Below are positions 1 to 64,000 of a stretch of 64,000 nucleotides of DNA, in pieces. A program made the position numbers and the translations under genes. The first letter of the stretch is position 1. The number at the start of each line of letters is the position of its first letter. The notes under the pieces were generated by a model. The model saw nothing but the letters and a program-made list of their open reading frames with translations, was not told where the DNA came from and did not search any database. This stretch comes from Plantibacter sp. PA-3-X8 (GTDB lineage Bacteria > Actinomycetota > Actinomycetes > Actinomycetales > Microbacteriaceae), in NCBI RefSeq assembly GCF_003856975.1, contig NZ_CP033107.1, forward strand, positions 1,426,001 to 1,490,000, read 5' to 3'.

Positions 1-414
1 CAGGTCTGCGACACGCTTCGCGACGGCGTCGTTCCACGCGGTGACCCCGAACGCAGTCGGCCACAGGTCGCCGTCGTCGAGCTTCGCGGAGTCGTTGAAT
101 CCGATGGTCGCGTAGCGCGCCTTGAACTTCGCCGCCGCCTGGAAGAACACGACCGCCTTGCCGTCGGCGCCGACGTAGGCGGGCATGCCGTACCAGGTCT
201 TGGCCGCGAGGCCGGAGTCGCCACCCATGATCAGTTCGTGCAACGGCTCGGCGATGGCGCGGTCCGCGTCCTCCATCTCGGCGATCGCGTCGACGACGGC
301 CTGCAGGGCCTCCTCGCGACTCGCGGCCGCCTTCAGCTCCTTGGCGCGCTCCTTCATCGCCGCGCGTTCCTCGGCGCTGAATCCGCTCTTCGTGCTCGAC
401 TGCTTCTCGGCCAT
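1..414 (-). CDS. DUF1801 (YdhG-like) domain protein, 3' end cut by window edge
   Basis: The reading frame is open from the ATG at 414 to the window edge (138 codons seen), so the C-terminus is missing. The N-terminal 30 residues are lysine- and alanine-rich and helical. They are followed by the DUF1801-type signature KTWYGMPAYV and then VVFFQAAAKFKARYATIGF. DUF1801 proteins are small cytoplasmic proteins of the Fra/YdhG (frataxin-like iron chaperone) fold, but most have no proven function. A GGAAGGAC ribosome-binding site lies 7 nt before the ATG. Family assignment comes from motif recognition only. Confidence 0.75.
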   Translation of the reverse strand, partial: MAEKQSSTKSGFSAEERAAMKERAKELKAAASREEALQAVVDAIAEMEDADRAIAEPLHELIMGGDSGLAAKTWYGMPAYVGADGKAVVFFQAAAKFKARYATIGFNDSAKLDDGDLWPTAFGVTAWNDAVAKRVADL

Positions 415-502
415 GTCGGCGTCCTTCCGTTCGGGGCTGTGGTCCGCCTCTCACGGTAGCCCTGCGAGCCCCACGGCGCTTCTCGAATCCTGCTCGGCCC
501 AG

Positions 503-559
503 TGAGTCGCCCAAAAGCGCTCGAAATCAGCCCGAAAACCGACCGATTCGGGCGACTCA
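503..559. repeat. 57-bp palindromic repeat, family A copy 1
   Basis: The element starts TGAGTCGCCC and ends GGGCGACTCA. Its interior is the most diverged of the five copies in the window; only the outer 10-bp arms pair perfectly. The right-hand TCA (557-559) is the stop codon of the TetR gene read leftwards. It lies between the 5' region of the DUF1801 gene and the 3' end of the TetR gene, so it could also act as a transcription terminator. Confidence 0.8.
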
Positions 560-1204
560 GCCGTCCAGTGCGCCCGGCCCGAGCACCGACTCGACGATGA
601 CCCGGATCGCGTACTCGCTCGTCTCGGCGAGGTCGACGTCCGCAGGGTCGATGAGCCACTGCACCTGCAGGCCGTCCATGACCGCCAGGATCGACGCCGC
701 CGCACGGTGGATCGTCTCGGGCGCATCCACGCCCCGCTCGGCGCACACCACCTCGAACGCCTCCGCGATCTCACGCCGGAGGGTCCGGTAGCGGTCGTCG
801 AAGTAGTGCCTGGCCGGGTGGTCCTCGGTCACCGACTCCGCCGACAGGACGACGAACGCCTGCACGATCCCGGCACGCTGCGCGTTCGCGGCGGCGGTGC
901 GGATCAGGTGCTTGAACAGGTCGATACCGCCGGGGATGTGCTGGTCGTCGAGGTCCTGGACGTCCGTCGCGTCGCGGTAGCTGAGCACCTCGAGGAGGAG
1001 CTGGTCCTTCGACCCGAAGTGGTGCAGGATGCCCGCCGGCGTCATGTCGACGAGCTCGGCGATGTCGATGAGGGTTCCGTTCGCGTACCCCTTGGCGCCG
1101 AAGACGTCGAGCGCCGAGCGGACGACCTCGGCTCGCCTCGCCACGGTCGCCGGGCGTGGCTGGGCTGGTCGTTTCACCGTGTTCTGTCGTTTCACCGTGC
1201 TCAT
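557..1204 (-). CDS. TetR family transcriptional regulator of the downstream uptake operon
   Basis: A 215-residue TetR-type repressor. The N-terminal helix-turn-helix spans roughly residues 22-70 (VRSALDVFGAKGYANGTL, then DIAELVDMTPAGILHHFGSK); the C-terminal half is a ligand-binding, dimerisation domain. It is divergent from the ABC/GH3 operon, and a 24-bp inverted repeat lies between the two starts, so it probably represses both its own gene and the operon until an oligosaccharide-derived inducer binds. ATG at 1204 follows GGAACGG at a usable distance. Its stop codon lies inside the adjacent 57-bp repeat. The inducer is unknown. Confidence 0.88.
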   Translation of the reverse strand: MSTVKRQNTVKRPAQPRPATVARRAEVVRSALDVFGAKGYANGTLIDIAELVDMTPAGILHHFGSKDQLLLEVLSYRDATDVQDLDDQHIPGGIDLFKHLIRTAAANAQRAGIVQAFVVLSAESVTEDHPARHYFDDRYRTLRREIAEAFEVVCAERGVDAPETIHRAAASILAVMDGLQVQWLIDPADVDLAETSEYAIRVIVESVLGPGALDG

Positions 1205-1254
1205 GGTGTCCGTTCCGCGGGGGCCTCGATGCGCCCGACACTACCGCGCTTGCC

Positions 1255-1278
1255 AACTTACTGAATGGTCAGTAAGTT
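1255..1278. promoter_or_regulatory. TetR operator overlapping the ABC/GH3 operon promoter
   Basis: A perfect inverted repeat: arms AACTTACTGA and TCAGTAAGTT separated by 4 nt (ATGG). A -35-like TTGCCA (1250-1255) and a -10-like TAAGTT (1273-1278), 17 nt apart, bracket it, so bound repressor would block polymerase on the rightward operon. The position between the divergent TetR gene and the operon makes it the obvious binding site. Confidence 0.85.
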
Positions 1279-1336
1279 ATCACCGAATCCCGACTTGCGC
1301 CGCACTGCCGCAGCGCACACCCAAGAGGAGAAAGCG

Positions 1337-2995
1337 ATGAAGCTGAGAACCCCACTGCTGGCCGCGTTCGCGGCCACAGCCCTGCTGCTCACCGGATGCA
1401 CCGGTGGCGGCGGGTCGAGCGACGGACCCGAGAGCGGCGCCGCCCTGACGATCGCGAAGCCGGACGGCTCGATCGCCACCGAATCCAACAACCCCTACGT
1501 CGGCGACTCGTCCGCGATGAAGCTCGGCTACATCAACGCGATCCTGGAGCCGCTCGCGATCGTCAACCTCGTCGACCCGAGCGCCGAGGTGAAGCCGTGG
1601 CTCGCCTCCGAGATCGCCTGGTCCGACGACTACACCTCCGTCGCGCTGACCGCCCGCGACGGCGTCACCTGGAACGACGGCGAGGCGTTCAGCGCCGACG
1701 ACATCGCGTTCACCTTCCAGCAGTTCATCGACCACCCCGAACTCGACAACTCGGCCCTCGGCCTCACCACGGTCGCGACCGAGGGCGACACCGTCACCCT
1801 GTCGTTCACGAACCCCATGTTCGTGAAGCAGGACAAGGTGCTCCTCAAGCAGATCGTCCCGAAGCACGTGTGGGAGTCCGTCGACGACCCCGCCACCTTC
1901 GAGAACCCGGAGCCCGTCGGCACCGGTCCGTACACGCTGACGAGCTTCAGCACCGAGAGCGTCGAACTCTCCGCCCGCGACGACTACTGGGGTGAGCAGC
2001 CGGCCGTGCCGACGCTCTACTACGTGTCGTACAACGACAACACGGCCCTCACCACCGCGCTCGCGAACGGCGACGCCGACTGGGCGCAGGCCTTCATCCC
2101 GAACGTGCAGTCCGCGTACCTCGACAAGGACAAGGAACACAACGTCTACTGGGCGGCCGCCGGTCTCGCCGTCGACGCGATGTTCGTGAACACGCAGACG
2201 AAGCCGTTCAACGACCCCGCGTTCCGCCAGGCGGTGAACCTCGTCATCGACCGCGAGCAGCACCAGCAGATCGCCCGTGAGGGCGGCGTCCCCGAGCTCA
2301 GCTCGGTGACCGGTCTCCCGACCCCGGCGGGCGACGCGTTCATCGCCTCCGAGTTCGAGGGCGAGGACTACACCGTCGACGCGAAGGCCGCGAAGCAGGT
2401 CCTCACCGACGCCGGCTACACCTGGGAGGACGACGTCCTCACCGACCCGTCCGGCGAGGCCGTCACCTTCACGCTGTCGGTGCCGCAGGGCTGGAACGAC
2501 TACGTGACCGGCATCAGCCTCATCGCCGACTCGGTCAAGACGCTGGGCGTCACCGCCACGGTCGACACCCCCGACCAGGACACCTGGTGGGCGGCGAAGT
2601 CGGACGGCGACTTCCAGGCGATCCTGCACTGGACCGACACCGGCGCGACGCCGTACGACCTGTACTCCGACATCATGGACGGCCGCTGGCTCGTCGCCGA
2701 GGGTGAGGCGGCCGACTTCAACTTCGGTCGGTACGACAGCCCGGAGGCCACCGCGGCGCTCGCCGCCTACGCCAACGCGACGGACGACGCCACGCGCGCA
2801 GCCGCGCTCGAGACCGTGCAGAAGCTGTTCGTGTCCGACGTCCCGGCCATGCCGATCGGCACGCGCCCGTTCATCGGTTCGTACAACACGCGGAACTACA
2901 CCGGATGGCCGAGCGAGGACGACCCCTACGCGCCCGCCGACCCGACGCAGCCGACCGCGGTCTACATCCTCACGCAGCTCAAAGCCGCGAAGTAG
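1337..2995 (+). CDS. ABC transporter substrate-binding lipoprotein (family 5, oligosaccharide/peptide type)
   Basis: A 552-residue extracytoplasmic solute-binding protein. The signal peptide ends in lipobox LTGC (about residues 18-21), followed by a Gly/Ser linker and an SBP_bac_5 fold with YTLTSFSTESVELSARDDYW typical of dipeptide/oligosaccharide binders. The ATG at 1337 is chosen over earlier in-frame starts because GAGGAGAAAGCG precedes it and the lipobox falls at the right distance. It is the first gene of an operon ending in a GH3 glucosidase, which suggests a beta-linked oligosaccharide rather than a peptide as ligand; family 5 proteins are known to bind both. Ligand is inferred. Confidence 0.9.
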   Translation: MKLRTPLLAAFAATALLLTGCTGGGGSSDGPESGAALTIAKPDGSIATESNNPYVGDSSAMKLGYINAILEPLAIVNLVDPSAEVKPWLASEIAWSDDYTSVALTARDGVTWNDGEAFSADDIAFTFQQFIDHPELDNSALGLTTVATEGDTVTLSFTNPMFVKQDKVLLKQIVPKHVWESVDDPATFENPEPVGTGPYTLTSFSTESVELSARDDYWGEQPAVPTLYYVSYNDNTALTTALANGDADWAQAFIPNVQSAYLDKDKEHNVYWAAAGLAVDAMFVNTQTKPFNDPAFRQAVNLVIDREQHQQIAREGGVPELSSVTGLPTPAGDAFIASEFEGEDYTVDAKAAKQVLTDAGYTWEDDVLTDPSGEAVTFTLSVPQGWNDYVTGISLIADSVKTLGVTATVDTPDQDTWWAAKSDGDFQAILHWTDTGATPYDLYSDIMDGRWLVAEGEAADFNFGRYDSPEATAALAAYANATDDATRAAALETVQKLFVSDVPAMPIGTRPFIGSYNTRNYTGWPSEDDPYAPADPTQPTAVYILTQLKAAK

Positions 2996-3011
2996 ACACG
3001 GGCACCACACC

Positions 3012-3043
3012 GACGGGCGGGGCGCTCATCCGCCCCGCCCGTC
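3012..3043 (+). terminator. Strong stem-loop between binding protein and ATPase genes
   Basis: A perfect 13-bp GC-rich stem (GACGGGCGGGGCG pairing with CGCCCCGCCCGTC) with a 6-nt loop starts 17 nt after the binding-protein stop. No U-tract follows, so it is more likely a partial terminator or mRNA stabiliser that keeps binding-protein transcript more abundant than the downstream transporter genes, a common arrangement in importer operons. Confidence 0.7.
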
Positions 3044-3074
3044 ACCTCCCGCATGCGCAACGGCATGCACCGCG

Positions 3075-3163
3075 ATCAGCACAGAACGGACTCATGCAGT
3101 GACCAACGACGACCTGCTGACGGTCCGGCGCCGCTCTTCATCAGCACAGAACGGACTCATGCA

Positions 3164-3189
<26 letters not shown>
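3075..3189 (+). repeat. 50-bp direct duplication of the ATPase gene start region
   Basis: Positions 3075-3124 and 3140-3189 are identical over 50 bp, separated by 15 bp (period 65 bp). Each copy contains the upstream region, a GTG start and the first codons VTNDDLLTV. Because 65 is not a multiple of three, the first copy is out of frame with the gene and runs into TGA at 3165-3167, overlapping the GTG of the second copy. Confidence 0.95.
3099..3167 (+). other. 22-codon ORF created by the duplication, coupled to the ATPase start
   Basis: GTG at 3099 (first copy of the duplicated start) opens a 22-codon frame, VTNDDLLTV then RRRSSSAQNGLMQ, ending in TGA at 3165-3167. The real gene starts GTG at 3164, giving a GTGA start/stop overlap. 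If the first start is used, ribosomes terminating there could reinitiate at the second. Whether it is translated cannot be told from sequence; it may simply be a relic of a duplication accident. Confidence 0.55.
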
Positions 3190-4826
<1,637 letters not shown>

Positions 4827-4830
<4 letters not shown>

Positions 4831-5810
4831 CCTTCTTCCTCCGTCGCGCCGCCTTCTACGCGTTCACCGCGTGGGCCGCGATCACGATCAACTTCTTCCT
4901 GCCACGGATGCTCAAGGGCGACCCGGTCTCGGCGTACATCGCGAAGAACCAGGGCCGCATCAGCCCCGAGGCGGCGGACTCGCTCCGCACCCTGTTCGGA
5001 CTCGACGCCGACAGGTCGATGCTCGAGCAGTACCTCGACTACTGGCGGTTGCTCTTCTCGGGCGACCTCGGACGGTCCTTCTCGAAGGGCCTCGCCCCGG
5101 TCACGGACGTGATCGCCGCCGCTCTGCCCTGGACCGTGGGCCTCGTCGGGATCGCGACGATCCTGTCGTTCGTCCTCGGCACGTCCATCGGCGCCCTCAT
5201 CGGGTGGCGACGCGGCAGCAAGGCGGACTTCATCGTCCCGCTGTCCACCTTCTTCTCGACGGTGCCGTACTTCTGGATGGGCCTCATCGCGATCGCGGTG
5301 TTCTCCACCCTCCTCGGCTGGTTCCCCGCCTCCCACGCCTACGGCAAGGGGTCGAGGCCCGAGTTCACGCTCGACTTCATCGGCCAGGTGATCGCGCACG
5401 GCTTCCTCCCGGCGGCGACGATCGTGCTCGCCTCACTCGGCGGTTGGATCCTCGGCATGCGCAACATGATGGTCACCGTCCTCGACGAGGACTACGTGAC
5501 CGTCGCGCAGGCGAAGGGGTTGCCGACCCGCCGGGTGCTCGTCGACTACGCGGCGCGCAACGCCATGCTGCCGCAGCTGTCGAGCTTCGCCCTGTCGCTC
5601 GGCTTCATCGTCGGCGGCACGATCGTCATGGAGATGGTCTTCTCCTACCCGGGCGTCGGCAAGCTCCTGCTCGACGCCACGACGGCGAAGGACTACCCGC
5701 TCATGCAGGGGCTCTTCCTCGTCATCACGCTCACCGTCCTCGTCGCGAACATCCTGGCCGACGTCGCCTACGCGGTGCTCGACCCCCGCACCCGCCAGAT
5801 GGAGTCCTGA
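4827..5810 (+). CDS. ABC transporter permease (DppB type)
   Basis: A 327-residue inner-membrane permease with an N-terminal TM (FYAFTAWAAITINFFLPRML), a periplasmic loop, and five further TM segments. The cytoplasmic coupling (EAA) loop is VTVAQAKGLPTRRVLVDYAARNAMLP, and the C-terminal SYPGVGKLL motif is typical of DppB/OppB. It pairs with the DppC-type permease one base downstream. Part of the same operon as the ATPases and glucosidase. Confidence 0.92.
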
Positions 5811-5811
5811 C

Positions 5812-6860
<1,049 letters not shown>

Positions 6861-6864
<4 letters not shown>

Positions 6865-9173
6865 AGACCGACACCGCCCGCCACCTCGAGGACGCCCGCT
6901 ACCTCGACGCCACGCTGCCCATTGCAGCCCGCGTCGACGACCTCGTCGAGCGGATGACCGTCCGCGAGAAGGTCGGGCAGATGATGCAGCTCGACGCCCG
7001 CGACGACATCGAGGCGCACGTGCTCGAGACGCACGTCGGCTCGATCCTGCACGCGTCACCGGAGCGTCTCGCGGTCGCCCATGAACTCGTGGGGCGGACG
7101 CGACTGCGGATCCCGCTGATCGTGGGGGAGGACTGCATCCACGGTCACTCCTTCCACCTCGGCGCGACGATCTTCCCCACGCAACTGGCCATGGCCGCGA
7201 GCTGGGACGCCGAGCTGCTCGAGCGGGTCGCCAGGGCCACGGCCGTCGAGGTCGCCGCGACGGGTGTCCACTGGACGTTCTCGCCGGTGCTCTGCATCGC
7301 CCGCGACCTCCGCTGGGGGCGTGTCGGCGAGACCTTCGGTGAGGACCCGTTCCTCATCGGCGAGCTCGCGTCCGCGATGGTGCGCGGCTACCAGGGCGAC
7401 GGCCTGTCCGACCCGACGGCCATCCTCGCGACGGCCAAGCACTTCGCCGGTTACTCCGAGACGCAGGGCGGGCGCGACGCGAGCGAGGCCGACATCTCGC
7501 CGCGCAAACTGCGGTCATGGTTCCTCCCGCCCTTCGAGCGGGTCGCCCGCGAGGGCTGCGCCAGCTTCATGCTCGGCTACCAGTCGATCGACGGGGTGCC
7601 GATCACGGTCAACGAGTGGCTGCTCAACGACGTGCTGCGCGGCGAGTGGGGCTACGAGGGGACGCTCATCACCGACTGGGACAACGTGGGCCGCATGGTG
7701 TGGGAGCAGCACGTCAGCCCTGATTACGTGCACGCCTCGGCTGCCGCGATCCGCGCCGGCAACGACATGGTGATGACCACGCCCGGCTTCTTCGAAGGCG
7801 CCCTGGAAGCGCTCGACCGCGGACTGCTCGAGGAGGCCGACCTCGATCGCGCGGTCCGTCGCATCCTCACCCTGAAGTTCGCGCTCGGCCTGTTCGAGCG
7901 CCCGCGGCACCCGGACGCCGCCGAGCAGCTCGCGGTGATCGGCTCGCCGGAGTACACCGAGCTCAACCTCGAGACCGCGCGGCGTTCCCTCGTCCTGCTC
8001 CGCAACGAGGGCGTGCTGCCGCTCGCCGGCGGCTACCGGGCGGACGAGGCAGGCAGGGCGATCGCGACGTCCGAGGCCGGGCCGCAGCGCATCGCCGTCG
8101 TGGGTCCGCTCGCGGACGACGCGCAGATGCAGCTCGGCGACTGGGCGGGCAACTCCGGCCAGGCCGGTTGGCTGCCCGACGGCCAGCCGCGCGAGATGAT
8201 CACCACCGTGGTCGACGGCCTGCGTGCGGTCGCACCCGCCGGGAGCACGGTCACGACCGCGTTCGGAGCCGACATCCTCACGCTCTCGCCCGATCCAGCG
8301 GGCGCGACCTTCCCCGACGGCCAGCCGCGTCCACCGCTCGTCACGCCCGCGGAACCCGACGATGCGCTCATCGCGGAAGCCGTCGCGCTGGCCCAGGACG
8401 CCGACGTGGTCGTCGCCGTCGTGGGCGACCGCATCGAGCTCGTGGGGGAGGGCCGCTCCACCGCGACGCTCGAGCTCATCGGCGGACAGGTGGCACTGCT
8501 CGACGCCCTGGCCGCCACCGGCAAGCCGCTCGTCGTGGTCCTGCTCGCCTCGAAGCCGCTCGTGCTGCCGCCGTCCGCGCTGCACGCCGACGCGATCGTG
8601 TGGGCGGCGAGCCCCGGCATGCAGGGTGGCCGCGCGATCGCGGAACTCCTGCTCGGTCTCATCGAGCCGACCGGTCGCCTACCGATCTCCTTCGCGCGGC
8701 ACGCCGGCCAGCAGCCGACGTACTACAACCAGATCCGCGGACAGCACGGCGACCGCTACGCCGACCTCACCCAGGAGCCTGCGTTCGCGTTCGGCGACGG
8801 ACTGTCCTACTCGAGCGTCGAGTACGGGGAGCCGCGCCTCGACCAGGTCGTCCACGGACGTGGCGACACCCTGCGCGCCGAGGTCGAGGTGCACAACAGC
8901 GGTTCGCGTCCCGTCCTCGAGACGGTGCAGGTGTACGTCAGCGACCTCGTCACCTCGGTGAGCTGGGCCGACCAGGAGCTGAAGACGTTCCGTCAGGTCG
9001 CGATCGAACCGGGCGACACGGCGACGGTCACGATCGAACTGCCCGTCGCCGACTGCTCCATCGTCGACGCCAGAGGACGGCGGGTCGTCGAAGCGGGCGA
9101 GTTCGAGCTGCGGGTGGGCGGCTCGTCACGGGCCGATGCGCTGCACGCGGTCCGCTTCACGATCGCCGACTGA
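6861..9173 (+). CDS. Glycoside hydrolase family 3 beta-glucosidase, cytoplasmic
   Basis: A 770-residue GH3 enzyme with no signal peptide. Domains in order: GH3 N barrel (about 25-335) with catalytic nucleophile Asp in LITDWDN, KHFAGY and RWGRVGETFGEDP substrate-site motifs; GH3 C domain (about 380-640); and a C-terminal fibronectin-III-like domain (about 680-760, VQVYVSDL to ELRVGGSS). It should release glucose or another terminal beta-linked sugar from oligosaccharides brought in by the linked ABC importer. Substrate (cello-, gentio-, sophoro- or xylo-oligosaccharide) cannot be decided from sequence. Confidence 0.93.
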
Positions 9174-9191
9174 GCCGTCGGCGGCCGGGAT

Positions 9192-9241
9192 GCTCACGGG
9201 GCCGCACGAAGTCCCTCCTGTTTCGTGCGGCACCCGTGAGC
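9192..9241. terminator. Bidirectional terminator between the GH3 gene and a small convergent gene
   Basis: An imperfect 50-bp palindrome: GCTCACGGG then CCGCACGAA on the left, paired with TTTCGTGCGG and CCCGTGAGC on the right, around a 9-10 nt loop. It sits 18 bp after the GH3 stop and 11 bp beyond the stop of the convergent gene, so it can serve both transcripts. Confidence 0.8.
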
Positions 9242-9252
9242 GGTCCCGAGGG

Positions 9253-9555
9253 CTACGCCAGTTCGTCCGCGTCAGCGCGGACGGTGACCTCGCCGCCGTT
9301 GGCGCCGTGCATGAGGTCCTCGAGCAGGGGGCGGTCCATCTCGAACGTCTCGTCCGAGTCGAAGCTGAACTGCAGCGGGATCGACGGGTGCAGCCAGAGC
9401 GTGACGCGGCCGCGCTCCGTCGAGGTGTCGCGCAGGGTCACCGAGAACGACTCGTTCCGGCGGAGCTTCATGAGGGTGATGGTCTTGACGTGAGCCAGCA
9501 TCCGGTCTTCGAGGTGGAACCGGTTCTCGCCCGTGCCGTATACGATCGCGCCCAT
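9253..9555 (-). CDS. Small conserved protein, paralogue of the gene at 10000-10320 (DUF7882-like)
   Basis: A 100-residue protein starting MGAIVYG, with RFHLEDRMLAHVKTITLMKL, RRNESFSV and LWLHPSIPLQF. The same pattern recurs in the neighbour at 10000-10320, so the two are paralogues. This family is common in Microbacteriaceae, where it is often mislabelled an ATP-dependent DNA ligase; no ligase motif (KxDG) is present here. ATG at 9555 is preferred over longer starts because GAAGAAGGG precedes it and the family begins MGxxxYG. Function is unknown. Confidence 0.8.
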   Translation of the reverse strand: MGAIVYGTGENRFHLEDRMLAHVKTITLMKLRRNESFSVTLRDTSTERGRVTLWLHPSIPLQFSFDSDETFEMDRPLLEDLMHGANGGEVTVRADADELA

Positions 9556-9736
9556 GTGCTGTGCCCTTCTTCGGGCCTCCGACGATCGACACGGCGAGAT
9601 GCGCCGGTGTCGAGCGGCCAGCCTGGAGACCCACTTCAATGTCCGCCGAACAAGTGTAGGAAACTTGAAATCGTCGCTCTGAACTGTTGATTTCCAGGTG
9701 TCGGCTGCGCTATGCCAGCTTCCGCTGGCGAGGCGG

Positions 9737-10003
9737 TCAGGACAGCAGGTCGGGGTCCTGTCCCTGGGGGAGTGCCGAGGACGGGGTGTCCTGGGAAGGA
9801 CCGTCCGGTGTGCCCATCGCGATGCCGATCCCGGGGCCGATCAAGATGGTGATGGGCTCCAGCTGACCCTCACCGCGGTCGACCTGCAGCCACCGGAACT
9901 GTCCGGCGGAGATGCTGTCGAGCACCTCGGCGCGGAACTCGTCCGGATCCTCGACGGCGATCGAGTACGGAAGTCCCTGGTAGACGATCTCCATGCGGCT
10001 CAT
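9737..10003 (-). CDS. Small hypothetical protein coupled to the DUF7882-like gene
   Basis: An 88-residue acidic protein (MSRMEIVYQGLPYSIAVEDP, then DSISAGQFRWLQVDRGEGQL and an isoleucine/glycine-rich GPGIGIAMG stretch). Its ATG at 10003 overlaps the stop of the upstream gene by ATGA, so the two form an operon. The order suggests it works with the DUF7882-like protein. I recognise no domain. A second ATG at 9994 is a possible start. Confidence 0.65.
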   Translation of the reverse strand: MSRMEIVYQGLPYSIAVEDPDEFRAEVLDSISAGQFRWLQVDRGEGQLEPITILIGPGIGIAMGTPDGPSQDTPSSALPQGQDPDLLS

Positions 10004-10320
10004 GCGACTTGTCCTGTCCGGCTCGGAGCGGGCTCCGCGATGACCGAGAGGCCGTGGGCGGAGTTCGCCGTGACGTTCAGCGCGTCGATCCACGCGCGGT
10101 TGAGGTCGATCGGGACACTGCCCGAGTACTTGAAACGCAATGGCACCGAGGGGTGGATCCAGATGACGCTGCGCCCGTCGCCGGCGCGCGGGTCGTCCTT
10201 CCAACCGAAGTAGAAGGCCTCGTTCCGGCGGAGCTTCGCACCGATCACGAACTGCAGGTGCGCAAGCAGCCGGTCCTCGAAGGTGATCGAGACCTCAGAA
10301 CCGTAGATCAGTTTTCCCAT
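10000..10320 (-). CDS. DUF7882-like small conserved protein
   Basis: A 106-residue protein, MGKLIYGSEVSITFEDRLLAHLQ, then FVIGAKLRRNEAFYFGWKDD and VIWIHPSVPLRFKYSGS. It matches the 9253-9555 protein across most of its length and fits the Microbacteriaceae family whose members begin MGxLxYG. No catalytic residues are apparent. A short Ser/Thr/Pro C-terminal tail follows the conserved core. It is first of a two-gene operon with the 88-residue protein. Confidence 0.82.
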   Translation of the reverse strand: MGKLIYGSEVSITFEDRLLAHLQFVIGAKLRRNEAFYFGWKDDPRAGDGRSVIWIHPSVPLRFKYSGSVPIDLNRAWIDALNVTANSAHGLSVIAEPAPSRTGQVA

Positions 10321-10508
10321 GGCGGGCCGTGCTCTCCTCGTTGTGCGTCACGCGGTGTCTATCGCGGTGTCGCTTCACCTTAAGACTCTCGGCTCCGAAA
10401 ACCCAGCTGGCGGCCGCGCGGGCACGGATGGGACGCTTCGGCGTCGATGTCAAGGGCCCCGGGATCGACAGGTACGGTGCGTAACCTGCCGTGCAGGAGG
10501 TGCCAACC

Positions 10509-11072
10509 ATGGCAACAGCAGAGAAGACCAGCAAGACCGAGAGCACGACCCGATCGGCTCCCGGAGGATCCGGGCCGAAGCCCACCCGTCGGCAGAACGC
10601 CGAGAAGGGCTTCGTCGCGTCGAAGGAACTCGACGCCAACATGCAGGCCGTCCTCGTCGACCTCATCGAGCTGTCGATCCAGGGCAAGCAGGCGCACTGG
10701 AACGTCATCGGACGCAACTTCCGCGACACGCACCTGCAGCTCGACGAGATCATCGACGCCGCGCGCGAGTTCAGCGACACCGTCGCGGAGCGCATGCGTG
10801 CCCTGCACGCCGTGCCGGACGGCCGCAGCGACATCGTCGCCGAGACCACGACGCTGCCCGAGTACCCGCAGGGCGAGATCGACACTTCGGAGACGATCGA
10901 CCTGATCACCGTCCGACTCGAGGCGGTCGTCGGCACGATGCGTCGGGTCCACGACGACGTCGACGATGAGGACCCGACGAGCGCGGACATCCTCCACGCG
11001 ATCATCCAGCAGCTGGAGCAGTTCGCGTGGATGATCAGCGCGGAGAACCGGACGGCGACCCGCAGTCGCTGA
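10509..11072 (+). CDS. dps: Dps-family ferritin-like DNA-protection protein
   Basis: A 187-residue four-helix ferritin-like protein. After a 40-residue Lys/Thr/Ser-rich, probably DNA-contacting tail come ANMQAVLVDLIELSIQGKQAHWNV (His of the ferroxidase site) and DTHLQLDEIIDAAREFSD (Asp/Glu ligands). The C-terminal helix ends in RTATRSR. Dps dodecamers oxidise Fe(II) with peroxide, store iron and bind DNA in stress. ATG at 10509 follows GGAGGT by 7 nt and is preferred to the in-frame ATG 18 nt upstream. It stands alone as a single-gene unit. Confidence 0.9.
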   Translation: MATAEKTSKTESTTRSAPGGSGPKPTRRQNAEKGFVASKELDANMQAVLVDLIELSIQGKQAHWNVIGRNFRDTHLQLDEIIDAAREFSDTVAERMRALHAVPDGRSDIVAETTTLPEYPQGEIDTSETIDLITVRLEAVVGTMRRVHDDVDDEDPTSADILHAIIQQLEQFAWMISAENRTATRSR

Positions 11073-11089
11073 CCTGGGGCGGCGTCCGA

Positions 11090-11176
11090 CGGCGACTCGT
11101 CGTCGGCGCCGCCACCCGTCGGGGTCGAATGTCGGTTCGGCGACTACTCGTCGTCGGCGCCGCCGCCCGACGCCGT
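11090..11176. repeat. Partial duplication of the 3' end of the small acidic gene
   Basis: About 30 bp (GGCGACTCGTCGTCGGCGCC onward) at 11090-11119 recurs at 11139-11170 with a 3-bp insertion. The second copy is the coding 3' end of the small acidic gene; the first lies in the gap after the dps stop. It looks like a short local duplication that left a non-coding remnant. Confidence 0.6.
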
Positions 11177-11272
11177 GTCCTCACCATCAGTCGACTCGGA
11201 ACCGTCGGAGCCCGATCCGTCGGGGATCTCCTCCGCGTCGGGACGTGAGGATGATGCAGATGCGTTCGTCAT
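11144..11272 (-). CDS. Small acidic low-complexity protein
   Basis: A 42-residue protein, MTNASASSSRPDAEEIPD then GSGSDGSESTDGEDTASGG and ADDE, made almost entirely of Ser, Gly, Asp and Glu and thus probably disordered. The start is chosen because AGGAAGGAAG lies 8 nt upstream. It is convergent with dps. Composition gives no function; it could be a small stress protein, and its reality rests on the good ribosome-binding site. Confidence 0.55.
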   Translation of the reverse strand: MTNASASSSRPDAEEIPDGSGSDGSESTDGEDTASGGGADDE

Positions 11273-11377
11273 GTTCGCTTCCTTCCTGGTTGTCGCCATC
11301 GGAGATGACCAGACCAACGCTAGGCCGCCGAGCTGATCAGCGCGTGGGGGTTGACGCTTCAACAGGGCCAGACCACC

Positions 11378-12568
11378 ATGGCGGCTGTGATGAGCGGCGA
11401 TGAAGTGACCGGGCGCACGACCGCCACAGGGAGCATCCGGACGCCGAAACAGCGGGTCGGCGCGTGGATCATGCCCGCGCTGCGTCCGTGGCGCCTCATG
11501 CTCGCGCTCAAGGTGGCCATCGCGGCCACCGCGGCCTGGTTCCTCGGCAGCCTGCTCCCGGGCGAGCTCGGCGACTTCTCCTACTACGCACCGCTCGGCG
11601 CCCTCGTGAGCCTCACACCGACGCTCATGGACTCGGTGCGCTCGAGCCTGCAGACCCTCATCGGTCTGGGCCTCGGCATCGGACTCGCGTGGCTGCTCAT
11701 CATCTCGCCCGCGCCCGGCTGGGTGTCCGTCTCGCTGTCGGTGGGGCTCGGCACGCTGCTCGCCGGCCTGCCGGGGCTAGGACAGGGCCGTGACTACGTC
11801 CCCATCGCGGCGCTGTTCGTCATCATCATCGGCGGAGCGAACGCCAACGACTTCTCGGTCGGCTACCTCGTGCAGATGGCCCTCGGCGTGCTCGTCGGGC
11901 TCCTCGTGAACCTGCTCATCATGCCGCCGCTGTTCGTCCGCGAGTCGGCAGCCGGGATCTCGGCCGCGAGGTCACGGATGGTCGGTGCGCTCCGGAGCAT
12001 GTCGGACACCCTCCGATCCGAGTCGGCACCGACCCCGGACGACCCGCCGTCTTGGGACAGCTCGCTGCTCGCCATCCGGCACGACGTCGACGCCGCGCGC
12101 GTGCTGATGAAAGACGCCGCGGAGAGCCGCCGGGCCAATCCGCGCACGCGGTGGAACCGGCATGACTTCCGCGGGGATGAGGGGGCGCTCGCCGCCCTCG
12201 AGCGGATCGCGCCGGTGGTCGTGGAGATCGGTGACGCCCTGCGTGCGGCGCTCTGGGGGATCCCGGTGCCGGTCGACCTCGACGAGGGCGTCCGGAGTGC
12301 GCTCGCCGATGCGATCGACGCCTCGGCCGACCTCGTCGAGGCGGCGATCGACGACGAGCGTCTCTCCGATGCGCTGCGTGCCTCCGACCAGGCGCTGACG
12401 ATGCTGCGTCGGGCGGTGCGCTCGGCCCACGCGGGCGCGAACGGTGCGGCCGGTCGGGAGTCGGACGACGCCGACCCGGCGGAGGATGCGGGTGGCGAGA
12501 ACCTGCTGTTCGCGCTGCGTCGCATCCACGCCGAGATCGAACGCTCGGAGCGGTCGCCGGACGCCTGA
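11378..12568 (+). CDS. FUSC-family (aromatic acid exporter type) membrane protein
   Basis: A 396-residue protein. After a short basic tail, the N-terminal half has about six TM segments (from MLALKVAIAATAAWFLGSLL to GVLVGLLVNLLIMPPLFV). The cytoplasmic C-terminal half is helical and rich in Ala, Arg, Asp and Ser. This is the FUSC/YccS-like layout found in putative aromatic acid or fusaric acid exporters; transport has not been shown for most actinobacterial members. ATG 11378 is a compromise; TTG at 11351 or ATG at 11390 are alternatives because no strong ribosome-binding site is visible. Confidence 0.8.
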   Translation: MAAVMSGDEVTGRTTATGSIRTPKQRVGAWIMPALRPWRLMLALKVAIAATAAWFLGSLLPGELGDFSYYAPLGALVSLTPTLMDSVRSSLQTLIGLGLGIGLAWLLIISPAPGWVSVSLSVGLGTLLAGLPGLGQGRDYVPIAALFVIIIGGANANDFSVGYLVQMALGVLVGLLVNLLIMPPLFVRESAAGISAARSRMVGALRSMSDTLRSESAPTPDDPPSWDSSLLAIRHDVDAARVLMKDAAESRRANPRTRWNRHDFRGDEGALAALERIAPVVVEIGDALRAALWGIPVPVDLDEGVRSALADAIDASADLVEAAIDDERLSDALRASDQALTMLRRAVRSAHAGANGAAGRESDDADPAEDAGGENLLFALRRIHAEIERSERSPDA

Positions 12569-12591
12569 GCGGCGCCCGGCGCGCCCGGTCC

Positions 12592-13431
12592 TCAGAGGAT
12601 CGGCTTGCCGCCGGTCACCGCGATGACGGCGCCCGAGATGTAGCTCCCCTCGTCCGAGGCGAGCAGCACGTAGGGCGGAGCGACCTCGGCAGGCTGGCCC
12701 GGACGCCCGAGCGGGGTGTCCGTCCCGAACGACTCGACCGTCTCCGGCGGCATCGTCGACGGGATCAGGGGCGTCCAGATCGGACCGGGCGCGACGGCGT
12801 TCACGCGGATCCCGTCACCACCGAGCACCTGCGCGAGCGACGCGGTCATGCTCGCGAGACCCGCCTTGGTCATGGCGTAGGGCATGAGCTGCGGCGACGG
12901 CGAGTCGGCCTGCACCGAGCTCGTCGCGATGATCGAGGAGCCCGGAGCCATGTGGGGGACGGCCGCCTTGCTCAAGTGGAAGAACGCGCTCAGGTTCGTG
13001 GCGAGCGTGTGGTCCCACTCCTCGTCCGGGATCTCGGCCAGGCTCTCCCGGGTCATCTGGTACGCGGCGTTGCTCACCAGGATGTCGACCTTCCCGAAGC
13101 GTTCGACCGTCGCGCGGACGATCTCGCGGCAGTGCTCTGGGCTCGTGAGGTCACCACCGATGCTGAGGGCGGTCCGGCCGGCCTCCTCGACCCAGCGGAC
13201 CGTGTCGGCCGCGTCCTCGTCTTCATCGAGGTAGCTGACGACGACCTCCGCCCCTTCGCGGGCGTAGGCGATCGCGACGGCCTTGCCGATACCGCTGTCG
13301 CCACCGGTGATGATGGCGACCTTGCCCTCGAGCTTGCCCGAACCCCGGTAGCCGGTCTCGCCGTGGTCGGCCTGCGGCGTGAGCGCTCCCTCGGTCCCGG
13401 GCGGCTGCTGCTGCTGAGCGGGCTGGTTCAT
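12592..13431 (-). CDS. SDR family oxidoreductase, general-stress type
   Basis: A 279-residue short-chain dehydrogenase with a 35-residue Gln/Pro-rich N-terminal extension, then IITGGDSGIGKAVAIAYARE (NAD(P)-binding TGGxxGIG). The NNAG position reads VSNAAYQ. The catalytic Ser is in TSSVQA and the catalytic Tyr-x3-Lys is YAMTK; PG is VAPGPIWTPL. The extension plus TGGDSGIG is typical of the YhdF/YhxC/YghA-like SDRs associated with general stress. ATG at 13431 follows GGGAGGAACACC. It is a paralogue of the gene at 16531. Confidence 0.88.
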   Translation of the reverse strand: MNQPAQQQQPPGTEGALTPQADHGETGYRGSGKLEGKVAIITGGDSGIGKAVAIAYAREGAEVVVSYLDEDEDAADTVRWVEEAGRTALSIGGDLTSPEHCREIVRATVERFGKVDILVSNAAYQMTRESLAEIPDEEWDHTLATNLSAFFHLSKAAVPHMAPGSSIIATSSVQADSPSPQLMPYAMTKAGLASMTASLAQVLGGDGIRVNAVAPGPIWTPLIPSTMPPETVESFGTDTPLGRPGQPAEVAPPYVLLASDEGSYISGAVIAVTGGKPIL

Positions 13432-13633
13432 GGTGTTCCTCCCTGTGCTGCTGTGGATCCGTGCTGCTGTGCGTGCCAGCATGCTGTGGTTGCGGTCCGT
13501 CCACCCAAGCCGATCCGAGCGATCCGCCTCCAGGGGTTGACGCCCGCCCGGCACCCGGCGTCCCGCGCTAGCAGCCGCGTGGCGGGGCCGCCAGCCCCGG
13601 CGATTCGGAGGTGCGGCTCGTAGGGTGAATCGC

Positions 13634-15418
13634 ATGACCGCAGCTGGCGAGGATCTCCGTTCGTACGCACCGATCGGGGACGGCCGCACCGTCGCCCTCA
13701 TCGGACTCCGTGGCCAGGTCGACTGGCTGCCGATCCCCGACCTCGGCTCCATGCCGGTGTTCGCCCGGCTGCTCGACGACGACTCCGGCGGGTGCATCGA
13801 GCTCGAGCCGGTCGGCGAGTACACCGTCACGCGACGCTACGTGTCCGGCACCAACGTCTTGCGCACGACCTTCACGACCGAGCACGGGCGTGCGACGATC
13901 ACGGACGCACTCGTCACGGGCATCGCGGGTCGCCTGCCCTGGGCCGAACTCGCGCGCCGGATCGACGGGGTGTCGGGCAGTGTCGAGTTCACCTGGCGCG
14001 TCCGGCCCGGGACCGCACTGGGGACGGCCTCGCCCTGGATCGAGGACAGCACGCGCGGCCCCATCATCCGCTCCGGCGCGACGACGATCGCGGTCGTCGG
14101 CGACGAGTACGGGCCGGAGGAGGTCGAGGTCGACGGGGCCATGCCGACGGAGCTCTCCGGTCGCTTCACGACGACCGAGAACTCCCGTCACCTGCTGATC
14201 ATCGTCGCCACCCACGGTGAGCCGATCCATCTGCCGGTCCCGGCGAACGTGGACGTGGGTATCGACCGGACGATCGACAACTGGCGCGCCTGGTCCCGGG
14301 CCTTCTCCTACGAAGGCCCCTGGGCGGATCAGGTGCAGCGCAGTGCCCTCGCCCTCAAACTCCTGATCTTCAGCCCCACCGGTGCCATCGCGGCCGCGGC
14401 GACCACCTCGCTCCCGGAGAACCCGCGCGGGGCCAAGAACTGGGACTACCGCTTCGCCTGGGTGCGCGACCTCGCGTACACCGCGCACGCCCTCGTCCGC
14501 TTCGGCCTCCGCGAGGAGACGCACGCCGCCGTGTCGTGGCTGCTGCGCACCATCCGCGAGAACGGACCGGAGCTGCACATCTTCTACGGCCTCGAGGGCG
14601 GCGTGCCCGATGGTGTGGTCGAGCACGACGTCGCCGGCTGGCGCGGCATCGGTCCGGTGGTCAGCGGGAACCCGGCTCAGGGGCAGCTGCAGCTCGGCGT
14701 CTACGGCGACCTCTTCGCGATCTGCCGCACCTACGTCGACGCCGGCAACGTCCTCGACGTCGAGACCGGCCGTCTCCTCGCCGAGGTCGCGGACCGCACC
14801 TGCGACCTGTGGCGGAACCGCGACGCCGGCATGTGGGAGCTGCCCCAGGAGGAGCACTACGTCTCGTCGAAGATGGGCTGCTGGCAGGCGCTCGGCGACG
14901 CCGTGCACCTGGCGGAGCTCGGGCAGGTCGCCGGCAGCGCCGACCGCTGGCGCACCGAGCAGACCCGCATCCGGGAGTGGATCGACGAGCACGGGTGGAA
15001 CGAGGAGCGCGGGGCGTACGTCATGTTCCCCGGGAGCGACGACCTCGACGCCTCCGTGCTGCTGCACGCGATGAGCGGGTTCGACCGCGGTGACCGGATG
15101 TCCTCGACGATCGACGCACTGGCGGCCGAACTCGGCGAGGGGGCGCTGCTGTACCGGTACTCGGGGGTGCAGCAGGAGGAGTACACCTTCGTCGCCTGTG
15201 CGTTCTGGCGGGCCTCCGCGCTCGCCTGCGTCGGTCGTCACGACGAGGCGATCGCGGCCATGGACGAGCTCGTCGGCATGACCAACGACGTCGGGATCCT
15301 CGCCGAGATGATCGACCCGGCCGACGGCGCGCACTGGGGCAACCTGCCGCAGGCGCTGAGCCACCTCGCGCTCATCAACGCGGCCCTCACGATCAAGGAG
15401 CTCACCGAGCAGGATTGA
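13634..15418 (+). CDS. Glycoside hydrolase family 15 glucoamylase/trehalase-like protein
   Basis: A 594-residue cytoplasmic protein. The N-terminal beta-sandwich (about 1-230) carries SYAPIGDGRTVALIG and is followed by an (alpha/alpha)6 barrel with KNWDYRFAWVRDLAYTAHAL, a putative acid Glu in DAGMWELPQEEHY, and EEYTFVACAFWRASALA near the putative base. This layout fits actinobacterial GH15 enzymes, which include glucoamylases and trehalases. A -10-like TAGGGT (13621-13626) ends 7 nt before the ATG, so the mRNA is probably leaderless; this supports ATG 13634 over the GTG at 13625. Confidence 0.88.
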   Translation: MTAAGEDLRSYAPIGDGRTVALIGLRGQVDWLPIPDLGSMPVFARLLDDDSGGCIELEPVGEYTVTRRYVSGTNVLRTTFTTEHGRATITDALVTGIAGRLPWAELARRIDGVSGSVEFTWRVRPGTALGTASPWIEDSTRGPIIRSGATTIAVVGDEYGPEEVEVDGAMPTELSGRFTTTENSRHLLIIVATHGEPIHLPVPANVDVGIDRTIDNWRAWSRAFSYEGPWADQVQRSALALKLLIFSPTGAIAAAATTSLPENPRGAKNWDYRFAWVRDLAYTAHALVRFGLREETHAAVSWLLRTIRENGPELHIFYGLEGGVPDGVVEHDVAGWRGIGPVVSGNPAQGQLQLGVYGDLFAICRTYVDAGNVLDVETGRLLAEVADRTCDLWRNRDAGMWELPQEEHYVSSKMGCWQALGDAVHLAELGQVAGSADRWRTEQTRIREWIDEHGWNEERGAYVMFPGSDDLDASVLLHAMSGFDRGDRMSSTIDALAAELGEGALLYRYSGVQQEEYTFVACAFWRASALACVGRHDEAIAAMDELVGMTNDVGILAEMIDPADGAHWGNLPQALSHLALINAALTIKELTEQD

Positions 15419-15426
15419 GCGCTCCC

Positions 15427-15472
15427 GGTCCCTGAGCTGCGCCGCACTGAGTCTGTCGAAGTGTCGAAGGGC
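15427..15472. repeat. Dispersed CCTGAGC...GTCGAAGG motif
   Basis: The stretch has GGTCCCTGAGC, then TGAGTCTGTCGAAG and GTGTCGAAGGG, a decayed version of the short CCTGAGCTTGTCGAAGG motif that I recognise as scattered through many high-GC genomes. A cleaner copy lies inside the fused gene at 41118-41139. It fills the gap after the GH15 stop. Confidence 0.45.
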
Positions 15473-15551
15473 CCACGCACGCGGGTACCGGCCGGATGCT
15501 GGGAAAGCAAGCCCCGCGGGGACACCCGTCCGGGTCCGTACCGTGGAGGCA

Positions 15552-16472
15552 ATGGATGTTCACCCACAGGTCTTCCGAGACACCCCCGCGATCCTCGTCG
15601 AGAGCATCTGGTGGGACGCCCGCACCGACGAGGTCGTCTGGGTCGACATCACCGCGGGCACGCTCCACCGCGGACGGATGGACGGCGCCGTGGACGGCAG
15701 TGACGACCGCGTCACCGAGCTCCCACCGCCGCTGAGCGCCGTGCAGCCGCGTGCCGCCGGCGGCTACATCGCCGCACTCGGTGACCGCATCGTCACCCTC
15801 GACGACGACGGGCTCATCGCCGAGACCCTGGCGAAGCTCGACCACGTCCACGCCGGCCTGCGCAGCAACGAGGCGAAGGTCGACCCGTACGGCCGGTTCC
15901 TCGTCGGCTCCATGAACGTCACCACCGGCGAACCGAATGCCGCCCTGTACCTGCTCGACGACACCGGACTCCGCACGCTCCTCGGCGGCTTCGGCGTCAC
16001 CAACGGCTTCGAGTGGTCCGACGACGGTCGTACCGTGTACGTGACCGACACCACCGTGAAGACGGTCTACCGGGCGAGCACGGGAGAAGACGGCCGACTC
16101 GGGCCGCTGGAGCCCTTCCTCGTCGGCTACGACTCCGACGGCCTCGCGCTCGACACCGACGGTCGATTCTGGAACGGCGTCAACGGCGGTGGTCGCGTGC
16201 TCCGGTGGAGCCCGGACGGCACCGTCGAGGACGAGCTGAGCGTGCCGGCCCCGGGCGTCACGTCGGTGGCCTTCGGCGGGCCCGAGCTCACGACGCTCTT
16301 CGTCGGGACGGCCCGCGAGAACCTCACCGAGGCGGACCTGGTGGATGCACCGCTCAGCGGCGGCATCTTCCGATTCGACGGACTCGCGACCGGCCGACCC
16401 GTCAATTCCTACGGACGCCGATCGACCTCGGGGCCCGACCCGGCGACCGACCCGGCGACCGACCGCATCTGA
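15552..16472 (+). CDS. SMP-30/gluconolactonase family sugar lactonase
   Basis: A 306-residue six-bladed beta-propeller protein. Putative metal ligands are the Glu in LVESIWWDARTDEVVWVDI, Asn in RSNEAKVDPYGRFLVG, Asn in VTNGFEWSDDGRTVYVTD, and Asp in YDSDGLALDTDGRFWNG. These enzymes hydrolyse sugar acid lactones. The Pro/Thr/Asp-rich C-terminus contains a short PATD repeat. ATG 15552 is only 2 nt from GGAGG, so the GTG at 15543 might be the true start. It precedes an SDR gene by 58 bp, but no functional link is clear. Confidence 0.85.
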   Translation: MDVHPQVFRDTPAILVESIWWDARTDEVVWVDITAGTLHRGRMDGAVDGSDDRVTELPPPLSAVQPRAAGGYIAALGDRIVTLDDDGLIAETLAKLDHVHAGLRSNEAKVDPYGRFLVGSMNVTTGEPNAALYLLDDTGLRTLLGGFGVTNGFEWSDDGRTVYVTDTTVKTVYRASTGEDGRLGPLEPFLVGYDSDGLALDTDGRFWNGVNGGGRVLRWSPDGTVEDELSVPAPGVTSVAFGGPELTTLFVGTARENLTEADLVDAPLSGGIFRFDGLATGRPVNSYGRRSTSGPDPATDPATDRI

Positions 16473-16530
16473 CCTGAACCATTCCGACCTGTCCGACCAC
16501 GACCGAACACTGAACGAGAGGACCATCACC

Positions 16531-17427
16531 ATGGCCAACGACCAGTACACCTTCACCGACCCGGCGAAGCTCTACGCCCACATCACCGCCGAGAAGCAGC
16601 ACCAGCCCGAGCCAGGCCTCGACGCGAAGCTCGACCCGAAGGCCGACCTCGGCGAGGAGAGCTACCGCGGCTCGGGTCGTCTCACCGGCCGCAAGGCGCT
16701 CATCACCGGCGGCGACTCCGGTATCGGTGCCGCCACCGCGATCGCCTTCGCCCGCGAGGGTGCCTCCGTGGCCCTCTCCTACCTCCCGGAGGAGGAAGAG
16801 GACGCGCAGCGCATCGCCGGCATCGTCCGCGAGGCCGGCGCCACCGTCCTCACCCTGCCGGGCGACCTGCGCGACCCGTCCTACTGCCGCGACCTCGTCG
16901 CGCAGACGGTCGAGGGCCTCGGAGGACTCGACATCCTCGTGAACAACGGCGGCAAGCAGATGTTCAACGAGGACCTCACCACCCTCACGGACGAGCAGTT
17001 CGACGACACTTTCAAGACCAACGTCTACGCGATGTTCTGGCTCTCGAAGGCCGCCCTCCCGCACCTTCCGGCAGGCTCGTCCATCATCAACACGACGTCG
17101 ATCCAGGCGTACTCGCCGTCGGACATCCTCGTCGACTACGCGTCCACGAAGGCGACCATCAACGCCTTCACGAAGGCGCTGGCGCAGCAGCTCGCGCCCA
17201 AGGGCATCCGCGTCAACGCGGTCGCTCCCGGCCCGATCTGGACGCCGCTCCAGGTGTCGGACGGACAGCCGCAGGAGAAGATCGCCGAGTTCGGCGAGGA
17301 CACCCCACTCGGACGCATGGGCCAGCCGGCGGAGCTCGCTCCCGCCTACGTGTTCCTCGCGTCGGCGGAGTCGTCCTACGTCCTCGGCGAAACCCTGAAC
17401 GTCAACGGCGGTATGCCCACGCCGTAA
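16531..17427 (+). CDS. SDR family oxidoreductase, general-stress type (second copy)
   Basis: A 298-residue SDR: a 50-residue N-terminal extension (PAKLYAHITAEKQHQPEPGL), then LITGGDSGIGAATAIAFARE, VNNGGKQ, the catalytic Ser in NTTSIQA, Tyr-x3-Lys in YASTK, and VAPGPIWTPLQ. It is a paralogue of the 12592-13431 protein with the same extension and cofactor motif. GAGAGGACC precedes the ATG at 16531. Role is probably in stress metabolism; the substrate is unknown. Confidence 0.88.
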   Translation: MANDQYTFTDPAKLYAHITAEKQHQPEPGLDAKLDPKADLGEESYRGSGRLTGRKALITGGDSGIGAATAIAFAREGASVALSYLPEEEEDAQRIAGIVREAGATVLTLPGDLRDPSYCRDLVAQTVEGLGGLDILVNNGGKQMFNEDLTTLTDEQFDDTFKTNVYAMFWLSKAALPHLPAGSSIINTTSIQAYSPSDILVDYASTKATINAFTKALAQQLAPKGIRVNAVAPGPIWTPLQVSDGQPQEKIAEFGEDTPLGRMGQPAELAPAYVFLASAESSYVLGETLNVNGGMPTP

Positions 17428-17445
17428 CCCCGTCCCGCCCCACAG

Positions 17446-17516
17446 CAGCCCGCGAACTGTCACTTCCGGCTAGTCAGACGCCGTCCGACTAGCTTCTTCT
17501 GACAGTTCGCGGGCTG
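17446..17516. terminator. Nested palindrome between convergent genes
   Basis: Outer arms of 17 bp (CAGCCCGCGAACTGTCA at 17446-17462, paired with 17500-17516) are perfect. Inside them is a second hairpin, GCTAGTC and GACTAGC. A TTTG follows on the right. It lies between the SDR stop and the stop of the convergent YihY gene, so it can end both transcripts. Confidence 0.8.
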
Positions 17517-17522
17517 TTTGGG

Positions 17523-18596
17523 TCAGTCCGTGCGGTCCGCTGCACGTCGGACGCGACGTCCCTCGAGGGCGTCCTTCGCGTCGCGGTCGGCGAGCGCCCT
17601 GATCGCGGCGTCCGAGCGCAGGGGCAGCTGCAGCTCCTGCTCCGCGGCGACACCCGAGGCGAGCTGGCGGCCACGCTGGATCTCGATGTCGAGCTGGGCG
17701 CCGAACAGCAGCGCGAGGTTCGCGATCCAGATCCACAGCAGGAAGATGATGATGCCGGCGAGCGAGCCGTAGGTGGCGTCGTAGTTGCTGAAGTTCGCGA
17801 TGTAGAACCCGAACCCGACCGAGGCGATGAGCAGGATCAGGAGCGCGGCGAGCGCACCGATGCTGATCCAACGGAACTTCTCCGGCTTGATGTTCGGCGT
17901 CGCGGTGTACAGCACGGCGATGACGAAGACGAGCGCGGCGGCCATGACCGGCCACTTCGCGATCGACCAGACGGTGAGGCCCGTCTCACCGAGACCGACC
18001 GCCTGTCCGATGGCCTGCGCGACGGGGCCGGACACGATGAGTGCGAGCGCGATCACCGAGATGACGAGTAGGACGACGAGGGTCACGCCGAGCTGCGTCG
18101 GACGCAGGGACCAGATCTTGCGACCCTCCTCGACCCCGTACATGCGGTTGAGCGCGCGACCGAAACCGCCCACGTAGCCGGATGCCGACCACACGGCACC
18201 GGCGATACCGGCGATGAGGGCGAAGCCGATCGCCGGCGACTCGACGAACTGGTTCACCGCGTCGGTCAGGAAGCCGAGGCTGTCGCCCGGTGCGAGGTTG
18301 CCGACGATCTCGAGCAGGGCGTCGGTGCCGTTGCGGCTCTGTCCGAAGAGGCCGAGGATCGAGACGAGCGCAAGGACCGCCGGGAAGAGCGACAGGATCG
18401 CGAAGTAGGTGAGCCCTGCGGCGAGGTCGGTGCACTGGTTCGAGGTGAAGGAGTGCAGCGTCCGCTTCAGGACGTAGCCCCAGGGGACGGGGACGCGCTG
18501 GGGGTTCATCGTCTCTTCCGCGTGGTCCGCATCGCGGTTCCGCGGATCGTCTGGCATGCTGCGCTCGAGGCGGTCCTCCTTGGTGGGCTCAGACAC
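17523..18596 (-). CDS. YihY/BrkB family inner-membrane protein
   Basis: A 357-residue membrane protein. After a charged N-terminus comes LKRTLHSFTSNQCTDLAAGL, then TYFAILSLFPAVLALVSILG, the BrkB signature, and about six TM segments in total ending near residue 280. The C-terminal tail is charged. YihY proteins were once called ribonuclease BN; most have no proven function. GTG at 18596 is chosen because it overlaps the DUF3618 stop and follows GAGGG; a longer GTG at 18614 and an ATG CCA start further in are alternatives. Confidence 0.87.
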   Translation of the reverse strand: MSEPTKEDRLERSMPDDPRNRDADHAEETMNPQRVPVPWGYVLKRTLHSFTSNQCTDLAAGLTYFAILSLFPAVLALVSILGLFGQSRNGTDALLEIVGNLAPGDSLGFLTDAVNQFVESPAIGFALIAGIAGAVWSASGYVGGFGRALNRMYGVEEGRKIWSLRPTQLGVTLVVLLVISVIALALIVSGPVAQAIGQAVGLGETGLTVWSIAKWPVMAAALVFVIAVLYTATPNIKPEKFRWISIGALAALLILLIASVGFGFYIANFSNYDATYGSLAGIIIFLLWIWIANLALLFGAQLDIEIQRGRQLASGVAAEQELQLPLRSDAAIRALADRDAKDALEGRRVRRAADRTD

Positions 18597-18831
18597 GGTG
18601 CCCTCGGTTCGCACGCCACAGCAGAACGCCGGCGCCGACGACCGCGACCGACGCGACGACGATGGCGGTGGTACGCAGGTGGTAGGCCACGGCGGTGCGG
18701 ACGTCGAACTTCTGGAAGAGGAGGTCGAGCGTCTGCGCGAGGTGTTCGCGCGTCTGTTCGACGTCGAGCTGCAGGGTGTTCAGACCGGCACCCTCGGGGG
18801 GAGTGGGGCGGGCGAGATCCTGGTCGCTCAT
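18589..18831 (-). CDS. DUF3618 single-TM protein
   Basis: An 80-residue protein with LQLDVEQTREHLAQTLDLLFQKFDV, a DUF3618-type helical segment, and one TM segment (TAIVVASVAVVGAGVLLW) near the C-terminus. It starts in an ATGA overlap with the holin-X gene and ends overlapping YihY, forming a tightly coupled three-gene membrane operon that recurs in many actinobacteria. Function is unknown. Confidence 0.85.
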   Translation of the reverse strand: MSDQDLARPTPPEGAGLNTLQLDVEQTREHLAQTLDLLFQKFDVRTAVAYHLRTTAIVVASVAVVGAGVLLWRANRGHRV

Positions 18832-19280
18832 GCTGCGGCCTCCTTGGTGTCGTGCTTCGAGTCGTGCTGCTGATCTGCGAGGTGGTCGCCGGTGAGGGCT
18901 TCGACACTGCGCTCGGGAACGGGCTTCGCGCCGGCCTTGAGCTTCTTGACGCCGACGAGCGCCAGGATCCCGGCGACGAGGATGAGGACGACGCCGACGA
19001 TGAGGGCGGCGAGCCAGGCGGGGAGCACGGTGGCGAGTCCGAGGACGGCGGCCGCGATGAGCGTCCCGAAACCGAAGAGCACGAGCACCAGGGCGACGAC
19101 CAGCATCCCCGCGCCGATCCCGAGGTCCTTGGCCTTCTTCGTCATCTCCGCCTTGAACAGGGCGATCTCGCCCGTGACGAGGCGGACGATGTCCTCGCGG
19201 AGGTCGGTGAGGAGGGTCTTCATGGGAGGAAGTCCGCGGCGACTCCGTCTGCGGTCGGCCGCGCTGCTGGCATCGGTCAT
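18828..19280 (-). CDS. Actinobacterial holin-X (phage holin superfamily III) protein
   Basis: A 150-residue protein. The N-terminal amphipathic region LREDIVRLVTGEIALFKAEM then TKKAKDLGIG leads into two TM segments (MLVVALVLVLFGFGTLIAAA and LIVGVVLILVAGILALVG) and a charged tail. The holin name reflects homology, not a lytic role: chromosomal copies sit in envelope-related operons such as this one. ATG 19280 is chosen because GAGAAGAG precedes it; the downstream ATG KTLLTDL start is also possible. Confidence 0.82.
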   Translation of the reverse strand: MTDASSAADRRRSRRGLPPMKTLLTDLREDIVRLVTGEIALFKAEMTKKAKDLGIGAGMLVVALVLVLFGFGTLIAAAVLGLATVLPAWLAALIVGVVLILVAGILALVGVKKLKAGAKPVPERSVEALTGDHLADQQHDSKHDTKEAAA

Positions 19281-19388
19281 GTGAGCACTCTTCTCGTTGT
19301 GGTCCTCCAGCCCACACCCCTCGCGCGCGCGAGACAAGGGCTTGACAGGCGTGTCGGCCGATCGCGGAATACGGCGACACTCAATTGG

Positions 19389-19416
19389 TTACATCTACAA
19401 GTAAACGGGGTAGCCT
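19389..19416 (+). promoter_or_regulatory. Putative promoter of the VOC/carboxylesterase operon
   Basis: TTACAT (19389-19394) and TAGCCT (19411-19416) are 16 nt apart and end 31 nt before the VOC start. Between them lies ACATCTACAAGTAAAC, part of a weak inverted repeat (GGTTAC/GTAAAC) that could bind a regulator. No regulator gene is adjacent. Confidence 0.45.
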
Positions 19417-19447
19417 GTACCGACCCCATCACCCGATCGGAGACCGA

Positions 19448-20362
19448 ATGTCCGCTGTGCTCGACGAGCGTCTGCTCGCCCCGGAGACGTCGATGGGCGC
19501 GGTCACGCTCCGCGTCGGCGACCTCGACCTCATGTCCGGCTACTACGCCAACGCCTTCGCGATGGAGCCGCTCGAGGAGCGCAGCCGCGACCGCGAGGTG
19601 CACCGGGTGCTCGGTCGTGGCGACACCCCGCTCGTGCGGCTCGTTCACACGCCAGACCTGCCGGCCGTCGACCGGCGGCAGGCCGGCCTGTTCCACACGG
19701 CGTTCCTGTTCGAGGACGAGTCGAGCCTCTCGGCGACGGTCTATCGGGCCGCGCAGGACCCCCGCGGACAGTTCGTCGGGTCGAGCGACCACTTCGTGAG
19801 CGAGGCGTTCTACTTCACCGACCCGGAGGGGAACGGCGTCGAGCTGTATACGGACCGCCCGCGCAGCAGCTGGGTGCGCTCGGGCGACCAGATCGCCATG
19901 ACCACCACCTACCTCGACCCGAACGCCTACCTGCAGCGGCACCTCACGGAGGACGCCCTCGGCGCCGGGCCCTCGTTGGCCGGTGCCGTCGGGCACGTGC
20001 ACCTGCAGGTCGGAGACCTCCAGACCGCCCGAGCCTTCTACGTCGACGCCCTCGGATTCGAGACGACGCAGACCGAGTACCCCGGCGCGATCTTCGCCTC
20101 CGCCGGCGGGTACCACCACCACATCGCGATGAACGTCTGGAACAGCCAGGGCGCCGGTCCTCGCGCGGCCGCCCTCGGCCTCGGCGACGTGTCGATCACC
20201 GTCCCCGACCTCGCGAACCTCGATACGCTGGCCGCGAGGCTGCGCGCCCGCGCGATCCCCTTCGACGCGGACGGTCGTTCCGTGACCGTCTCCGACCCGT
20301 GGGGGACCCGCGTGACCGTGGCCCTGCCCGACCTGTCGACCGAGGAGCTGCTGTCCCGATGA
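19448..20362 (+). CDS. Two-domain VOC (extradiol dioxygenase-like) protein, MhqO-like
   Basis: A 304-residue protein made of two glyoxalase-fold modules: about 15-140 (MGAVTLRVGDLDLMSGYYAN ... FYFTDPEGNGVELYTD) and about 180-300 (GHVHLQVGDLQTARAFYVDA ... YHHHIAMNVW). The metal residues in the C-terminal module include the His of GHVHLQV and those of YHHHIAM. It overlaps the carboxylesterase gene by ATGA. In Bacillus the same pairing (mhqO ring-cleavage dioxygenase with mhqD carboxylesterase) belongs to the quinone/hydroquinone response; that role is inferred here from the arrangement. Confidence 0.8.
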   Translation: MSAVLDERLLAPETSMGAVTLRVGDLDLMSGYYANAFAMEPLEERSRDREVHRVLGRGDTPLVRLVHTPDLPAVDRRQAGLFHTAFLFEDESSLSATVYRAAQDPRGQFVGSSDHFVSEAFYFTDPEGNGVELYTDRPRSSWVRSGDQIAMTTTYLDPNAYLQRHLTEDALGAGPSLAGAVGHVHLQVGDLQTARAFYVDALGFETTQTEYPGAIFASAGGYHHHIAMNVWNSQGAGPRAAALGLGDVSITVPDLANLDTLAARLRARAIPFDADGRSVTVSDPWGTRVTVALPDLSTEELLSR

Positions 20363-20991
20363 CCACCGCACTGCGCGACGTCCGTTCCGCCGACTGGGCC
20401 GACGCCGCGTCGTCCGCTCCCGTCGTCGCGGTGCTCCTCCACGGCTACGGCTCCAACGAGCACGACCTCACCGGTCTCGTCGGGCCGCTCGCGCTCGGCA
20501 TGCCCTGGGTGTCGCTGCGCGCGCCGCTCGAGATGGGCCACGGTGGCGCGGCCTGGTTCGAGATCACGACGCCGGGCAACCCGGACCCGGAGCCGATCGC
20601 CCGCGCGACGGACGCCGTCTGGGGCTGGATCGACGAGCACGTGTCGGCCGAGGCGCGCGTCGTGCCCATCGGCTTCTCGCAGGGCGGCTTCATGGCCTCG
20701 CAGCTGCTGCGCACGCGACCCGAGCGGGTCGTGGCGCCGGTCATCCTCGCCGGGTTCGTGCTGAGTGCGCCGCAGCCCGGCGACGAGATGCTGGCAGCGA
20801 CGAAACCCGCGGTGTTCTGGGGACGGGGTCTCGAGGACCGCGTCATCGCCGCGCCGGCCGTCGCGCGCGCCGCAGCGTGGTTGCCGCTGCACACGACCCT
20901 CACCGAGCGCACCTACCCGGGCCTCGCCCACGGGATCGACCAGGCCGAGATCGACGACGTCCGTGGGTTCCTCGGCGAGCACGTCGGCTGA
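20359..20991 (+). CDS. Carboxylesterase/phospholipase, alpha/beta hydrolase (MhqD-like)
   Basis: A 210-residue esterase of the phospholipase/carboxylesterase family. LLHGYGSNEHDL carries the oxyanion-hole region, the nucleophile Ser is in IGFSQGGFMASQ, and the acid/His residues fit GLEDRVI and GLAHGID. It is coupled to the VOC dioxygenase by ATGA, and together they resemble the mhqO/mhqD pair. A downstream Lrp gene points the opposite way. Confidence 0.83.
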   Translation: MTTALRDVRSADWADAASSAPVVAVLLHGYGSNEHDLTGLVGPLALGMPWVSLRAPLEMGHGGAAWFEITTPGNPDPEPIARATDAVWGWIDEHVSAEARVVPIGFSQGGFMASQLLRTRPERVVAPVILAGFVLSAPQPGDEMLAATKPAVFWGRGLEDRVIAAPAVARAAAWLPLHTTLTERTYPGLAHGIDQAEIDDVRGFLGEHVG

Positions 20992-21008
20992 TCTGTCGCC
21001 ACAGTCGC

Positions 21009-21473
21009 TCAGTCCCTCGTCTCCGCGGGCATCACCACGTGCGGTCGCACATGCTCGTAGACGACGCTCGTCCGGACGTCCGCGACCTCCTCGCGCTCGG
21101 TGAGCTTGTCGATGACGAAGGCGTAGAGCGCGTCGTTGTCGGTGACGGCGACCTGGAGCAGGAAGTCCTCGTTCCCGGAGACGACGAAGACGCCGATGGT
21201 CTCGGGGAGGGTGATCGCCCAGCTGCGGAACGCGTCGATGTTGACGCGCGACGGCGGTCGGATCCGGATCGCGATGAGCGCCTGGACCGAGCGACCGAGC
21301 GACGGCAGATCGACGTCGAGTCGCGCGCCGCGGATGACGCCGCGGCGGTACAGGCCGCGGGTCCGGTCGAGCGCGGTGGTGGGCGAGACGCCGACCGCGG
21401 CAGCGATGTCCCGGTTGGTGCGCCGTGCGTCGCGCTGCAGTTCGCGCAGGATCGCCGTATCAAGTTCGTCCAT
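21009..21473 (-). CDS. Lrp/AsnC family transcriptional regulator
   Basis: A 154-residue protein. The N-terminal HTH (MDELDTAILRELQRDARRTN, then RDIAAAVGVSPTTALDRTR) is followed by the RAM (AsnC ligand-binding) domain from about residue 65, with VFVVSGNEDFLLQVAVTDND. Such proteins sense amino acids. It is divergent from the DUF2000 gene 107 bp away, which is its most likely target. A CACAAT box ends 7 nt before the ATG, so the transcript may lack a leader. Confidence 0.9.
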   Translation of the reverse strand: MDELDTAILRELQRDARRTNRDIAAAVGVSPTTALDRTRGLYRRGVIRGARLDVDLPSLGRSVQALIAIRIRPPSRVNIDAFRSWAITLPETIGVFVVSGNEDFLLQVAVTDNDALYAFVIDKLTEREEVADVRTSVVYEHVRPHVVMPAETRD

Positions 21474-21579
21474 GCGGTCGATTGTGCCAGTTCGTCCGGA
21501 CGATGTACGGGGTTGAATTCGCTGTGGTACCGCCCGACATAGCCTGATGGTCGATTCACGTACGACATCAGGGAGAGAC

Positions 21580-22053
21580 ATGACGGAACAACAGCTCGTC
21601 GGCTTCGCGCCGGAGGAGATCGACACGGCGGCGCCCACGCGGTCCGCCCGGCTGAAATGGGTCGTCGTCGTGCAGCAGGACCTCCCGGTCGGTCGAGCCG
21701 TGAATGCGGCGGCCTGCGTCGCTGCGGCGATCGGAGCCAGCGTGCAGGGACTCCTCGGGCCGGACGCCCTCGATGCCGACGGCTCGGCTCATCCCGGACT
21801 GCCGTGGGCCGGGTGCAGCGTGTTGTCCGCTCCGGCTGAGCAACTGGCGGCGATCCGGGCCAAGGCGGCGGGCTCGGATGGCGTGCTCGTCGTCGACATG
21901 CCGGAAGCGGCCCAGCTCACCCGGGTCTACGACGAGTATCTCGAAGCAGTGGCGGCGACCGCGCCGGACGAACTCGCCCCGCTGGCCGTCGCGCTGGTCG
22001 GGCCGCGCAACCGGGTGGACCGGATCGTCGGGCGACTGCCGCTGCTGGCCTGA
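21580..22053 (+). CDS. DUF2000 family protein
   Basis: A 157-residue protein. RLKWVVVVQQDLPVGRAVNA, AACVAAAIGASVQGLLGPDA and GLPWAGCSVL fit DUF2000 (a peptidyl-tRNA hydrolase PTH2-like fold). Many members lie next to Lrp regulators, as here. GGGAGAGAC sits 7 nt before the ATG at 21580. A TAGCCT box at 21541-21546 is a plausible -10 with a leader of about 27 nt. Confidence 0.8.
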   Translation: MTEQQLVGFAPEEIDTAAPTRSARLKWVVVVQQDLPVGRAVNAAACVAAAIGASVQGLLGPDALDADGSAHPGLPWAGCSVLSAPAEQLAAIRAKAAGSDGVLVVDMPEAAQLTRVYDEYLEAVAATAPDELAPLAVALVGPRNRVDRIVGRLPLLA

Positions 22054-22112
22054 AAGCGCACGCGTCAGGGCTTGAGGGAGGTGGGGTGCGGCGGGCTGGC
22101 TAGGGTTGGCGG

Positions 22113-22811
22113 GTGAGCACCACCGTCCATCCCCCGCAGGTCGCGCCGTCCGCAGCCGTCGTCACCGCCAGCCGCGTGATGTACCTCCTGATCGCCGTGA
22201 TCATCGCGACCTCGCTCGTCATCCAGATCGTCCTCGTCATCACCGGCGGCGCCGACGCCCGCTCGGGTGGCGTGGACATGTCCGTCGGACTGGCGACCCG
22301 CTTCGCTCGCATCTTCAGTGCGTTCACGATCCTCAGCAACCTCATCGTGCTCGCGGTGTCCGTCCTGCTGGCGATCGACCCCCTGCGTGACGGTCGGCTC
22401 TGGCGGGTCGCGCGGCTCGACGCCCTGCTCAGCATCGTCATCACCGGCATCGTGTACGCGGTGGTGCTGGCGCCGCAGGTGAACCTCACGGGGTGGGCGC
22501 TCGTCATCACGATCGGGTTCCACTACCTGTCCCCGTGGCTCACGCTCGGCGCCTGGCTCGTGTTCGGTCCGCGTCCGCGCTTCACCTGGAGCACCGTCGC
22601 CTGGGCGTTCCTCTGGCCGCTCGCCTGGGTGGTCTTCACCTTCATCCGTGGCGGTATTACCGGCTGGTACCCCTACCCCTTCCTCGATGCGACGCAGCTC
22701 GGCTTCGACGGTGCCGTCCGGAACGCGCTCATGGTGCTCGTCGTCGCGATCGTGTTCGCCGTGCTGCTCAAGCTCGTCGACCGGGTGCTGCCCGCCGCGC
22801 TCCGCCGCTGA
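22113..22811 (+). CDS. Pr6Pr family integral membrane protein
   Basis: A 232-residue protein with about six TM segments. It starts with MYLLIAVIIATSLVIQIVLV and has RFARIFSAFTILSNLIVLAV, TGIVYAVVLAPQVNLTGWAL and ITGWYPYPFLDA, the WYPYPFLD signature of this AIG1/FAR-17a-like family. Function is unknown. TAGGGT (22101-22106) ends 6 nt before GTG 22113, so it is probably a leaderless GTG start with no ribosome-binding site. Confidence 0.85.
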   Translation: MSTTVHPPQVAPSAAVVTASRVMYLLIAVIIATSLVIQIVLVITGGADARSGGVDMSVGLATRFARIFSAFTILSNLIVLAVSVLLAIDPLRDGRLWRVARLDALLSIVITGIVYAVVLAPQVNLTGWALVITIGFHYLSPWLTLGAWLVFGPRPRFTWSTVAWAFLWPLAWVVFTFIRGGITGWYPYPFLDATQLGFDGAVRNALMVLVVAIVFAVLLKLVDRVLPAALRR

Positions 22812-22825
22812 GGTGAGGCGCAGGC

Positions 22826-23866
22826 TCACGGGTGCAGGACCACCTTCCCGTTGAGCGTCCGCGACTCGGCGAGCTCCATGGCGGCGACGATCTCGGTCAG
22901 GGGGAATCGGGCGGCGATGTTCGCGGTGATGTCGCCGTGCTCGAGGAGTCGGAAGACCTCGCCGAGGTCGGCCTCCAGGTGGCGGCGGAAGCGGGCGGGA
23001 CGGAAGCGGTGGCCTGCCCACAGGTCGTAGAAGGTCGAGCTGCGGCCGTTCGGGAGGGCCGTCCAGAGCAGCGCCTGACCGATCGCCAGCAGGAACGGCG
23101 CCATCAGCGGTCCCGTGCCGCCGACCGTTGAGATGATCGAGTAGGTCACGAGCGTGCCGCCGCGCGCGAGGAGTCCGAAGGCCGTGCGGGTCGTCTGGCC
23201 GCCGACGTTGTCGAAGACGGCGTCGACCCCGTTCGGCGCCAGCTCGCGAACGCGTGTCGCGAGCTCGGGGTCCGCGTAGTCGACGGGGATGACGCCCGCC
23301 GCGCGGAGTGCCTCGTGATGCCGGGGTGACGCCGCACCGATGACCCGGACGCCGTGGAGCCGCGCCAGCTGGATGAGGATTCCGCCGACACCGCCGTTCG
23401 CACCGAACAACAGGATGGTCTGGCCCGGCTGGACCCGTGCCGCGCGGTGCAGCATCTGCCAGGCGGTGACGCCGTTCACGACGACCGTCTCGGCGTCCTC
23501 CGAGCTCACGCGGTCTGGCACGAGGATGCTGTCGCGCGCGGCCACGACGGCGTGGGTCGCCCAGGCGCCCGTCTTGGTCAGGGTCGCGACCCGCCTGCCG
23601 ATGAGGGTCGCGTCGCCACCGGGGCCCACCTCGAGCACCCGTCCGACGAGGTCGTACCCCGGGACGAACGGGAACGCCGGCTGGCCGAAGTACCGGCCCT
23701 TGCGCATCGACTGCTCGGCGAAGGAGACCCCGGTCGCCTCCATCTCGACCAAGAGCTGGCCGGCGTCGGGAGTCGGCGTCGGCACGGTGGCCAGTTCGAG
23801 GCCGGACGGCTCGACGAGGCCCGGCAGGACGACCTGGGTGGTGGTCGCGGATGGTGTGGTGTGCAT
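22826..23866 (-). CDS. NADPH:quinone reductase-like medium-chain dehydrogenase
   Basis: A 346-residue zinc-free MDR protein of the zeta-crystallin type. The N-terminal GroES-like domain has GVSFAEQSMRKGRYFGQPAF and VPGYDLVGRVLEVG; the Rossmann domain has ILLFGANGGVGGILIQLARL. No structural-zinc cysteines are present. Family members reduce quinones or enones with NADPH. It faces a divergent TetR gene with an 18-bp palindrome just upstream of its start, so it is probably the TetR target and induced by an electrophile. The upstream ATG variant is rejected because it would cross that operator. Confidence 0.88.
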   Translation of the reverse strand: MHTTPSATTTQVVLPGLVEPSGLELATVPTPTPDAGQLLVEMEATGVSFAEQSMRKGRYFGQPAFPFVPGYDLVGRVLEVGPGGDATLIGRRVATLTKTGAWATHAVVAARDSILVPDRVSSEDAETVVVNGVTAWQMLHRAARVQPGQTILLFGANGGVGGILIQLARLHGVRVIGAASPRHHEALRAAGVIPVDYADPELATRVRELAPNGVDAVFDNVGGQTTRTAFGLLARGGTLVTYSIISTVGGTGPLMAPFLLAIGQALLWTALPNGRSSTFYDLWAGHRFRPARFRRHLEADLGEVFRLLEHGDITANIAARFPLTEIVAAMELAESRTLNGKVVLHP

Positions 23867-23894
23867 GGTGTGTTCCGATCTCGTGATGGTTGTG

Positions 23895-23912
23895 TGTGAC
23901 TGAACAGTCACA
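23895..23912. promoter_or_regulatory. TetR operator upstream of the quinone reductase gene
   Basis: TGTGACTGAACAGTCACA is a perfect 18-bp palindrome (8-bp arms, 2-bp centre) 28 nt before the reductase start. A degenerate half-site (TGTGACTG) recurs at the start of the TetR gene (24504 onward), which would allow autoregulation. The divergent TetR at 23960-24505 is the likely ligand. Confidence 0.8.
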
Positions 23913-23959
23913 AATGTGGGTATGAAAATTCGCGGGTGCGGTCGGTGGCTCGGAGTCGA

Positions 23960-24505
23960 TCAGTCGTGCCGGATGCCGTGGTCGACGACGCGCGCCCAGT
24001 CGGCGTCGACGTCGCCGAGGCCCGCCTGCACGACGAGGTGGCAGAGCTGCCCGTAGGCGAGACTGCGCTGGACCGCGCCGGCGTCCGCCCCGGAGTCACG
24101 GGACATGACGCGCACCACGAGTGCGAGCCCGGAACGGACCGCCTCCTGGATCTCGGGGACGTCGCAGGCGCTCTGCGCGTGCACCTGGAGGGCGATGAGA
24201 CTGCGGTCGCGGATGAGCTCGATGTACGCCTGGGTCATCGCGTCGAGCTTGTCGTCCGGGCTCCACTCCGGGTGGTCCTCGACGGCTGCGGACATCGCGT
24301 TCGCGACCTGCTCGTAGCAGTGCTCGACAGCGGCTACGAAGAGGCCGAGTTTGCCGTCGAACAGGCGGAAGACGTAGGCGGGGGAGATCTTGGCCGCCGC
24401 AGCGACGTCCGCGACGGGGGTGGCGCGGTAACCGGCGATCGAGAAGACCTCCACCGCACTCGCGACGGTGCGGACGCGTTGATCCTCGGCGGTCGATCGG
24501 CTCAT
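23960..24505 (-). CDS. TetR family transcriptional regulator of the quinone reductase
   Basis: A 181-residue regulator. HTH: VASAVEVFSIAGYRATPVAD, then VAAAAKISPAYVFRLFDGK, residues about 13-60; the rest is a ligand-binding helical domain. It transcribes in the same direction as the reductase and lies 93 bp upstream of it, with the palindromic operator between. TTCAAT 7 nt before the ATG suggests a leaderless transcript. Confidence 0.87.
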   Translation of the reverse strand: MSRSTAEDQRVRTVASAVEVFSIAGYRATPVADVAAAAKISPAYVFRLFDGKLGLFVAAVEHCYEQVANAMSAAVEDHPEWSPDDKLDAMTQAYIELIRDRSLIALQVHAQSACDVPEIQEAVRSGLALVVRVMSRDSGADAGAVQRSLAYGQLCHLVVQAGLGDVDADWARVVDHGIRHD

Positions 24506-24562
24506 GTGACTGATTGAACACGAACAAGCGATACCCGTCAAGCACCCGTGTCAGGATGGGGC

Positions 24563-25045
24563 ATGCCCGTCGTCGAATCCCGCTGCACCGTGCCCGTCCC
24601 GCCCGACGTCGCGTTCGCGATCTCCCAGACCACCGGCGAGACCCGGATGCGCTGGGATCCGTTCATCCGGAGGCAGTACTTCCTCGACGGCGCGAAGGAG
24701 GCCGCCAAGGGCGTCCGCACCTTCACCGTCCAGCGGTTCGGGTTCCGGATGGTCAGCGAGTACGTGTCGTACCACCCGCCGACCAACGTCGGTATGAAGA
24801 TGACGAAGGGCTCATGGTTCTTCGAGCGGCTCGCCGGCGGCTGGCGCTTCAGCCCGGTGGAGGGCGACGACCAGCGCACCCTCGCCGTCTGGCGCTACAA
24901 CTTCACGTGCAAGCCGCGGTGGCTGGCGCCGATCGCCGAGCGCATCGGTGCGATCGTCCTGCAGCGCGACATCGACCGCCGCATCCGAGGCTTCGCGCGC
25001 GGCTGTGAGGATCCCGCCGTGCTCGCCGCGGTCGCTGCGGACTGA
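24563..25045 (+). CDS. SRPBCC (START-like) family protein
   Basis: A 160-residue protein with SRPBCC features: VESRCTVPVPPDVAFAISQT at the start, a central beta-sheet (VRTFTVQRFGFRMVSEYVSY), and the C-terminal long helix (APIAERIGAIVLQRDIDRRI). These proteins hold a hydrophobic pocket for lipids or aromatic ligands. CAGGAT ends 5 nt before ATG 24563, suggesting a leaderless start; GTG at 24548 is an alternative. It is convergent with the DUF2071 gene. Confidence 0.75.
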   Translation: MPVVESRCTVPVPPDVAFAISQTTGETRMRWDPFIRRQYFLDGAKEAAKGVRTFTVQRFGFRMVSEYVSYHPPTNVGMKMTKGSWFFERLAGGWRFSPVEGDDQRTLAVWRYNFTCKPRWLAPIAERIGAIVLQRDIDRRIRGFARGCEDPAVLAAVAAD

Positions 25046-25053
25046 TCCGCCAC

Positions 25054-25815
25054 TCAGCGGGCGAGGAACGAGCCGATGCCGAATCGGGCGGTCACGCCGG
25101 GGCTGAAGAGCACCGAGTCGGGCTCGTGCTCGACGACACCCGGGAGGCCCGCCGCCGCGCAGAGTTCGTCGCGCAAGGAGGTGACGCACGCCGGGTGGAG
25201 CACCCAGGGTTCGTGCTCGTTCGGCAACCACTGCGTCCGACCGAAGCGGCTCTGGAAGAGCCCCCACCGCGCCGTCAGGAACTGCGACAGCTCGTCGTCG
25301 ACGGTCGTCGCGCGGTCGACATCGACGCCGAGCTGGAAGCCCGGACCTCGTGTCGTCGGCGACGTCGTGATCCGCCGCGACGCGTACTCCCAGCCGTCGT
25401 CCGTCGGTCGCTGCGCGGTCCGCGCCCACTGGTAGGGCAGGCCGAACATCGCGCGAGCCGCGAGGACCGCCGGCAGGCTCGACGCCTCGAGCGACCGGAA
25501 CACGACGCCGCGACGCCCCTCGCTGTCGACCCCGTACAACCGGACGTTCACCTCGGTGAAGGAGCCGCCGATGGGCGACGGTGGCAGCGGACCGATGCGG
25601 GCGTCGCCCAACTGGAAGGCGATCAGCCCGACCCAGGTGGAACCGTCGAAGACGTCGGGGACCACTCCGGGCGGGAGCAGTGGCGCGACGGCGCTCGCCG
25701 GGACGCGCCAGTGGACGAACGCCAGGTCCCGCCATTCCTGCGCGGCGACGACCGGGCCGGACAGTGCCGGTGCGGTCACGGAGATCGCAGCGGGCTTGCC
25801 GGTGGAGGTCGTCAT
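25054..25815 (-). CDS. DUF2071 (YqjF-like) family protein
   Basis: A 253-residue protein. EWRDLAFVHWRVPASAVAPL, LPPGVVPDVFDGSTWVGLIA, TEVNVRLYGVDSEGRRGVVF and the LPYQWA stretch fit DUF2071, which shares the acetoacetate-decarboxylase-like fold. Enzymatic activity is unproven in the family. It overlaps the preceding FAD-monooxygenase gene by ATGA, so they are co-transcribed and may act on one compound. Confidence 0.85.
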   Translation of the reverse strand: MTTSTGKPAAISVTAPALSGPVVAAQEWRDLAFVHWRVPASAVAPLLPPGVVPDVFDGSTWVGLIAFQLGDARIGPLPPSPIGGSFTEVNVRLYGVDSEGRRGVVFRSLEASSLPAVLAARAMFGLPYQWARTAQRPTDDGWEYASRRITTSPTTRGPGFQLGVDVDRATTVDDELSQFLTARWGLFQSRFGRTQWLPNEHEPWVLHPACVTSLRDELCAAAGLPGVVEHEPDSVLFSPGVTARFGIGSFLAR

Positions 25816-27020
25816 GCCAGGTGCTCGTACTCGGGCAGGTCGATCTTGTCGGCCGGCGGGGAGAACAACTGCGCACCGACGAGCTTCGCCGGCTTCGAGC
25901 CGGCCACGCGGAGTGCGGTGCGGAACGCCGCGACGCCGGGTTTCGAGGTCGGGTTGGCGAGCTGCGGCGTACCCGGCGGCAGCGACTGGGCCTGCTCGAC
26001 GTAGGGGCGCATGATCCGTTCGTACCCGCGGAAGGCGTCCCGGTGGTGCACGTGCGCCGCCAGCTCACCGGCCAGCACGTAGGCGCCGACGATCGACAGG
26101 CTCGTCCCCATGCCGCTGACGGGCGACGCGCACCAGGCCGCGTCACCGAGCAGTGCGACCCGTCCGGATGCCCAGCGGGGCGTCCTGACCTGGCCGATGG
26201 ACTCGTAGTAGACGTCGTCGCTGTCGTCGAGATGCTCGAGGATCCGGTTCGCCTGCCAGGGGAGTCCGACGAACCGGTTCCTGAGATGCCGTCGCTGCGC
26301 GTCGAGGTCGCGGCGCGCGGGGACGACGCCGTCGCCGCGGTCGGAGGTGACCTCCGTGAGGACGGCCCGGGTGGTGCCGTGCCGGTCGGGTCGGAGCGTG
26401 ACGCTGCGGCCGCCGACGCCCGAATACCACTGCCACCACGGCACGTCGGCGTCGTCGCGCGGAATGGTGAGGTACGTCATCTCGAGCCCGAGGGACCGGG
26501 TCACCGCCTCGCCGGGGAAGGCCAGCTCACGCGTCGACGATCGGATGCCGTCCGCCGCGATCACGAGGTCGAACGCCTCATCCTCGCCATGTGCGAAGGA
26601 CACGAGGACCCGTTCACCGTCGTCGTCGAGCCCGGTGATGTGGTCGCCGTACCGGTAGCTGGTGGTGCCGTCCGTCGCGTCGATGAAGATGCGGGCCAGG
26701 TCGCCACGGAGGATCTCGACCTCGGCGGTCGCGCCGTCGGTCTCGGAGTCCGACACCGGGAACTCGGCGATCGTCTCACCGGCGTCACCGACGAACCGGG
26801 TTCCGCGCTCGCCGGTGGTCGCCTCGCGTGCCGCGTCCTCGAGGCCCGCGCGTCGCAGGACCTCGCGAGCAGCGCCCCGCACGTCGATGTTCTGGCCGCC
26901 GTCGCGGAACGCCGGCGCGCGCTCGACGACCGTCGTCTCCCAGCCGTAGCGGTTCAGCCAGAACGCCAGGCCGGGGCCGGCGATGCTGGCTCCGGAGATC
27001 AGGACGCGGGGAACGGTCAT
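25812..27020 (-). CDS. FAD-dependent aromatic monooxygenase (UbiH/PHBH type)
   Basis: A 402-residue flavoprotein. FAD-binding GxGxxG-type motif: VLISGASIAGPGLAFWLNRY; then the DG motif in LVIAADGIRSSTRELAFPG, and the GD motif in GRVALLGDAAWCASPVSGMG. It uses NAD(P)H and O2 to hydroxylate an organic substrate. GAGAGGTGG lies upstream of the ATG at 27020. Coupled to the DUF2071 gene. The alpha/beta hydrolase gene starts 130 bp away divergently. Substrate unknown. Confidence 0.88.
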   Translation of the reverse strand: MTVPRVLISGASIAGPGLAFWLNRYGWETTVVERAPAFRDGGQNIDVRGAAREVLRRAGLEDAAREATTGERGTRFVGDAGETIAEFPVSDSETDGATAEVEILRGDLARIFIDATDGTTSYRYGDHITGLDDDGERVLVSFAHGEDEAFDLVIAADGIRSSTRELAFPGEAVTRSLGLEMTYLTIPRDDADVPWWQWYSGVGGRSVTLRPDRHGTTRAVLTEVTSDRGDGVVPARRDLDAQRRHLRNRFVGLPWQANRILEHLDDSDDVYYESIGQVRTPRWASGRVALLGDAAWCASPVSGMGTSLSIVGAYVLAGELAAHVHHRDAFRGYERIMRPYVEQAQSLPPGTPQLANPTSKPGVAAFRTALRVAGSKPAKLVGAQLFSPPADKIDLPEYEHLA

Positions 27021-27149
27021 CGTGGTGCCACCTCTCAGGGAGCGTGGGATTGCCGCTCCGGTCGCCTCCATCATCGCGCTCGCCGATCCGAATCCCGCAT
27101 GGTTGACAGCTCCGGCGGTGCAGGCGTCGCCCGCTTGTACGCTGGGGGC

Positions 27150-28133
27150 ATGTCGAGGATCGAACGCAAGCGTCGCAAGCGGAGTGTGCGGGTCGATCGC
27201 GTCTACGACGGCGACGTCTACGTCCGGGTCAACTCCGTAGGGTCCAGCGGGGATCGCTCCTTCATCCTCATCCCCGGCATCGGTGTCTCGTCCACGTACT
27301 TCGAGCGCCTCGCGCCGCACCTCAACGAGTTCGGGCCGGTGCACGCGCTCGACCTCCCCGGCTTCGGCGGGGTGCCGCACCCCTCGTCGACGCTCACGAT
27401 CCGCGAGTATGCGGACCTCGTCGGTCGGGTCATCGACGAGCTCGATCTCAAGGACCCGATCATCGTCGGCCACTCGATGGGCAGTCAGGTGGTCAGCGAC
27501 CTCGTCTCCCGTCGCCCCGAGTTGTCGACCCTCATCCTCATCGGACCGGTCGTCGTGCCGGGTCAGCGGCGGGTGCTCACCCAGGCGGTCCGGTTCCTGC
27601 AGTCGAGTTGGCACGAACCGCTCACCGTGAAGGTGCTGGCTGTCAGCGCCTACGTCTTCTGCGGCTTCAAGTGGTTCTCGCGGGTCCTGCCGGAGATGCT
27701 GACCTACCCGATCGAGGAGGCCCTGCCGAAGGTGCAGGCGCACACGCTCGTGATCCGCGGCGAGTACGACGCCGTCGCGCCGCGCGAGTGGGTGGAACGG
27801 GTCGGCGAACTCCTGCCCTCCTCACGCCTCTGGGAGATCCCGGGTGCTGCGCACTCCGTCATGTACGCGCACGCCGAGGAGGTCGCGAAGCTCTGCGTCG
27901 ACCACGCCAGGCGCACGGTGGCGGACGGCGACGACGACCGACTCCAGGTCTACCCCGAGGACTCGGACGGGAGCGACGACAAGGAACCGGAGGCGCCGCA
28001 GCCCGCGGCCATCATCCAGGCCGTCGGAGGTCGGATCGAGGAGACGATCGGGATCGTCACAGACGACGACGACCGCGTGGCCGAGGGGAAGTCGCAGGTG
28101 GCCGACGCGGTCGCCTCCATCGACCACGACTGA
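27150..28133 (+). CDS. Alpha/beta hydrolase with a long acidic tail
   Basis: A 327-residue alpha/beta hydrolase. The N-terminus is strongly basic (IERKRRKRSVRVDRV); the core (about 35-260) has LIPGIGVSSTYFERLAPHL, the nucleophile elbow GHSMGSQ, the acid Asp in IRGEYDAVAP and His in PGAAHSVM. A 70-residue, Asp/Glu-rich C-terminal tail (DGDDDRLQVYPEDSDGSDDK) extends beyond the fold. TACGCT (27138-27143) ends 6 nt before ATG 27150, a leaderless arrangement. Its charge distribution (basic head, acidic tail) is unusual for the family. Substrate unknown. Confidence 0.82.
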   Translation: MSRIERKRRKRSVRVDRVYDGDVYVRVNSVGSSGDRSFILIPGIGVSSTYFERLAPHLNEFGPVHALDLPGFGGVPHPSSTLTIREYADLVGRVIDELDLKDPIIVGHSMGSQVVSDLVSRRPELSTLILIGPVVVPGQRRVLTQAVRFLQSSWHEPLTVKVLAVSAYVFCGFKWFSRVLPEMLTYPIEEALPKVQAHTLVIRGEYDAVAPREWVERVGELLPSSRLWEIPGAAHSVMYAHAEEVAKLCVDHARRTVADGDDDRLQVYPEDSDGSDDKEPEAPQPAAIIQAVGGRIEETIGIVTDDDDRVAEGKSQVADAVASIDHD

Positions 28134-28141
28134 GCGCTCGC

Positions 28142-28214
28142 TGAGATGCGGCGGATCGTCGCTGAGCCTCGGGCCGGGCGACGAACCGCCTCACCTCACC
28201 GTGTCGGCTCGCCG
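28142..28214. repeat. 73-bp palindromic repeat, family B copy 1
   Basis: The element begins TGAGATGCGGCGG and ends TCGGCTCGCCG. It matches 29770-29842 at 69 of 73 positions by eye. The first about 60 bp fold into a stem (TGAGATGCGGCGGATCGTCG against its near-complement) around a loop. It holds the last codons and stop (28196-28198) of the rox gene. Confidence 0.8.
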
Positions 28215-29659
28215 AACCAGCGCCGGAGGGCCGGCTTGAGCGGCTCCCGCCCGTCGGCCAGCCAGACCACGTGACCATCCGGGCGCAGGAGCACCGCCGT
28301 GGCCGCGAGCTCCGGGGTCGTGGTGACGACTCGGTCGACGCGGTCCGCCCAGCCGGTGACGGTGTCGGTTCCGGACTGGTCGAGCAAGAGTCCGCGACCC
28401 TGATGGAGGAGGGCGAACAGGCGCCCGCCGTCGGTCAGGGCCATATCGCGCAGCCGTCGACCGAGCAGCGACCCGTCGTCCGAGCCGCTGTCCACCGCTG
28501 CGCCGGGACCTCCGACGTCGTATCGGATGCCGGTGGAAGCGATCCGCTCGCCCAGGAAGCGGGCCACGTCGTCGAACCGCATCAGCTCCGAGAACAGCCG
28601 ACGCACCGCCTGCGGGCCGGGGTCGGGGGACAGGAGGACGCTCTGCGCTCGGGTGAGCGTGAGGACGTCGTCGGCGACCGGGCGGCGCTCCATCGCGTAG
28701 GTGTCGAGGAGGTCGGCCGGTGCCCAGCCGGCGAGCTCGGCGGCCAGCTTCCATCCGAGGTTGAACGCGTCCTGGACCCCGAGGTTGAGGCCCTGCCCGC
28801 CGAGGGGCGGGTGCACGTGGGCGGCGTCGCCAGCGATCAGCACGCGGCCGACCCGGTAGCGCTCGGCGAGTCTCGTCGCATCGGTGAAGCGCGACAGCCA
28901 GCGCGGGGAATGTGCGCCGAAGTCGGTCCCGGCGAAGCGCTCGAGCCGGGCCCGGAACTCCTGGATCGTCGGAGTCGCCAGGCGTTCGTCGGCGGGGGCG
29001 TCGGCGGGCGCCACCGCGCGGAAGAAGCCGCCCGACACCGGTCCGATGCCGAAGCCACGGTGCGTCTTCCGGACCTCGTCGGCGATGGCGGCGACCTCGT
29101 CGGCCGGGAGGGTGACCTGGATCTCCGCGAGGATCCACTCGGTCTGCGCGGGCTCGCCTGGGAAGCCGATGCCGAGGCTCTTCCGGACGGTGCTCCGCCC
29201 GCCGTCGCATCCGACGAGCCACCGTGCCCCCAGGCGCTCACCGTCGTCCAGCTCGACGGTGACGCCGTCATCGTCCTGTTCGAGGCCGACGAGTCCGTTC
29301 CCGCGCCGCAACTCGGCACCGAGCTCGAGCGCGCGTTCGGTCAACAGCCGATCGGTGACCGGCTGCGGGAGACCGAGGATGTAGTCGTGCGCGGTGTCGA
29401 GCGGTACGGGTCGCGGCGGGACGATCCCGGCGAAGTGACCGGCGGCGCCCGGGTACCGCGTGCCCTCGGCGAGGAACCGGTCGAGGATGCCGCGCTGGTC
29501 GAGGATCTCGATGCTCCGCGGGTGGAGGCCCAACGACCGCACCGCAGGGCTCGGCTCGGCGTCCCGCTCGAGGACGAGGACGTCGACCCCGTGGAGCCGG
29601 AGTTCGGCTGCCAGCATCATGCCGGTCGGGCCGCCACCGCTGATGATGACGTCGTGCAT
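28196..29659 (-). CDS. rox: Rifampicin monooxygenase (Rox-type FAD monooxygenase)
   Basis: A 487-residue class A flavin monooxygenase. N-terminal FAD fold HDVIISGGGPTGMMLAAELR; DG motif GCDGGRSTVRKSLGIGFPGE; the central GTDFGAHSPRWLSRFTDATR and HPPLGGQGLNLGVQDAFNL; and C-terminal GRGLLLDQSGTD and LLRPDGHVVWLADG. Its whole length matches what I recall of Streptomyces Rox proteins, which linearise and inactivate rifamycins; related phenol hydroxylases are less similar. Supporting this, a rifamycin-associated-element-like palindrome lies in its promoter. The ATG at 29659 begins the FAD fold; longer starts would cross the palindrome. Confidence 0.85.
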   Translation of the reverse strand: MHDVIISGGGPTGMMLAAELRLHGVDVLVLERDAEPSPAVRSLGLHPRSIEILDQRGILDRFLAEGTRYPGAAGHFAGIVPPRPVPLDTAHDYILGLPQPVTDRLLTERALELGAELRRGNGLVGLEQDDDGVTVELDDGERLGARWLVGCDGGRSTVRKSLGIGFPGEPAQTEWILAEIQVTLPADEVAAIADEVRKTHRGFGIGPVSGGFFRAVAPADAPADERLATPTIQEFRARLERFAGTDFGAHSPRWLSRFTDATRLAERYRVGRVLIAGDAAHVHPPLGGQGLNLGVQDAFNLGWKLAAELAGWAPADLLDTYAMERRPVADDVLTLTRAQSVLLSPDPGPQAVRRLFSELMRFDDVARFLGERIASTGIRYDVGGPGAAVDSGSDDGSLLGRRLRDMALTDGGRLFALLHQGRGLLLDQSGTDTVTGWADRVDRVVTTTPELAATAVLLRPDGHVVWLADGREPLKPALRRWFGEPTR

Positions 29660-29700
29660 GAGGACCCCGTTCTCGCGGTCGGAGGCGACCGCGGCCACCC

Positions 29701-29736
29701 ATTCTGGAGGCCGGAGGGGGTCTTGCGGCAAGCCCC
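29701..29736 (-). promoter_or_regulatory. Rifamycin-associated-element (RAE)-like palindrome in the rox promoter
   Basis: GGGGTCTTGCGGCAAGCCCC (29717-29736) closely matches the 19-bp RAE palindrome I recall upstream of inducible rifamycin-inactivating genes (rox, rgt, rph, helR) in actinobacteria. On the minus strand it contains a -35-like TTGCCG, and a CAGAAT -10 (29706 to 29701) follows, so the element coincides with the promoter core. Expected effect: induction by rifamycin. Confidence 0.8.
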
Positions 29737-29769
29737 GGTGCCCGGCATACTCTGGAAATGCAGCGGCAG

Positions 29770-29842
29770 TGAGATGCGGCGGACCGTCGCTCAGCCTCGG
29801 GCCGGGCGACGAACCACCTCACCTCACCGCGTCGGCTCGCCG
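29770..29842. repeat. 73-bp palindromic repeat, family B copy 2
   Basis: Near-identical to 28142-28214 with four mismatches. It carries the C-terminal codons (ARRADAVR) and the stop (29819-29821) of the methyltransferase gene, in a different frame from copy 1 in rox. The palindromic part lies downstream of the gene and can form a stem-loop. Confidence 0.8.
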
Positions 29843-30424
29843 GGCCAGGACCGCGCCGTGGGGCCGCTGGTCGAGGCTCGTCCTGGTGTGCGTCTCGACG
29901 ACCTCGAAGCCCGCCCGGCGCACCCGCTCGGCCAGCTCCATGACCGGCCAACGATAGGCCGTCACCACGGCATGGTCGAACGCCTCGACCGCCGGACCCT
30001 CGAAGCAGCCGACCAGCAGTTCGCCGCCCGGTCGGAGCACGCGTCCGAACTCCGCGAGCGGTGTCTCGATCGTGTCGGGACGGTGGTGGATCAGCGAGTA
30101 CCAGGCGAGGACGCCGCCCACCGATCCGGTCTCGGCGTCGAGGGCGTCGAGGCTGCCGAGGTCGAACCGGGTCTCCGGGTGCTCGGCGCGGGCATGCGCG
30201 ATGAACTCGGGGACCAGATCGACGCCACGGATGTCGAGCCCGCGCGAGGCGAGGTACGCCGTCCAATGGCCCGGGCCGCAGCCGGCGTCCAGCGCGGGAC
30301 CGGCGATCCGGTCGGCCCAGGAGGTCACGAGCTGCCGGTCCGACGGGTGCACTGACGCCATCGTGCCCAGCAGCGTCGCGTACTCGGCGGACCGACGGGC
30401 ATAGGCGTCTCGGACGGTGCGCAT
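29819..30424 (-). CDS. Class I SAM-dependent methyltransferase
   Basis: A 201-residue Rossmann-like methyltransferase: motif I PALDAGCGPGHWTAYLA, motif II DIRGVDLVPEFIAHARAE, motif IV GVLAWYSLIHH, and FGRVLRPGGELLVG. The Methyltransf_25-like fold gives no substrate. TACGGT ends 6 nt before ATG 30424, suggesting a leaderless mRNA. Its last 8 codons lie within the family-B repeat. It reads toward rox but is separated by the repeat and the rox promoter, so it is probably independent. Confidence 0.85.
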   Translation of the reverse strand: MRTVRDAYARRSAEYATLLGTMASVHPSDRQLVTSWADRIAGPALDAGCGPGHWTAYLASRGLDIRGVDLVPEFIAHARAEHPETRFDLGSLDALDAETGSVGGVLAWYSLIHHRPDTIETPLAEFGRVLRPGGELLVGCFEGPAVEAFDHAVVTAYRWPVMELAERVRRAGFEVVETHTRTSLDQRPHGAVLARRADAVR

Positions 30425-30450
30425 GCTCTCACCGTATCGATAGGCCCCGA

Positions 30451-31686
30451 TCACGTTCGCGGTGAGTCGTCCCCGGTGGACGACTCACCCGGCGTGAGCC
30501 TGGCGAGCGTCGCCGCGACGAGGACGACGACGGCTGCCGCCGCACAGATGCCGACGACCGCGGTGGGTGCCCCGGTCGCCTGGATGAGGACGCCGGCGAT
30601 CGCACTGCCCGCTGCCGCCCCGATGTTGTGTCCCGTGTTCACCCAGGTCGTCGCGGCGTTCTGCTGGTACCGCCCACCGGCTGCGTGCGCGGCGACGTAG
30701 GAGACGATCATGATCGGCGAGAAGAACAGCCCGGTGACCGCGAGGACGACGCTGACGGCGAGGAAGCCGGTCACCGCGGCGATGAGCGATGCCGAGACGA
30801 GCAGTGCCCCCGCGAGTGCGACCAGCTGGCGGACGGCCGACCCCGGGACCGAGAGTGCCCCGTAGAGCAGCCCGCCGAGGGCGCTCCCGCCGGCGAAGAG
30901 TCCGAGGGCGATGCCCGCGGCGGCCGCACCACCGTGTTCCGCGAGCACGACCGGTACGGCGACACTGATCGTGCCCGAGACCGCCCCGGCGACCAGCACC
31001 GGCAGGAGTATGGCGATGAAGCGGGCGTCGAGTAGGAGTGACCGCCCACGGTCCTGCCGGGGGACGCTGCGATCCTGCGGCGCCATGCTGCCGACGGTCG
31101 AGGTGCTCACGAAGAGGAGTCCGCCGATGAGGACGAACCCGGCGGGCACGAGGAGCGCCGTCCCCGGGGCGATGACGGCGAGGGCCAACCCGGCCGCCGC
31201 GGGTCCCGCGAGGTAGAGGAGTTCCTCGACGACCGCATCCAGGCTGAGTGCCTTGCGCAGGAGTTCACCGTCTGGCGTGAGTCGACCCCAGGCGACTCGC
31301 ATCGTCGGCCCGAGTGGGGGAGCGAACGCGCCCGCCAGTCCCGCGAGCGTGATCAACAGCGCCCCGGGAGCGGCGGTGAGCGACGCGACGGCCAGGCCCG
31401 CGATGGCGCCACCGAAGACGAGGACCAGGATGGCCAGGACGCGACGCGCGCCGTGGCGGTCGATGAACCAGGCCCGAAGCGGTGCGAGGAGGCTCGCCGT
31501 TGCGCCGTAGACGGCCACCGCGACACCCGCGAGGGCGATCGAACCCGTCGCCTCGGAGACCGCGTAGAGCAGGGGGAGCAGTACCAGCGCGTAGGCGGAT
31601 CTGCCGACGAGAGCGGACCCGAAGGTCAGCGGGACATGGGGAAGTGCGAGCACGTCGAGATAACGCGCTGTCCGGGTGGACGACAT
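30451..31686 (-). CDS. MFS transporter
   Basis: A 411-residue protein with 12 predicted TM segments, two 6-TM halves and a cytoplasmic loop near residues 200-220 (APQDRSVPRQDRGRS). The motif A region reads DRHGARRVLAILVLVFGG in the TM2-3 loop. MFS proteins of this length usually export small organic molecules. It is followed by the methyltransferase gene 27 bp downstream on the same strand. Substrate unknown; proximity to rox might suggest drug efflux but there is no direct evidence. Confidence 0.85.
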   Translation of the reverse strand: MSSTRTARYLDVLALPHVPLTFGSALVGRSAYALVLLPLLYAVSEATGSIALAGVAVAVYGATASLLAPLRAWFIDRHGARRVLAILVLVFGGAIAGLAVASLTAAPGALLITLAGLAGAFAPPLGPTMRVAWGRLTPDGELLRKALSLDAVVEELLYLAGPAAAGLALAVIAPGTALLVPAGFVLIGGLLFVSTSTVGSMAPQDRSVPRQDRGRSLLLDARFIAILLPVLVAGAVSGTISVAVPVVLAEHGGAAAAGIALGLFAGGSALGGLLYGALSVPGSAVRQLVALAGALLVSASLIAAVTGFLAVSVVLAVTGLFFSPIMIVSYVAAHAAGGRYQQNAATTWVNTGHNIGAAAGSAIAGVLIQATGAPTAVVGICAAAAVVVLVAATLARLTPGESSTGDDSPRT

Positions 31687-31841
31687 GAGAAGGACTCCAG
31701 TGAAACGGGCGCGCTCGACGGCGCGCGGGGTGATCAGGATCGGGACGACGAGCGTCGGGGACGACGCGCGGGCCGATCAATCACGAACTGGAGACATGTG
31801 GGGCAGCCTATCGGCAACGACGAGCGCCGTGCTGCCGTCCG

Positions 31842-33239
31842 CTACAGCGTCGTCAGGAACGCCCGGATGTCGTCCGCGAGGAGCTCGGGCTCCTCGTGCG
31901 GGGCGAAGTGGCCGCCTCGGGGCATGGTCGTGAACCGTCGCACGGCGTAGCTCCGCTCGGCCCAGCTGCGCGGCGGGCTCGCCAGGTCGTGCGGGAAGAG
32001 CGCGACCGCGGTCGGCACCTCGACCCGGTCGACACGCGTCGTGATCCCGGTCGCGGACTCGTAGTACGGGCGGAGTGAGGTGCCGATCGCGTTCGTGAAC
32101 CAGTAGACGGAGGCGAGTGTCGCGAGGTAGTCGTCGCTGAACCGGGATGAGACGTCGCCGCCGCAGTCGCTCCAGGCCCGATGCTTCTCGAGGATCCACG
32201 AGAGTAGGCCGACTGGGGAGTCGGACAGCGCTGGAGCGAGCGTGAGCGGACGCGTGTGGTGCTGATGCTCATACGCACCCTCCTCGGCGTCCCAGGCCTC
32301 GACCCGGGCGAGATGCGCCTGCTCCTCCTCGGTGAGCGTCTCGGCGTCGACCTCGAGCGGCGCGGCGACCGCGAGGAGGTGGATGCCGGCGACCGCCTCT
32401 GGATGCGCCTGCGCGAGCCGAGAGGTGATCCCGGCCCCGAGGTCGCCTCCATGGGCGGCGTACCGGGCGAAGCCGAGGTGATCGTGCATCAGCGTGTGCC
32501 ACAGCTCGTGCGTCTGATCGCCGAAGGTCGGGCGTTGCGGCGAGAACGGCAGGCCGGGCAGCGCTGGGACGATGACGGTGACGGCGCTCGCCGGGTCTCC
32601 GCCGAAGTGGGACGGCGTCGCGAGGCGCCTGGCCAGCTCGACGAGTTCGAGCGCGGTGCTCGGCCAGCCGTTCGTGAGGACGATCGGGATCCCGCCTGGA
32701 GCCTCGGCGTCGAACCGGAGGTAGGCGATGGTGGCTCCATCGATCTCCGCCCGGTGCCACGGCAGGGCGTTGATGTCCCGCTGCTGTGCCGCCCAGTCGA
32801 AGTCGTCCGCCCAGTAGGTGACGAGTCGCCGCAGCTCGTCCTGGTCGGTGCCGGCTTCCCAACCGGCGGTCGGCCACCGGTCAGGCCAGCGGGTGTCGTG
32901 GAGTCTGCGGCGGAGGTCGGCGAGGTCGTCGTCGCTGACCTCCATGACGGTCCGGCCCGCTGGCGACCGGGTCACCTGGTAGCGGCGTTCGATGCCCGCG
33001 GTCGCGCGGCCCCACTCGCTGGACGCGACGCGGGCCTGGTGTGCTGCGAACGACTCGTCGTCCTCGAAGACCTCGGCGACGTCCCAGACGAGCGGGTCGT
33101 CCGTCGGCGTCACCTCGAATGACACGCACCCCGGTTCGGCGCGGGTGAGTGCGACATGCTCCGGCAGATGGGTCTCGACGATCGCCACGTCGGTCGGTGT
33201 TGCGCAGATCAACTGGCCGGTCAGGTGCACGGTGGTCAT
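31842..33239 (-). CDS. Fusion: antibiotic biosynthesis monooxygenase (ABM) domain + epoxide hydrolase
   Basis: A 465-residue two-domain protein. Residues 1-95 form an ABM/YgiN-like ferredoxin fold (TVHLTGQLICATPTDVAIVE, GCVSFEVTPTDDPLVWDVAE, FEDDESFAAHQA). From about 105 there is an EHN-type lid (LADLRRRLHDTRWPDRWPTA) and an alpha/beta hydrolase: nucleophile Asp in AAHGGDLGAGITS, Tyr lid residue, and His in MPRGGHFAPHEEP. ABM enzymes oxidise aromatic substrates and EHs open epoxides, so the fusion could channel an epoxide product. TACGGT ends 6 nt before the ATG. No ABM catalytic residue is visible with certainty. Confidence 0.85.
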   Translation of the reverse strand: MTTVHLTGQLICATPTDVAIVETHLPEHVALTRAEPGCVSFEVTPTDDPLVWDVAEVFEDDESFAAHQARVASSEWGRATAGIERRYQVTRSPAGRTVMEVSDDDLADLRRRLHDTRWPDRWPTAGWEAGTDQDELRRLVTYWADDFDWAAQQRDINALPWHRAEIDGATIAYLRFDAEAPGGIPIVLTNGWPSTALELVELARRLATPSHFGGDPASAVTVIVPALPGLPFSPQRPTFGDQTHELWHTLMHDHLGFARYAAHGGDLGAGITSRLAQAHPEAVAGIHLLAVAAPLEVDAETLTEEEQAHLARVEAWDAEEGAYEHQHHTRPLTLAPALSDSPVGLLSWILEKHRAWSDCGGDVSSRFSDDYLATLASVYWFTNAIGTSLRPYYESATGITTRVDRVEVPTAVALFPHDLASPPRSWAERSYAVRRFTTMPRGGHFAPHEEPELLADDIRAFLTTL

Positions 33240-33243
33240 GGTC

Positions 33244-34440
33244 TCACCGTAGCGAGGGTCGGCCCTCCGGCTGCTTCGTCCCGAGCTCCGCACCGCGTTT
33301 CCAGAGCCACTCGACGGGGCCGAGCGCGAATCGCCGGAGCCAGAGGTGGGCGAAGCCGGTCACGAGCGCGGCGATGACGACGACCGCGGCGACGGTGACC
33401 GCGACACGCCAGGGAGCGGTGAGTTCGGCGAGGCCGAGACCCCAGCCGTAGAAGATCGCGCCACCGAGGAGGTTTTGGAGCAGGTAGGCGCTCAAGGCGA
33501 CCTTCCCGAGTTCGCGGAGGCGTGAGGCGATCCAGCCGTCGGTGCCGAAGCGACGACAGAGCTCGACGGTGGCGCCGAGGATCCCGAGCGCCACGAGGGG
33601 TGCGGCCAGGTAGCGTTCGGCGAGGAGCCCCGCGGTGCCTCCGGCGATGCCCAGCAGCAGGTCGACCGGCAGTGCGCACGCCCCGATGATCATCAGGCGG
33701 CGTCGGAGTCGACCACCGGTCTCACCGAAGACCCCGGCATGGAAGAGGTGTGCGCCGGCGAGGAACATCGCGAGCGTGAGGAATCCGATCAGCGCGGGCT
33801 CCGCGCGGAAGACCCCCATGTTGTCGAGCCGGAAGACCGCCAGGCCGAGGAACGAATCCGTGGCGTAGGGGCTCGGTCCGGCGGGGAGCGGGAGGTCGCC
33901 CGACACCGCCGGCGTCGTGGCGATGAACGCGACGATCGCGCTGATGAGGAGGACGTGCAGTGCGCCGAAGACGGCGATCATGGCGCGCTGGGCGCGGGGC
34001 CTCGTGAGCAGGAGCCAGGCGACGATGGCGCCGGTGACCGCATAGCCCATGAGGACGTCGAACTCCGCGATGAGGACGTAGTTCACGGCACCGTCGATGA
34101 GGAGCAGGGTGGCGCGCCACAGGTACCGGCCCGGCCAGCGCTGCTCGCGTCGGCGTGCAGTGGCGTGCTGGATCGCGAGTCCCGCGCCGAACATCAGGGT
34201 CAGGAGGGCGAGGAACTTACCCTGCGTGAGCGCCATGAGGGCGAGCTGGATCGTGCCCGCCGCGGGGCCGGTCTCCGGCGTCACCGGGGCCGAGAGCATC
34301 CCGAGCAGACCCCAGGGGTGCGAGAACACCCAGATGTTCGTGCCGAGCGTGCCGAGGATCGCGAGTCCGCGGACCACGTCGAGTGCGGCGATGCGTCGGG
34401 AGGTCGGCAATGATGGCGGCAATACGCTCGTATTGGTCAT
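33244..34440 (-). CDS. DUF418 family membrane protein
   Basis: A 398-residue protein with about ten TM segments. It begins with the family's ALDVVRGLAILGTLGTNIWV motif, then FSHPWGLLG, and ends in the DUF418 C-terminal GKVALSAYLLQNLLGGAIFY. Acyltransferase-like and transport roles have been suggested for DUF418 but none is proven. TACGGT ends 6 nt before the ATG (leaderless). It is divergent from a TetR gene and ends just 4 bp before the ABM-EH fusion gene, so the two may share a transcript. Confidence 0.83.
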   Translation of the reverse strand: MTNTSVLPPSLPTSRRIAALDVVRGLAILGTLGTNIWVFSHPWGLLGMLSAPVTPETGPAAGTIQLALMALTQGKFLALLTLMFGAGLAIQHATARRREQRWPGRYLWRATLLLIDGAVNYVLIAEFDVLMGYAVTGAIVAWLLLTRPRAQRAMIAVFGALHVLLISAIVAFIATTPAVSGDLPLPAGPSPYATDSFLGLAVFRLDNMGVFRAEPALIGFLTLAMFLAGAHLFHAGVFGETGGRLRRRLMIIGACALPVDLLLGIAGGTAGLLAERYLAAPLVALGILGATVELCRRFGTDGWIASRLRELGKVALSAYLLQNLLGGAIFYGWGLGLAELTAPWRVAVTVAAVVVIAALVTGFAHLWLRRFALGPVEWLWKRGAELGTKQPEGRPSLR

Positions 34441-34468
34441 GTGAAGACCGTACCCTGTCGAGTGGGCG

Positions 34469-35065
34469 ATGGCGAAAGCGGAGGCGATGACCGAGCAGGA
34501 CACGAACAGGGATCGGATCCTCGATGCACTGCTGCGGATCATGGCGTCGCGCGGTGCCGATGCGCTGACCATCCGCACGGTCGCGAGCGAGGCCGGTGTC
34601 TCCGTCGGCGCGGTCCAGCATCACTTCCCGACGAAGGACCGACTGGTCGTCGCGGCGATGACCGAGGTCAACGAGCGGTTCCGTCGGCGTGTGGCAGCAC
34701 GGCTCGAGGCGGTGAACTCCGAAGAGGAACGACTTCGGATCTTCTGTCGTGAGATCGCCTGTGTCGAGGGTGACGACCTGACCGACGGGATCGTCTGGGT
34801 CGCCTTCGCCGCTCGGGCGAGCACCGAGACCGAGGTGCGCGCGATCCACGCCGCTGACTGGGCCCGCACCGAGGAGGTCCTCCTGCGGCTGCTCGTCGCA
34901 GCGTTCCCGGAAGACGGCCTGGCCGCGGACGATGCGGCACTCCTGCTCGCGGTGCTCGACGGCATCGCGGTCGCGCGAGCAGCGGAGCAGTCGGACCGGA
35001 TGACCCCGGAGCGCGCCGAACGCCTGATCGACGCGACGCTGCTGGGCCTGCGCCGCGCGGACTGA
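34469..35065 (+). CDS. TetR family transcriptional regulator
   Basis: A 198-residue regulator with the HTH at about 14-60 (RILDALLRIMASRGADALTI, then RTVASEAGVSVGAVQHHFPT). The C-terminal part has a TetR_C_6-like pattern (IFCREIACVEGDDLTDGIVW). It is divergent from the DUF418/fusion pair, the likely target. A TACCCT box (34451-34456) and a short leader precede ATG 34469; ATG 34487 is a possible alternative with GGAGG too close to it. No palindrome is clear in the 28-bp gap. Confidence 0.85.
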   Translation: MAKAEAMTEQDTNRDRILDALLRIMASRGADALTIRTVASEAGVSVGAVQHHFPTKDRLVVAAMTEVNERFRRRVAARLEAVNSEEERLRIFCREIACVEGDDLTDGIVWVAFAARASTETEVRAIHAADWARTEEVLLRLLVAAFPEDGLAADDAALLLAVLDGIAVARAAEQSDRMTPERAERLIDATLLGLRRAD

Positions 35066-35081
35066 GCCACGCCGGTCCGGC

Positions 35082-36293
35082 TCAGTCGGCGTCCAGGTCG
35101 AGCTCGACGAGATAGCCGACCAGCCGGGGCTCGACCTCGCCCGGTGGTGGCGGGTCCGTCGTCTGCGCCGCTCGAGCGGCAGCCTCTGATGCCTGCGCCG
35201 CTGCGCGTGCCGCGGCCGCCGCTGCCTCTGCCCCTGCCTGGGCGTCGGGGTGATCGATCCCGCGCGTGAGTGGGATCCGCGGTGTCTCCTCGACGACGGG
35301 CGGTCCGGGGACGGTCTCGTGTTGGGTGACGTACGCGGAGGGTCGCATCGCCGCGATCATCGGGCTGTCCGGCGAGCCGAAGAAGCGAGCCGGGGTGGAA
35401 GAGACTCCGGGCGGCAGCGGTGGTCGCTTGGTGTGGATGAGGCGCGAGGGGATCGACACCCTCGACAGCTTCGCCAGCCTGCCCGTCAGGCGCTCCGGCG
35501 CGGGACTCTCCTCGTGGTGCATCTCGACACCGTCGATCTGCGCCGTGAGGTCCGCACCGATCGCCTCAATCAGCCAGGTCCGCTGTCCGTCGTCGACGGG
35601 CCAGACGGAGAGGGTCACCCGTTGGCCGGTTTCCAGCGGCCCGCCGCAACAGCCCCACTCCCAGGGGCTGAGCCAGAGCGTCCGCCGGGTCCTCCGTGCC
35701 GAATCCGTGGTGGCGGATCGGAGGCGCGAGACCAGCTCGATTGTGGGTGCGGTCAGGACGCGGAGGGCGATCGCGTCGCCGGGCATCGGTACATGGCCGA
35801 GCTCGCTGAGTCCCCAGCTGCGGTACATCGCTGCCGCGTCGCTCGCGCGCTCGTAGACGCCGATGAAGGTCTGTGTCTCCGTCCGGTCCTGCAGCAGCGC
35901 GGCCAGGCAGCCGCGGGCGACCCCACGTCCGCGCTGATCCTCCGCGACGGCGAGTTCGTGGACCACGACGGCGTCCTCCGGCCGCGCGAGCGCAGCCGAT
36001 GCCGTACTGCTGGAGTCGGCCAGTTGCGCCAGGATGCCGAGCCAGGCCGGGTCGGCATCGAGGCCGTGGGCGAGCGCGAAGCCCACGACCCGGCCGTCGA
36101 CCGTGGCGATGACGAGGCGTCCGCCGCGGTGCCCGAGATGCTCCGGGCCCCACTGCCGGATGGTCGCGAGGTCGATCGCGTCCTCGTTGTACGGCTCGGC
36201 GGTGAACGCCGCGACGAACAGCTGCGTGACCTCACCCCACACGCCGTCGGGTGCGGATCCGGTGAACGAGGTGTAGCCGACCGGGCTCATCAT
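35082..36293 (-). CDS. GNAT acetyltransferase fused to a DUF6578-like domain
   Basis: A 403-residue protein. N-terminal GNAT domain (about 1-170): VVVHELAVAEDQRGRGVARG is the acetyl-CoA-binding motif A. A second domain (about 200-290) starts TLWLSPWEWGCCGGPLETGQ, with the tandem Cys of DUF6578-like proteins. The C-terminal tail contains an Ala-rich stretch (AQAGAEAAAAAARAAAQASE) that may be helical, then Pro-rich segments. TATGCT ends 6 nt before ATG 36293 (leaderless). The acceptor substrate is unknown. Confidence 0.75.
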   Translation of the reverse strand: MMSPVGYTSFTGSAPDGVWGEVTQLFVAAFTAEPYNEDAIDLATIRQWGPEHLGHRGGRLVIATVDGRVVGFALAHGLDADPAWLGILAQLADSSSTASAALARPEDAVVVHELAVAEDQRGRGVARGCLAALLQDRTETQTFIGVYERASDAAAMYRSWGLSELGHVPMPGDAIALRVLTAPTIELVSRLRSATTDSARRTRRTLWLSPWEWGCCGGPLETGQRVTLSVWPVDDGQRTWLIEAIGADLTAQIDGVEMHHEESPAPERLTGRLAKLSRVSIPSRLIHTKRPPLPPGVSSTPARFFGSPDSPMIAAMRPSAYVTQHETVPGPPVVEETPRIPLTRGIDHPDAQAGAEAAAAAARAAAQASEAAARAAQTTDPPPPGEVEPRLVGYLVELDLDAD

Positions 36294-36335
36294 CCAGCCA
36301 GCATAGGGAAGTGGCAGAGCATCGAGCCCGCGAAG

Positions 36336-36388
36336 TGAGGCAGATCGTCGCATGAGCGGCGAGCGTGCGACCGTTCGACTCAACTCAG
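36336..36388. repeat. Degenerate family-B-like palindrome
   Basis: TGAGGCAGATCGTCGC on the left and a loose complement ending GACTCAACTCA on the right match the arms of the 73-bp repeats at 28142 and 29770 but with many changes. It lies in the gap between the GNAT-fusion start and the HIT gene stop. It may be a decayed member. Confidence 0.4.
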
Positions 36389-36409
36389 TGCATCAGTTCG
36401 TTGAGTCGA
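36375..36409 (-). terminator. Stem-loop at the 3' end of the HIT gene
   Basis: A perfect 10-bp stem (TCGACTCAAC with GTTGAGTCGA) and a 15-nt loop span the HIT gene stop codon at 36393-36395. It can terminate the leftward HIT transcript before the leaderless GNAT-fusion gene. Confidence 0.55.
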
Positions 36410-36830
36410 GTTCCGAGCTCAGGGCGGCGCGCTCAGCTGCGTCCAGCGGGACGAGTGGATAACGGCTCGCGTCCTCACGGAACTCATAGCCGTCACCGGT
36501 GGCACGCGGAATGACGTGGAGGTGGGCATGGGGGACGCCCTGGTCCGCAGCCGCGCCGTTCGACATCAGCAGATTCGTCCCTTCGACAGCGTTTCCGAAG
36601 ACGTTTCGGATCGCTCGATCCGCGCGCTGCGCGACGACAACCATCTCGCTGATCTCCGTGGGATGGAGTGCCGTGAGGTCTGGCGCGTGGCGTGTCGGCA
36701 GGACGAGCACATGGCCACGATTGATCGGGTGGCGGTCGAGGACAGCGATGACACCGGTTCCCCGAGCGACCACGTCGAACGTGCCCTCAGTGATGTTCGT
36801 GCAGAAGTCACAAGCGTCGTCCGCGTTCAT
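36393..36830 (-). CDS. HIT family nucleotide hydrolase
   Basis: A 145-residue HIT protein with an N-terminal Cys pair (CDFCTNI, possible zinc site), IAVLDRHPINRGHVLVLPTR and the catalytic triad GVPHAHLHVIP. HIT enzymes hydrolyse or transfer nucleoside monophosphates (AMP-lysine, Ap4A and similar). TAGGGT ends 7 nt before ATG 36830, a leaderless promoter. It stands alone between two terminators. Confidence 0.9.
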   Translation of the reverse strand: MNADDACDFCTNITEGTFDVVARGTGVIAVLDRHPINRGHVLVLPTRHAPDLTALHPTEISEMVVVAQRADRAIRNVFGNAVEGTNLLMSNGAAADQGVPHAHLHVIPRATGDGYEFREDASRYPLVPLDAAERAALSSELDSTN

Positions 36831-36882
36831 GGAGCTGACCCTAACCGACCGTGCCTTCTCACGGACGTGTGTCCCCGGAGAG

Positions 36883-36944
36883 GGTTCGTTCGCCCATGTT
36901 TGGGCCAGCGAACACTGCGTCGCCCAGAGATGGGCGAACGAACC
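36883..36944. terminator. Nested palindromic terminator downstream of hpaD
   Basis: Outer arms of 14 bp (GGTTCGTTCGCCCA at 36883-36896 and its exact complement at 36931-36944) contain a second hairpin (TTGGGC/GCCCAG). It lies 6 bp beyond the hpaD stop, between it and the HIT promoter, and should end the hpa operon transcript. Confidence 0.8.
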
Positions 36945-36949
36945 GAGGC

Positions 36950-38089
36950 CTAGAGCGTGTTGCCGAGCTTGAAGCCCTGCGCTTCGTCGCCCTTGCGGGT
37001 GTAGGAGAAGCCGTCGGCACCGATGGTGACCTCGAGTTCGGAATCGTCGGTTCGAGAGACGACCGGCTTCGGCTCGCCGTCGAGGTCGAGGACGAGCGAT
37101 GCGTCGGTGTACCAACTCGGCACGACGGCGTTGCCCCACCAGTCGCGACGCTGGTTGTCGTGCACGTCCCACGTGACCACCGGGTTGTCGGGGTCGCCCG
37201 TGTAGTAGTCCTGGGTGTAGATCTCGATCCGGTGGCCGTCGGGGTCGCGGATGTACAGGTAGAACGCGTTCGAGACCCCGTGCCGGCCGGGGCCGCGCTC
37301 GATGACGTCCGACATCCGCAGCGCGCCGAGCTTGTCGCAGATCGCGATGATGTTGTGCTTCTCGTGCGTCGCGAACGCCACGTGGTGCATGCGCGGTCCG
37401 TCGCCACCCGTCATCGCGGTGTCGTGCACCGTCGGCTTCCGGCGCATCCAGGCCGCGTACGTCGTCCCGGCCTCGTCCTGGATGTCCTCCGTCACGCGGA
37501 ACCCGAGGTCCTCCATGTACGCGACCGCCCGCGGCACGTCGGGCGTCACTTGGTTGAAGTGGTCGAGCCGCACGAGCGCGCCCGGCGTGTACAGGTCGTA
37601 GCGCCACGCCAACCGCTCGACGTGCTCCACGTCGTAGAAGAACTCGTAGGGGAACCCGAGCGGATCCTCGACGCGCACCGAGTCGCCGATGCCCTTCACA
37701 TACCCCTCGGCCCGACGCTCCACCCGGCACCCGAGCTCCGTGTAGAAGGCGACCGCGCGGTCGAGGTCCTCAGGACTCCGCACCCGGTAGCTGAACGCCG
37801 CGACCGCCGCCACCGGCCCCTGCCGCAGCACGAGGTTGTGGTGGATGAACTCCTCGAAGCTCCGCAGGTAGACGGTCGTCTCGTCCTCCTCCGTGACCAC
37901 GAGGTCGAGGACGTCGACGTAGAACTTCCGGCTCGCGGCGAGATCCGTGACGACGATCTCCATGTACGCGCAGCGGAGGATGTCCGGCGGGGTAGCGGCG
38001 GGCGTCGGGATGCGGTTCACCGGCACAGGGATCGGGTCGGTGGCGGTCACGACGGGCTCGGCCGACGACGGGGTGATGGGGTTCGACAT
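36950..38089 (-). CDS. hpaD: Homoprotocatechuate (3,4-dihydroxyphenylacetate) 2,3-dioxygenase
   Basis: A 379-residue VOC-type extradiol dioxygenase. Metal ligands are His177 (RLDHFNQ), His236 (MHHVAF) and Glu289 (HRIEIY); second-sphere His222, His270 and Tyr279 also align. With a constant 22-residue offset these match His155, His214, Glu267, His200, His248 and Tyr257 of the Brevibacterium fuscum enzyme as I recall them, so function is well supported. It opens the ring of homoprotocatechuate. An Ala/Pro-rich N-terminal extension is present. It lies 52 bp downstream of hpaE, with AAGGA before its ATG. Confidence 0.93.
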   Translation of the reverse strand: MSNPITPSSAEPVVTATDPIPVPVNRIPTPAATPPDILRCAYMEIVVTDLAASRKFYVDVLDLVVTEEDETTVYLRSFEEFIHHNLVLRQGPVAAVAAFSYRVRSPEDLDRAVAFYTELGCRVERRAEGYVKGIGDSVRVEDPLGFPYEFFYDVEHVERLAWRYDLYTPGALVRLDHFNQVTPDVPRAVAYMEDLGFRVTEDIQDEAGTTYAAWMRRKPTVHDTAMTGGDGPRMHHVAFATHEKHNIIAICDKLGALRMSDVIERGPGRHGVSNAFYLYIRDPDGHRIEIYTQDYYTGDPDNPVVTWDVHDNQRRDWWGNAVVPSWYTDASLVLDLDGEPKPVVSRTDDSELEVTIGADGFSYTRKGDEAQGFKLGNTL

Positions 38090-38141
38090 GATCTGCGTCC
38101 TTGCTGATCTCGGTTGCTGGGTGGAGGTCGACCGGGAGCGG

Positions 38142-39656
38142 TCAGTGCGCGGCCTGCAGCGGCCCGCCGGTCCCGAAGCGTGGGGAGTGCGCCTGGTTCA
38201 GCGTGATGTGCACCGCCTGCTGGTCGGTGTAGAAGTCGATCGAGCGGTAGCCGCCCTCGTGCCCGAGCCCCGAGGCCTTCACCCCGCCGAACGGGGTGCG
38301 GAGGTCGCGCACGTTGTTCGAGTTCAGCCACACCATCCCGGCCTGCACGTTCTGGGAGAAGCTGTGTGCGCGCTTGAGGTCGTTCGTCCAGATGTAGGCG
38401 GCGAGCCCGTACTTCGTGTCGTTCGCGAGCGCGAGTGCCTCCTCATCGGAGTCGAAGGGGGTGATTGCGACGACCGGCCCGAAGATCTCCTCCTGGAAGA
38501 TGCGGGCGGTCGGCGGGACGTCGGCGAAGACCGTCGGCGCGACGTAGTTGCCGGTCGGGAACCCCTCGGGGCGACCGCCGCCGGCGACGAGGCGGCCCTC
38601 GGTCTTGCCGATCTCGACGTAGCCCATGACCTTCTCGTAGTGCTCCGGGTGCACGAGCGCGCCGACCTCGGTGGCCGGGTCGTTCGGGTGCCCGACGACG
38701 ATGTTGCGGGCACGCTCGGCGTAGCGCTCGACGAAGTCGTCGTAGACACTCCGCTCGACGAGGATGCGGCTGCCGGCGGTGCAGCGCTCACCGTTCAACG
38801 AGAACACCCCGAACACCGTCGCGTCGAGGGCGTCGTCGAGGTCGGCGTCGGCGAACACGACGGCCGGTGACTTGCCGCCGAGCTCCATCGAGAGCCCCTT
38901 CAGGAACGGCGCGGCGTTCGCGAAGATGAGCTGACCGGTGCTGCTCTCGCCGGTGAACGAGATGAGCGGCACGTCCGGGTGCTTCACGAGCGCGTCGCCG
39001 GCGTCCTCACCGAGCCCGTTCACGAGGTTGAACACGCCGTCGGGCACGCCCGCGTCGCGGAAGATGTCCGCCCACAGGCTCGCCGAGAGCGGGGTGAACT
39101 CCGCCGGCTTGAGGACGACCGTGTTGCCGGTCGCGAGGGCCGGAGCGAGCTTCCAGCTCTCGAGCATGAACGGCGTGTTCCACGGCGTGATGAGCCCCGC
39201 GACGCCGATGGGCTTGCGGTTGACGTAGTTCACCTGCCGGCCGGGCACCTTGTAGGTGTCGTCGTGCTGGGCGACGATCAGGTCGGCGAAGAACCGGAAA
39301 TTCTCGGCGGCGCGCTTCGCCTGACCGAGCGCCTGCGTGATCGGCAGGCCGGTGTCGAAGCTCTCCAGCTCCGCGAGGCGGGCGTCCTGCGCTTCGACGG
39401 CGTCGGCGACCCGGTGCAGGATCCGGCTGCGCTCGCGGGGGAGGAGCCGCGGCCACGGACCCTCGTCGAAAGCGCGCTTGGCGGCGGCGACGGCGAGGTC
39501 GACGTCCGCCTGCTTGCCGGCGGCGGCCTGGACGTAGGTCTCGTTCGACACGGGGTCGAGGACGTCGAAGGTGTCGCCGTCGACCGAGTCGACGAACGCG
39601 CCGTCGATGAAGTGCCGGATACGGTCGGGCAACGCTGCCGGAACGTGCTGGGTCAT
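38142..39656 (-). CDS. hpaE: 5-carboxymethyl-2-hydroxymuconate semialdehyde dehydrogenase
   Basis: A 504-residue aldehyde dehydrogenase. Catalytic Cys292 (NGERCTAGSR), base Glu258 (SMELGGKSP), Asn160 (TPWNTPF), and NAD-binding FTGESSTGQ. In the hpa pathway it oxidises the ring-cleavage semialdehyde to the dicarboxylate. Its start overlaps the GntR stop by ATGA. Assignment to HpaE rather than a generic ALDH rests on the neighbours hpaD, hpaI and hpaH. Confidence 0.9.
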   Translation of the reverse strand: MTQHVPAALPDRIRHFIDGAFVDSVDGDTFDVLDPVSNETYVQAAAGKQADVDLAVAAAKRAFDEGPWPRLLPRERSRILHRVADAVEAQDARLAELESFDTGLPITQALGQAKRAAENFRFFADLIVAQHDDTYKVPGRQVNYVNRKPIGVAGLITPWNTPFMLESWKLAPALATGNTVVLKPAEFTPLSASLWADIFRDAGVPDGVFNLVNGLGEDAGDALVKHPDVPLISFTGESSTGQLIFANAAPFLKGLSMELGGKSPAVVFADADLDDALDATVFGVFSLNGERCTAGSRILVERSVYDDFVERYAERARNIVVGHPNDPATEVGALVHPEHYEKVMGYVEIGKTEGRLVAGGGRPEGFPTGNYVAPTVFADVPPTARIFQEEIFGPVVAITPFDSDEEALALANDTKYGLAAYIWTNDLKRAHSFSQNVQAGMVWLNSNNVRDLRTPFGGVKASGLGHEGGYRSIDFYTDQQAVHITLNQAHSPRFGTGGPLQAAH

Positions 39657-40399
39657 GGATGGTTCCTCCGGTCGGTGGTGGACGGCGGTGACGACGGCGG
39701 GCGGGCCGTCGTGGGCGGCTGGTGCTCCGCCTGGTACGCGAGCATGGCGTCGAGCGTCGCGGTGCGGTGGTCACGGGCGGCAATCTCGATCTCAAGCGGC
39801 TGCGCGCCGGCGGCGATGAGTTCGAGGATGCCGTCATGCTCGGCGACCGACTCCCGCGCGCGGCCGGGCACAAAGCTGAACGTCGAATCGCGGAGTGCGG
39901 TCAGCCGCCGCCAGCCGCGATGGACGAGGTCGAGGACGTGCGGGTTCGGGCACTCCTCGAAGAGGACGGTGTGGAACTCCAGGTTCAGCGCCGTGAACGC
40001 GTGCGGGTCGAAGTCGTCGAGCGTGCGGCGCATCCGCTCGTTGATCTCTCGAGCGCGGGCCAGATGGTCGTCGGTGAGGTAAGCGGCACTCATCGAGGTC
40101 GCTGCGCCCTCGACGAGGGCGAGCGTCTGCATCGTGAAGAGGTACTCGGTCTCGTGCAGCATCGCGACCTGCGCGCCGACGTTGCGCTCGAACGTCACGA
40201 GCCCCTCGGCCTCCAGCCGGCGGATCGCCTCGCGCACCGGGACCACGCTGATGTCGAGCTCACCGGCGATCTGTCCGAGCACCAGCCGGTACCCGGGGAC
40301 GAAGCGCCCCTCGTCGATGGCCTCGCGGATGAACCGGTAGGCGCGCTCGGACTTGCTGAGCGACGCTTCCTGCCCGGTCGTCGGGTGTGGTCCGCTCAT
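39653..40399 (-). CDS. GntR family (FadR-type) regulator of the hpa cluster
   Basis: A 248-residue regulator. wHTH (about 12-75): AYRFIREAIDEGRFVPGYRL, VLGQIAGELDISVVPVREAI, RRLEAEGLV. The C-terminal FCD domain has the metal-binding His triad (NLEFHTVLF, EHDGIL, ARDHRTATL). It is embedded within the hpa operon with ATGA overlaps on both sides, and two copies of a 12-bp palindrome (ATCGTATACGAT-like) upstream of the operon starts are its likely sites. A pathway intermediate is the probable inducer. Confidence 0.88.
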   Translation of the reverse strand: MSGPHPTTGQEASLSKSERAYRFIREAIDEGRFVPGYRLVLGQIAGELDISVVPVREAIRRLEAEGLVTFERNVGAQVAMLHETEYLFTMQTLALVEGAATSMSAAYLTDDHLARAREINERMRRTLDDFDPHAFTALNLEFHTVLFEECPNPHVLDLVHRGWRRLTALRDSTFSFVPGRARESVAEHDGILELIAAGAQPLEIEIAARDHRTATLDAMLAYQAEHQPPTTARPPSSPPSTTDRRNHP

Positions 40400-41901
40400 C
40401 GTCCCTGCTCGCTCTCGTATCGCGCCCGCCACTCGGCGTTCAGCGGGAAGAGGCCGTCGACGGCGGCACCACCACGGACCTGCTCGGCGATCCAGGCGTC
40501 CTCCGCCTCCTGCACGACCGCCTCCGCGGCGACCTCGGCGGCGAGCGCCCGGGGGATCGCGATGACGCCGTCACCGTCCCCGACGATCACGTCGCCCGGC
40601 AGGACGGTCGCCCCGCCGCAGGTGATCGCGACGTCGGTCTCCCATGGCACATGACGGCGCCCGAGGACGGACGGGTGCGGACCCTGCGAGAAGGTCGGCA
40701 GGTCGAACGCCGCGACCTGCTCGGCGTCGCGGATCCCGCCGTCGGTGACGACCCCGGCCGCTCCCCGTTGCTGCGCCCGAAGTGCGAGGACGTCGCCGAC
40801 GGTGCCCGTGCCGCGCTCGCCGCGCGCCTCGATCACGATGACCTCGCCGGCCTCGACGGTGTCGAAGATGCGCTTCTGCGCGTTGAAGCCGTTCCCACGC
40901 TCGGCGAAGAGGTCGGGCCGGTAGGCGACGAAGCGGAGGGTGCGGGCCACGCCGACCATGCGCGTGCCCGGTCGCGATGCGTGGACGCCCTCGATGAAGA
41001 CCTCGGTGTACCCGCGGGCCCGGAGCTTGGCGCTGAGCGTCGCCGTCGTGACCGAGGCGAGCTGCTCGGCGACCACGGGGTCGAGCGGTTCGGCGACCCG
41101 ATCACCGAGACCGTCCCGGTCCCTGAGCTTGTCGGAGGGCAGACCCGCCGCCGCAGCGTCCCCCCAGGCCTCGATGCGCTGATGGTCGTCGACGGCCGGC
41201 TTCGCGCCGAACCCGCCGAAGGGTTCGGTGCCCTCGACGACCGTCGTCACGAGTCGACCGCTCGTCGGGGTGCCGGGTGCGGTCGGTGCGTCGACCTCGA
41301 CCTCGACGACGTCGCCGGGCACGACGACGGAGGAGCCGGCGGGTGTGCCGGTGAGGATGACGTCGCCGGGCTCGAGCGTCGCGAGCTGCGAGAGGTCGGC
41401 GATGAGCTGGGCGAAGGGGAAGAGCAGCGTGTCGCTCGTGTCGTCTTGGACGACGACGCCGTTGACCCAGGTGCGCACGCGGAGGGCGGCCGGATCGATC
41501 TGCTCGGCGGGGATGACGGACGGGCCGAGGGGCGTGTAGCCGTCGCCGCCCTTCGAGCGCAGGTTCGACCCCTTGTCGGCACTGCGGAAGTCGTAGAGCC
41601 CGAAGTCGTTCGCCGCGGTGACGCCCGAGACGTGCTGCCAGGCGTCCTCGACGCGGACGCGGCGGGCCGCGGTACCGATGATGATCGCGATCTCGCCCTC
41701 GAAGGCGAGCAGTTCCGCGCCGGCCGGACGCTCGATAGTGCCGCCCGTGCCTGAGACGGAGGACCACGGCTTGAGGAAGTACGAGGGGTGCTCCGGCGTG
41801 CGGCCGCGCTGGGCCGCTCGCGACGGGTAGTTGAGGTGGACGGCGATGATCTTGCCGCCCCCGCTGTTCGGGAGGCCTTCGATGCCCTGGTGGCTACTCA
41901 T
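40396..41901 (-). CDS. Fusion: FAH-domain isomerase/decarboxylase (HpaG-like) + RraA-like aldolase/decarboxylase domain
   Basis: A 501-residue protein. Residues about 45-255 form a fumarylacetoacetate hydrolase domain (LLAFEGEIAIIIG with Glu ligands, AANDFGLYDFR, EPGDVILTGTPAG). After a linker, about 280-490 is an RraA/HMG-aldolase-like domain with VVTDGGIRD (Mg-binding GGxRD) and LPTFSQGPHPS. HpaG normally has two FAH halves; here one is replaced by RraA, a fold known to decarboxylate and cleave oxoacids. ATG at 41901; a longer frame upstream is rejected because it would run through the hpaI gene. The linker contains a CCTGAGCTTGTCGgAGG motif. Confidence 0.87.
   Translation of the reverse strand: MSSHQGIEGLPNSGGGKIIAVHLNYPSRAAQRGRTPEHPSYFLKPWSSVSGTGGTIERPAGAELLAFEGEIAIIIGTAARRVRVEDAWQHVSGVTAANDFGLYDFRSADKGSNLRSKGGDGYTPLGPSVIPAEQIDPAALRVRTWVNGVVVQDDTSDTLLFPFAQLIADLSQLATLEPGDVILTGTPAGSSVVVPGDVVEVEVDAPTAPGTPTSGRLVTTVVEGTEPFGGFGAKPAVDDHQRIEAWGDAAAAGLPSDKLRDRDGLGDRVAEPLDPVVAEQLASVTTATLSAKLRARGYTEVFIEGVHASRPGTRMVGVARTLRFVAYRPDLFAERGNGFNAQKRIFDTVEAGEVIVIEARGERGTGTVGDVLALRAQQRGAAGVVTDGGIRDAEQVAAFDLPTFSQGPHPSVLGRRHVPWETDVAITCGGATVLPGDVIVGDGDGVIAIPRALAAEVAAEAVVQEAEDAWIAEQVRGGAAVDGLFPLNAEWRARYESEQGR
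41118..41139. repeat. CCTGAGCTTGTCG motif inside the FAH-RraA linker
   Basis: GGTCCCTGAGCTTGTCGGAG lies in the coding DNA of the interdomain linker (LPSDKLRDRDGLGDR when read in the gene frame). It resembles the short motif scattered in high-GC genomes, and the copy at 15427. Its place in the linker suggests a repeat inserted in frame at a domain junction. Confidence 0.55.
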
Positions 41902-41928
41902 CACACGTCCTCGTTGTCGGTATCCAGA

Positions 41929-41940
41929 ATCGTATACGAT
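41929..41940. promoter_or_regulatory. GntR operator, upstream of the FAH-RraA/gntR/hpaE/hpaD operon
   Basis: ATCGTATACGAT is a perfect 12-bp palindrome 28 nt before the fusion gene start, in the gap after hpaI. A near-identical box lies at 43627-43638. Its sequence matches the GTATAC-centred sites of FadR-type GntR proteins. Confidence 0.82.
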
Positions 41941-41960
41941 CCGGACGCGGTCGGAAAGGG

Positions 41961-42773
41961 TCAGTACCCGTCGCTGCGGGTCGCGTCGCTCCGGCCGTCG
42001 ATGAAGCGCTCCGCCAACTGCTCGGATGCGCGGGCGAGGAGCGACACATCCGCACCGACGAGGACGAAGGACGCCCCGCGGTCGAGGTAGTGCTCGGCCA
42101 TGACGGGGTCGAAGGCGTTCACGCCGGCCGGCTTCCCGGCGGCGGCGGCGGCATCGAGCACCCGCTCGACAGCGCTGACCACGGTGGGGTGCCCCTGCTG
42201 GCCGAGCAGTCCGAGCGACGCCGAGAGGTCGGCCGGACCGACGAACACCGCGTCCACGCCGTCGACCGCGAGGATCTCGTCCGCCTGCTCGACGGCCTCC
42301 GCCGACTCGATCTGCACCGTGAGCGACACCGAATCGTTCGCCTGCGCGAGGTAGTCGTCGACCCGGTTCCAGCGGGAGGACCTCGCGAGCGCGCTGCCGA
42401 CCCCGCGGACGCCCTGCGGCGGGTACCGCACGGCCTGCACGAGCGCCACCGCCTGCTCGGCCGACGACACCATGGGCACGATGAGGTTCTGCGCCCCGAG
42501 GTCGAGCACCTGCTTGATGACGACCGCGTCGCCGAACGGCACCCGCACCAGCGGACACACCGGGAAGGCGGCCACCACCTGCAGTTGCAGCTGGATGCTC
42601 TCCAGGGTGTTCGCCGAGTGCTCGCCGTCGATGAGGAGCAGGTCGAGCCCGCTGCCCGCAGCGATCTCCGCCGCGATCGGGCTCCCCGACACCACCCACA
42701 TGCCGATGAGGGGGCGATCCGCGGTGCGCAGGCGCTCGCCGAAGGTCGGCGGCAGGGTCATTCGAATCGGCAT
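41961..42773 (-). CDS. hpaI: 4-hydroxy-2-oxoheptane-1,7-dioate aldolase
   Basis: A 270-residue class II pyruvate aldolase. LLLIDGEHSANTLESIQLQL holds the catalytic His, NLIVPMVSSAEQA and RGVGSALARSSRWNRVDDYL are family signatures, and the metal ligands Glu (VQIESAEA) and Asp (GPADLS) are present. It cleaves the hydroxy-oxo acid to pyruvate and succinic semialdehyde. ATG 42773 has GGGAG 7 nt upstream and is preferred; ATG 42761 would give an ATGA overlap with hpaH but lacks a site. Confidence 0.93.
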   Translation of the reverse strand: MPIRMTLPPTFGERLRTADRPLIGMWVVSGSPIAAEIAAGSGLDLLLIDGEHSANTLESIQLQLQVVAAFPVCPLVRVPFGDAVVIKQVLDLGAQNLIVPMVSSAEQAVALVQAVRYPPQGVRGVGSALARSSRWNRVDDYLAQANDSVSLTVQIESAEAVEQADEILAVDGVDAVFVGPADLSASLGLLGQQGHPTVVSAVERVLDAAAAAGKPAGVNAFDPVMAEHYLDRGASFVLVGADVSLLARASEQLAERFIDGRSDATRSDGY

Positions 42774-43540
42774 GTCACGGCTCCCAGTCCCTGGTATTCG
42801 GCGTGGACGGTGTCGCCCCGTTCGACCCACATCGGTCTCGTGAACGATCCCGACAGGATGATCTCCCCGGCGGCGAGACTCCCGCCGTGCTGGGCGAGCT
42901 TGCCGGCGAGCCACGCGACGCCGAGTGCCGGGTGCCCGAGGACGGCGCCGGCGACGCCCGACTCCTCGATGGTCTGGTTGCGGTACAGCAGGGCCGAGAC
43001 CCATCGCGGATCGATCGCGTCGGGGCGGACGGGCGTTCCGCCGAGCACCATGGCACCGAGTGCCGCGTTGTCGGCGATGGTGTCGACGATCGTGCGACCG
43101 TCGAGTTCGATGTGGGAGTTGAGGACCTCGAGCGCCGGGACGATGTGGTCGGTCGCGTCGAGCACCTCGAAGATCGTGCAGTGCGGTCCCTGCAACGGGC
43201 GACCGAGGACGAAGGCCAGCTCGACCTCCACGCGGACGTTGGAGTAGGCGTCGAAGTCGAGCGTCGCGCCCGAGTCGAAGACCTGGTCGTCGAGGATGAC
43301 GCCGTAGTCGGGTTCGGTGATCCCGGTGGCCTGCTGCATCGCCTTCGAGGTGAGGCCGATCTTGTGGCCGACGACGCGCCGACCGGCGGCGATGCGGCGT
43401 TCGGCCCACAGCGCCTGCACGGCGTAGGAGTCCTCGACGGTCATGTCCGGGTGCCGGGCGGTGAGGAGGGGGATGACGCTCCGGCCCTCGTGCGCCGCCG
43501 CCAGCTCGTCGGCGATCGCCTGTCGTTCGTGATCCTGCAT
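42758..43540 (-). CDS. hpaH: 2-oxo-hept-4-ene-1,7-dioate hydratase
   Basis: A 260-residue FAH-superfamily hydratase. HKIGLTSKAMQQATGITEPD, YGVILDDQVFDSG, RVEVELAFVLGRPL (Glu metal ligands) and GEIILSGSFTRP match HpaH/MhpD. It adds water to the dienoate before HpaI. First gene of the hpaH-hpaI pair; GAGG precedes its ATG. It is divergent from the MFS gene, with one GntR box in the gap. Confidence 0.92.
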   Translation of the reverse strand: MQDHERQAIADELAAAHEGRSVIPLLTARHPDMTVEDSYAVQALWAERRIAAGRRVVGHKIGLTSKAMQQATGITEPDYGVILDDQVFDSGATLDFDAYSNVRVEVELAFVLGRPLQGPHCTIFEVLDATDHIVPALEVLNSHIELDGRTIVDTIADNAALGAMVLGGTPVRPDAIDPRWVSALLYRNQTIEESGVAGAVLGHPALGVAWLAGKLAQHGGSLAAGEIILSGSFTRPMWVERGDTVHAEYQGLGAVTCRFE

Positions 43541-43626
43541 CGCGTCCCGTCCTCATCTGCGTCGACTGCGGCCTGCGATCACGATACGGTGCGTCGTCAT
43601 CGACTGCCTCTTGCGCGGTGCCCACG

Positions 43627-43638
43627 ATTGTATACGAT
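43627..43638. promoter_or_regulatory. GntR operator between hpaH and the MFS transporter gene
   Basis: ATTGTATACGAT matches ATCGTATACGAT at 41929 with one change. It lies between the divergent hpaH and MFS starts, immediately upstream of a TACATT (43645-43650) -10-like box for the transporter. One box could control both directions. Confidence 0.8.
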
Positions 43639-43697
43639 GTGGTGTACATTCTGGCGGTCCAATGACGGGCCGCGACGGACAAAGGGGTCTCGAGACA

Positions 43698-45071
43698 ATG
43701 ACAACCGCATCACTGGCGCGAGCGACGACGCCCGCGGAACTCCGGCGCGTGGCCTTCGCCACCGTCATCGGCACCACGGTCGAGTGGTACGACTTCTTCC
43801 TCTATGCGAGCGCCGCCGGTCTCGTCTTCTCTCAGCTCTTCTTCCAGCCGGCAGGGCCGCAGGCCGCGCTGTTGCTGTCGTTCGCGACGGTCGGCGTCAG
43901 CTTCCTGTTCCGGCCGCTCGGCGCGTTCGTCGCCGGGCACTTCGGCGACCGCATCGGCCGGAAGAAGATGCTCGTCATCACGCTCTTCCTCATGGGAGCT
44001 GCCACGACGCTCATCGGTCTGCTGCCGACGTACGACCAGATCGGGATCATCGCCCCCGCCCTGCTCGTGTTCCTCCGCATCCTGCAGGGGCTGTCGACCG
44101 GCGGGGAGTGGGGCGGCGCCGTCCTCATGGCCGTCGAGCACGCCCCCACCGGCCGCCGCGGCCGGTTCGGTGCGTTCCCGCAGATCGGCGTCCCGATCGG
44201 ACTGCTCCTCGCCTCCGGCATGCTCGCGCTCATGACGGGCGTGATCTCGCCCGGCGCCGCGTTCCTCGAGTGGGGCTGGCGGATCCCGTTCCTGCTGAGC
44301 TTCGTCCTGATCATCGTCGGCTACGTCGTGCGCCGGAAGGTCGATGAGAGCCCCGTCTTCGTCGCGCTCGCCCGCAACAAGGAGCGTCGCCGGGTCCCGA
44401 TCATCGAGCTCTTCCGTCACCACTGGCTGCTCGTGCTGCTCGCGGCGCTCACCTTCGCCGGCAACAACGCCGCCGGCTACATGACCACGGGCGGCTACAT
44501 CCAGAACTACGCGACGACGCCGCTCGCCGACGGTGGCCTGGTCGGCATGGAGCGGACGCCGGTGCTGCTCGCGGTGACCGGGTCGGCCATCGTCTGGCTG
44601 ATCGTCACCTGGTTCGCGGGTTCGCTGTCCGACCGGATCGGCCGACGCAACACCTACATCATCGGCTGGGTCGCGTTCCTGGCCACCGTCTTCGTGCTCT
44701 TCCCGCTCGTGAACACCGGCAACCCGTGGTTGTTGTTCCTCGGGCTCGCGCTGTTCACGATCGGCAACGGCTTCACCTACGGGCCGCAGGCGGCGTACTT
44801 CGCCGAGCTGTTCCCGGCGTCGATCCGGTACACGGGTGTGTCGGTCACCTACGCGATCGGCGCCATCCTCGGCGGAGCGTTCGCGCCGACGATCGCGACC
44901 TGGCTGGTGCAGGTCACGGGGTCGTCGACGAGCGTCGCGTTCTACATCGCCGGCATGATCGTCATCGCCTTCGCGGCGACCCTCCTCCTGCGCGACCGCA
45001 CGGGTATCCCGCTCGGTGGCGAGGCGGAGGACGAGCAGAGCCGTGGTCAGGTCTACGGCGCGCGGAGGTAG
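43698..45071 (+). CDS. MFS transporter, metabolite:H+ symporter (MHS) type
   Basis: A 457-residue 12-TM protein of the MHS/ShiA branch: GTTVEWYDFFLYA is the branch signature, FFQPAGPQAALLLSFATVGV follows, and GHFGDRIGRKKMLVITLFLM is motif A. These importers move aromatic or dicarboxylic acids with protons. Its divergence from hpaH with a shared GntR box argues that it imports 4-hydroxyphenylacetate or homoprotocatechuate. ATG 43698 follows AAAGGGG. Convergent with IclR. Confidence 0.9.
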   Translation: MTTASLARATTPAELRRVAFATVIGTTVEWYDFFLYASAAGLVFSQLFFQPAGPQAALLLSFATVGVSFLFRPLGAFVAGHFGDRIGRKKMLVITLFLMGAATTLIGLLPTYDQIGIIAPALLVFLRILQGLSTGGEWGGAVLMAVEHAPTGRRGRFGAFPQIGVPIGLLLASGMLALMTGVISPGAAFLEWGWRIPFLLSFVLIIVGYVVRRKVDESPVFVALARNKERRRVPIIELFRHHWLLVLLAALTFAGNNAAGYMTTGGYIQNYATTPLADGGLVGMERTPVLLAVTGSAIVWLIVTWFAGSLSDRIGRRNTYIIGWVAFLATVFVLFPLVNTGNPWLLFLGLALFTIGNGFTYGPQAAYFAELFPASIRYTGVSVTYAIGAILGGAFAPTIATWLVQVTGSSTSVAFYIAGMIVIAFAATLLLRDRTGIPLGGEAEDEQSRGQVYGARR

Positions 45072-45077
45072 CCGCGG

Positions 45078-45776
45078 TCAGACTGACGACACGATGGTCG
45101 CGGCGCCCTCGATGAGGCGGGCCGCGATCTCGGTCTCGGGGCGGCTGCTCGAGACGTAGACGACCGCGAGGGCGGCTGCTGGCGAGCCGTGCGCCGAGAG
45201 TGGGACCGCGACGGCGCGGAGACCGGTGATGACCTCGTCGTGGCTCGACGCCCAGCCCTGTTCGCGGACCACGGCCAGCTCGGCGCGGTGATCGTCGTCG
45301 AGGGCGTCCGGCCACTGCGCTTCCGACAGACGGGACGCGATCGCCTTGCCGGGAGCGCCGACGCCGACCGGGTGCCGGGTGCCTGGCCGCTGCGCGATCG
45401 ACCCCATCGTGTGCCGTGGCTCGACGCTGACGAGGGTGACGATCTCGTCGCCGTCCAGCACGGTGAGGAAGCAGGTCATGCCGAGCTCGTTCGCGATCGC
45501 CGTCAGCTCGGGCAGGGCGGCGGCCTGCAGGTCGTGCGAGACGCTGGCGGCGAGGGCTGCCAGGCGCGATCCGAGCGCGATCCGTCCGGCACCGTCGCGG
45601 ACGACCAGGCGGTGGTCTTCGAGCGTGCGCAGCAGCCGGTAAGTGACGCTGCGGTGCAGGCCGAGCGTCGCGCTCAGGGTGTCGATCGTAAGCGGAGTGC
45701 GCGCGTCGGCGAGGACCTCGAGGATCCGGATGCCGCGCGAGAGCGTCTGGGAGTGGGCGCTGCTGGCATCGGTCAC
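45078..45776 (-). CDS. IclR family transcriptional regulator
   Basis: A 232-residue regulator with an N-terminal winged HTH (LSRGIRILEVLADARTPLTI, then TLSATLGLHRSVTYRLLRTL) and a C-terminal IclR effector domain (GVGAPGKAIASRLSEAQWPD, GLRAVAVPLSAHG). It abuts the hpa cluster and may regulate part of it, but it lacks an obvious operator. TAGGGT ends 6 nt before the GTG at 45776, indicating a leaderless transcript. A family-A repeat and the TolB-like gene lie upstream on the same strand. Confidence 0.87.
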   Translation of the reverse strand: MTDASSAHSQTLSRGIRILEVLADARTPLTIDTLSATLGLHRSVTYRLLRTLEDHRLVVRDGAGRIALGSRLAALAASVSHDLQAAALPELTAIANELGMTCFLTVLDGDEIVTLVSVEPRHTMGSIAQRPGTRHPVGVGAPGKAIASRLSEAQWPDALDDDHRAELAVVREQGWASSHDEVITGLRAVAVPLSAHGSPAAALAVVYVSSSRPETEIAARLIEGAATIVSSV

Positions 45777-45801
45777 GGTCCGACCCTATCGACGAGCCCC
45801 C

Positions 45802-45858
45802 TGAGTTGCCCGGATCGGTGCGATTCTTCGCCGAAACCGCGCAGAATCGGGCGATTCA
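45802..45858. repeat. 57-bp palindromic repeat, family A copy 2
   Basis: TGAGTTGCCC at the left end and GGGCGATTCA at the right, with less perfect interior pairing (CGGATCGGTGCG / CGCGCAGAATC). The right-hand TCA (45856-45858) is the stop of the TolB-like gene. It lies in the gap upstream of the leaderless IclR gene. Confidence 0.82.
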
Positions 45859-46740
45859 GCTCGTGATCGGGTAGGCGACGAAGGCGAACCGTGAGCTGTC
45901 GGGGGCCCAGCTGTTCACGTTGAGCGTGCCCTGGCCGCCGAACAACGGGTAGCGGCGGAGCGGGGTCGCCCAGTCGTCGGTCGAGACGAGCCGGACCTCG
46001 ACGTCGAGGTCGGCGGGGTGTCCGATCGTGCCGGCGGGGAAGGCGATGTACGAGGCCAGTCGAGCATCGGGGGAGAGGTGCGGGAACCAGTCGATGGTGT
46101 CGCTCACGACGAGCTGCTCGAGCTCGCCGCCGCCGTCCGGGATCCGCGCGAGCTGGGCATGGCCCGGGGCCGTGCCGAAGTGTTCCGTGTTGCAGAGCAG
46201 CCACCGGCCGTCGGGCGACCACTCCGGGCCGTCGAGGTGGCCGTCGCCCGTGTCGAGGACGGTGACGGGACCGCCACCTTCGACCGCCGGAGCGATCGCG
46301 AGCCGACCGGGGTGCTCGAAGCCTTCGAGTTCGACGTACGCGATCCGCGTGCCGTCGGGTGAGACGCCGTGGAGGAAGTGCCACCGGTCGTCGTCGGCGG
46401 TGAGCTTCGTGACCGGTCCGCCGGTGAGGGCACCGCGGTAGATGTGACCGTCCATCGCCGAGAGGAGTATGTGTTCGCCGTCGGGGTCGAGGACGTGGTC
46501 GTTGTTGAGCTCGGGGAGGCCGTGGAAGTCGATCGGCGTGAGCCCCGCGGTCGGGTCGTCGATCGTGAGCGCCCAGAGTCGCCCGTTGCCGTTGAGGTAC
46601 AGCGTCCGGCCGTCGAGGGACCAGTTCGGCGCTTCGATGAGGAGTTCGTCGGTCTCGAAGAGGAGGACGGGCGCGTCATCGTGCGGCCCGCCGAGCAGGA
46701 CGCTGGAACGCTGGCCGGGGACGAGGGCGCGGAAGGTCAT
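45856..46740 (-). CDS. TolB-like beta-propeller protein
   Basis: A 294-residue protein with repeated WD40-like/PD40 blades: APNWSLDGRTLYLNGNGRLW, VLDPDGEHILLSAMDGHIYR, GVSPDGTRIAYVELEGFEHP, EWSPDGRWLLCNTEHFGTAP, WAPDSSRFAFVAYPITS. There is no signal peptide or lipobox, so it is probably cytoplasmic, unlike secreted TolB. Function unknown; the pattern also occurs in prolyl-oligopeptidase-like sensors. GGAGG lies 11 nt before the ATG, and a GACGAT box ends 6 nt before it. Confidence 0.78.
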   Translation of the reverse strand: MTFRALVPGQRSSVLLGGPHDDAPVLLFETDELLIEAPNWSLDGRTLYLNGNGRLWALTIDDPTAGLTPIDFHGLPELNNDHVLDPDGEHILLSAMDGHIYRGALTGGPVTKLTADDDRWHFLHGVSPDGTRIAYVELEGFEHPGRLAIAPAVEGGGPVTVLDTGDGHLDGPEWSPDGRWLLCNTEHFGTAPGHAQLARIPDGGGELEQLVVSDTIDWFPHLSPDARLASYIAFPAGTIGHPADLDVEVRLVSTDDWATPLRRYPLFGGQGTLNVNSWAPDSSRFAFVAYPITS

Positions 46741-46762
46741 GCGCCCATCGTCCTCCAGTCCG

Positions 46763-46798
46763 TCGTGATCCGGGAGGATCGTTCCTCCCGGATCACGA
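46763..46798 (-). terminator. Stem-loop terminator after the F420-type reductase gene
   Basis: A perfect 16-bp stem (TCGTGATCCGGGAGGA with its complement) and a 4-nt loop (TCGT), 8 bp beyond the reductase stop. No U-tract follows on the minus strand, as is common in actinobacteria. Confidence 0.82.
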
Positions 46799-46806
46799 TC
46801 CGACGA

Positions 46807-47379
46807 CTACTTGACGAGCGCGAACCCCGCGGTCCAGGAGATCTTCTCCGACGCCGCCAGCGTGAGCTGCAGGAAGCCGATCGCCTCGAGTTCGTGGGCG
46901 CGCTTCAGGGACCCGGCGTCGACGGCCTCGAGGCCACCGGCGGTCACGAGCTGCTGGAGTGCGGCCTTGGCGTCGGCGTCGTCCCCGGCGATGAGGACCG
47001 TGGTGGCCACGTCGCCGACCTGCTTCGCGGCGAGGGTAGCGGCGAAGTTCGTGTTGAAGGCCTTGAGGACGTGGGAGGTCGGGAGCTTCGCCTGCAGTTC
47101 CGCTGCAGCCGAGCTGCCGGCGGGGACGGTGAGGCCGTCGAAGGTCGAGAAGTCGAGTGGGTTGGTGATGTCGACGACGACCTTGCCCGCGAGCTGGTCG
47201 GCGTACTGCTCGACGATCGTCGCGAGGGCCGGGTAGGGGACCGCGAGGACGACGACGTCGCCGGTGATCGTACCGGTCTCGGCCGATCCGAGGTGGTCGA
47301 CGGAGGCGCCGCCTGCTGCGAGGACGCCGGCGATGGCGCTGCCCATGTTGCCGGTTCCGAAGATGGTGACGTTCGTCAT
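46807..47379 (-). CDS. NADPH-dependent F420 reductase-like (NpdG/ProC-fold) protein
   Basis: A 190-residue Rossmann protein: VTIFGTGNMGSAIAGVLAAG (cofactor motif), VVVLAVPYPALATIVEQYAD and VVDITNPLDFSTFDGLTVPA fit NADP oxidoreductase, coenzyme F420-dependent. The family includes F420H2:NADP oxidoreductases and metabolite reductases; the exact partner cannot be told. ATG 47379 has GAGAAGGAGC upstream. Divergent from MarR with two operators between. Confidence 0.85.
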   Translation of the reverse strand: MTNVTIFGTGNMGSAIAGVLAAGGASVDHLGSAETGTITGDVVVLAVPYPALATIVEQYADQLAGKVVVDITNPLDFSTFDGLTVPAGSSAAAELQAKLPTSHVLKAFNTNFAATLAAKQVGDVATTVLIAGDDADAKAALQQLVTAGGLEAVDAGSLKRAHELEAIGFLQLTLAASEKISWTAGFALVK

Positions 47380-47419
47380 GACGATGCTCCTTCTCGTGGC
47401 CGCCTGGTCACGGGTCAAT

Positions 47420-47468
47420 TGGTTGTTGGTACAACTAACGTAACACCGGTTAGTTGTAGGCGCAACTA
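47420..47468. promoter_or_regulatory. Two MarR operators in the divergent reductase/MarR gap
   Basis: TGGTTGTTGGTACAACTA (47420-47437) and TAGTTGTAGGCGCAACTA (47451-47468) share GTTG-N6-CAACTA. The second overlaps a -35-like TTAGTT (47450-47455), 17 nt upstream of the MarR -10 TACGCT (47473-47478). Both point to autoregulation and control of the reductase by the adjacent MarR. Confidence 0.83.
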
Positions 47469-47484
47469 TTGCTACGCTGGAGGT

Positions 47485-47967
47485 ATGACCGAGACACGAT
47501 GGCTGAGCGGCGACGAGCAACGCTCCTGGGTGCGCTTCGCCGCGGTGCTCGAGCTCCTGCCGGCCGCGCTCGACCTCCAGCTCACGCGGGACGAGCACCT
47601 GACGCACTTCGACTACTTCACGCTCGCGATGCTGTCTGAGACCCCGGGCCGCACGTTGCGCACCTCGGCGCTCGCGGCCCGGACGAACGCGACGCTGCCT
47701 CGTTTGTCGCGGGTGCTGACGCGCTTGGAGGAGGCGGGCTTCGTGGCACGGACACCGTGCCCGGAGGATCGACGGGCGACGAACGTGACGCTCACCGATG
47801 CGGGCTGGGACAAGGTCGTCCAGGCCGCGCCGGGCCACGTCGAGCACGTGCGGTCCCTGGTCCTCGACGCACTGACGCCGGCCCAGATCGAGCAGCTCGG
47901 CGAGATCTCCGCAGCCCTCCTGACGAAGCTCGACCCCGACGGCCGGATGTTCGCCAGCGAGGCCTGA
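47485..47967 (+). CDS. MarR family transcriptional regulator
   Basis: A 160-residue winged-helix regulator: RTLRTSALAARTNATLPRLS is the recognition helix region and RVLTRLEEAGFVARTPCPED then RRATNVTLTDAGW the wing. It is divergent from the F420-type reductase with two inverted repeats between. TACGCT ends 6 nt before ATG 47485, so translation is likely leaderless. A phenolic ligand is typical of the family but not shown here. Confidence 0.9.
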   Translation: MTETRWLSGDEQRSWVRFAAVLELLPAALDLQLTRDEHLTHFDYFTLAMLSETPGRTLRTSALAARTNATLPRLSRVLTRLEEAGFVARTPCPEDRRATNVTLTDAGWDKVVQAAPGHVEHVRSLVLDALTPAQIEQLGEISAALLTKLDPDGRMFASEA

Positions 47968-48061
47968 TCTCCGTCACCTGGGGGATTCGCGGCGCTCGAG
48001 GGCTGCGTAGCGTGGGGCTCGACGTCGTGGACACCACCGAGCGCGACGCGGATCGGAGCGA

Positions 48062-48346
48062 ATGATGACCGGATCGACGCAGCCCGAACCTGCACCACAC
48101 GGGGACGAGGTGCCCCAGGACGGTCCCGCCGCGGCGGAGCCCGAGTCGACGCCGCCACCCACATCGATGAACGGCGGGACGACCTCCGTCTGGTACTTCG
48201 TCGGCGCCACGTTCCTCTTCGCCGGACCCCTGATCTTCGGTGTCGACGACTTCGGATTCTTCCGGATCATCACCCTCGTCCTCGGTGCGGTCGTCATGGT
48301 CGCCGGGTTCGTCGTGCTGCGACGCGAGAGCGGCAAGCGATCCTGA
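48062..48346 (+). CDS. Small membrane protein with two TM segments
   Basis: A 94-residue protein. A Pro/Glu-rich, probably disordered N-terminus of about 40 residues is followed by TM segments SVWYFVGATFLFAGPLIFGV and ITLVLGAVVMVAGFVVLRRE. The length and layout match small conserved actinobacterial membrane proteins of unknown role. GGAG lies 5 nt before ATG 48062 and a second ATG follows at 48065. Confidence 0.7.
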   Translation: MMTGSTQPEPAPHGDEVPQDGPAAAEPESTPPPTSMNGGTTSVWYFVGATFLFAGPLIFGVDDFGFFRIITLVLGAVVMVAGFVVLRRESGKRS

Positions 48347-48364
48347 GGGCGCTGTCGCCGGGCC

Positions 48365-48392
48365 GGCTCGCCAACCGTCCAAACGGCGAGCC
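48365..48392. terminator. Stem-loop between convergent genes
   Basis: GGCTCGCC (48365-48372) and GGCGAGCC (48385-48392) form a perfect 8-bp stem with a 12-nt loop. It lies between the small membrane protein gene and the convergent aminotransferase. Confidence 0.6.
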
Positions 48393-48438
48393 GTTCAACC
48401 GGCGAGCCGTTCAGCCCGCGAGCCGGTCAGCCCGCGAG
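48384..48438. repeat. Tandem 16-bp repeat at the aminotransferase 3' end
   Basis: Three full units (CGGCGAGCCGTTCAAC, CGGCGAGCCGTTCAGC, CCGCGAGCCGGTCAGC) and a partial fourth are adjacent. The stop codon of the aminotransferase (48427-48429) lies within the array, so repeat-number change could extend or alter the 3' end or terminator. Confidence 0.75.
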
Positions 48439-49635
48439 GAAAGCCCTGATGCCATCGAGCAGGCGGTCGACGTCCTCGTCCGAGGTGTACGGGGCGACGC
48501 CGACGCGGAGGCCGCCGACGTCCTCGAGGCCCAGCGCCGCGAACGGCTCGACCGCGTAGAACGAGCCAGCCGGTGCGAGGACGTCGCGAGCGGCGAGGAA
48601 CGCGGCCGCGTCGGCGGAACGCCTGCCCGGGAACGTCATGAACAGCGTCGCCGTGCGCTCGGCGGCTTGCGAGTGCAGCTCGACGAGCGGGCCGAGGTCG
48701 GCGAGCTCGTCCTCGATACGGGTGCGCAGCGCGAGTTCCCGCTGGTGGACGGCTGCGGCTGAGGCGACGAGACGGTCACGTCGCGTCGTGGCCTCACCGG
48801 GGTCGATCGACGCGAGCACGCCAATGGCCGCCGTCACGCCAGCCATGAGCTCGTAGGGCAGCGTGCCGAACTCGAAGCGCTCGGGCACCACGTTCGTCGA
48901 CGGCAGCAGCTTGTCGGGGTGGATCGACTCGAGCAGCGCCGGCGACGCGGCGAGGACACCGCAGTGCGGCCCGAAGAACTTGTACGGCGAGCAGACGAAG
49001 AAGTCGGCGCCGAGGGCCTCGACGTCGACGACGTGGTGGGCCGTGTAGTGGACGCCGTCGACCCAGACGAGCGCGCCGACCGCGTGCGCCCGGTCGGCGA
49101 TCGTCCGCACCGGCGGGATGGTGCCGAGGAGGTTCGACGCTGCGGTCACGGCGACGAGCCGGGTGCGCTCGCCGAGGGTCGCGTCCAGCGACTCGAGGTC
49201 GAGCTCGCCGGTCGTGGCATCGAGCTCGATCCAGCGCACCGTCGCGCCGGCGCGTTCCGCGGCCTGGACCCACGGGCGGACGTTCGCGTCGTGGTCCAGT
49301 CGGGACACCACCACCTCGTCGCCCGCCGTCCAGCCGCGGGACAGGTGCTTCGCGAAGTCGTAGGTGAGCTGGGTCGCGCTGCGACCGTAGACGATGCCGC
49401 TCGGGTCGGCGGCGAGGAGGTCCGCCATCGCAGCGCGGAAGGCGACGACCGCGTCGTCAGCCCGTCGTTCGGAGGCGACCGAGGTCCCTCGGTTCGAGAG
49501 CGGCCCGGTGAGGGTGTCGAGGATGGCCTGGCCGACGGCGAGCGGCGTCTGGGTGCCGCCGGGGCCGTCGAAGTGGGCGATGCCCGAGGCGAGGGAGGGG
49601 AACGCGGTGCGGAGGAGGGCGACGTCGAGGGTCAT
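48427..49635 (-). CDS. Class V aminotransferase, cysteine desulfurase-like
   Basis: A 402-residue PLP enzyme. FDGPGGTQTPLAVGQAILDT, RSATQLTYDFAKHLSRGWTA, DHDANVRPWVQAAERAGATV and the PLP lysine in CSPYKFFGPHCG are clear. The cysteine of true desulfurases is not obvious, so the substrate could be another amino acid. Family members (SufS-like EgtE and relatives) vary in reaction. CAGGAT ends 6 nt before the ATG at 49635 (leaderless). It is divergent from the FBP-domain leader region. Confidence 0.85.
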   Translation of the reverse strand: MTLDVALLRTAFPSLASGIAHFDGPGGTQTPLAVGQAILDTLTGPLSNRGTSVASERRADDAVVAFRAAMADLLAADPSGIVYGRSATQLTYDFAKHLSRGWTAGDEVVVSRLDHDANVRPWVQAAERAGATVRWIELDATTGELDLESLDATLGERTRLVAVTAASNLLGTIPPVRTIADRAHAVGALVWVDGVHYTAHHVVDVEALGADFFVCSPYKFFGPHCGVLAASPALLESIHPDKLLPSTNVVPERFEFGTLPYELMAGVTAAIGVLASIDPGEATTRRDRLVASAAAVHQRELALRTRIEDELADLGPLVELHSQAAERTATLFMTFPGRRSADAAAFLAARDVLAPAGSFYAVEPFAALGLEDVGGLRVGVAPYTSDEDVDRLLDGIRAFLAG

Positions 49636-49701
49636 GCGTCCATCCTGCCGCGCCGGGAGCCTGAACGGGCGGACCAGGGGAGCGAGCGCGCCATCGCTTG
49701 A

Positions 49702-49824
49702 TACAGTGCCTGTGTGTCCATGCTCATCGCTCCGCCCCGTGTCGGGCGTCTGGAGGTCGTCGGCGTCCGCAACGCCGGCCCGAGAGAGCAGCGCACCCGG
49801 TCGACCACCTCACCCACCCGGTGA
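49702..49824 (+). other. Putative promoter and 36-codon leader ORF upstream of the FBP-domain gene
   Basis: An extended -10 TGATACAGT ends at 49707, 6 nt before GTG 49714, the same spacing seen at other leaderless genes here. The GTG opens a 36-codon frame (VSMLIAPPRVGRLEVVGVRN, then AGPREQRTR) ending in TGA at 49822-49824. A perfect 7-bp stem (CCTCACC / GGTGAGG, 49808-49826) covers that stop. Two further small stems (49846-49859, 49910-49926) follow. The rest of the 327-bp gap has no gene I can support, although a long frame overlapping the FBP start by ATGA is open. Confidence 0.45.
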
Positions 49825-49962
49825 GGACGTCGGCCTCGTCCATCGCGCTCGTCCGAGCGACGACGACGGGGCCGCGCACCCTGACGCACCCACCGCAGCG
49901 CACCGACGCGCGGAGGGTCTCTCCGCCGTCTCCACGACGGCCCAGCCGAAACCGGTGAACCC

Positions 49963-50457
49963 ATGATCCCCCTGAACGAATCCCAGATCCGAGCCTCCTT
50001 CGTCAACGCATCTCGCAAGGAGGTCAGTGACGTGAGCCTTCCTGCCGACCTCGACACGCTCGACTTCGAGGCGCGTGACTTCCTCGGGTGGCGCGACAGG
50101 AAGCTGCCGCGACGCGCGTACGTGGTCGCGATCGTCGACGGCGAGCCCGTCGGCATCCTGCTCCGGCAGGCCGACGCGACGCCCCGCACGAGACCGCAGT
50201 GCGCGTGGTGCCAGGACATCACGCTCAGCAACGACGTCGTGTTCTACAGCGCGAAGCGCGCCGGTCAGGCAGGCAAGAACGGCGACACCGTCGGCACACT
50301 CGTCTGCGCCGACTTCCAGTGCTCGGCCAACGTGCGGAAGCTGCCGCCGCTCGCCTACGTCGGTTTCGACGCGGAGGCGGCCCGCCAGGAGCGCATCGCG
50401 ACGCTCAGCGTCCGCGCCGCGTCCTTCGCCTCCTCGGTCCTGAACGGCGTCGGCTGA
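49963..50457 (+). CDS. FBP-domain (FusB-like EF-G-binding type) protein
   Basis: A 164-residue protein. The C-terminal treble-clef zinc module is marked by CAWCQDITL and LVCADFQCSANVRKLPPLAY (four Cys), characteristic of the FBP C-terminal domain. FusB/C proteins of this fold bind elongation factor G and confer fusidic-acid resistance; chromosomal relatives in actinobacteria may help ribosome release or translation. It is shorter than FusB and has little of the N-terminal helical domain. The ribosome-binding site is weak; it follows a leader region. Confidence 0.82.
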   Translation: MIPLNESQIRASFVNASRKEVSDVSLPADLDTLDFEARDFLGWRDRKLPRRAYVVAIVDGEPVGILLRQADATPRTRPQCAWCQDITLSNDVVFYSAKRAGQAGKNGDTVGTLVCADFQCSANVRKLPPLAYVGFDAEAARQERIATLSVRAASFASSVLNGVG

Positions 50458-50470
50458 GCTCCTGACCCGC

Positions 50471-50527
50471 TGAGTCGCCCGGATCTGCACGAAATCAGCC
50501 CGTTTTCGTGCAGATCCGGGCGATTCA
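50471..50527. repeat. 57-bp palindromic repeat, family A copy 3
   Basis: The cleanest copy: TGAGTCGCCCGGATCTGCAC and a near-perfect reverse complement, with arms of about 24 bp and an 8-nt loop. The right-hand TCA (50525-50527) is the stop of the TetR gene. It lies 13 bp beyond the FBP-gene stop. Confidence 0.9.
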
Positions 50528-51130
50528 AGCCTCGGGAGTGAGGCCCCGCCAGAAGAGGTCGACGGCGCTCGTCACGAGGTCGTCGGCCGGGACGCCGTCA
50601 AGCAGGCCGCCAGAGGCGAGTACGGCGATGCCGTGGAAGGTCGCGAAGGCGACGAGCGCGATGTGGTGCGGATCGCCGGCGGTGATCGCGCGGATCTCCT
50701 GCCCGGTGGTGACGACCCGGACGACGATCTCCATCGAGGCGTGACCGGCGGCGAGCAGCTCCTCCCGGGCATCGGGCGCGTGCTTGAGGCCGAACATGAG
50801 CGAGAGGAGCGTCGGCTGAGCGAGCGCGAAGCCGACATACGCTCGGGCCAGTGCGTCGACCTGTTCACGGGCCCCTGACGACGAGGTGACCTCGGCTCCG
50901 GTCGCCCGCTCGAGCGACGCGGAGAGGCGACGGAAACCGTCTTCGGCGAGCGCGTCGAGGAGGGCCTGCTTGTCGCGGAAATGGCGGCTCGGTGCCGCGT
51001 GGCTGACGCCGGCGTCACGGGCCAGTCGGCGCAGCGACAGCTCGTCGACGCCGTCCGTCTCGAGACTGGCTGCGGCGGCCTCGAGGAGGGTCCGGCGGAG
51101 GTCTCCGTGGTGATAGGGCTGAGCTGGCAC
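50525..51130 (-). CDS. TetR family transcriptional regulator (WHG-domain type)
   Basis: A 201-residue regulator. HTH about 10-60: YHHGDLRRTLLEAAAASLET, LSLRRLARDAGVSHAAPSRH, FRDKQALLDALA. The C-terminus ends DLFWRGLTPEA; the C-terminal domain includes a TetR_C_33/WHG-like pattern. It is divergent from the SDR gene with two operators in between. TAGGCT ends 6 nt before GTG 51130 (leaderless). Its stop lies in a family-A repeat. Confidence 0.88.
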   Translation of the reverse strand: MPAQPYHHGDLRRTLLEAAAASLETDGVDELSLRRLARDAGVSHAAPSRHFRDKQALLDALAEDGFRRLSASLERATGAEVTSSSGAREQVDALARAYVGFALAQPTLLSLMFGLKHAPDAREELLAAGHASMEIVVRVVTTGQEIRAITAGDPHHIALVAFATFHGIAVLASGGLLDGVPADDLVTSAVDLFWRGLTPEA

Positions 51131-51148
51131 GAGACGAGCCTACCGCCA

Positions 51149-51198
51149 TGTTGACATTGACAACACGAGCGAACACGGCAATGATGTCACTGACAACA
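51149..51198. promoter_or_regulatory. Two TetR operators between the divergent TetR and SDR genes
   Basis: TGTTGACATTGACAACA (51149-51165) and TGATGTCACTGACAACA (51182-51198) are 17-bp inverted repeats with consensus TGTTGTCAnTGACAACA, centres 33 bp apart. The first covers the -35/spacer of both genes and contains TTGACA (51157-51162) for the SDR; the second overlaps its -10-like AATGAT (51180-51185). Confidence 0.85.
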
Positions 51199-51228
51199 TT
51201 CGTGCACCGCCAGCTGAAGGATTCCCCC

Positions 51229-52029
51229 ATGACACTCGATCTCCGCGGTGGCACCGCACTCATCACGGGCGCGAGCTCCGGCCTCGGCGTCGAGTTCGCC
51301 AGACGGTTCGCGAACCGCGGGTCGAACCTGGTGCTCGTCGCCAGGCGCGCGGATCGCCTCGAGGCGCTGGCGGCCGAACTCCGGTCCGCCTCGGGTGTCG
51401 AGGTCACGGTCGTGCCGGCCGACCTCGGCGTCGCGGGTGCCGCCGAGTCACTCCACGAGGAGCTGGATCGCCGCGGCATCCGGATCACCTCGCTCGTCAA
51501 CAACGCCGGGTTCGGCAGCCACGGTGCCTTCGACCAGGCGGACGCGGAGCGCATGACGGGAGAGATCCAACTCAACGTCGGGACGCTCGTCGGGCTCACG
51601 CGTGCATTCATGCCGCAGCTGCTCGAGGGCTCCGGCGCCCTGGTGACGGTCGCGAGCACCGCTGCCTACCAGCCGACGCCGGGCATGGCTGTGTACGGCG
51701 CGACGAAGGCGTTCGTGCTGAGCTTCACCGAGGCGCTCTGGGCAGAGGCCCGTGGCACCGGGCTGCGGGTGCTCGCCGTGAGCCCCGGGCCGACCAAGAC
51801 CGAATTCTTCGACGTCGTCGGGAGCGAAGACGCTGCCGTCGGACGCAAGCAGACGAGCGCGCAGGTCATGGATACCGCGTTCCGCGCGCTCGACCGGGCT
51901 GACGGTGGCCCCAGTGTCGTGTCCGGCCGCAGCAACCACCTCACCGCGCTCGCGACCCGGCTGCTGTCGCGTCGCACGCTCGCGCGCACGAGCGCCCGCG
52001 TCCTCGGCGGCGTGCGGATGGCCCGCTGA
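51229..52029 (+). CDS. SDR family oxidoreductase
   Basis: A 266-residue classical SDR: ALITGASSGLGVEFARRFAN (cofactor), LVNNAGFGSHGAFDQADAER, the catalytic Ser in VASTAAYQPT, Tyr-x3-Lys in YGATK, and VSPGPTKTEFF. It belongs to the DltE/acyl-CoA-like SDR branch. ATG 51229 has GAAGGA 7 nt upstream; earlier in-frame ATGs would run through the operators. It is the likely target of the divergent TetR. Confidence 0.9.
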   Translation: MTLDLRGGTALITGASSGLGVEFARRFANRGSNLVLVARRADRLEALAAELRSASGVEVTVVPADLGVAGAAESLHEELDRRGIRITSLVNNAGFGSHGAFDQADAERMTGEIQLNVGTLVGLTRAFMPQLLEGSGALVTVASTAAYQPTPGMAVYGATKAFVLSFTEALWAEARGTGLRVLAVSPGPTKTEFFDVVGSEDAAVGRKQTSAQVMDTAFRALDRADGGPSVVSGRSNHLTALATRLLSRRTLARTSARVLGGVRMAR

Positions 52030-52083
52030 GTCGCCCGGATCTGCACGAAATTCGCCCGCTTTCGCGCAGATTCGGGCGACTCA
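52027..52083. repeat. 57-bp palindromic repeat, family A copy 4
   Basis: TGAGTCGCCCGGATCTGCAC at the left end, near-complement at the right. Both ends serve as stop codons: TGA 52027-52029 ends the SDR gene and TCA 52081-52083 ends the convergent DUF559-type gene, so the whole repeat is the shared 3' junction. Confidence 0.9.
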
Positions 52084-52956
52084 GCGGCCGGCGAGGGCGG
52101 CGCGCACCGAGGCGACGACGGCGCGGAGGTCGCGGAGATCGTCGGCCGTCAGCTCGATGACCGTCCAACCCGCGGCCCGCAGGCGGTTGGAGCGAGCGCG
52201 GTCCTTGCGCCACCGGTCGACCTCGACCCGGTGGTAGTCGCCCTGGTACTCGATGACGATCCGCGCTGCACGGTGACAGAGGTCGGCGCGTGCGAGGAAC
52301 GAGCCGTTCGCCGCCCGGATCTCCTGGTTCGGTTCGAAGCCGGTGACGCCGCCGCGCACCAGCGCGACGCGGACGATGGACTCGGGCGGTGATTCCGCGC
52401 GGTGATCGAGCAGCGGGAGTGCGGCGGCGATGGCTCCACGGCCGCGCCGGCTCGGATAGCGGGCTGCAGCCTCCTCCAACTCGGCCAGGCCTGCGGTACT
52501 CGTCCGAAGCAGATGGTCGCCTGTTGCGACGAGATCGGCGAGCGGGAGCGTCGCGGCAAGGTCCAGCCACGTTCGAACCGGACTCGTCAGCCGGATGCCG
52601 CCCTGGACGATCACGTCGTCCTCGTCATCGATCGTGACCGACCGGCCGGCGATCCCGGCGGCGTGTGGAGCGCGGGCCGGCGCGGCCACGGCGAGGTCGA
52701 GGCGTTCCGGGGTGGAGAGCCGGCACGGGAGCGGCAGGCCGAGGAGGAGCGCAGCGGTCGGACCACAGACGAAGACCTGCTCGGACAGGCGGTGGAGGAA
52801 CGCACGACAGTGATCCTCGACCGTCTCCACCGGGCGGGTGGACCGGATGCCGTGACCCGGCTTCTCGAGTCGACGACTGCGGAGTTCGCCGGGTGTCATC
52901 CCGCTGCGGAGCGCGTCGCCGACGAGGAACGGTCCGTCCGGAGGCTCAAGGGGCAT
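52081..52956 (-). CDS. DUF559 (Vsr-fold, PD-(D/E)XK nuclease-like) protein
   Basis: A 291-residue protein. The N-terminal region resembles AbiEi-type antitoxin-like domains of actinobacteria (FLVGDALRSGMTPGELRSRR); the C-terminal domain has the nuclease core FLARADLCHRAARIVIEYQG, in which Asp and Glu-x-Gln are the putative active-site residues, then HRVEVDRWRKDRARSNRLRA and WTVIELTADDL. These proteins are abundant and of unknown target. CACAGT ends 6 nt before the ATG. Its stop is within a family-A repeat. Confidence 0.8.
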   Translation of the reverse strand: MPLEPPDGPFLVGDALRSGMTPGELRSRRLEKPGHGIRSTRPVETVEDHCRAFLHRLSEQVFVCGPTAALLLGLPLPCRLSTPERLDLAVAAPARAPHAAGIAGRSVTIDDEDDVIVQGGIRLTSPVRTWLDLAATLPLADLVATGDHLLRTSTAGLAELEEAAARYPSRRGRGAIAAALPLLDHRAESPPESIVRVALVRGGVTGFEPNQEIRAANGSFLARADLCHRAARIVIEYQGDYHRVEVDRWRKDRARSNRLRAAGWTVIELTADDLRDLRAVVASVRAALAGR

Positions 52957-53011
52957 CCCTTCACTGTGCCTGCACCGAGTGGTTCCCCGTCCACGTTCTC
53001 CACAGGTCCGC

Positions 53012-53068
53012 TGAGTCGCCCGGATCTGCGCGAAATACCGTCGATTTCGCGCAGATCCGGGCGACTCA
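53012..53068. repeat. 57-bp palindromic repeat, family A copy 5
   Basis: TGAGTCGCCCGGATCTGCGC on the left with its near-complement on the right; about 24-bp arms. The right-hand TCA (53066-53068) is the stop of the DeoR/LacI-hybrid regulator gene. Confidence 0.9.
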
Positions 53069-54214
53069 GGCGGGCGGGGTGGTCAGGGAGGAGGCGCGGA
53101 CCTGCAGCTCGGGGAGGACCTGGGTGCGCTGCGTCGGGCGTCGGCGGCCCTCGGACAGGCGGGCGACCATCGTCTCGACGGCCATCCGACCAATGTGCTG
53201 CTTCGGTGGGCGCAGCGCGGTGATGGGCGGCTCGCCGTTCTCCGCGACCTCGTCGTCGTAGGCGACGATCGCGAGGTCCTCGGGGATCCGCACGCCGCGG
53301 TCGAGGCAGTGGTGCTCGAGCAGGATCGCCTGCGGATCGGCGTGCACGAACAGCGCGGTGGTCCCCGTGGCGAGGCATTCGTCGACGAGCGCACCCAGCC
53401 GGGCGTCCCTGGCGCCGTTCTCGACGTCGTCGATCTCGGCGTTCACCGTCAGTCCCGTGTCCAGCCCGAGGTCCGCGGACGCCCTGGCCCAGCCGCGCCG
53501 CAGGTGGTCGGAGGTGGGGGAGTGCCGTGCCGCGGCGATGCCGATGCGGCGGTGCCCCTGCTCGTACAGGTGGCGGACGGCGAGCACCGCGCCGAACTCG
53601 TGGTCCGTCGTGACCCACTCGAGCGACCGCAGCGCGAGCGAGGACGGCGCGCGACGCTCGGCCAGCACGACCGGGATCGGCAGCGCATCGAGCCAGGCGA
53701 GGAGGGCGTACCCGTCCTGGCCCGCGGTGTCGGGTGCGGCGATGAGCCCGTGGATCCCACCCGTCTCCACGAGCGCGGCCATCTGCCGGCGCTGGTCGGC
53801 CGGGTCGTAGGACGAGCCGCGGAGCACGAGCTGCGAGCGGCTGAGGGCGGCCGTGGCGCGGGCACCGTTGACGATCTGTGGCCAGTAGTAGCTGAGCGAC
53901 GGCACGACCATGCCGATGCGGTACCTGGCGGGGCCGGCGGCGTCGGCCGATCGCGCGACCGTCTGGTCGAGGGAGCTCCGGGCGGTCGCGCCACCGTGGA
54001 CCCGCGTGACGAGCCCGAGGTCGGCGAGCGCGGTGATGTCGCGTCGGATCGTCAGTTCCGTGACGCCGAGGATGACGGCGAGTTCGCGGACGACGACGGA
54101 ACCGTTGCGTCGGACCTCGTCCATGATCCGTTCGCGGCGCTCGATGCCGAAGACCTGTGAGGGTCCCGTGCCGCCCGTCGGTCCCCGGTCGCCGGAGACG
54201 TCGTCGTCGCTCAT
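53066..54214 (-). CDS. DeoR-type HTH / LacI-type sensor hybrid regulator
   Basis: A 382-residue regulator. Residues about 25-85 form a DeoR-type winged helix (GIERRERIMDEVRRNGSVVV, RELAVILGVTELTIRRDITA, LADLGLVTRVHGGATA). From about 98 onward it is a LacI/GalR periplasmic-binding-like sugar sensor (RYRIGMVVPSLSYYWPQIVN, HRRIGIAAARHSPTSDHLRR, DLAIVAYDDEVAENGEPPIT). The combination is unusual; DeoR proteins usually carry a phosphosugar isomerase-like domain. It sits at the 3' end of the lyase operon (ATGA overlap) and probably senses a sugar from the locus. Confidence 0.87.
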   Translation of the reverse strand: MSDDDVSGDRGPTGGTGPSQVFGIERRERIMDEVRRNGSVVVRELAVILGVTELTIRRDITALADLGLVTRVHGGATARSSLDQTVARSADAAGPARYRIGMVVPSLSYYWPQIVNGARATAALSRSQLVLRGSSYDPADQRRQMAALVETGGIHGLIAAPDTAGQDGYALLAWLDALPIPVVLAERRAPSSLALRSLEWVTTDHEFGAVLAVRHLYEQGHRRIGIAAARHSPTSDHLRRGWARASADLGLDTGLTVNAEIDDVENGARDARLGALVDECLATGTTALFVHADPQAILLEHHCLDRGVRIPEDLAIVAYDDEVAENGEPPITALRPPKQHIGRMAVETMVARLSEGRRRPTQRTQVLPELQVRASSLTTPPA

Positions 54215-56169
54215 CGTGCGGCCTCCACGGTGACGAGCAGACGATCCGCATCGGGACGTGGCAGCAGCCGCACGCGGGTGATCGTCTCGCCCCAGGACGA
54301 CCGCATCATCGCGTCGTCGAGTCGGACGATCTCCATCGTGACCTCATCCGCGTCGTGCTGGAGCATCACGTCCCGGACGCCGGCGACCGGCCGGTGGAGG
54401 CGGAGGGTCGCCTGATCGACCTCGGTCACGTCGCCCCACAGCATGAGGGTGATGGCCGTGCCCGCCGGGTCGTCGAGCGTCCAGACGTCCTCGATCACGA
54501 CCCGTGACGCCGTGCGGTCGAGCGTCGCGGTCCGGCGCCAGTGTTCGTGCTCCGCCAGTCCGTAGGCCGCGGCGAGGTCCATCGACCAGCTCGCCTGTGC
54601 GCCATGGTCTCCGCCCCGGCGATCGCGCGCCGCGAACTCCGGTCCATGCTGCTGCAACAGACCGCGCGGTGCCGGGACGCTGTGCCAGTCGCTGCGCATA
54701 CACCAGATGTCGTAGCGGTGCGGGCCGAAGGTCCGCGCGTCGTAGGTGGGCCGCCCGGGATCGATGACCGCGGGGACGCCGTCGAGTGCGACGATCACGC
54801 TCCCCAGGTCGTTGTGGTTGTGGTTCTCGTCGTTGTGGCCGCCCTTGAGGCTGACCGCGAGTCCGTCGGATCGCCCGTCGTGCTCACGGGCGAGACTCAT
54901 GCCGATCGACGGCAGGTCGACCGAAGCCGGCAGCGGCAGCGTCGCGCTCCGGGCGTCCGCGACCGCCCACTCACGATCGAGGCAGACGCGGACGAGACGT
55001 CCGAGTCCGGCCCGGTCCGTGGCGACGGGTGCGTCGGGATCGCGATGCGCCGTGGCGTACGCGACGACGTCCGGCAGCTCGAGTCGCCGTCCCCAGCGAT
55101 GCAGGAGATCGTACGGGAGCGTGCGGTCACCGCGTGCTCGGGCATCCGCGACGTTCACGTACCAGTCGGCGGACAGCTGCATCCGCAGTGGGAAGCGGAG
55201 TGACTCGGGCAGCAGGTCGAGGCCGTCGAGCGCGAGGCGACCTCCGGCGAGACGATCGAGGGTCTCGACCGCCTCGAGGGCGCGAGCCGCTCCGTTCCAC
55301 CAGTACTCCCAGCCCTCGTCGATCGCGCCGTCCCGGGGGAGGCCCGCCAGGTAGCGGTCGATGCCGTCGACCGCTCGGTCGATGACGAGCTCGGCTCGGT
55401 CGGGGCTGCAGAGCACCGCTGCCGCGGCGATCGTGTTGCCGAGGATCCAGGGGTTCCAGTTGTGGAGGACGACCGGCTCGCCGTCAGGGTCGACGTCGAG
55501 GCCGAGCCAGTGCCAGTCGTCGCGGTCCAGGAACGGCTGGAACACCCGGTGCTCGGCCTCGGCTCGCAGCCGGTCGGTGAGGCCCGGGTAGCGCTCGTCG
55601 AGCTCGTCGCCGAGGACGGCGATCGCCCAGGCGACGGCCGCGACCGCCTCACCGGCGCCGAGGTCGAGGAACGGTTCGTCGAGCGACGGCGTGACCGTCC
55701 CGAATCGACGGAACGCGTCGTCGTGGGCCGCCCAGCACCAGGTCGTCTGCTCCGCGAGGAGCCACAGGCCGTCGGCGACCTCGGCGAGCGGGTCGTGCGG
55801 TGCGGCCACCGCGACACCGGCGGCGGACGCGGCGGCGAGGATCACGGCGCGGGAGAGGCGTGCGAGTCGGTCACCGACCGCCGTCTCGTAGGAGAGGCGC
55901 TCCCCGATCAGCGGATAGGCGCTGTATTTCGAGAAGAGCGGCTGGGGCCAGGGCGTCGCCGCGCGGTCGGCGGTCGCGGACTCGCGCGTCGCCTGGGCGA
56001 TGAAGGAGTCGAGCAGCCGTCGGTCGATCGAGCTCCAGTCGCCGTCCGGCACGATGGACCGGAGTGCGGTCGCCGGGCGCTGTGACCACGCCGTCACCAA
56101 CGGGCCGTGCGACCGACGTCGCTCATCGGTGGCGGGTGTGGCGGGTGCGGTCTGCGAGGGTGGATGCAC
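54211..56169 (-). CDS. Heparinase II/III-like family polysaccharide lyase, cytoplasmic
   Basis: A 652-residue protein. N-terminal alpha/alpha toroid (about 40-360) with WCWAAHDDAFRRFGTVTPSL and WNPWILGNTIAAAAVLCSPD; C-terminal Hepar_II_III beta-sandwich with the GGHNDENHNHNDLGS motif (about residue 445), whose His residues are the putative catalytic ones. No signal peptide, so it acts on imported oligosaccharides such as glycuronan fragments. GTG 56169 has GGAG 5 nt before it; longer frames would cross the divergent promoter. Substrate is not determined. Confidence 0.85.
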   Translation of the reverse strand: MHPPSQTAPATPATDERRRSHGPLVTAWSQRPATALRSIVPDGDWSSIDRRLLDSFIAQATRESATADRAATPWPQPLFSKYSAYPLIGERLSYETAVGDRLARLSRAVILAAASAAGVAVAAPHDPLAEVADGLWLLAEQTTWCWAAHDDAFRRFGTVTPSLDEPFLDLGAGEAVAAVAWAIAVLGDELDERYPGLTDRLRAEAEHRVFQPFLDRDDWHWLGLDVDPDGEPVVLHNWNPWILGNTIAAAAVLCSPDRAELVIDRAVDGIDRYLAGLPRDGAIDEGWEYWWNGAARALEAVETLDRLAGGRLALDGLDLLPESLRFPLRMQLSADWYVNVADARARGDRTLPYDLLHRWGRRLELPDVVAYATAHRDPDAPVATDRAGLGRLVRVCLDREWAVADARSATLPLPASVDLPSIGMSLAREHDGRSDGLAVSLKGGHNDENHNHNDLGSVIVALDGVPAVIDPGRPTYDARTFGPHRYDIWCMRSDWHSVPAPRGLLQQHGPEFAARDRRGGDHGAQASWSMDLAAAYGLAEHEHWRRTATLDRTASRVVIEDVWTLDDPAGTAITLMLWGDVTEVDQATLRLHRPVAGVRDVMLQHDADEVTMEIVRLDDAMMRSSWGETITRVRLLPRPDADRLLVTVEAAR

Positions 56170-56297
56170 GACGTCTCCATGATCATCTTCGATCGAGCTT
56201 GTTTGTTTGTGATCGACTGTTTTGACTCCGATCGGATTGGAGTATTCACTACCTGACAACCGCATGCAACCGCGGCCCACTCGAAGGAGAGCACCAG
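56170..56297. promoter_or_regulatory. Divergent promoter region of the lyase and dehydrogenase operons
   Basis: The 128-bp gap holds TTGACT (56222-56227) and TTCACT (56245-56250), a 17-nt spaced promoter for the rightward genes. ACTCC (56225-56229) and GGAGT (56239-56243) form a weak inverted repeat overlapping it. A TTTGTTTGTGATCGA run to the left is a candidate site for the DeoR-type HTH. None is proven. Confidence 0.5.
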
Positions 56298-57317
56298 ATG
56301 TCGAACGCCGCGCGCCCCGCAGCCCTGGTCGCCATGTGGCCCGACGTGTTCTCGACGCTCTTCGACGAGGCCCGTCTGGCCCGGCTCCACGCGCTGTGCG
56401 AGGTCCGCGACGACGAGACCACCGGCGACCTCGACGACCCGGCGCTCGCCGCACAGCTCGCGGAGGTCGAAGTGCTCATCACCTCGTGGGGCACCCCGCC
56501 GCTCACGGCGGAGCGGCTCGACCGCATGCCCCGGCTGCGCGCGGTCTTCCACTGCGCCGGCACGGTCCGCTCGCTCGTGACCGACGCGGTCTGGGAGCGC
56601 GGCATCGTCGTCACCACGGCCGCCGAGGCGAACGCCATCCCGGTCGCCGAGTTCACCTTCGCCTCGATCGTGCTCGCCGGCAAGCGGGCACAGGTCTTCG
56701 CCCGCGACCCGCGGGCACACCGTCGCGAGTGGCGCACCCTGCTCGAGACCACGAACCTGTCCAACCTCGGACGCCGGGTCGGCGTCGTCGGCTTCTCGCG
56801 CATCGGCCGTCGCGTCGTCGCCCTGCTCCAGCAGCTCGACGCGGTCGAGGTGCTCGTCGCCGACCCCTACGCCGACGCCACGGCCGTCGCCGCGGCGGGA
56901 GCCCGCCTCGTCCCGCTCGACGAGCTCCTGCCGAACGTCGACGTGCTCTCGCTGCACGCTCCGGAGCTCCCGGAGACGAAGCGCATGATCGGGGCTGCCC
57001 AGCTCGCGGCGCTCCCGGACGGCGCCACGGTGATCAACACGGCCCGCGGGAGCCTGCTCGACACCGACGCCCTCGCGGCGGAGTGCGCGAGCGGACGCCT
57101 CGACGCGATCCTCGACGTCACCGACCCGGAACCGCTGCCCGTGCACTCGCCGCTGCTCGACCTCCCGAACGTCTCGATCACCCCGCACATCGCGGGCTCC
57201 CTCGGCCGGGAGACGCTGCGCATGACGGACGCGGCGCTCGACGACCTCGAGCGGTTCCTCAACGGCGAGCACCCACGCGAAGCCGTCCGGGTCGCAGACC
57301 TGGGGGTGAGCGCCTGA
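56298..57317 (+). CDS. D-2-hydroxyacid dehydrogenase
   Basis: A 339-residue NAD-dependent D-isomer hydroxyacid dehydrogenase. Rossmann motif GRRVGVVGFSRIGRRVVALL, Arg in INTARGSLLDTDA, Glu in DVTDPEPLP, His in SITPHIAGS. It reduces a 2-oxoacid or oxidises a 2-hydroxyacid from sugar acid breakdown. AAGGAGAG precedes the ATG at 56298. It overlaps the DUF2264 gene by one base and heads a rightward operon extending to 63 kb. Confidence 0.9.
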   Translation: MSNAARPAALVAMWPDVFSTLFDEARLARLHALCEVRDDETTGDLDDPALAAQLAEVEVLITSWGTPPLTAERLDRMPRLRAVFHCAGTVRSLVTDAVWERGIVVTTAAEANAIPVAEFTFASIVLAGKRAQVFARDPRAHRREWRTLLETTNLSNLGRRVGVVGFSRIGRRVVALLQQLDAVEVLVADPYADATAVAAAGARLVPLDELLPNVDVLSLHAPELPETKRMIGAAQLAALPDGATVINTARGSLLDTDALAAECASGRLDAILDVTDPEPLPVHSPLLDLPNVSITPHIAGSLGRETLRMTDAALDDLERFLNGEHPREAVRVADLGVSA

Positions 57318-59329
57318 TGGTCGTGCTCCTGACCGCCCCGGCGTCGGACACACTCGCCCTGGACCGCACCCTGTCACCGTCGACCGGCTGGACGCGCAGG
57401 CACTGGGAGGACCTCGCGGACCGGCTGCTCGGCGGTGCCGAACCCTTCACCTCGCCCGGTCGTGCCCGCATCCTGTTCCCGGGTGCGCCAGGCGGCTACG
57501 GCTCCGACATCGACGGCCTGGAGGGGTTCGCGCGGACGTTCATGCTCGCCGCCTTCCGCATCGCCGGTGATCCCGCACGGACGGGCGACCTCGTCGAGCG
57601 CTACGCCGCCGGCCTCGCGACGGGCACCGACCCGGACTCCCCGGAGCGGTGGCCGCGGCCGGACGAGGTCGACCAGGCCAAGGTCGAGGCCGCAGCCATC
57701 GCGATCGGACTCCACCTCACCCGTGCCGAACTCTGGGACCGTCTCGACGACCGGACCAAGCGCACGACGATCGACTGGCTCGCATCCGTCATCGGCCAGC
57801 CGTACCCGCCCATCAACTGGGTGTGGTTCCGCATCGTCGTCGAGGAGTTCCTGCGCACGGTCGGTGGCCCGTTCTCGGAAGCGGACCTCGAGGAGGACCT
57901 CGCGATCGCGGACGGTTTCTTCCGCGAGGACGGTTGGTTCGCCGACGGCGGCACGCGCGCCTACGACCACTACACCGGGTGGGCGCTCCACCTCTATCCG
58001 GTGCTGTGGCGCACGATGCTCGCGCCGGGCCACCCGCATCAGGCACGCCTCGACCGCTACGACGCCCACCTCGACCGCTACCTGGAGGACGCCGTCGCAC
58101 TCGTCGGCGCGAACGGTTCGCCGCTCGTCCAGGGGCGGAGTCTCATCTACCGCTTCGCCGCCGCCGCACCGTTCTGGGCCGGTGCCATGGCCGGGTCCAC
58201 CGCGCTCTCGCCGGGACTCATCCGTCGAGCGGCCAGTGGAGTCGTGTCGCACTTCGACGCCGCTGGCGCCCCCGACGACCGCGGGATCCTGACGCTCGGC
58301 TGGCACCACGAGTGGCGGCAGCTCGCACAGTCCTACTCCGGCCCAGGTTCGCCCTACTGGGCGTCGAAGGGCATGCTCGGGCTCGCGCTCCCGGCCGACC
58401 ACCCGGTGTGGACGGCCACCGAGGAACCACTGCCGATCGAGCGGGGCGACGTCCTCCGCACCATCGTCGCCCCGGGCTGGATCGTCAGCGGGACGACCGC
58501 CGACGGCATCGTCCGCGTCGTCAACCACGGGACGGACCACGCGAACGACGGCGTCGCCCAACGCGACGCCCCGCTGTACGCACGCCTCGGGTATTCGACG
58601 GCGACCGCGCCGGGGCTCTCCGCCGATGCCCGCGACCCGTTCGACGGGTCGGTCGTGCTCCTGGACGCCGAGGGTGTCCCGAGTCACCGTTCCGGGTTCA
58701 CCCGAGGTGGGCTGACGACCCTGCCGACCTCCGACGGATCGTCCACCGGTTGGGCGACGTCCTCCGGTCCCGCCCGCTGGATCGACGCCGATGCCGATGG
58801 CCCGGACCACGGCCACGGCCACGCCGCGGACCGGACCCGGACGGGCGCGCGGATCGACCTCTGCTCGGCCGTTCGCGGGCCCTGGGAGGTGCGGTTCGTC
58901 CGCGTCGTCCCGGACACCGGCGACGAGGTCCCGCTCGGCGCGCTCCGTGTCGGCGGGTGGACTGTCAGTGGTCGTGACCTGACCGTCGCCACCGACCAGA
59001 CCTCGGCGGTCGCCGTCGCCGACGGCGTGCGTTCGGTCGTCGTCGCGCTCCCGAGCGAGCACGACCCGCTTCCGACCGGCGCGCTCCGGTCGGGCGTCCG
59101 GGACCGCGACGACGCCACCCCGCTCGGACCCCGTTCGGGCACGCCGTGGTGCGAGACCGACGGTCCCGTCCGCCCGGACCACTGGCACGCGTTCGCGCTC
59201 CTCCTGGATGGCGCCACGCAGCCGGGCGTCGTCGCCCCGGCGATGGCGGGCGTCGCCGGGTCCACCGCCCGCACCATCACCTGGCCGGACGGCGCGACGA
59301 CGTCGCTCGACCTGCCCGCGTCGCACTGA
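57317..59329 (+). CDS. DUF2264 domain protein (putative polysaccharide catabolism)
   Basis: A 670-residue protein. STGWTRRHWEDLADRLLGGA, FARTFMLAAFRIAGDP, INWVWFRIVVEEFLRTVGGP, and GGTRAYDHYTGWALHLYPVL match the DUF2264 alpha/alpha-toroid. The C-terminal half (after about 360) is a beta-rich region. No signal peptide. DUF2264 genes recur beside lyases and carbohydrate importers; activity is not established. Its ATG overlaps the preceding stop (TGATG). Confidence 0.82.
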   Translation: MVVLLTAPASDTLALDRTLSPSTGWTRRHWEDLADRLLGGAEPFTSPGRARILFPGAPGGYGSDIDGLEGFARTFMLAAFRIAGDPARTGDLVERYAAGLATGTDPDSPERWPRPDEVDQAKVEAAAIAIGLHLTRAELWDRLDDRTKRTTIDWLASVIGQPYPPINWVWFRIVVEEFLRTVGGPFSEADLEEDLAIADGFFREDGWFADGGTRAYDHYTGWALHLYPVLWRTMLAPGHPHQARLDRYDAHLDRYLEDAVALVGANGSPLVQGRSLIYRFAAAAPFWAGAMAGSTALSPGLIRRAASGVVSHFDAAGAPDDRGILTLGWHHEWRQLAQSYSGPGSPYWASKGMLGLALPADHPVWTATEEPLPIERGDVLRTIVAPGWIVSGTTADGIVRVVNHGTDHANDGVAQRDAPLYARLGYSTATAPGLSADARDPFDGSVVLLDAEGVPSHRSGFTRGGLTTLPTSDGSSTGWATSSGPARWIDADADGPDHGHGHAADRTRTGARIDLCSAVRGPWEVRFVRVVPDTGDEVPLGALRVGGWTVSGRDLTVATDQTSAVAVADGVRSVVVALPSEHDPLPTGALRSGVRDRDDATPLGPRSGTPWCETDGPVRPDHWHAFALLLDGATQPGVVAPAMAGVAGSTARTITWPDGATTSLDLPASH

Positions 59330-59421
59330 CGCCCACCGACCGCTCCACCCCGCAGCATCCCCGTCCCACCAGCACCGCCATCACCACCGACAGCACCACT
59401 ACTCACCGAGGAGCATCCGCA

Positions 59422-60690
59422 ATGAAGCGACCCATCCTGACCATCTCCGCGATCGCCGCAGCAGCCGGCCTCGCCCTCACCGGCTGCTCAGGTGCCGGCT
59501 CCGCCCAGCAGGACGAGGACGGCCCCGTCACGCTCAGCGTCTCGGTCTGGAACTACGACCAGACGCCCGAGTTCAAGGCGCTCTTCGACGCCTTCGAGGC
59601 CGAGCACCCCGACATCACGATCGAGCCCGTCGACATCCTCGCCGACGACTACTCCGACAAGGTCACGACGATGCTCGCGGGCGGCGACAAGACCGACGTC
59701 CTCACCATGAAGAACGTGACCGATTACGCGCGCTACGCGAACCGTGGCCAGCTCGTCGACGTGGGCGACGTCGTCGACGACATCGGCGCGGACAAGCTCG
59801 CCGGGATCGAGCCGTTCGCCCTCGACGACACCTACTACGCGGCGCCGTACCGCCAGGACTTCTGGCTGCTGTACTACAACAAGGCCATCTTCGACGCGGC
59901 CGGCATCGAGCACCCCGACAACCTCACCTGGGACGAGTACGCGGACATCGCGGCGAAGCTCACCTCGGGCGACGGCGACTCCAAGGTCTACGGCACGTAC
60001 AACCACTATTGGCGCTCCGTCGTCCAGTCGATCGCCGCAGCCCAGACCGGTGGCGACCTCATCAGCGGCGACTACGGCTTCATGCAGGACCAGTACGACC
60101 TCACCCTCGACCTGCAGGACAAGGGCTACGCGCTCGACTACGGCACGGCGAAGACCCAGCAGATCAGCTACCGCACGATGTTCGAGACCGGCAAGGCCGC
60201 GATGATGCCGATGGGCACCTGGTACATCGCGGGCATCGCGCAGTCGATCGAGACGGGCGCGACCGACGTCGACTGGGGTGTCGCGCAGATGCCGCAGCTC
60301 GAGTCCGGTGAGGAGACGGTGACGTTCGGCTCGCCGACCGCGTTCGCCGTCAACAAGAACTCCACGCACCAGGCCGCCGCGAAGACCTTCCTCGAGTTCG
60401 CCGCGAGCGAGGCCGGTGCGAAGGCCATCGCGGCGATCGGTGTCGTCCCCGCGTACCAGTCCGACGACGTCACCGCGGCGTTCACGGCCCTCCCGACCGA
60501 CGACCTCTCGGTCAAGGCGTTCCAGGAGCCGAAGGACGTCGTCCTCGAGATGCCGGTGAGCGAGTACTCCTCCGACGTCAGCTCGATCCTCGACGAGGAG
60601 CACGACCTCATCATGGTCGGCGAGTCGGACGTCGACGACGCCATCACGAAGATGCAGGACCGCGTCAAGAACGACGTCCTCGTCGACTAG
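59422..60690 (+). CDS. Carbohydrate ABC transporter substrate-binding lipoprotein
   Basis: A 422-residue SBP_bac_1 protein. Signal peptide with lipobox LTGC (about 19-22), then VTLSVSVWNYDQTPEFKALF and ALFDAFEAEHPDITIEPV, a sugar-binding domain. GAGGAG precedes ATG 59422. It is followed by a stem-loop and two permease genes, but no ATPase gene, so a shared MsiK-like ATPase elsewhere in the genome probably powers it. Ligand inferred to be an oligosaccharide from the lyase substrate. Confidence 0.92.
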   Translation: MKRPILTISAIAAAAGLALTGCSGAGSAQQDEDGPVTLSVSVWNYDQTPEFKALFDAFEAEHPDITIEPVDILADDYSDKVTTMLAGGDKTDVLTMKNVTDYARYANRGQLVDVGDVVDDIGADKLAGIEPFALDDTYYAAPYRQDFWLLYYNKAIFDAAGIEHPDNLTWDEYADIAAKLTSGDGDSKVYGTYNHYWRSVVQSIAAAQTGGDLISGDYGFMQDQYDLTLDLQDKGYALDYGTAKTQQISYRTMFETGKAAMMPMGTWYIAGIAQSIETGATDVDWGVAQMPQLESGEETVTFGSPTAFAVNKNSTHQAAAKTFLEFAASEAGAKAIAAIGVVPAYQSDDVTAAFTALPTDDLSVKAFQEPKDVVLEMPVSEYSSDVSSILDEEHDLIMVGESDVDDAITKMQDRVKNDVLVD

Positions 60691-60694
60691 CCGC

Positions 60695-60727
60695 GATCGC
60701 GGGGCCGGCACGCCCGGTCCCGCGATC
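60695..60727 (+). terminator. Stem-loop between binding protein and permease genes
   Basis: A 14-bp stem (GATCGCGGGGCCGG with CCGGTCCCGCGATC, one G-T pair) and a 5-nt loop start 5 bp after the binding-protein stop. It probably reduces read-through into the permeases, as at 3012-3043. Confidence 0.75.
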
Positions 60728-60786
60728 CTCGCGTCCGCCCGGCGCGTCCCCACCGACCCCGCACCACCGTCCTCGAAAGGCTCGTC

Positions 60787-61695
60787 ATGGCGATCGCAGC
60801 CCCACCGCAACGCACCCGCTCCAGCAGTCGCGTCCGCAGGAATGCGCTCGTCGGCTGGAGCTTCATCCTGCCGAACTTCATCGGCTTCGCGCTCCTGACC
60901 CTCATCCCGATGTGCGCGGCGTTCGTCATCGCGTTCATGAAGTGGGACTCGTACTCACCGCCCGAGTGGGTCGGGTTCGCGAACTTCGCCCGCATGATGC
61001 GTGACGAGTCCTTCTGGATCGCACTCGGCAACACCGCCTACTACGCGGCCGGCCACATCCCGCTCACGATCCTCGCGTCCCTCGGTCTGGCACTGCTCCT
61101 CAACCGCAAGCTGCGCGGCCTGGGCTTCTTCCGCACCGCGATGTTCTTCCCGTACATCACCTCGCTCGTCGCCGTCGCCGTCGTGTGGAACATGCTCTTC
61201 AACCCCACCGCCGGCCCGATCAACCAGTTCCTCGAGCTCATCGGTGTCGCCGACCCGCCCGGCTGGACGACGAGCTCCGCGTGGGCGATGCCCGCGGTGA
61301 TCATCACGAGCGTGTGGCGCGACATGGGCTACTACATGGTGCTCTACCTCGCGGGGCTCCAGGCGATCCCGCAGGAGTACTACGAGGCCGCCGAGGTCGA
61401 CGGTGCGAACGCCTGGCAGCGGTTCTGGAACATCACGATCCCGTCGCTGCGTCCGACGACGTTCTTCGTCCTCATCATGGTGACGATAGCGAGTTTCAAG
61501 GTGTTCGACCTCATCGTCGTCATGACGGGAGGCGGCCCAGGCCGGTCCACGCTCGTCCTCTCGCAGCTCATCTACCGCGAGGGCATCACCGAGAACCGCT
61601 TCGGATACTCCTCGGCGATCTCGCTCGTGCTGTTCGTCATCGTGCTCGTCTTCACCGTCGTCCAGTTCAAGCTGCAGCAGAGGAAGGAACGCTGA
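60787..61695 (+). CDS. Carbohydrate ABC transporter permease (MalF/UgpA type)
   Basis: A 302-residue permease with six TM segments: LVGWSFILPNFIGFALLTLI, LILASL-like TM2, and the coupling loop EYYEAAEVDGANAWQRFWNI, TIPSLRP. It matches the first permease of sugar importers. AAAGG precedes its ATG. TGATG overlap with the second permease. Confidence 0.92.
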   Translation: MAIAAPPQRTRSSSRVRRNALVGWSFILPNFIGFALLTLIPMCAAFVIAFMKWDSYSPPEWVGFANFARMMRDESFWIALGNTAYYAAGHIPLTILASLGLALLLNRKLRGLGFFRTAMFFPYITSLVAVAVVWNMLFNPTAGPINQFLELIGVADPPGWTTSSAWAMPAVIITSVWRDMGYYMVLYLAGLQAIPQEYYEAAEVDGANAWQRFWNITIPSLRPTTFFVLIMVTIASFKVFDLIVVMTGGGPGRSTLVLSQLIYREGITENRFGYSSAISLVLFVIVLVFTVVQFKLQQRKER

Positions 61696-62657
61696 TGTCG
61701 ACCAGTGCCACCACGCGTGCCTCGTCCACGGTCCCGTCGCAGGCGGAGGTCGCGATCGCCGAGGTCACCGACGCCATCACCCCGCCCGTGCTGCCCGGTG
61801 CTGGAGGCAAGCGCACCCGGGTGCGCCGCCACGGTCCGATCTCGCCGCTGCGCCGCGTGCTCATCTACGTCATGCTCGCTGCGCTGACGGCGATCATCTT
61901 CGTCCCGTTCTTCTGGATGGTCTCGTCGTCGCTCAAGCAGAACAACGAGGTGTTCTCGATCCCCGTCCAGTGGATCCCCACCGAGTTCGTCTGGCAGAAC
62001 TACGTCGACATCTGGACCCGCATCCCGATGCTGACCTACCTCAAGAACTCGCTGTTCCTGTCGGTCACCATCACGATCCTGCAGGTGCTCACCGGGAGCT
62101 TCGCCGCCTACGGCTTCTCGAAGATGCACTTCAAGGGACGTGACGTGCTGTTCGTGGCCTACATCGCGACGATCGCGGTGCCGTGGCAGGCCTACATGAT
62201 CCCGCAGTACATCATGATGCAGAACGCCGGCCTCGTGAACACGCACCTCTCGATCATCCTGCTGCAGGCGTTCGGCGCCTTCGGGGTCTTCCTCATGCGG
62301 CAGTACTACCTGACCATCCCCGACGAACTGAGCGAGGCCGCCCGCATCGACGGCCTCAACGAGTACGCGATCTGGTGGCGGATCATCCTGCCGCTGACGA
62401 AGCCGGCGCTCGCGAGCCTCGCGCTGCTGACCTTCGTCTCCACCTGGAACGACTACATGGGTCCGTTCATCTACCTGACGAGCAACGACCTCTGGACCGT
62501 GCAGCTCGGTCTGCGCTCCTTCGTCGGGCAGTACGACGCCGAATACGCGCTCATCATGGCCGGGTCCGTCGTCTCCGTCATCCCGATCGTGCTGATCTTC
62601 CTCCTCGGCCAGCGCTACTTCATCCAGGGCATCGCGACGAGCGGGATGAAGGGATGA
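61695..62657 (+). CDS. Carbohydrate ABC transporter permease (MalG/UgpE type)
   Basis: A 320-residue permease. An unusually long Thr/Pro/Val-rich N-terminal tail of about 45 residues (TRASSTVPSQAEVAIAEVTD) precedes six TM segments; the coupling loop is LSEAARIDGLNEYAIWWRII, LPLTKPAL, and the end is YFIQGIATSGMKG. TGATG junction with the first permease and ATGA overlap with the next gene. Confidence 0.92.
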   Translation: MSTSATTRASSTVPSQAEVAIAEVTDAITPPVLPGAGGKRTRVRRHGPISPLRRVLIYVMLAALTAIIFVPFFWMVSSSLKQNNEVFSIPVQWIPTEFVWQNYVDIWTRIPMLTYLKNSLFLSVTITILQVLTGSFAAYGFSKMHFKGRDVLFVAYIATIAVPWQAYMIPQYIMMQNAGLVNTHLSIILLQAFGAFGVFLMRQYYLTIPDELSEAARIDGLNEYAIWWRIILPLTKPALASLALLTFVSTWNDYMGPFIYLTSNDLWTVQLGLRSFVGQYDAEYALIMAGSVVSVIPIVLIFLLGQRYFIQGIATSGMKG

Positions 62658-63355
62658 GCGCGGTGACCGATCGGCGTGCGGACAACCGTGCCGGCGGCGT
62701 GCGCGGGCTGCTGCAGCCGCGCCGGGAGACCTTCGAGTCGGTGTTCGGCGTCGTGTACCGATCCCTCATGGTCGGCGTCGGCGTCGGGATCGGCGCGCTC
62801 CCGCTGGCGGCCGCGATCGTCCTCGTCGCCGAGCCGCTCGCGAGCTGGCCGTTCCTGCTGCTGTGCTCGCTCCCGCTCGGCCCCGCCTTCGCCGCCGGCT
62901 GCTGGGCGTTCCAGCGGTCGCGCGATGCCGCCGATGCCGGGCCGCTGCGGGAGGTCGGGATCGGCCTCCTGCGGACCTGGCGTCCGGCGCTCGCCGTGTG
63001 GTCGCTCGTGTGCGCGCTCACGTTCATCGTCGTGATCGACATCGTCGCTGTGTGGGGGACGCCGTTCGCGATGCTGCTCGGGCCGCTGCTCGTCGTCGTG
63101 CTGCTGGTCGCGGTCCTCGCAGCCTTCGGCGTGTTCGCCGGGCTGGCGGCCGCTCCGGGCCTGCGGTTCCGGGCCCAGCTGCTCGGCGGGCCCGTCCGGA
63201 CCGTCCGTCGGCCAGGCACCTCGCTGCTCTCGCTTGTCCTCCTGGCCGCCTGGGCGGTCATCGTCCTCGCGCAACCGGTGCTCGGGCTCCTGGCCCTCGG
63301 CGGCTTCGTCCTCTACGCGGTCTGGAGCAACGCCGCGGCGGCGCTCGCCGACTGA
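62654..63355 (+). CDS. DUF624 (YesL-like) membrane protein
   Basis: A 233-residue protein with about five TM segments (VGVGVGIGALPLAAAIVLVA, FLLLCSLPLGPAFAAGCWAF and three more). YesL-type proteins in Bacillus sit in pectin/rhamnogalacturonan and related operons next to sugar importers, and their role is unknown. Coupled by ATGA to the permease, it closes the rightward operon. Confidence 0.8.
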   Translation: MSAVTDRRADNRAGGVRGLLQPRRETFESVFGVVYRSLMVGVGVGIGALPLAAAIVLVAEPLASWPFLLLCSLPLGPAFAAGCWAFQRSRDAADAGPLREVGIGLLRTWRPALAVWSLVCALTFIVVIDIVAVWGTPFAMLLGPLLVVVLLVAVLAAFGVFAGLAAAPGLRFRAQLLGGPVRTVRRPGTSLLSLVLLAAWAVIVLAQPVLGLLALGGFVLYAVWSNAAAALAD

Positions 63356-63404
63356 AGTCCCCGATCGCGCGACGGTCGGGTCGGTTGAGTGGTTGGATCG
63401 ACGC

Positions 63405-64000
63405 ATGGGCGAGCACAGAGGTCACGGGCACAGCGGTCAGCGGACACTCACCACCAGCGGATGGCACGACTTCTGGGCGAAGGGCGGTGTCGGGCGGGCG
63501 TTCCTGCTGGCGATCGTCTACCTCGCCCTGTACCTCGGTGCCGGATGGGTCGTCGGGCAGCTCTTCGGCTCGCAGATCGGCGAGGACGTCTTCGCGACCC
63601 CGCAGAGCGTGTTCTTCGGGCTCATGCTGCCGCTCGTCGTCGGCTCCCTCCTCCTGGCCGGCTTCGTCCTCTCGGTCGGATGGTTCCGGGAGCTGTTCGG
63701 AAGGCAGCCCATCCGCGGCCGGTGGTGGATGTGGGTCGCACCGATCGTGATCCTCGCCGCGGTCGTCCTGCGCCTGCTCGGCATCGACTACGGGAGCTAC
63801 GAGGGTTCCGTGGTCGCTGTCGCGATGCTGTCCGGGGTGTTCATCGGGTTCGCCGAGGAGATCCTGACCCGCGGCCTGGTCGTGAAGATGCTGCGCGACG
63901 CCGGCAGCTCGGAGTGGATCGTCATGGTGGTCTCCTCGCTGGTCTTCGCCCTGCTGCACGCCTCCAACCTCCTGTCGGGCCAACCGGTCACGACCGTGCT
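63405..64000 (+). CDS. CPBP family intramembrane metalloprotease, 3' end cut by window edge
   Basis: 198 codons are seen. After a His/Gly-rich start (EHRGHGHSGQ), several TM segments carry the CPBP/ABI motifs FAEEILTRGLVVKML (Glu-Glu-x3-Arg) and VFALLHASN (His with Asn). These glutamic-type membrane proteases act in bacteriocin self-immunity or protein maturation. TTGGAT ends 6 nt before the ATG, a possible leaderless start. The remainder lies outside the window. Confidence 0.85.
   Translation, partial: MGEHRGHGHSGQRTLTTSGWHDFWAKGGVGRAFLLAIVYLALYLGAGWVVGQLFGSQIGEDVFATPQSVFFGLMLPLVVGSLLLAGFVLSVGWFRELFGRQPIRGRWWMWVAPIVILAAVVLRLLGIDYGSYEGSVVAVAMLSGVFIGFAEEILTRGLVVKMLRDAGSSEWIVMVVSSLVFALLHASNLLSGQPVTTV

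Follow-up and report, generated by a model that had tools for sequence, protein, structure and literature searches.

A family of 57-bp palindromes in Plantibacter and the AbiEi-DUF559 endonuclease gene that it flanks: a candidate REPtron analogue with an unrelated enzyme

The palindrome described here occurs in many copies of fixed length with conserved half-sites, and in several genera it flanks a gene encoding an endonuclease with an AbiEi-like part and a DUF559 part. The palindrome is probably the dyad site of this flanked AbiEi-DUF559 endonuclease, whose cutting, followed by repair, would move genes between copies. Homologues of the nuclease are surrounded by different palindrome families, and the palindrome-bounded segments are present or absent cleanly at the ends of the sites. 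Palindrome and nuclease together are best read, we infer, as an analogue of a REPtron with an unrelated enzyme. The features of the window, which is the whole stretch of 64,000 nucleotides analysed from Plantibacter sp. PA-3-X8, are collected in Table 1.

Table 1. Palindromes and associated genes in the window
Feature	Position	Strand	Remarks
Palindrome copy 1	503..559	.	57 bp; the TetR gene 557-1204 (-) takes its stop from the right-end TCA
Palindrome copy 2	45802..45858	.	57 bp; the TolB/PD40-like gene 45856-46740 (-) stops on the right end
Palindrome copy 3	50471..50527	.	57 bp; the TetR gene 50525-51130 (-) stops on the right end
TetR-SDR segment between two palindromes	50471..52083	.	left boundary is copy 3
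Short-chain dehydrogenase (SDR) gene	51148..52029	+	ends on copy 4; start by the codon-usage caller is 51181
Palindrome copy 4	52027..52083	.	57 bp; left end is the SDR stop, right end the nuclease-gene stop
Palindrome-nuclease-palindrome unit (REPtron-like)	52027..53068	.	in G005, a single palindrome between flanks that match those of the unit in G003
AbiEi-like + DUF559/MTES_1575 (EDxHD-type) endonuclease gene	52081..52956	-	291 aa; proposed palindrome partner
Palindrome copy 5	53012..53068	.	57 bp; the DeoR/LacI-type gene stops on the right end
DeoR-HTH / periplasmic-binding-like regulator gene	53066..54214	-	ends on copy 5

A palindrome family of fixed length

The five palindromes that the preliminary description placed in the window are all exactly 57 bp long with the ends it gave them, and copy 1, named there as the most diverged, scores lowest of the five with both models. 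Their symmetry is uneven and ranges from 34 to 50 of the 57 positions, with perfect arms of 25 bp in copy 5. In a scan of 804 kb (the window, 340 kb sampled from the same genome and 400 kb from G004 and G002, relatives poor in elements) with a model built partly from two of the window copies, these copies score 35-73 bits, against 31 bits for the best place after them, which is in G004; this indicates that the five are not due to chance.

Genome-wide searching extends the family beyond the window and confirms that its length is fixed. When the inner gap may vary from 25 to 55 bases, a pattern search over the complete genome finds 10 places (each on both strands), all of 57 bp, and the reversed control pattern finds 0 in the same search; a structure model recovers 19 places at E<=3e-4, 18 of them 57 bp and one 56 bp long. 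Exact 57-bp copies number 15-22 per genome in each of five Plantibacter species, and 96 of the 109 Plantibacter places listed have this length. The other 13 were left out of the consensus and the ortholog counts; by eye, they comprise several other repeats and a few genuine copies that carry an indel or whose match is truncated.

Across the Microbacteriaceae the family model matches 63 of 398 genomes and 27 of 85 genera, with 14 candidates scored per genome and inspection covering the fetched matches. The 84 copies from other genera that were fetched from among the matches listed are 56-59 bp long, and the counts for these genera rest on these 84. The arms of these sites, which have long double half-sites, are lineage-specific, and the ends are similar; the consensus of the 96 Plantibacter copies ends in CRC-TGAGTYGCCC. 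Among orthologous copies (26 groups) the motif positions differ by 0.057, compared to 0.183 for the other element positions and 0.164 for the flanks. Matches to the 57-bp pattern in Desulfobacteraceae, Polaromonas and Acidimicrobiia were rejected, their interiors being unrelated, and all matches of the palindrome in Rfam fall under the gathering scores, eight of the nine being to microRNA models.

In G005 and G000 the copies are unevenly placed, and a chromosome-organising site of the origin region, like an ori counterpart of matS, could account for this. In G005, a 1.23-Mb arc across the contig start, where a gene recognised by eye is presumably dnaA, contains 13 of the 14 loci, and 1 of 20,000 simulations is as tight; in G000, a 1.23-Mb arc takes in 18 of 19 copies (0 of 20,000 simulations). 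However, the signal in G000 weakens to 155 of 20,000 once the copies are thinned for local clusters, and the copy-poor relatives G002 and G004 are nearly or wholly without the sites, which makes such a role very improbable.

Position at gene ends and stop codons

A terminal TGA had been proposed to act as the stop codon of the abutting gene, and indeed each of the five window copies supplies one, with six of the seven gene 3' ends that face a copy stopping there and the copy at 52027 terminating two convergent genes at once. In Plantibacter as a whole, 121 of 125 gene 3' ends are at most 20 bp from the copy and the stop codon overlaps it at 70 of the 125; 42 of the 96 copies are located between convergent genes and 13 between divergent genes, most of these at one locus. 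In the other genera stop overlap is seen at 7 of 117 gene ends, five of the 7 at the nuclease gene, and it is thus mainly a habit of Plantibacter. Gene calls come from a codon-usage caller of our own, trained on Plantibacter, and not from an annotation; in other genera the caller overlooked some genes or placed them wrongly (L176, L256). In G004, where the element is missing, three of the neighbouring stop codons are found at the same aligned place and a fourth, by reading, at the same codon count, so that the element sits on existing gene ends. LacI-type genes, members of a very common family, recur next to copies in four genera, one more than the nuclease gene.

The earlier suggestion of a mobile or maintained REP/MITE-like element is supported, because the palindrome is dispersed, fixed in length, placed mostly at gene 3' ends, present or absent between relatives and conserved in its half-sites. 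With 19 places in its own genome, it has the many copies, intergenic location and mostly 3'-end placement of REP-like sequences. The RAYT gene that the same description suggested was looked for, but its PF01797 domain (Y1_Tnp) is found in none of 7 Plantibacter genomes and in 3 of 398 genomes of the family, compared to 5 of 14 control genomes, and RAYT was rejected as the mover. In addition, the consensus of the 96 copies has neither a GTAG nor a CGTC tag at the foot of the hairpin. An ordinary REP/REPIN mobilised by RAYT (a Y1 HUH transposase), as in gammaproteobacteria, is hence scarcely credible, even if the REP-like size, dispersal, 3'-end placement, stop overlap and copy-flanked gene are as in REPtrons. 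In other bacteria, stop codons are also provided by the ends of GTAG REPs, according to PMC3733652.

Folding and arm pairing

If the palindromes were bidirectional terminators, that is, RNA hairpins that also give stop codons, the nuclease gene would be a chance neighbour. The copies between convergent genes and the closeness of the 3' ends agree with this, as does the folding of the window copies, in which 9 of 10 strands fold better than shuffles (z -3.4 to -11.2). On the other hand, the remaining strand barely folds (z -1.4), the flanks of the listed Plantibacter copies contain no T run, and copies also stand between divergent genes, though mostly at the one locus.

Arm pairing inside single Plantibacter genomes is little above column expectation (z 0.8-1.7) and is not above it at all in G261 and G198; arm covariation is present in G213, G248 and G146, and 29 Plantibacter loci taken together give a weak but significant pairing excess that 12 of 2000 shuffles reach, which is what a hairpin would produce. 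Copies compared across genera do covary, with 93.0% of cells paired versus 70.1% in shuffles and both-side changes in 139 cells versus 43, but this is partly built in, since these copies were found with the structure model, and it would also be expected from lineage-specific half-sites. The conserved pairing and subsequent U run of an intrinsic terminator are missing, as the arms vary nearly independently in Plantibacter. Furthermore, a terminator needs no fixed length of 57 bp and leaves the nuclease gene between copies in several genera unexplained. A terminator role is therefore improbable, and the RNA hairpin was rejected as the selected feature in view of the mixed pairing tests within genomes. 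The dual terminator and stop device put forward earlier is likewise not favoured, given that arm pairing in Plantibacter is only slightly above what the columns would give and that, outside Plantibacter, stop overlap is seldom seen away from the nuclease gene.

The nuclease gene and its flanking palindromes

An intact nuclease gene turned up in the fetched DNA, which was mostly centred on elements, in ten genomes belonging to three GTDB genera; in 10 of 10 it is located between two elements, and in all ten the end of the 3' element is the stop codon of the gene, with the 5' copy 55-128 bp ahead of the called start codon. In the window, copies 4 and 5 are the 3' and 5' members of this pair, the latter 55 bp ahead of the start codon. 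The preliminary description named DUF559 as a neighbour and left its place between two copies unremarked. Decayed nuclease genes in G261 and G334, from a fourth genus, also lie between elements, with the stop codon a few bases outside.

A six-frame scan of 1.71 Mb, much of it fetched for its elements, with a nuclease profile that included two N-terminally over-extended reading frames (G003, G288) yields one further match, a weak one in G035 with a different palindrome pair. In 340 kb of the own genome sampled at fixed places there is one further homologue, which is flanked by its own palindrome pair and ranks first of 258 genes by a both-sides palindrome score (30, with 17 for the next and 0 for 255 genes). 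Similar repeats are found on both sides of 5 of 5 distant homologues from Plantibacter, Arthrobacter and Collinsella that were chosen by protein alone, namely the own-genome one and four distinct plasmid-collection matches found by protein; the nuclease matches of these homologues are under the curated cut-offs. In the copy-rich genomes G146 and G248 no nuclease gene is found among the neighbours of the retrieved copies (10 of about 25 and 15 of about 22, respectively). G005 is without the unit at this place, yet its 15 copies are no more decayed than others, with 2.07 mismatches of 36 versus 2.2-2.9.

In the PDB, the nuclease domain matches 3r3p, 'Mobile intron protein', best (E 1.7e-7), a structure that we take to be I-Bth0305I. 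Among 57 homologues, DUF559 is found in 51 and MTES_1575 in 46, D225, E236, D252 and R255 are invariant and H242 is nearly so; the relation to I-Bth0305I and Vsr and the conserved acidic residues and histidine are those of an EDxHD homing endonuclease catalytic domain. A PADLOC AbiEi model matches 39 of the 57 (best AbiEi E 5.5e-20), and Pfam finds AbiEi_1 in 2 and AbiEi_4 in 1; the AbiEi match of the window protein itself is weak (E 0.013). Between four species the gene has a dN of 0.019-0.032 and a dS of 0.11-0.17. No DUF1814/AbiEii toxin gene adjoins the window nuclease gene, whose neighbours are of the SDR, TetR and DeoR/LacI types. The window protein has no match among phages and one weak match among plasmids, no relative was confirmed in viral contigs, and the palindrome element has no plasmid match; carriage by a phage or plasmid was rejected on these grounds.

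An autoregulated AbiEi-DUF559 defence or regulatory protein could use the palindromes as operators only, with the dispersed sites regulated or titrating and the nuclease never acting there. The position of the 5' copy fits such a protein, copies at divergent promoters exist, and AbiEi-type antitoxins autorepress via inverted repeats, as stated in PMC7319586. However, most copies are found at gene 3' ends and not at promoters, and neither a second copy on the stop codon nor the clean presence or absence of palindrome-bounded cassettes would be expected, so that operators alone are an unlikely explanation.

Presence and absence of palindrome-bounded segments

Where G003 has the unit, G005 has one element, and the alignments end at most 1 bp from the element ends. 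The TetR-SDR segment is present in G000 and G001; in G003 and G006 a single palindrome stands in its place, and the boundaries are less sharp in the G006/G000 alignment. Segments without the nuclease behave like the unit, another such segment being 2.2 kb at G000:1109867-1112066. Copy 2 is missing at the same place in G005, G004 and G002. Element-less orthologous sites have other short spacers, and no clean target-site duplication was seen.

Such polymorphism might also arise passively, by RecA recombination between dispersed repeats and with no role for the nuclease, given that 57 bp of similar sequence could allow rare recombination and that nuclease-free segments behave like the unit. This leaves unexplained both the recurrence of the nuclease between copies across genera and the conservation of the half-sites, and is quite improbable.

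Proposed mechanism

In the preferred reading, a palindrome served by its flanked endonuclease, the 57 bp would form a double-stranded recognition site of two ~25-bp inverted half-sites about 7 bp apart, which the AbiEi-like part would bind, with the nuclease acting as a dimer. The copy ahead of the start codon would be the operator, and the other, whose end is the stop codon of the nuclease gene, would close the unit. Cutting or nicking of the site copies would fall to the EDxHD-type part. Subsequent repair from one copy to another, in the same or incoming DNA, would insert, delete or swap the intervening DNA, which includes the nuclease gene and cassettes of hitch-hiking genes; the remaining 17 genomic places would be solo sites of the same family. 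Protein-DNA binding, cleavage and the origin of new solo sites are what we infer from this arrangement. Against this reading, a nuclease that cuts the palindrome would meet about 19 copies of it in its host chromosome, and the inserted gene still has an intact site on either side, unlike in classical homing; the system therefore needs tight control, nicking, or a requirement for a particular structure or state.

Palindromes and nuclease may together be a DNA system, not described so far, that spreads itself or swaps genes, with a different enzyme in the place of the usual transposase. More tentatively, AbiEi-EDxHD genes of the Actinomycetota could form a class, each with its own dispersed palindromes of ~40-70 bp as operator, homing target and recombination joint, that spread themselves and cassettes. 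Among the titles and abstract openings that searches of the open-licence literature listed, none connects dispersed palindromes with AbiEi or DUF559 genes.

REP-like palindromes are common bacterial repeats, and RAYT is, to our knowledge, their only known partner enzyme. In Microbacteriaceae, Micrococcaceae and Coriobacteriia the genomic place of RAYT is taken, time after time and always with another palindrome, by an unrelated nuclease. How 'orphan' palindromes arise and are maintained can thereby be tested directly, a concrete substrate can be proposed for DUF559/AbiEi fusion proteins, and a new junction for the gain and loss of genes is indicated. If the proposal is true, transposase-less palindromic repeats would have a mover.

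Comparison with known systems

The MIRUs of mycobacteria are small intergenic repeats that also overlap stop codons, but they are not known to be palindromic or to have such a partner gene. Integron attC sites consist of GTTRRRY/RYYYAAC core sites served by an integrase, and were rejected, as by eye these core-site ends are absent from the copies listed. Closer to the present case are the CGTC-tagged REPs, which are likewise dispersed palindromes and, according to PMC3733652, have neither a dedicated transposase nor a known mover; the palindrome described here has no CGTC tag and does have a candidate partner gene.

The AbiEi antitoxins of type IV toxin-antitoxin systems bind paired 23-bp inverted repeats 3 or 13 bp apart (PMC7319586); both the AbiEi-like domain and the arrangement of sites as inverted-repeat pairs are shared. 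Here, however, the domain is fused to a nuclease, no AbiEii/DUF1814 toxin adjoins the window gene, and the sites are dispersed over the genome. Among EDxHD homing enzymes, I-Bth0305I has a related nuclease domain and acts as a dimer on a target that measures nearly 60 bp (PMC3943268), although the DNA-binding part here is AbiEi-like. Unlike in EDxHD homing endonucleases, no intron or intein was seen, and the gene is located between two intact sites instead of inside one.

With RAYT REPtrons the differences concern the enzyme, an AbiEi and EDxHD-type nuclease in place of the Y1 HUH, IS200/IS605-like TnpA_REP, and the sites, which here measure 56-59 bp, have long double half-sites and are without the GTAG tag. 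The likeness to REP/REPIN and RAYT systems, as PMC3733652 presents them, lies in short dispersed palindromes, their 3'-end placement and stop overlap, and an enzyme gene that is flanked by copies and specific to its repeat.

The 57-bp palindrome in Plantibacter

The five copies that the preliminary description placed in the window were confirmed in position, length and terminal sequence, and the uniform length claimed for them holds across the 4.08-Mb genome, where an end-pattern search with the inner gap left free between 25 and 55 bases returned 10 places, all 10 of 57 bp, and a reversed control pattern returned none. With a structure model 19 places were found in this genome, 18 of them 57 bp and one 56 bp long. 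The feature is real and goes further than that description. The window also holds a perfect 16-bp inverted repeat with a 4-nt loop outside this family.

When seven Plantibacter genomes were searched, four other species gave 32–47 matches each, and the element-poor relatives G002 and G004 gave 7–8 and 1, respectively (both strands counted); by eye, only two G002 copies at one locus are true family members among the latter. From the matches listed, 109 places were taken with their flanks, and the 96 of exactly 57 bp formed the consensus set (18, 22, 19, 15 and 21 from five species rich in copies, and one from G002). Most element loci are common to three to five species.

A half-site of approximately CRC-TGAGTYGCCCGRAWCTGYNCG is common to the 96 copies on both arms. 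Orthologous copies (26 groups) differ by 0.057 at motif positions, 0.183 at other element positions and 0.164 in the flanks, and by 0.073, 0.147 and 0.143 in the five groups to which every one of the five species contributes; the copy-finding model would miss badly decayed copies, which could account for part of this half-site conservation. Arm pairing lies slightly above that of independent draws from the half-site consensus (inner positions, z 0.8–1.7 per Plantibacter genome), and for 29 loci together the excess is weak but significant, being reached by 12 of 2000 shuffles. Because motif positions differ least and the arms pair barely above independence, each half-site and the fixed spacing seem to be what is maintained, which points to a dimeric DNA-binding protein and not to an RNA hairpin.

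In one G001 copy, a short base run differs from the orthologue in the window's genome and makes one arm the perfect complement of the other, a change that resembles quasi-palindrome correction during replication. A minor Plantibacter repeat forms TTCGCCCA...TGGGCGAA hairpins, and two members of the 57-bp family have one end of this type and appear hybrid-like.

Stop codons and gene ends

The overlap with stop codons noted in the preliminary description recurs in Plantibacter. Of 125 gene 3′ ends that point towards a 57-bp copy, 70 have its terminal TGA as their stop codon, 50 lie 4–20 bp short of it, one lies within 3 bp and four lie farther away. No gene among these 125 runs into the palindrome, and called start codons lie at least 25 bp from the copies. 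The element is missing from G004 at six of these loci, and from G002 at three of those six (three compared). Since neighbouring stops keep their place in the element-less G004 (three at an identical position in the alignment, a fourth after the same number of codons), the element would sit on pre-existing gene ends. Stop codons supplied by REP termini are known in other bacteria (PMC3733652). Outside the genus the overlap is seen at only 7 of 117 ends (eight genomes), and five of these seven belong to the nuclease gene treated below.

The family in other genera

The similarity is not confined to the window, where the copies had been read as a family: the Plantibacter model matches 63 of 398 Microbacteriaceae genomes and 27 of 85 genera (E ≤ 1e-5), counts that include the genus itself, with few candidates scored per genome and some matches inspected. 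In other genera, ends near YGAGTYGCCC are mostly kept and arm interiors are lineage-specific, and every one of the 24 aligned sequences retains the pairs A3-T56 and G17-C42. The 84 copies from other genera among the matches listed measure 58 bp (n = 49), 57 bp (n = 19), 59 bp (n = 15) or 56 bp (n = 1). Length is single within six of eight such genomes, the exceptions being G261 (59 and 58 bp) and G146 (one odd copy). Arm covariation is strong between genera; within genomes it was seen in G213, G248 and G146, and not in G261 or G198. A MAG of the Desulfobacteraceae, LH_M58, carries a separate family of palindromic repeats, GGCGATTCGTGAATCGCCCC, which fits the 57-bp end pattern and has an unlike interior.

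A nuclease gene between two copies

Clustering of neighbouring genes across genera gave two families present in at least three genera, namely LacI-type regulators (four) and the nuclease gene that lies between copies 4 and 5 of the window (three), whose product matches DUF559 above the curated cut-off and MTES_1575 below it. The gene is open in 10 genomes of three genera, where it is flanked by two elements and takes its stop codon from the 3′ element in all 10; two genomes of a fourth genus carry a decayed gene, likewise between elements. When 1.71 Mb, much of it chosen for holding elements, was scanned with a profile in six frames, such units yielded every match but one, a weak hit in G035 between palindromes of a different sequence, CGTGTTACTCGAAAC, of which a third and looser copy is close by.

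Among 57 homologues aligned out of 132 found, 51 match DUF559, 46 match MTES_1575 and 39 match an AbiEi profile; the residues D225, E236, G239, D252 and R255 do not vary, and H242 hardly does. The low dN of the gene across four Plantibacter species (0.02–0.03, against a dS of 0.11–0.17) indicates that the protein is under selection. Among solved structures the best match is 3r3p ('Mobile intron protein', E 1.7e-7), which is I-Bth0305I, a homing endonuclease of the EDxHD type.

Homologues with other palindromes

A less biased sample, 340 kb of the same genome taken at fixed places (258 genes), held one further AbiEi-DUF559 homologue (L290, E 2.7e-18), which is flanked by palindromes of a third, itself dispersed family. 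This family is larger than the 57-bp one, repeats the half-site GCGTGAGCGCGGGTC and is spread through the chromosome. On a both-sides palindrome score the L290 gene reached 30 and the next gene 17, with zero in 255 of the 258. From a plasmid collection, every distinct place found by protein similarity was taken (two in Arthrobacter sp. StoSoilB13, one in Arthrobacter sp. ERGS1:01 and one in Collinsella aerofaciens), and all four genes are flanked on either side by repeats that resemble each other; the three from Arthrobacter each overlap their 3′ palindrome at the gene end. In plain flank-to-flank alignment the lowest of the five homologue scores was 62, which 3 of 258 random genes reached: the L290 gene, a gene that two dispersed copies of the L290 palindrome enclose, and one other. 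The palindromes are dispersed, with 11, 4, 40 and 11 places counted on both strands (and hence fewer actual copies), all of these in the organism of origin. The distant homologues match the nuclease domain weakly (E between 0.02 and 1e-6, short of curated cut-offs); their AbiEi matches are clear for L299, L300 and L290 and modest for L298, and the Collinsella protein has none. StoSoilB13 has two palindrome families, and that of the plasmid-1 nuclease gene also has a copy near the plasmid-2 nuclease gene.

Coordinates of the palindromes, genes and related repeats
Feature	Location	Remark
57-bp palindrome, window copies 1–5	503-559, 45802-45858, 50471-50527, 52027-52083, 53012-53068	
Nuclease gene	window 52081-52956 (-)	AbiEi-like part, DUF559/MTES_1575
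Perfect inverted repeat	window 46763-46798	
AlkD-type locus	G000:278719	orthologues L072, L089, L110, L114, L136, L139
Arm change	G001:C8:786395	orthologue G000:1380374
Minor hairpin repeat	G001:C3:353559, G002:C1:1541310, G006:C9:19484	
Hybrid-like copies	G000:1109867, G001:C8:551680	
LH_M58 repeat	L046, L049, L057, L063, L066	
Second AbiEi-DUF559 gene of G000	G000:2,004,827-2,005,804	L290:4828-5805
L290 flanking palindromes	L290:4622-4661, 5968-6007	
Further L290 palindrome copies	L282:10398, L282:11489, L289:13034	
L298 flanking palindromes		57/57 bp
L299 flanking palindromes		50/69 bp
L302 flanking palindromes		several of 55-65 bp per side
L300 flanking repeats		66 bp downstream, degenerate relative upstream
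StoSoilB13 cross-plasmid copies	L298:5278-5347, L300:3619-3684	NZ_AP024649.1, NZ_AP024648.1

Cassettes between copies

Between the same flanks, the copy-rich relative G003 has element-nuclease-element and G005 a single element, and both alignments end at most 1 bp from the element ends. At a second locus a single element in G005 corresponds to two elements and a 2.2-kb segment in the window's genome, the ends being sharp to 2 bp. The TetR-SDR pair of the window varies likewise, with less sharp boundaries in the single alignment, and so do genes at the AlkD-type locus. Because these segments end at element ends, recombination at or beside the element would gain or lose whatever two copies enclose.

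At the AlkD-type locus, an AlkD-like gene (identified by eye) and the divergent gene next to it are separated by one to three elements; the inserts there differ by species (methyltransferase-like; TetR with a reductase-like gene), and the only elements found in G002 are here. In G005, 13 of 14 element loci lie within a 1.23-Mb arc across the contig start (~29% of the chromosome), as in 1 of 20,000 simulations, and the contig begins with a gene recognised by eye as dnaA.

A proposed mechanism and known systems

The nuclease gene and the palindromes very probably belong together. Judged from sequence, the protein quite probably binds the palindromes, and the chances that it cuts them are about even. 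The palindrome would be both operator and target of the AbiEi-DUF559 nuclease, and breaks at it, repaired between copies, would spread the unit and shuffle cassettes. Against this mechanism stand the hazard of cutting sites in the cell's own chromosome, the lack of a target duplication, and two copy-rich genomes in which the gene was not found beside the copies examined.

A literature search of open-licence papers found no earlier description of an AbiEi-EDxHD/palindrome system. PMC3943268 describes I-Bth0305I as dimerising on a target just short of 60 bp, and PMC7319586 gives the AbiEi site as two 23-bp inverted repeats with 3 bp between them, and paired repeats 13 bp apart for a M. tuberculosis relative. 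The two ~25-bp half-sites of the palindrome, 7 bp apart, are compatible with both the I-Bth0305I target and the AbiEi site geometry. The palindromes make up a REP-like system with an AbiEi-EDxHD endonuclease as the likely partner, standing in for RAYT, the usual REP transposase.
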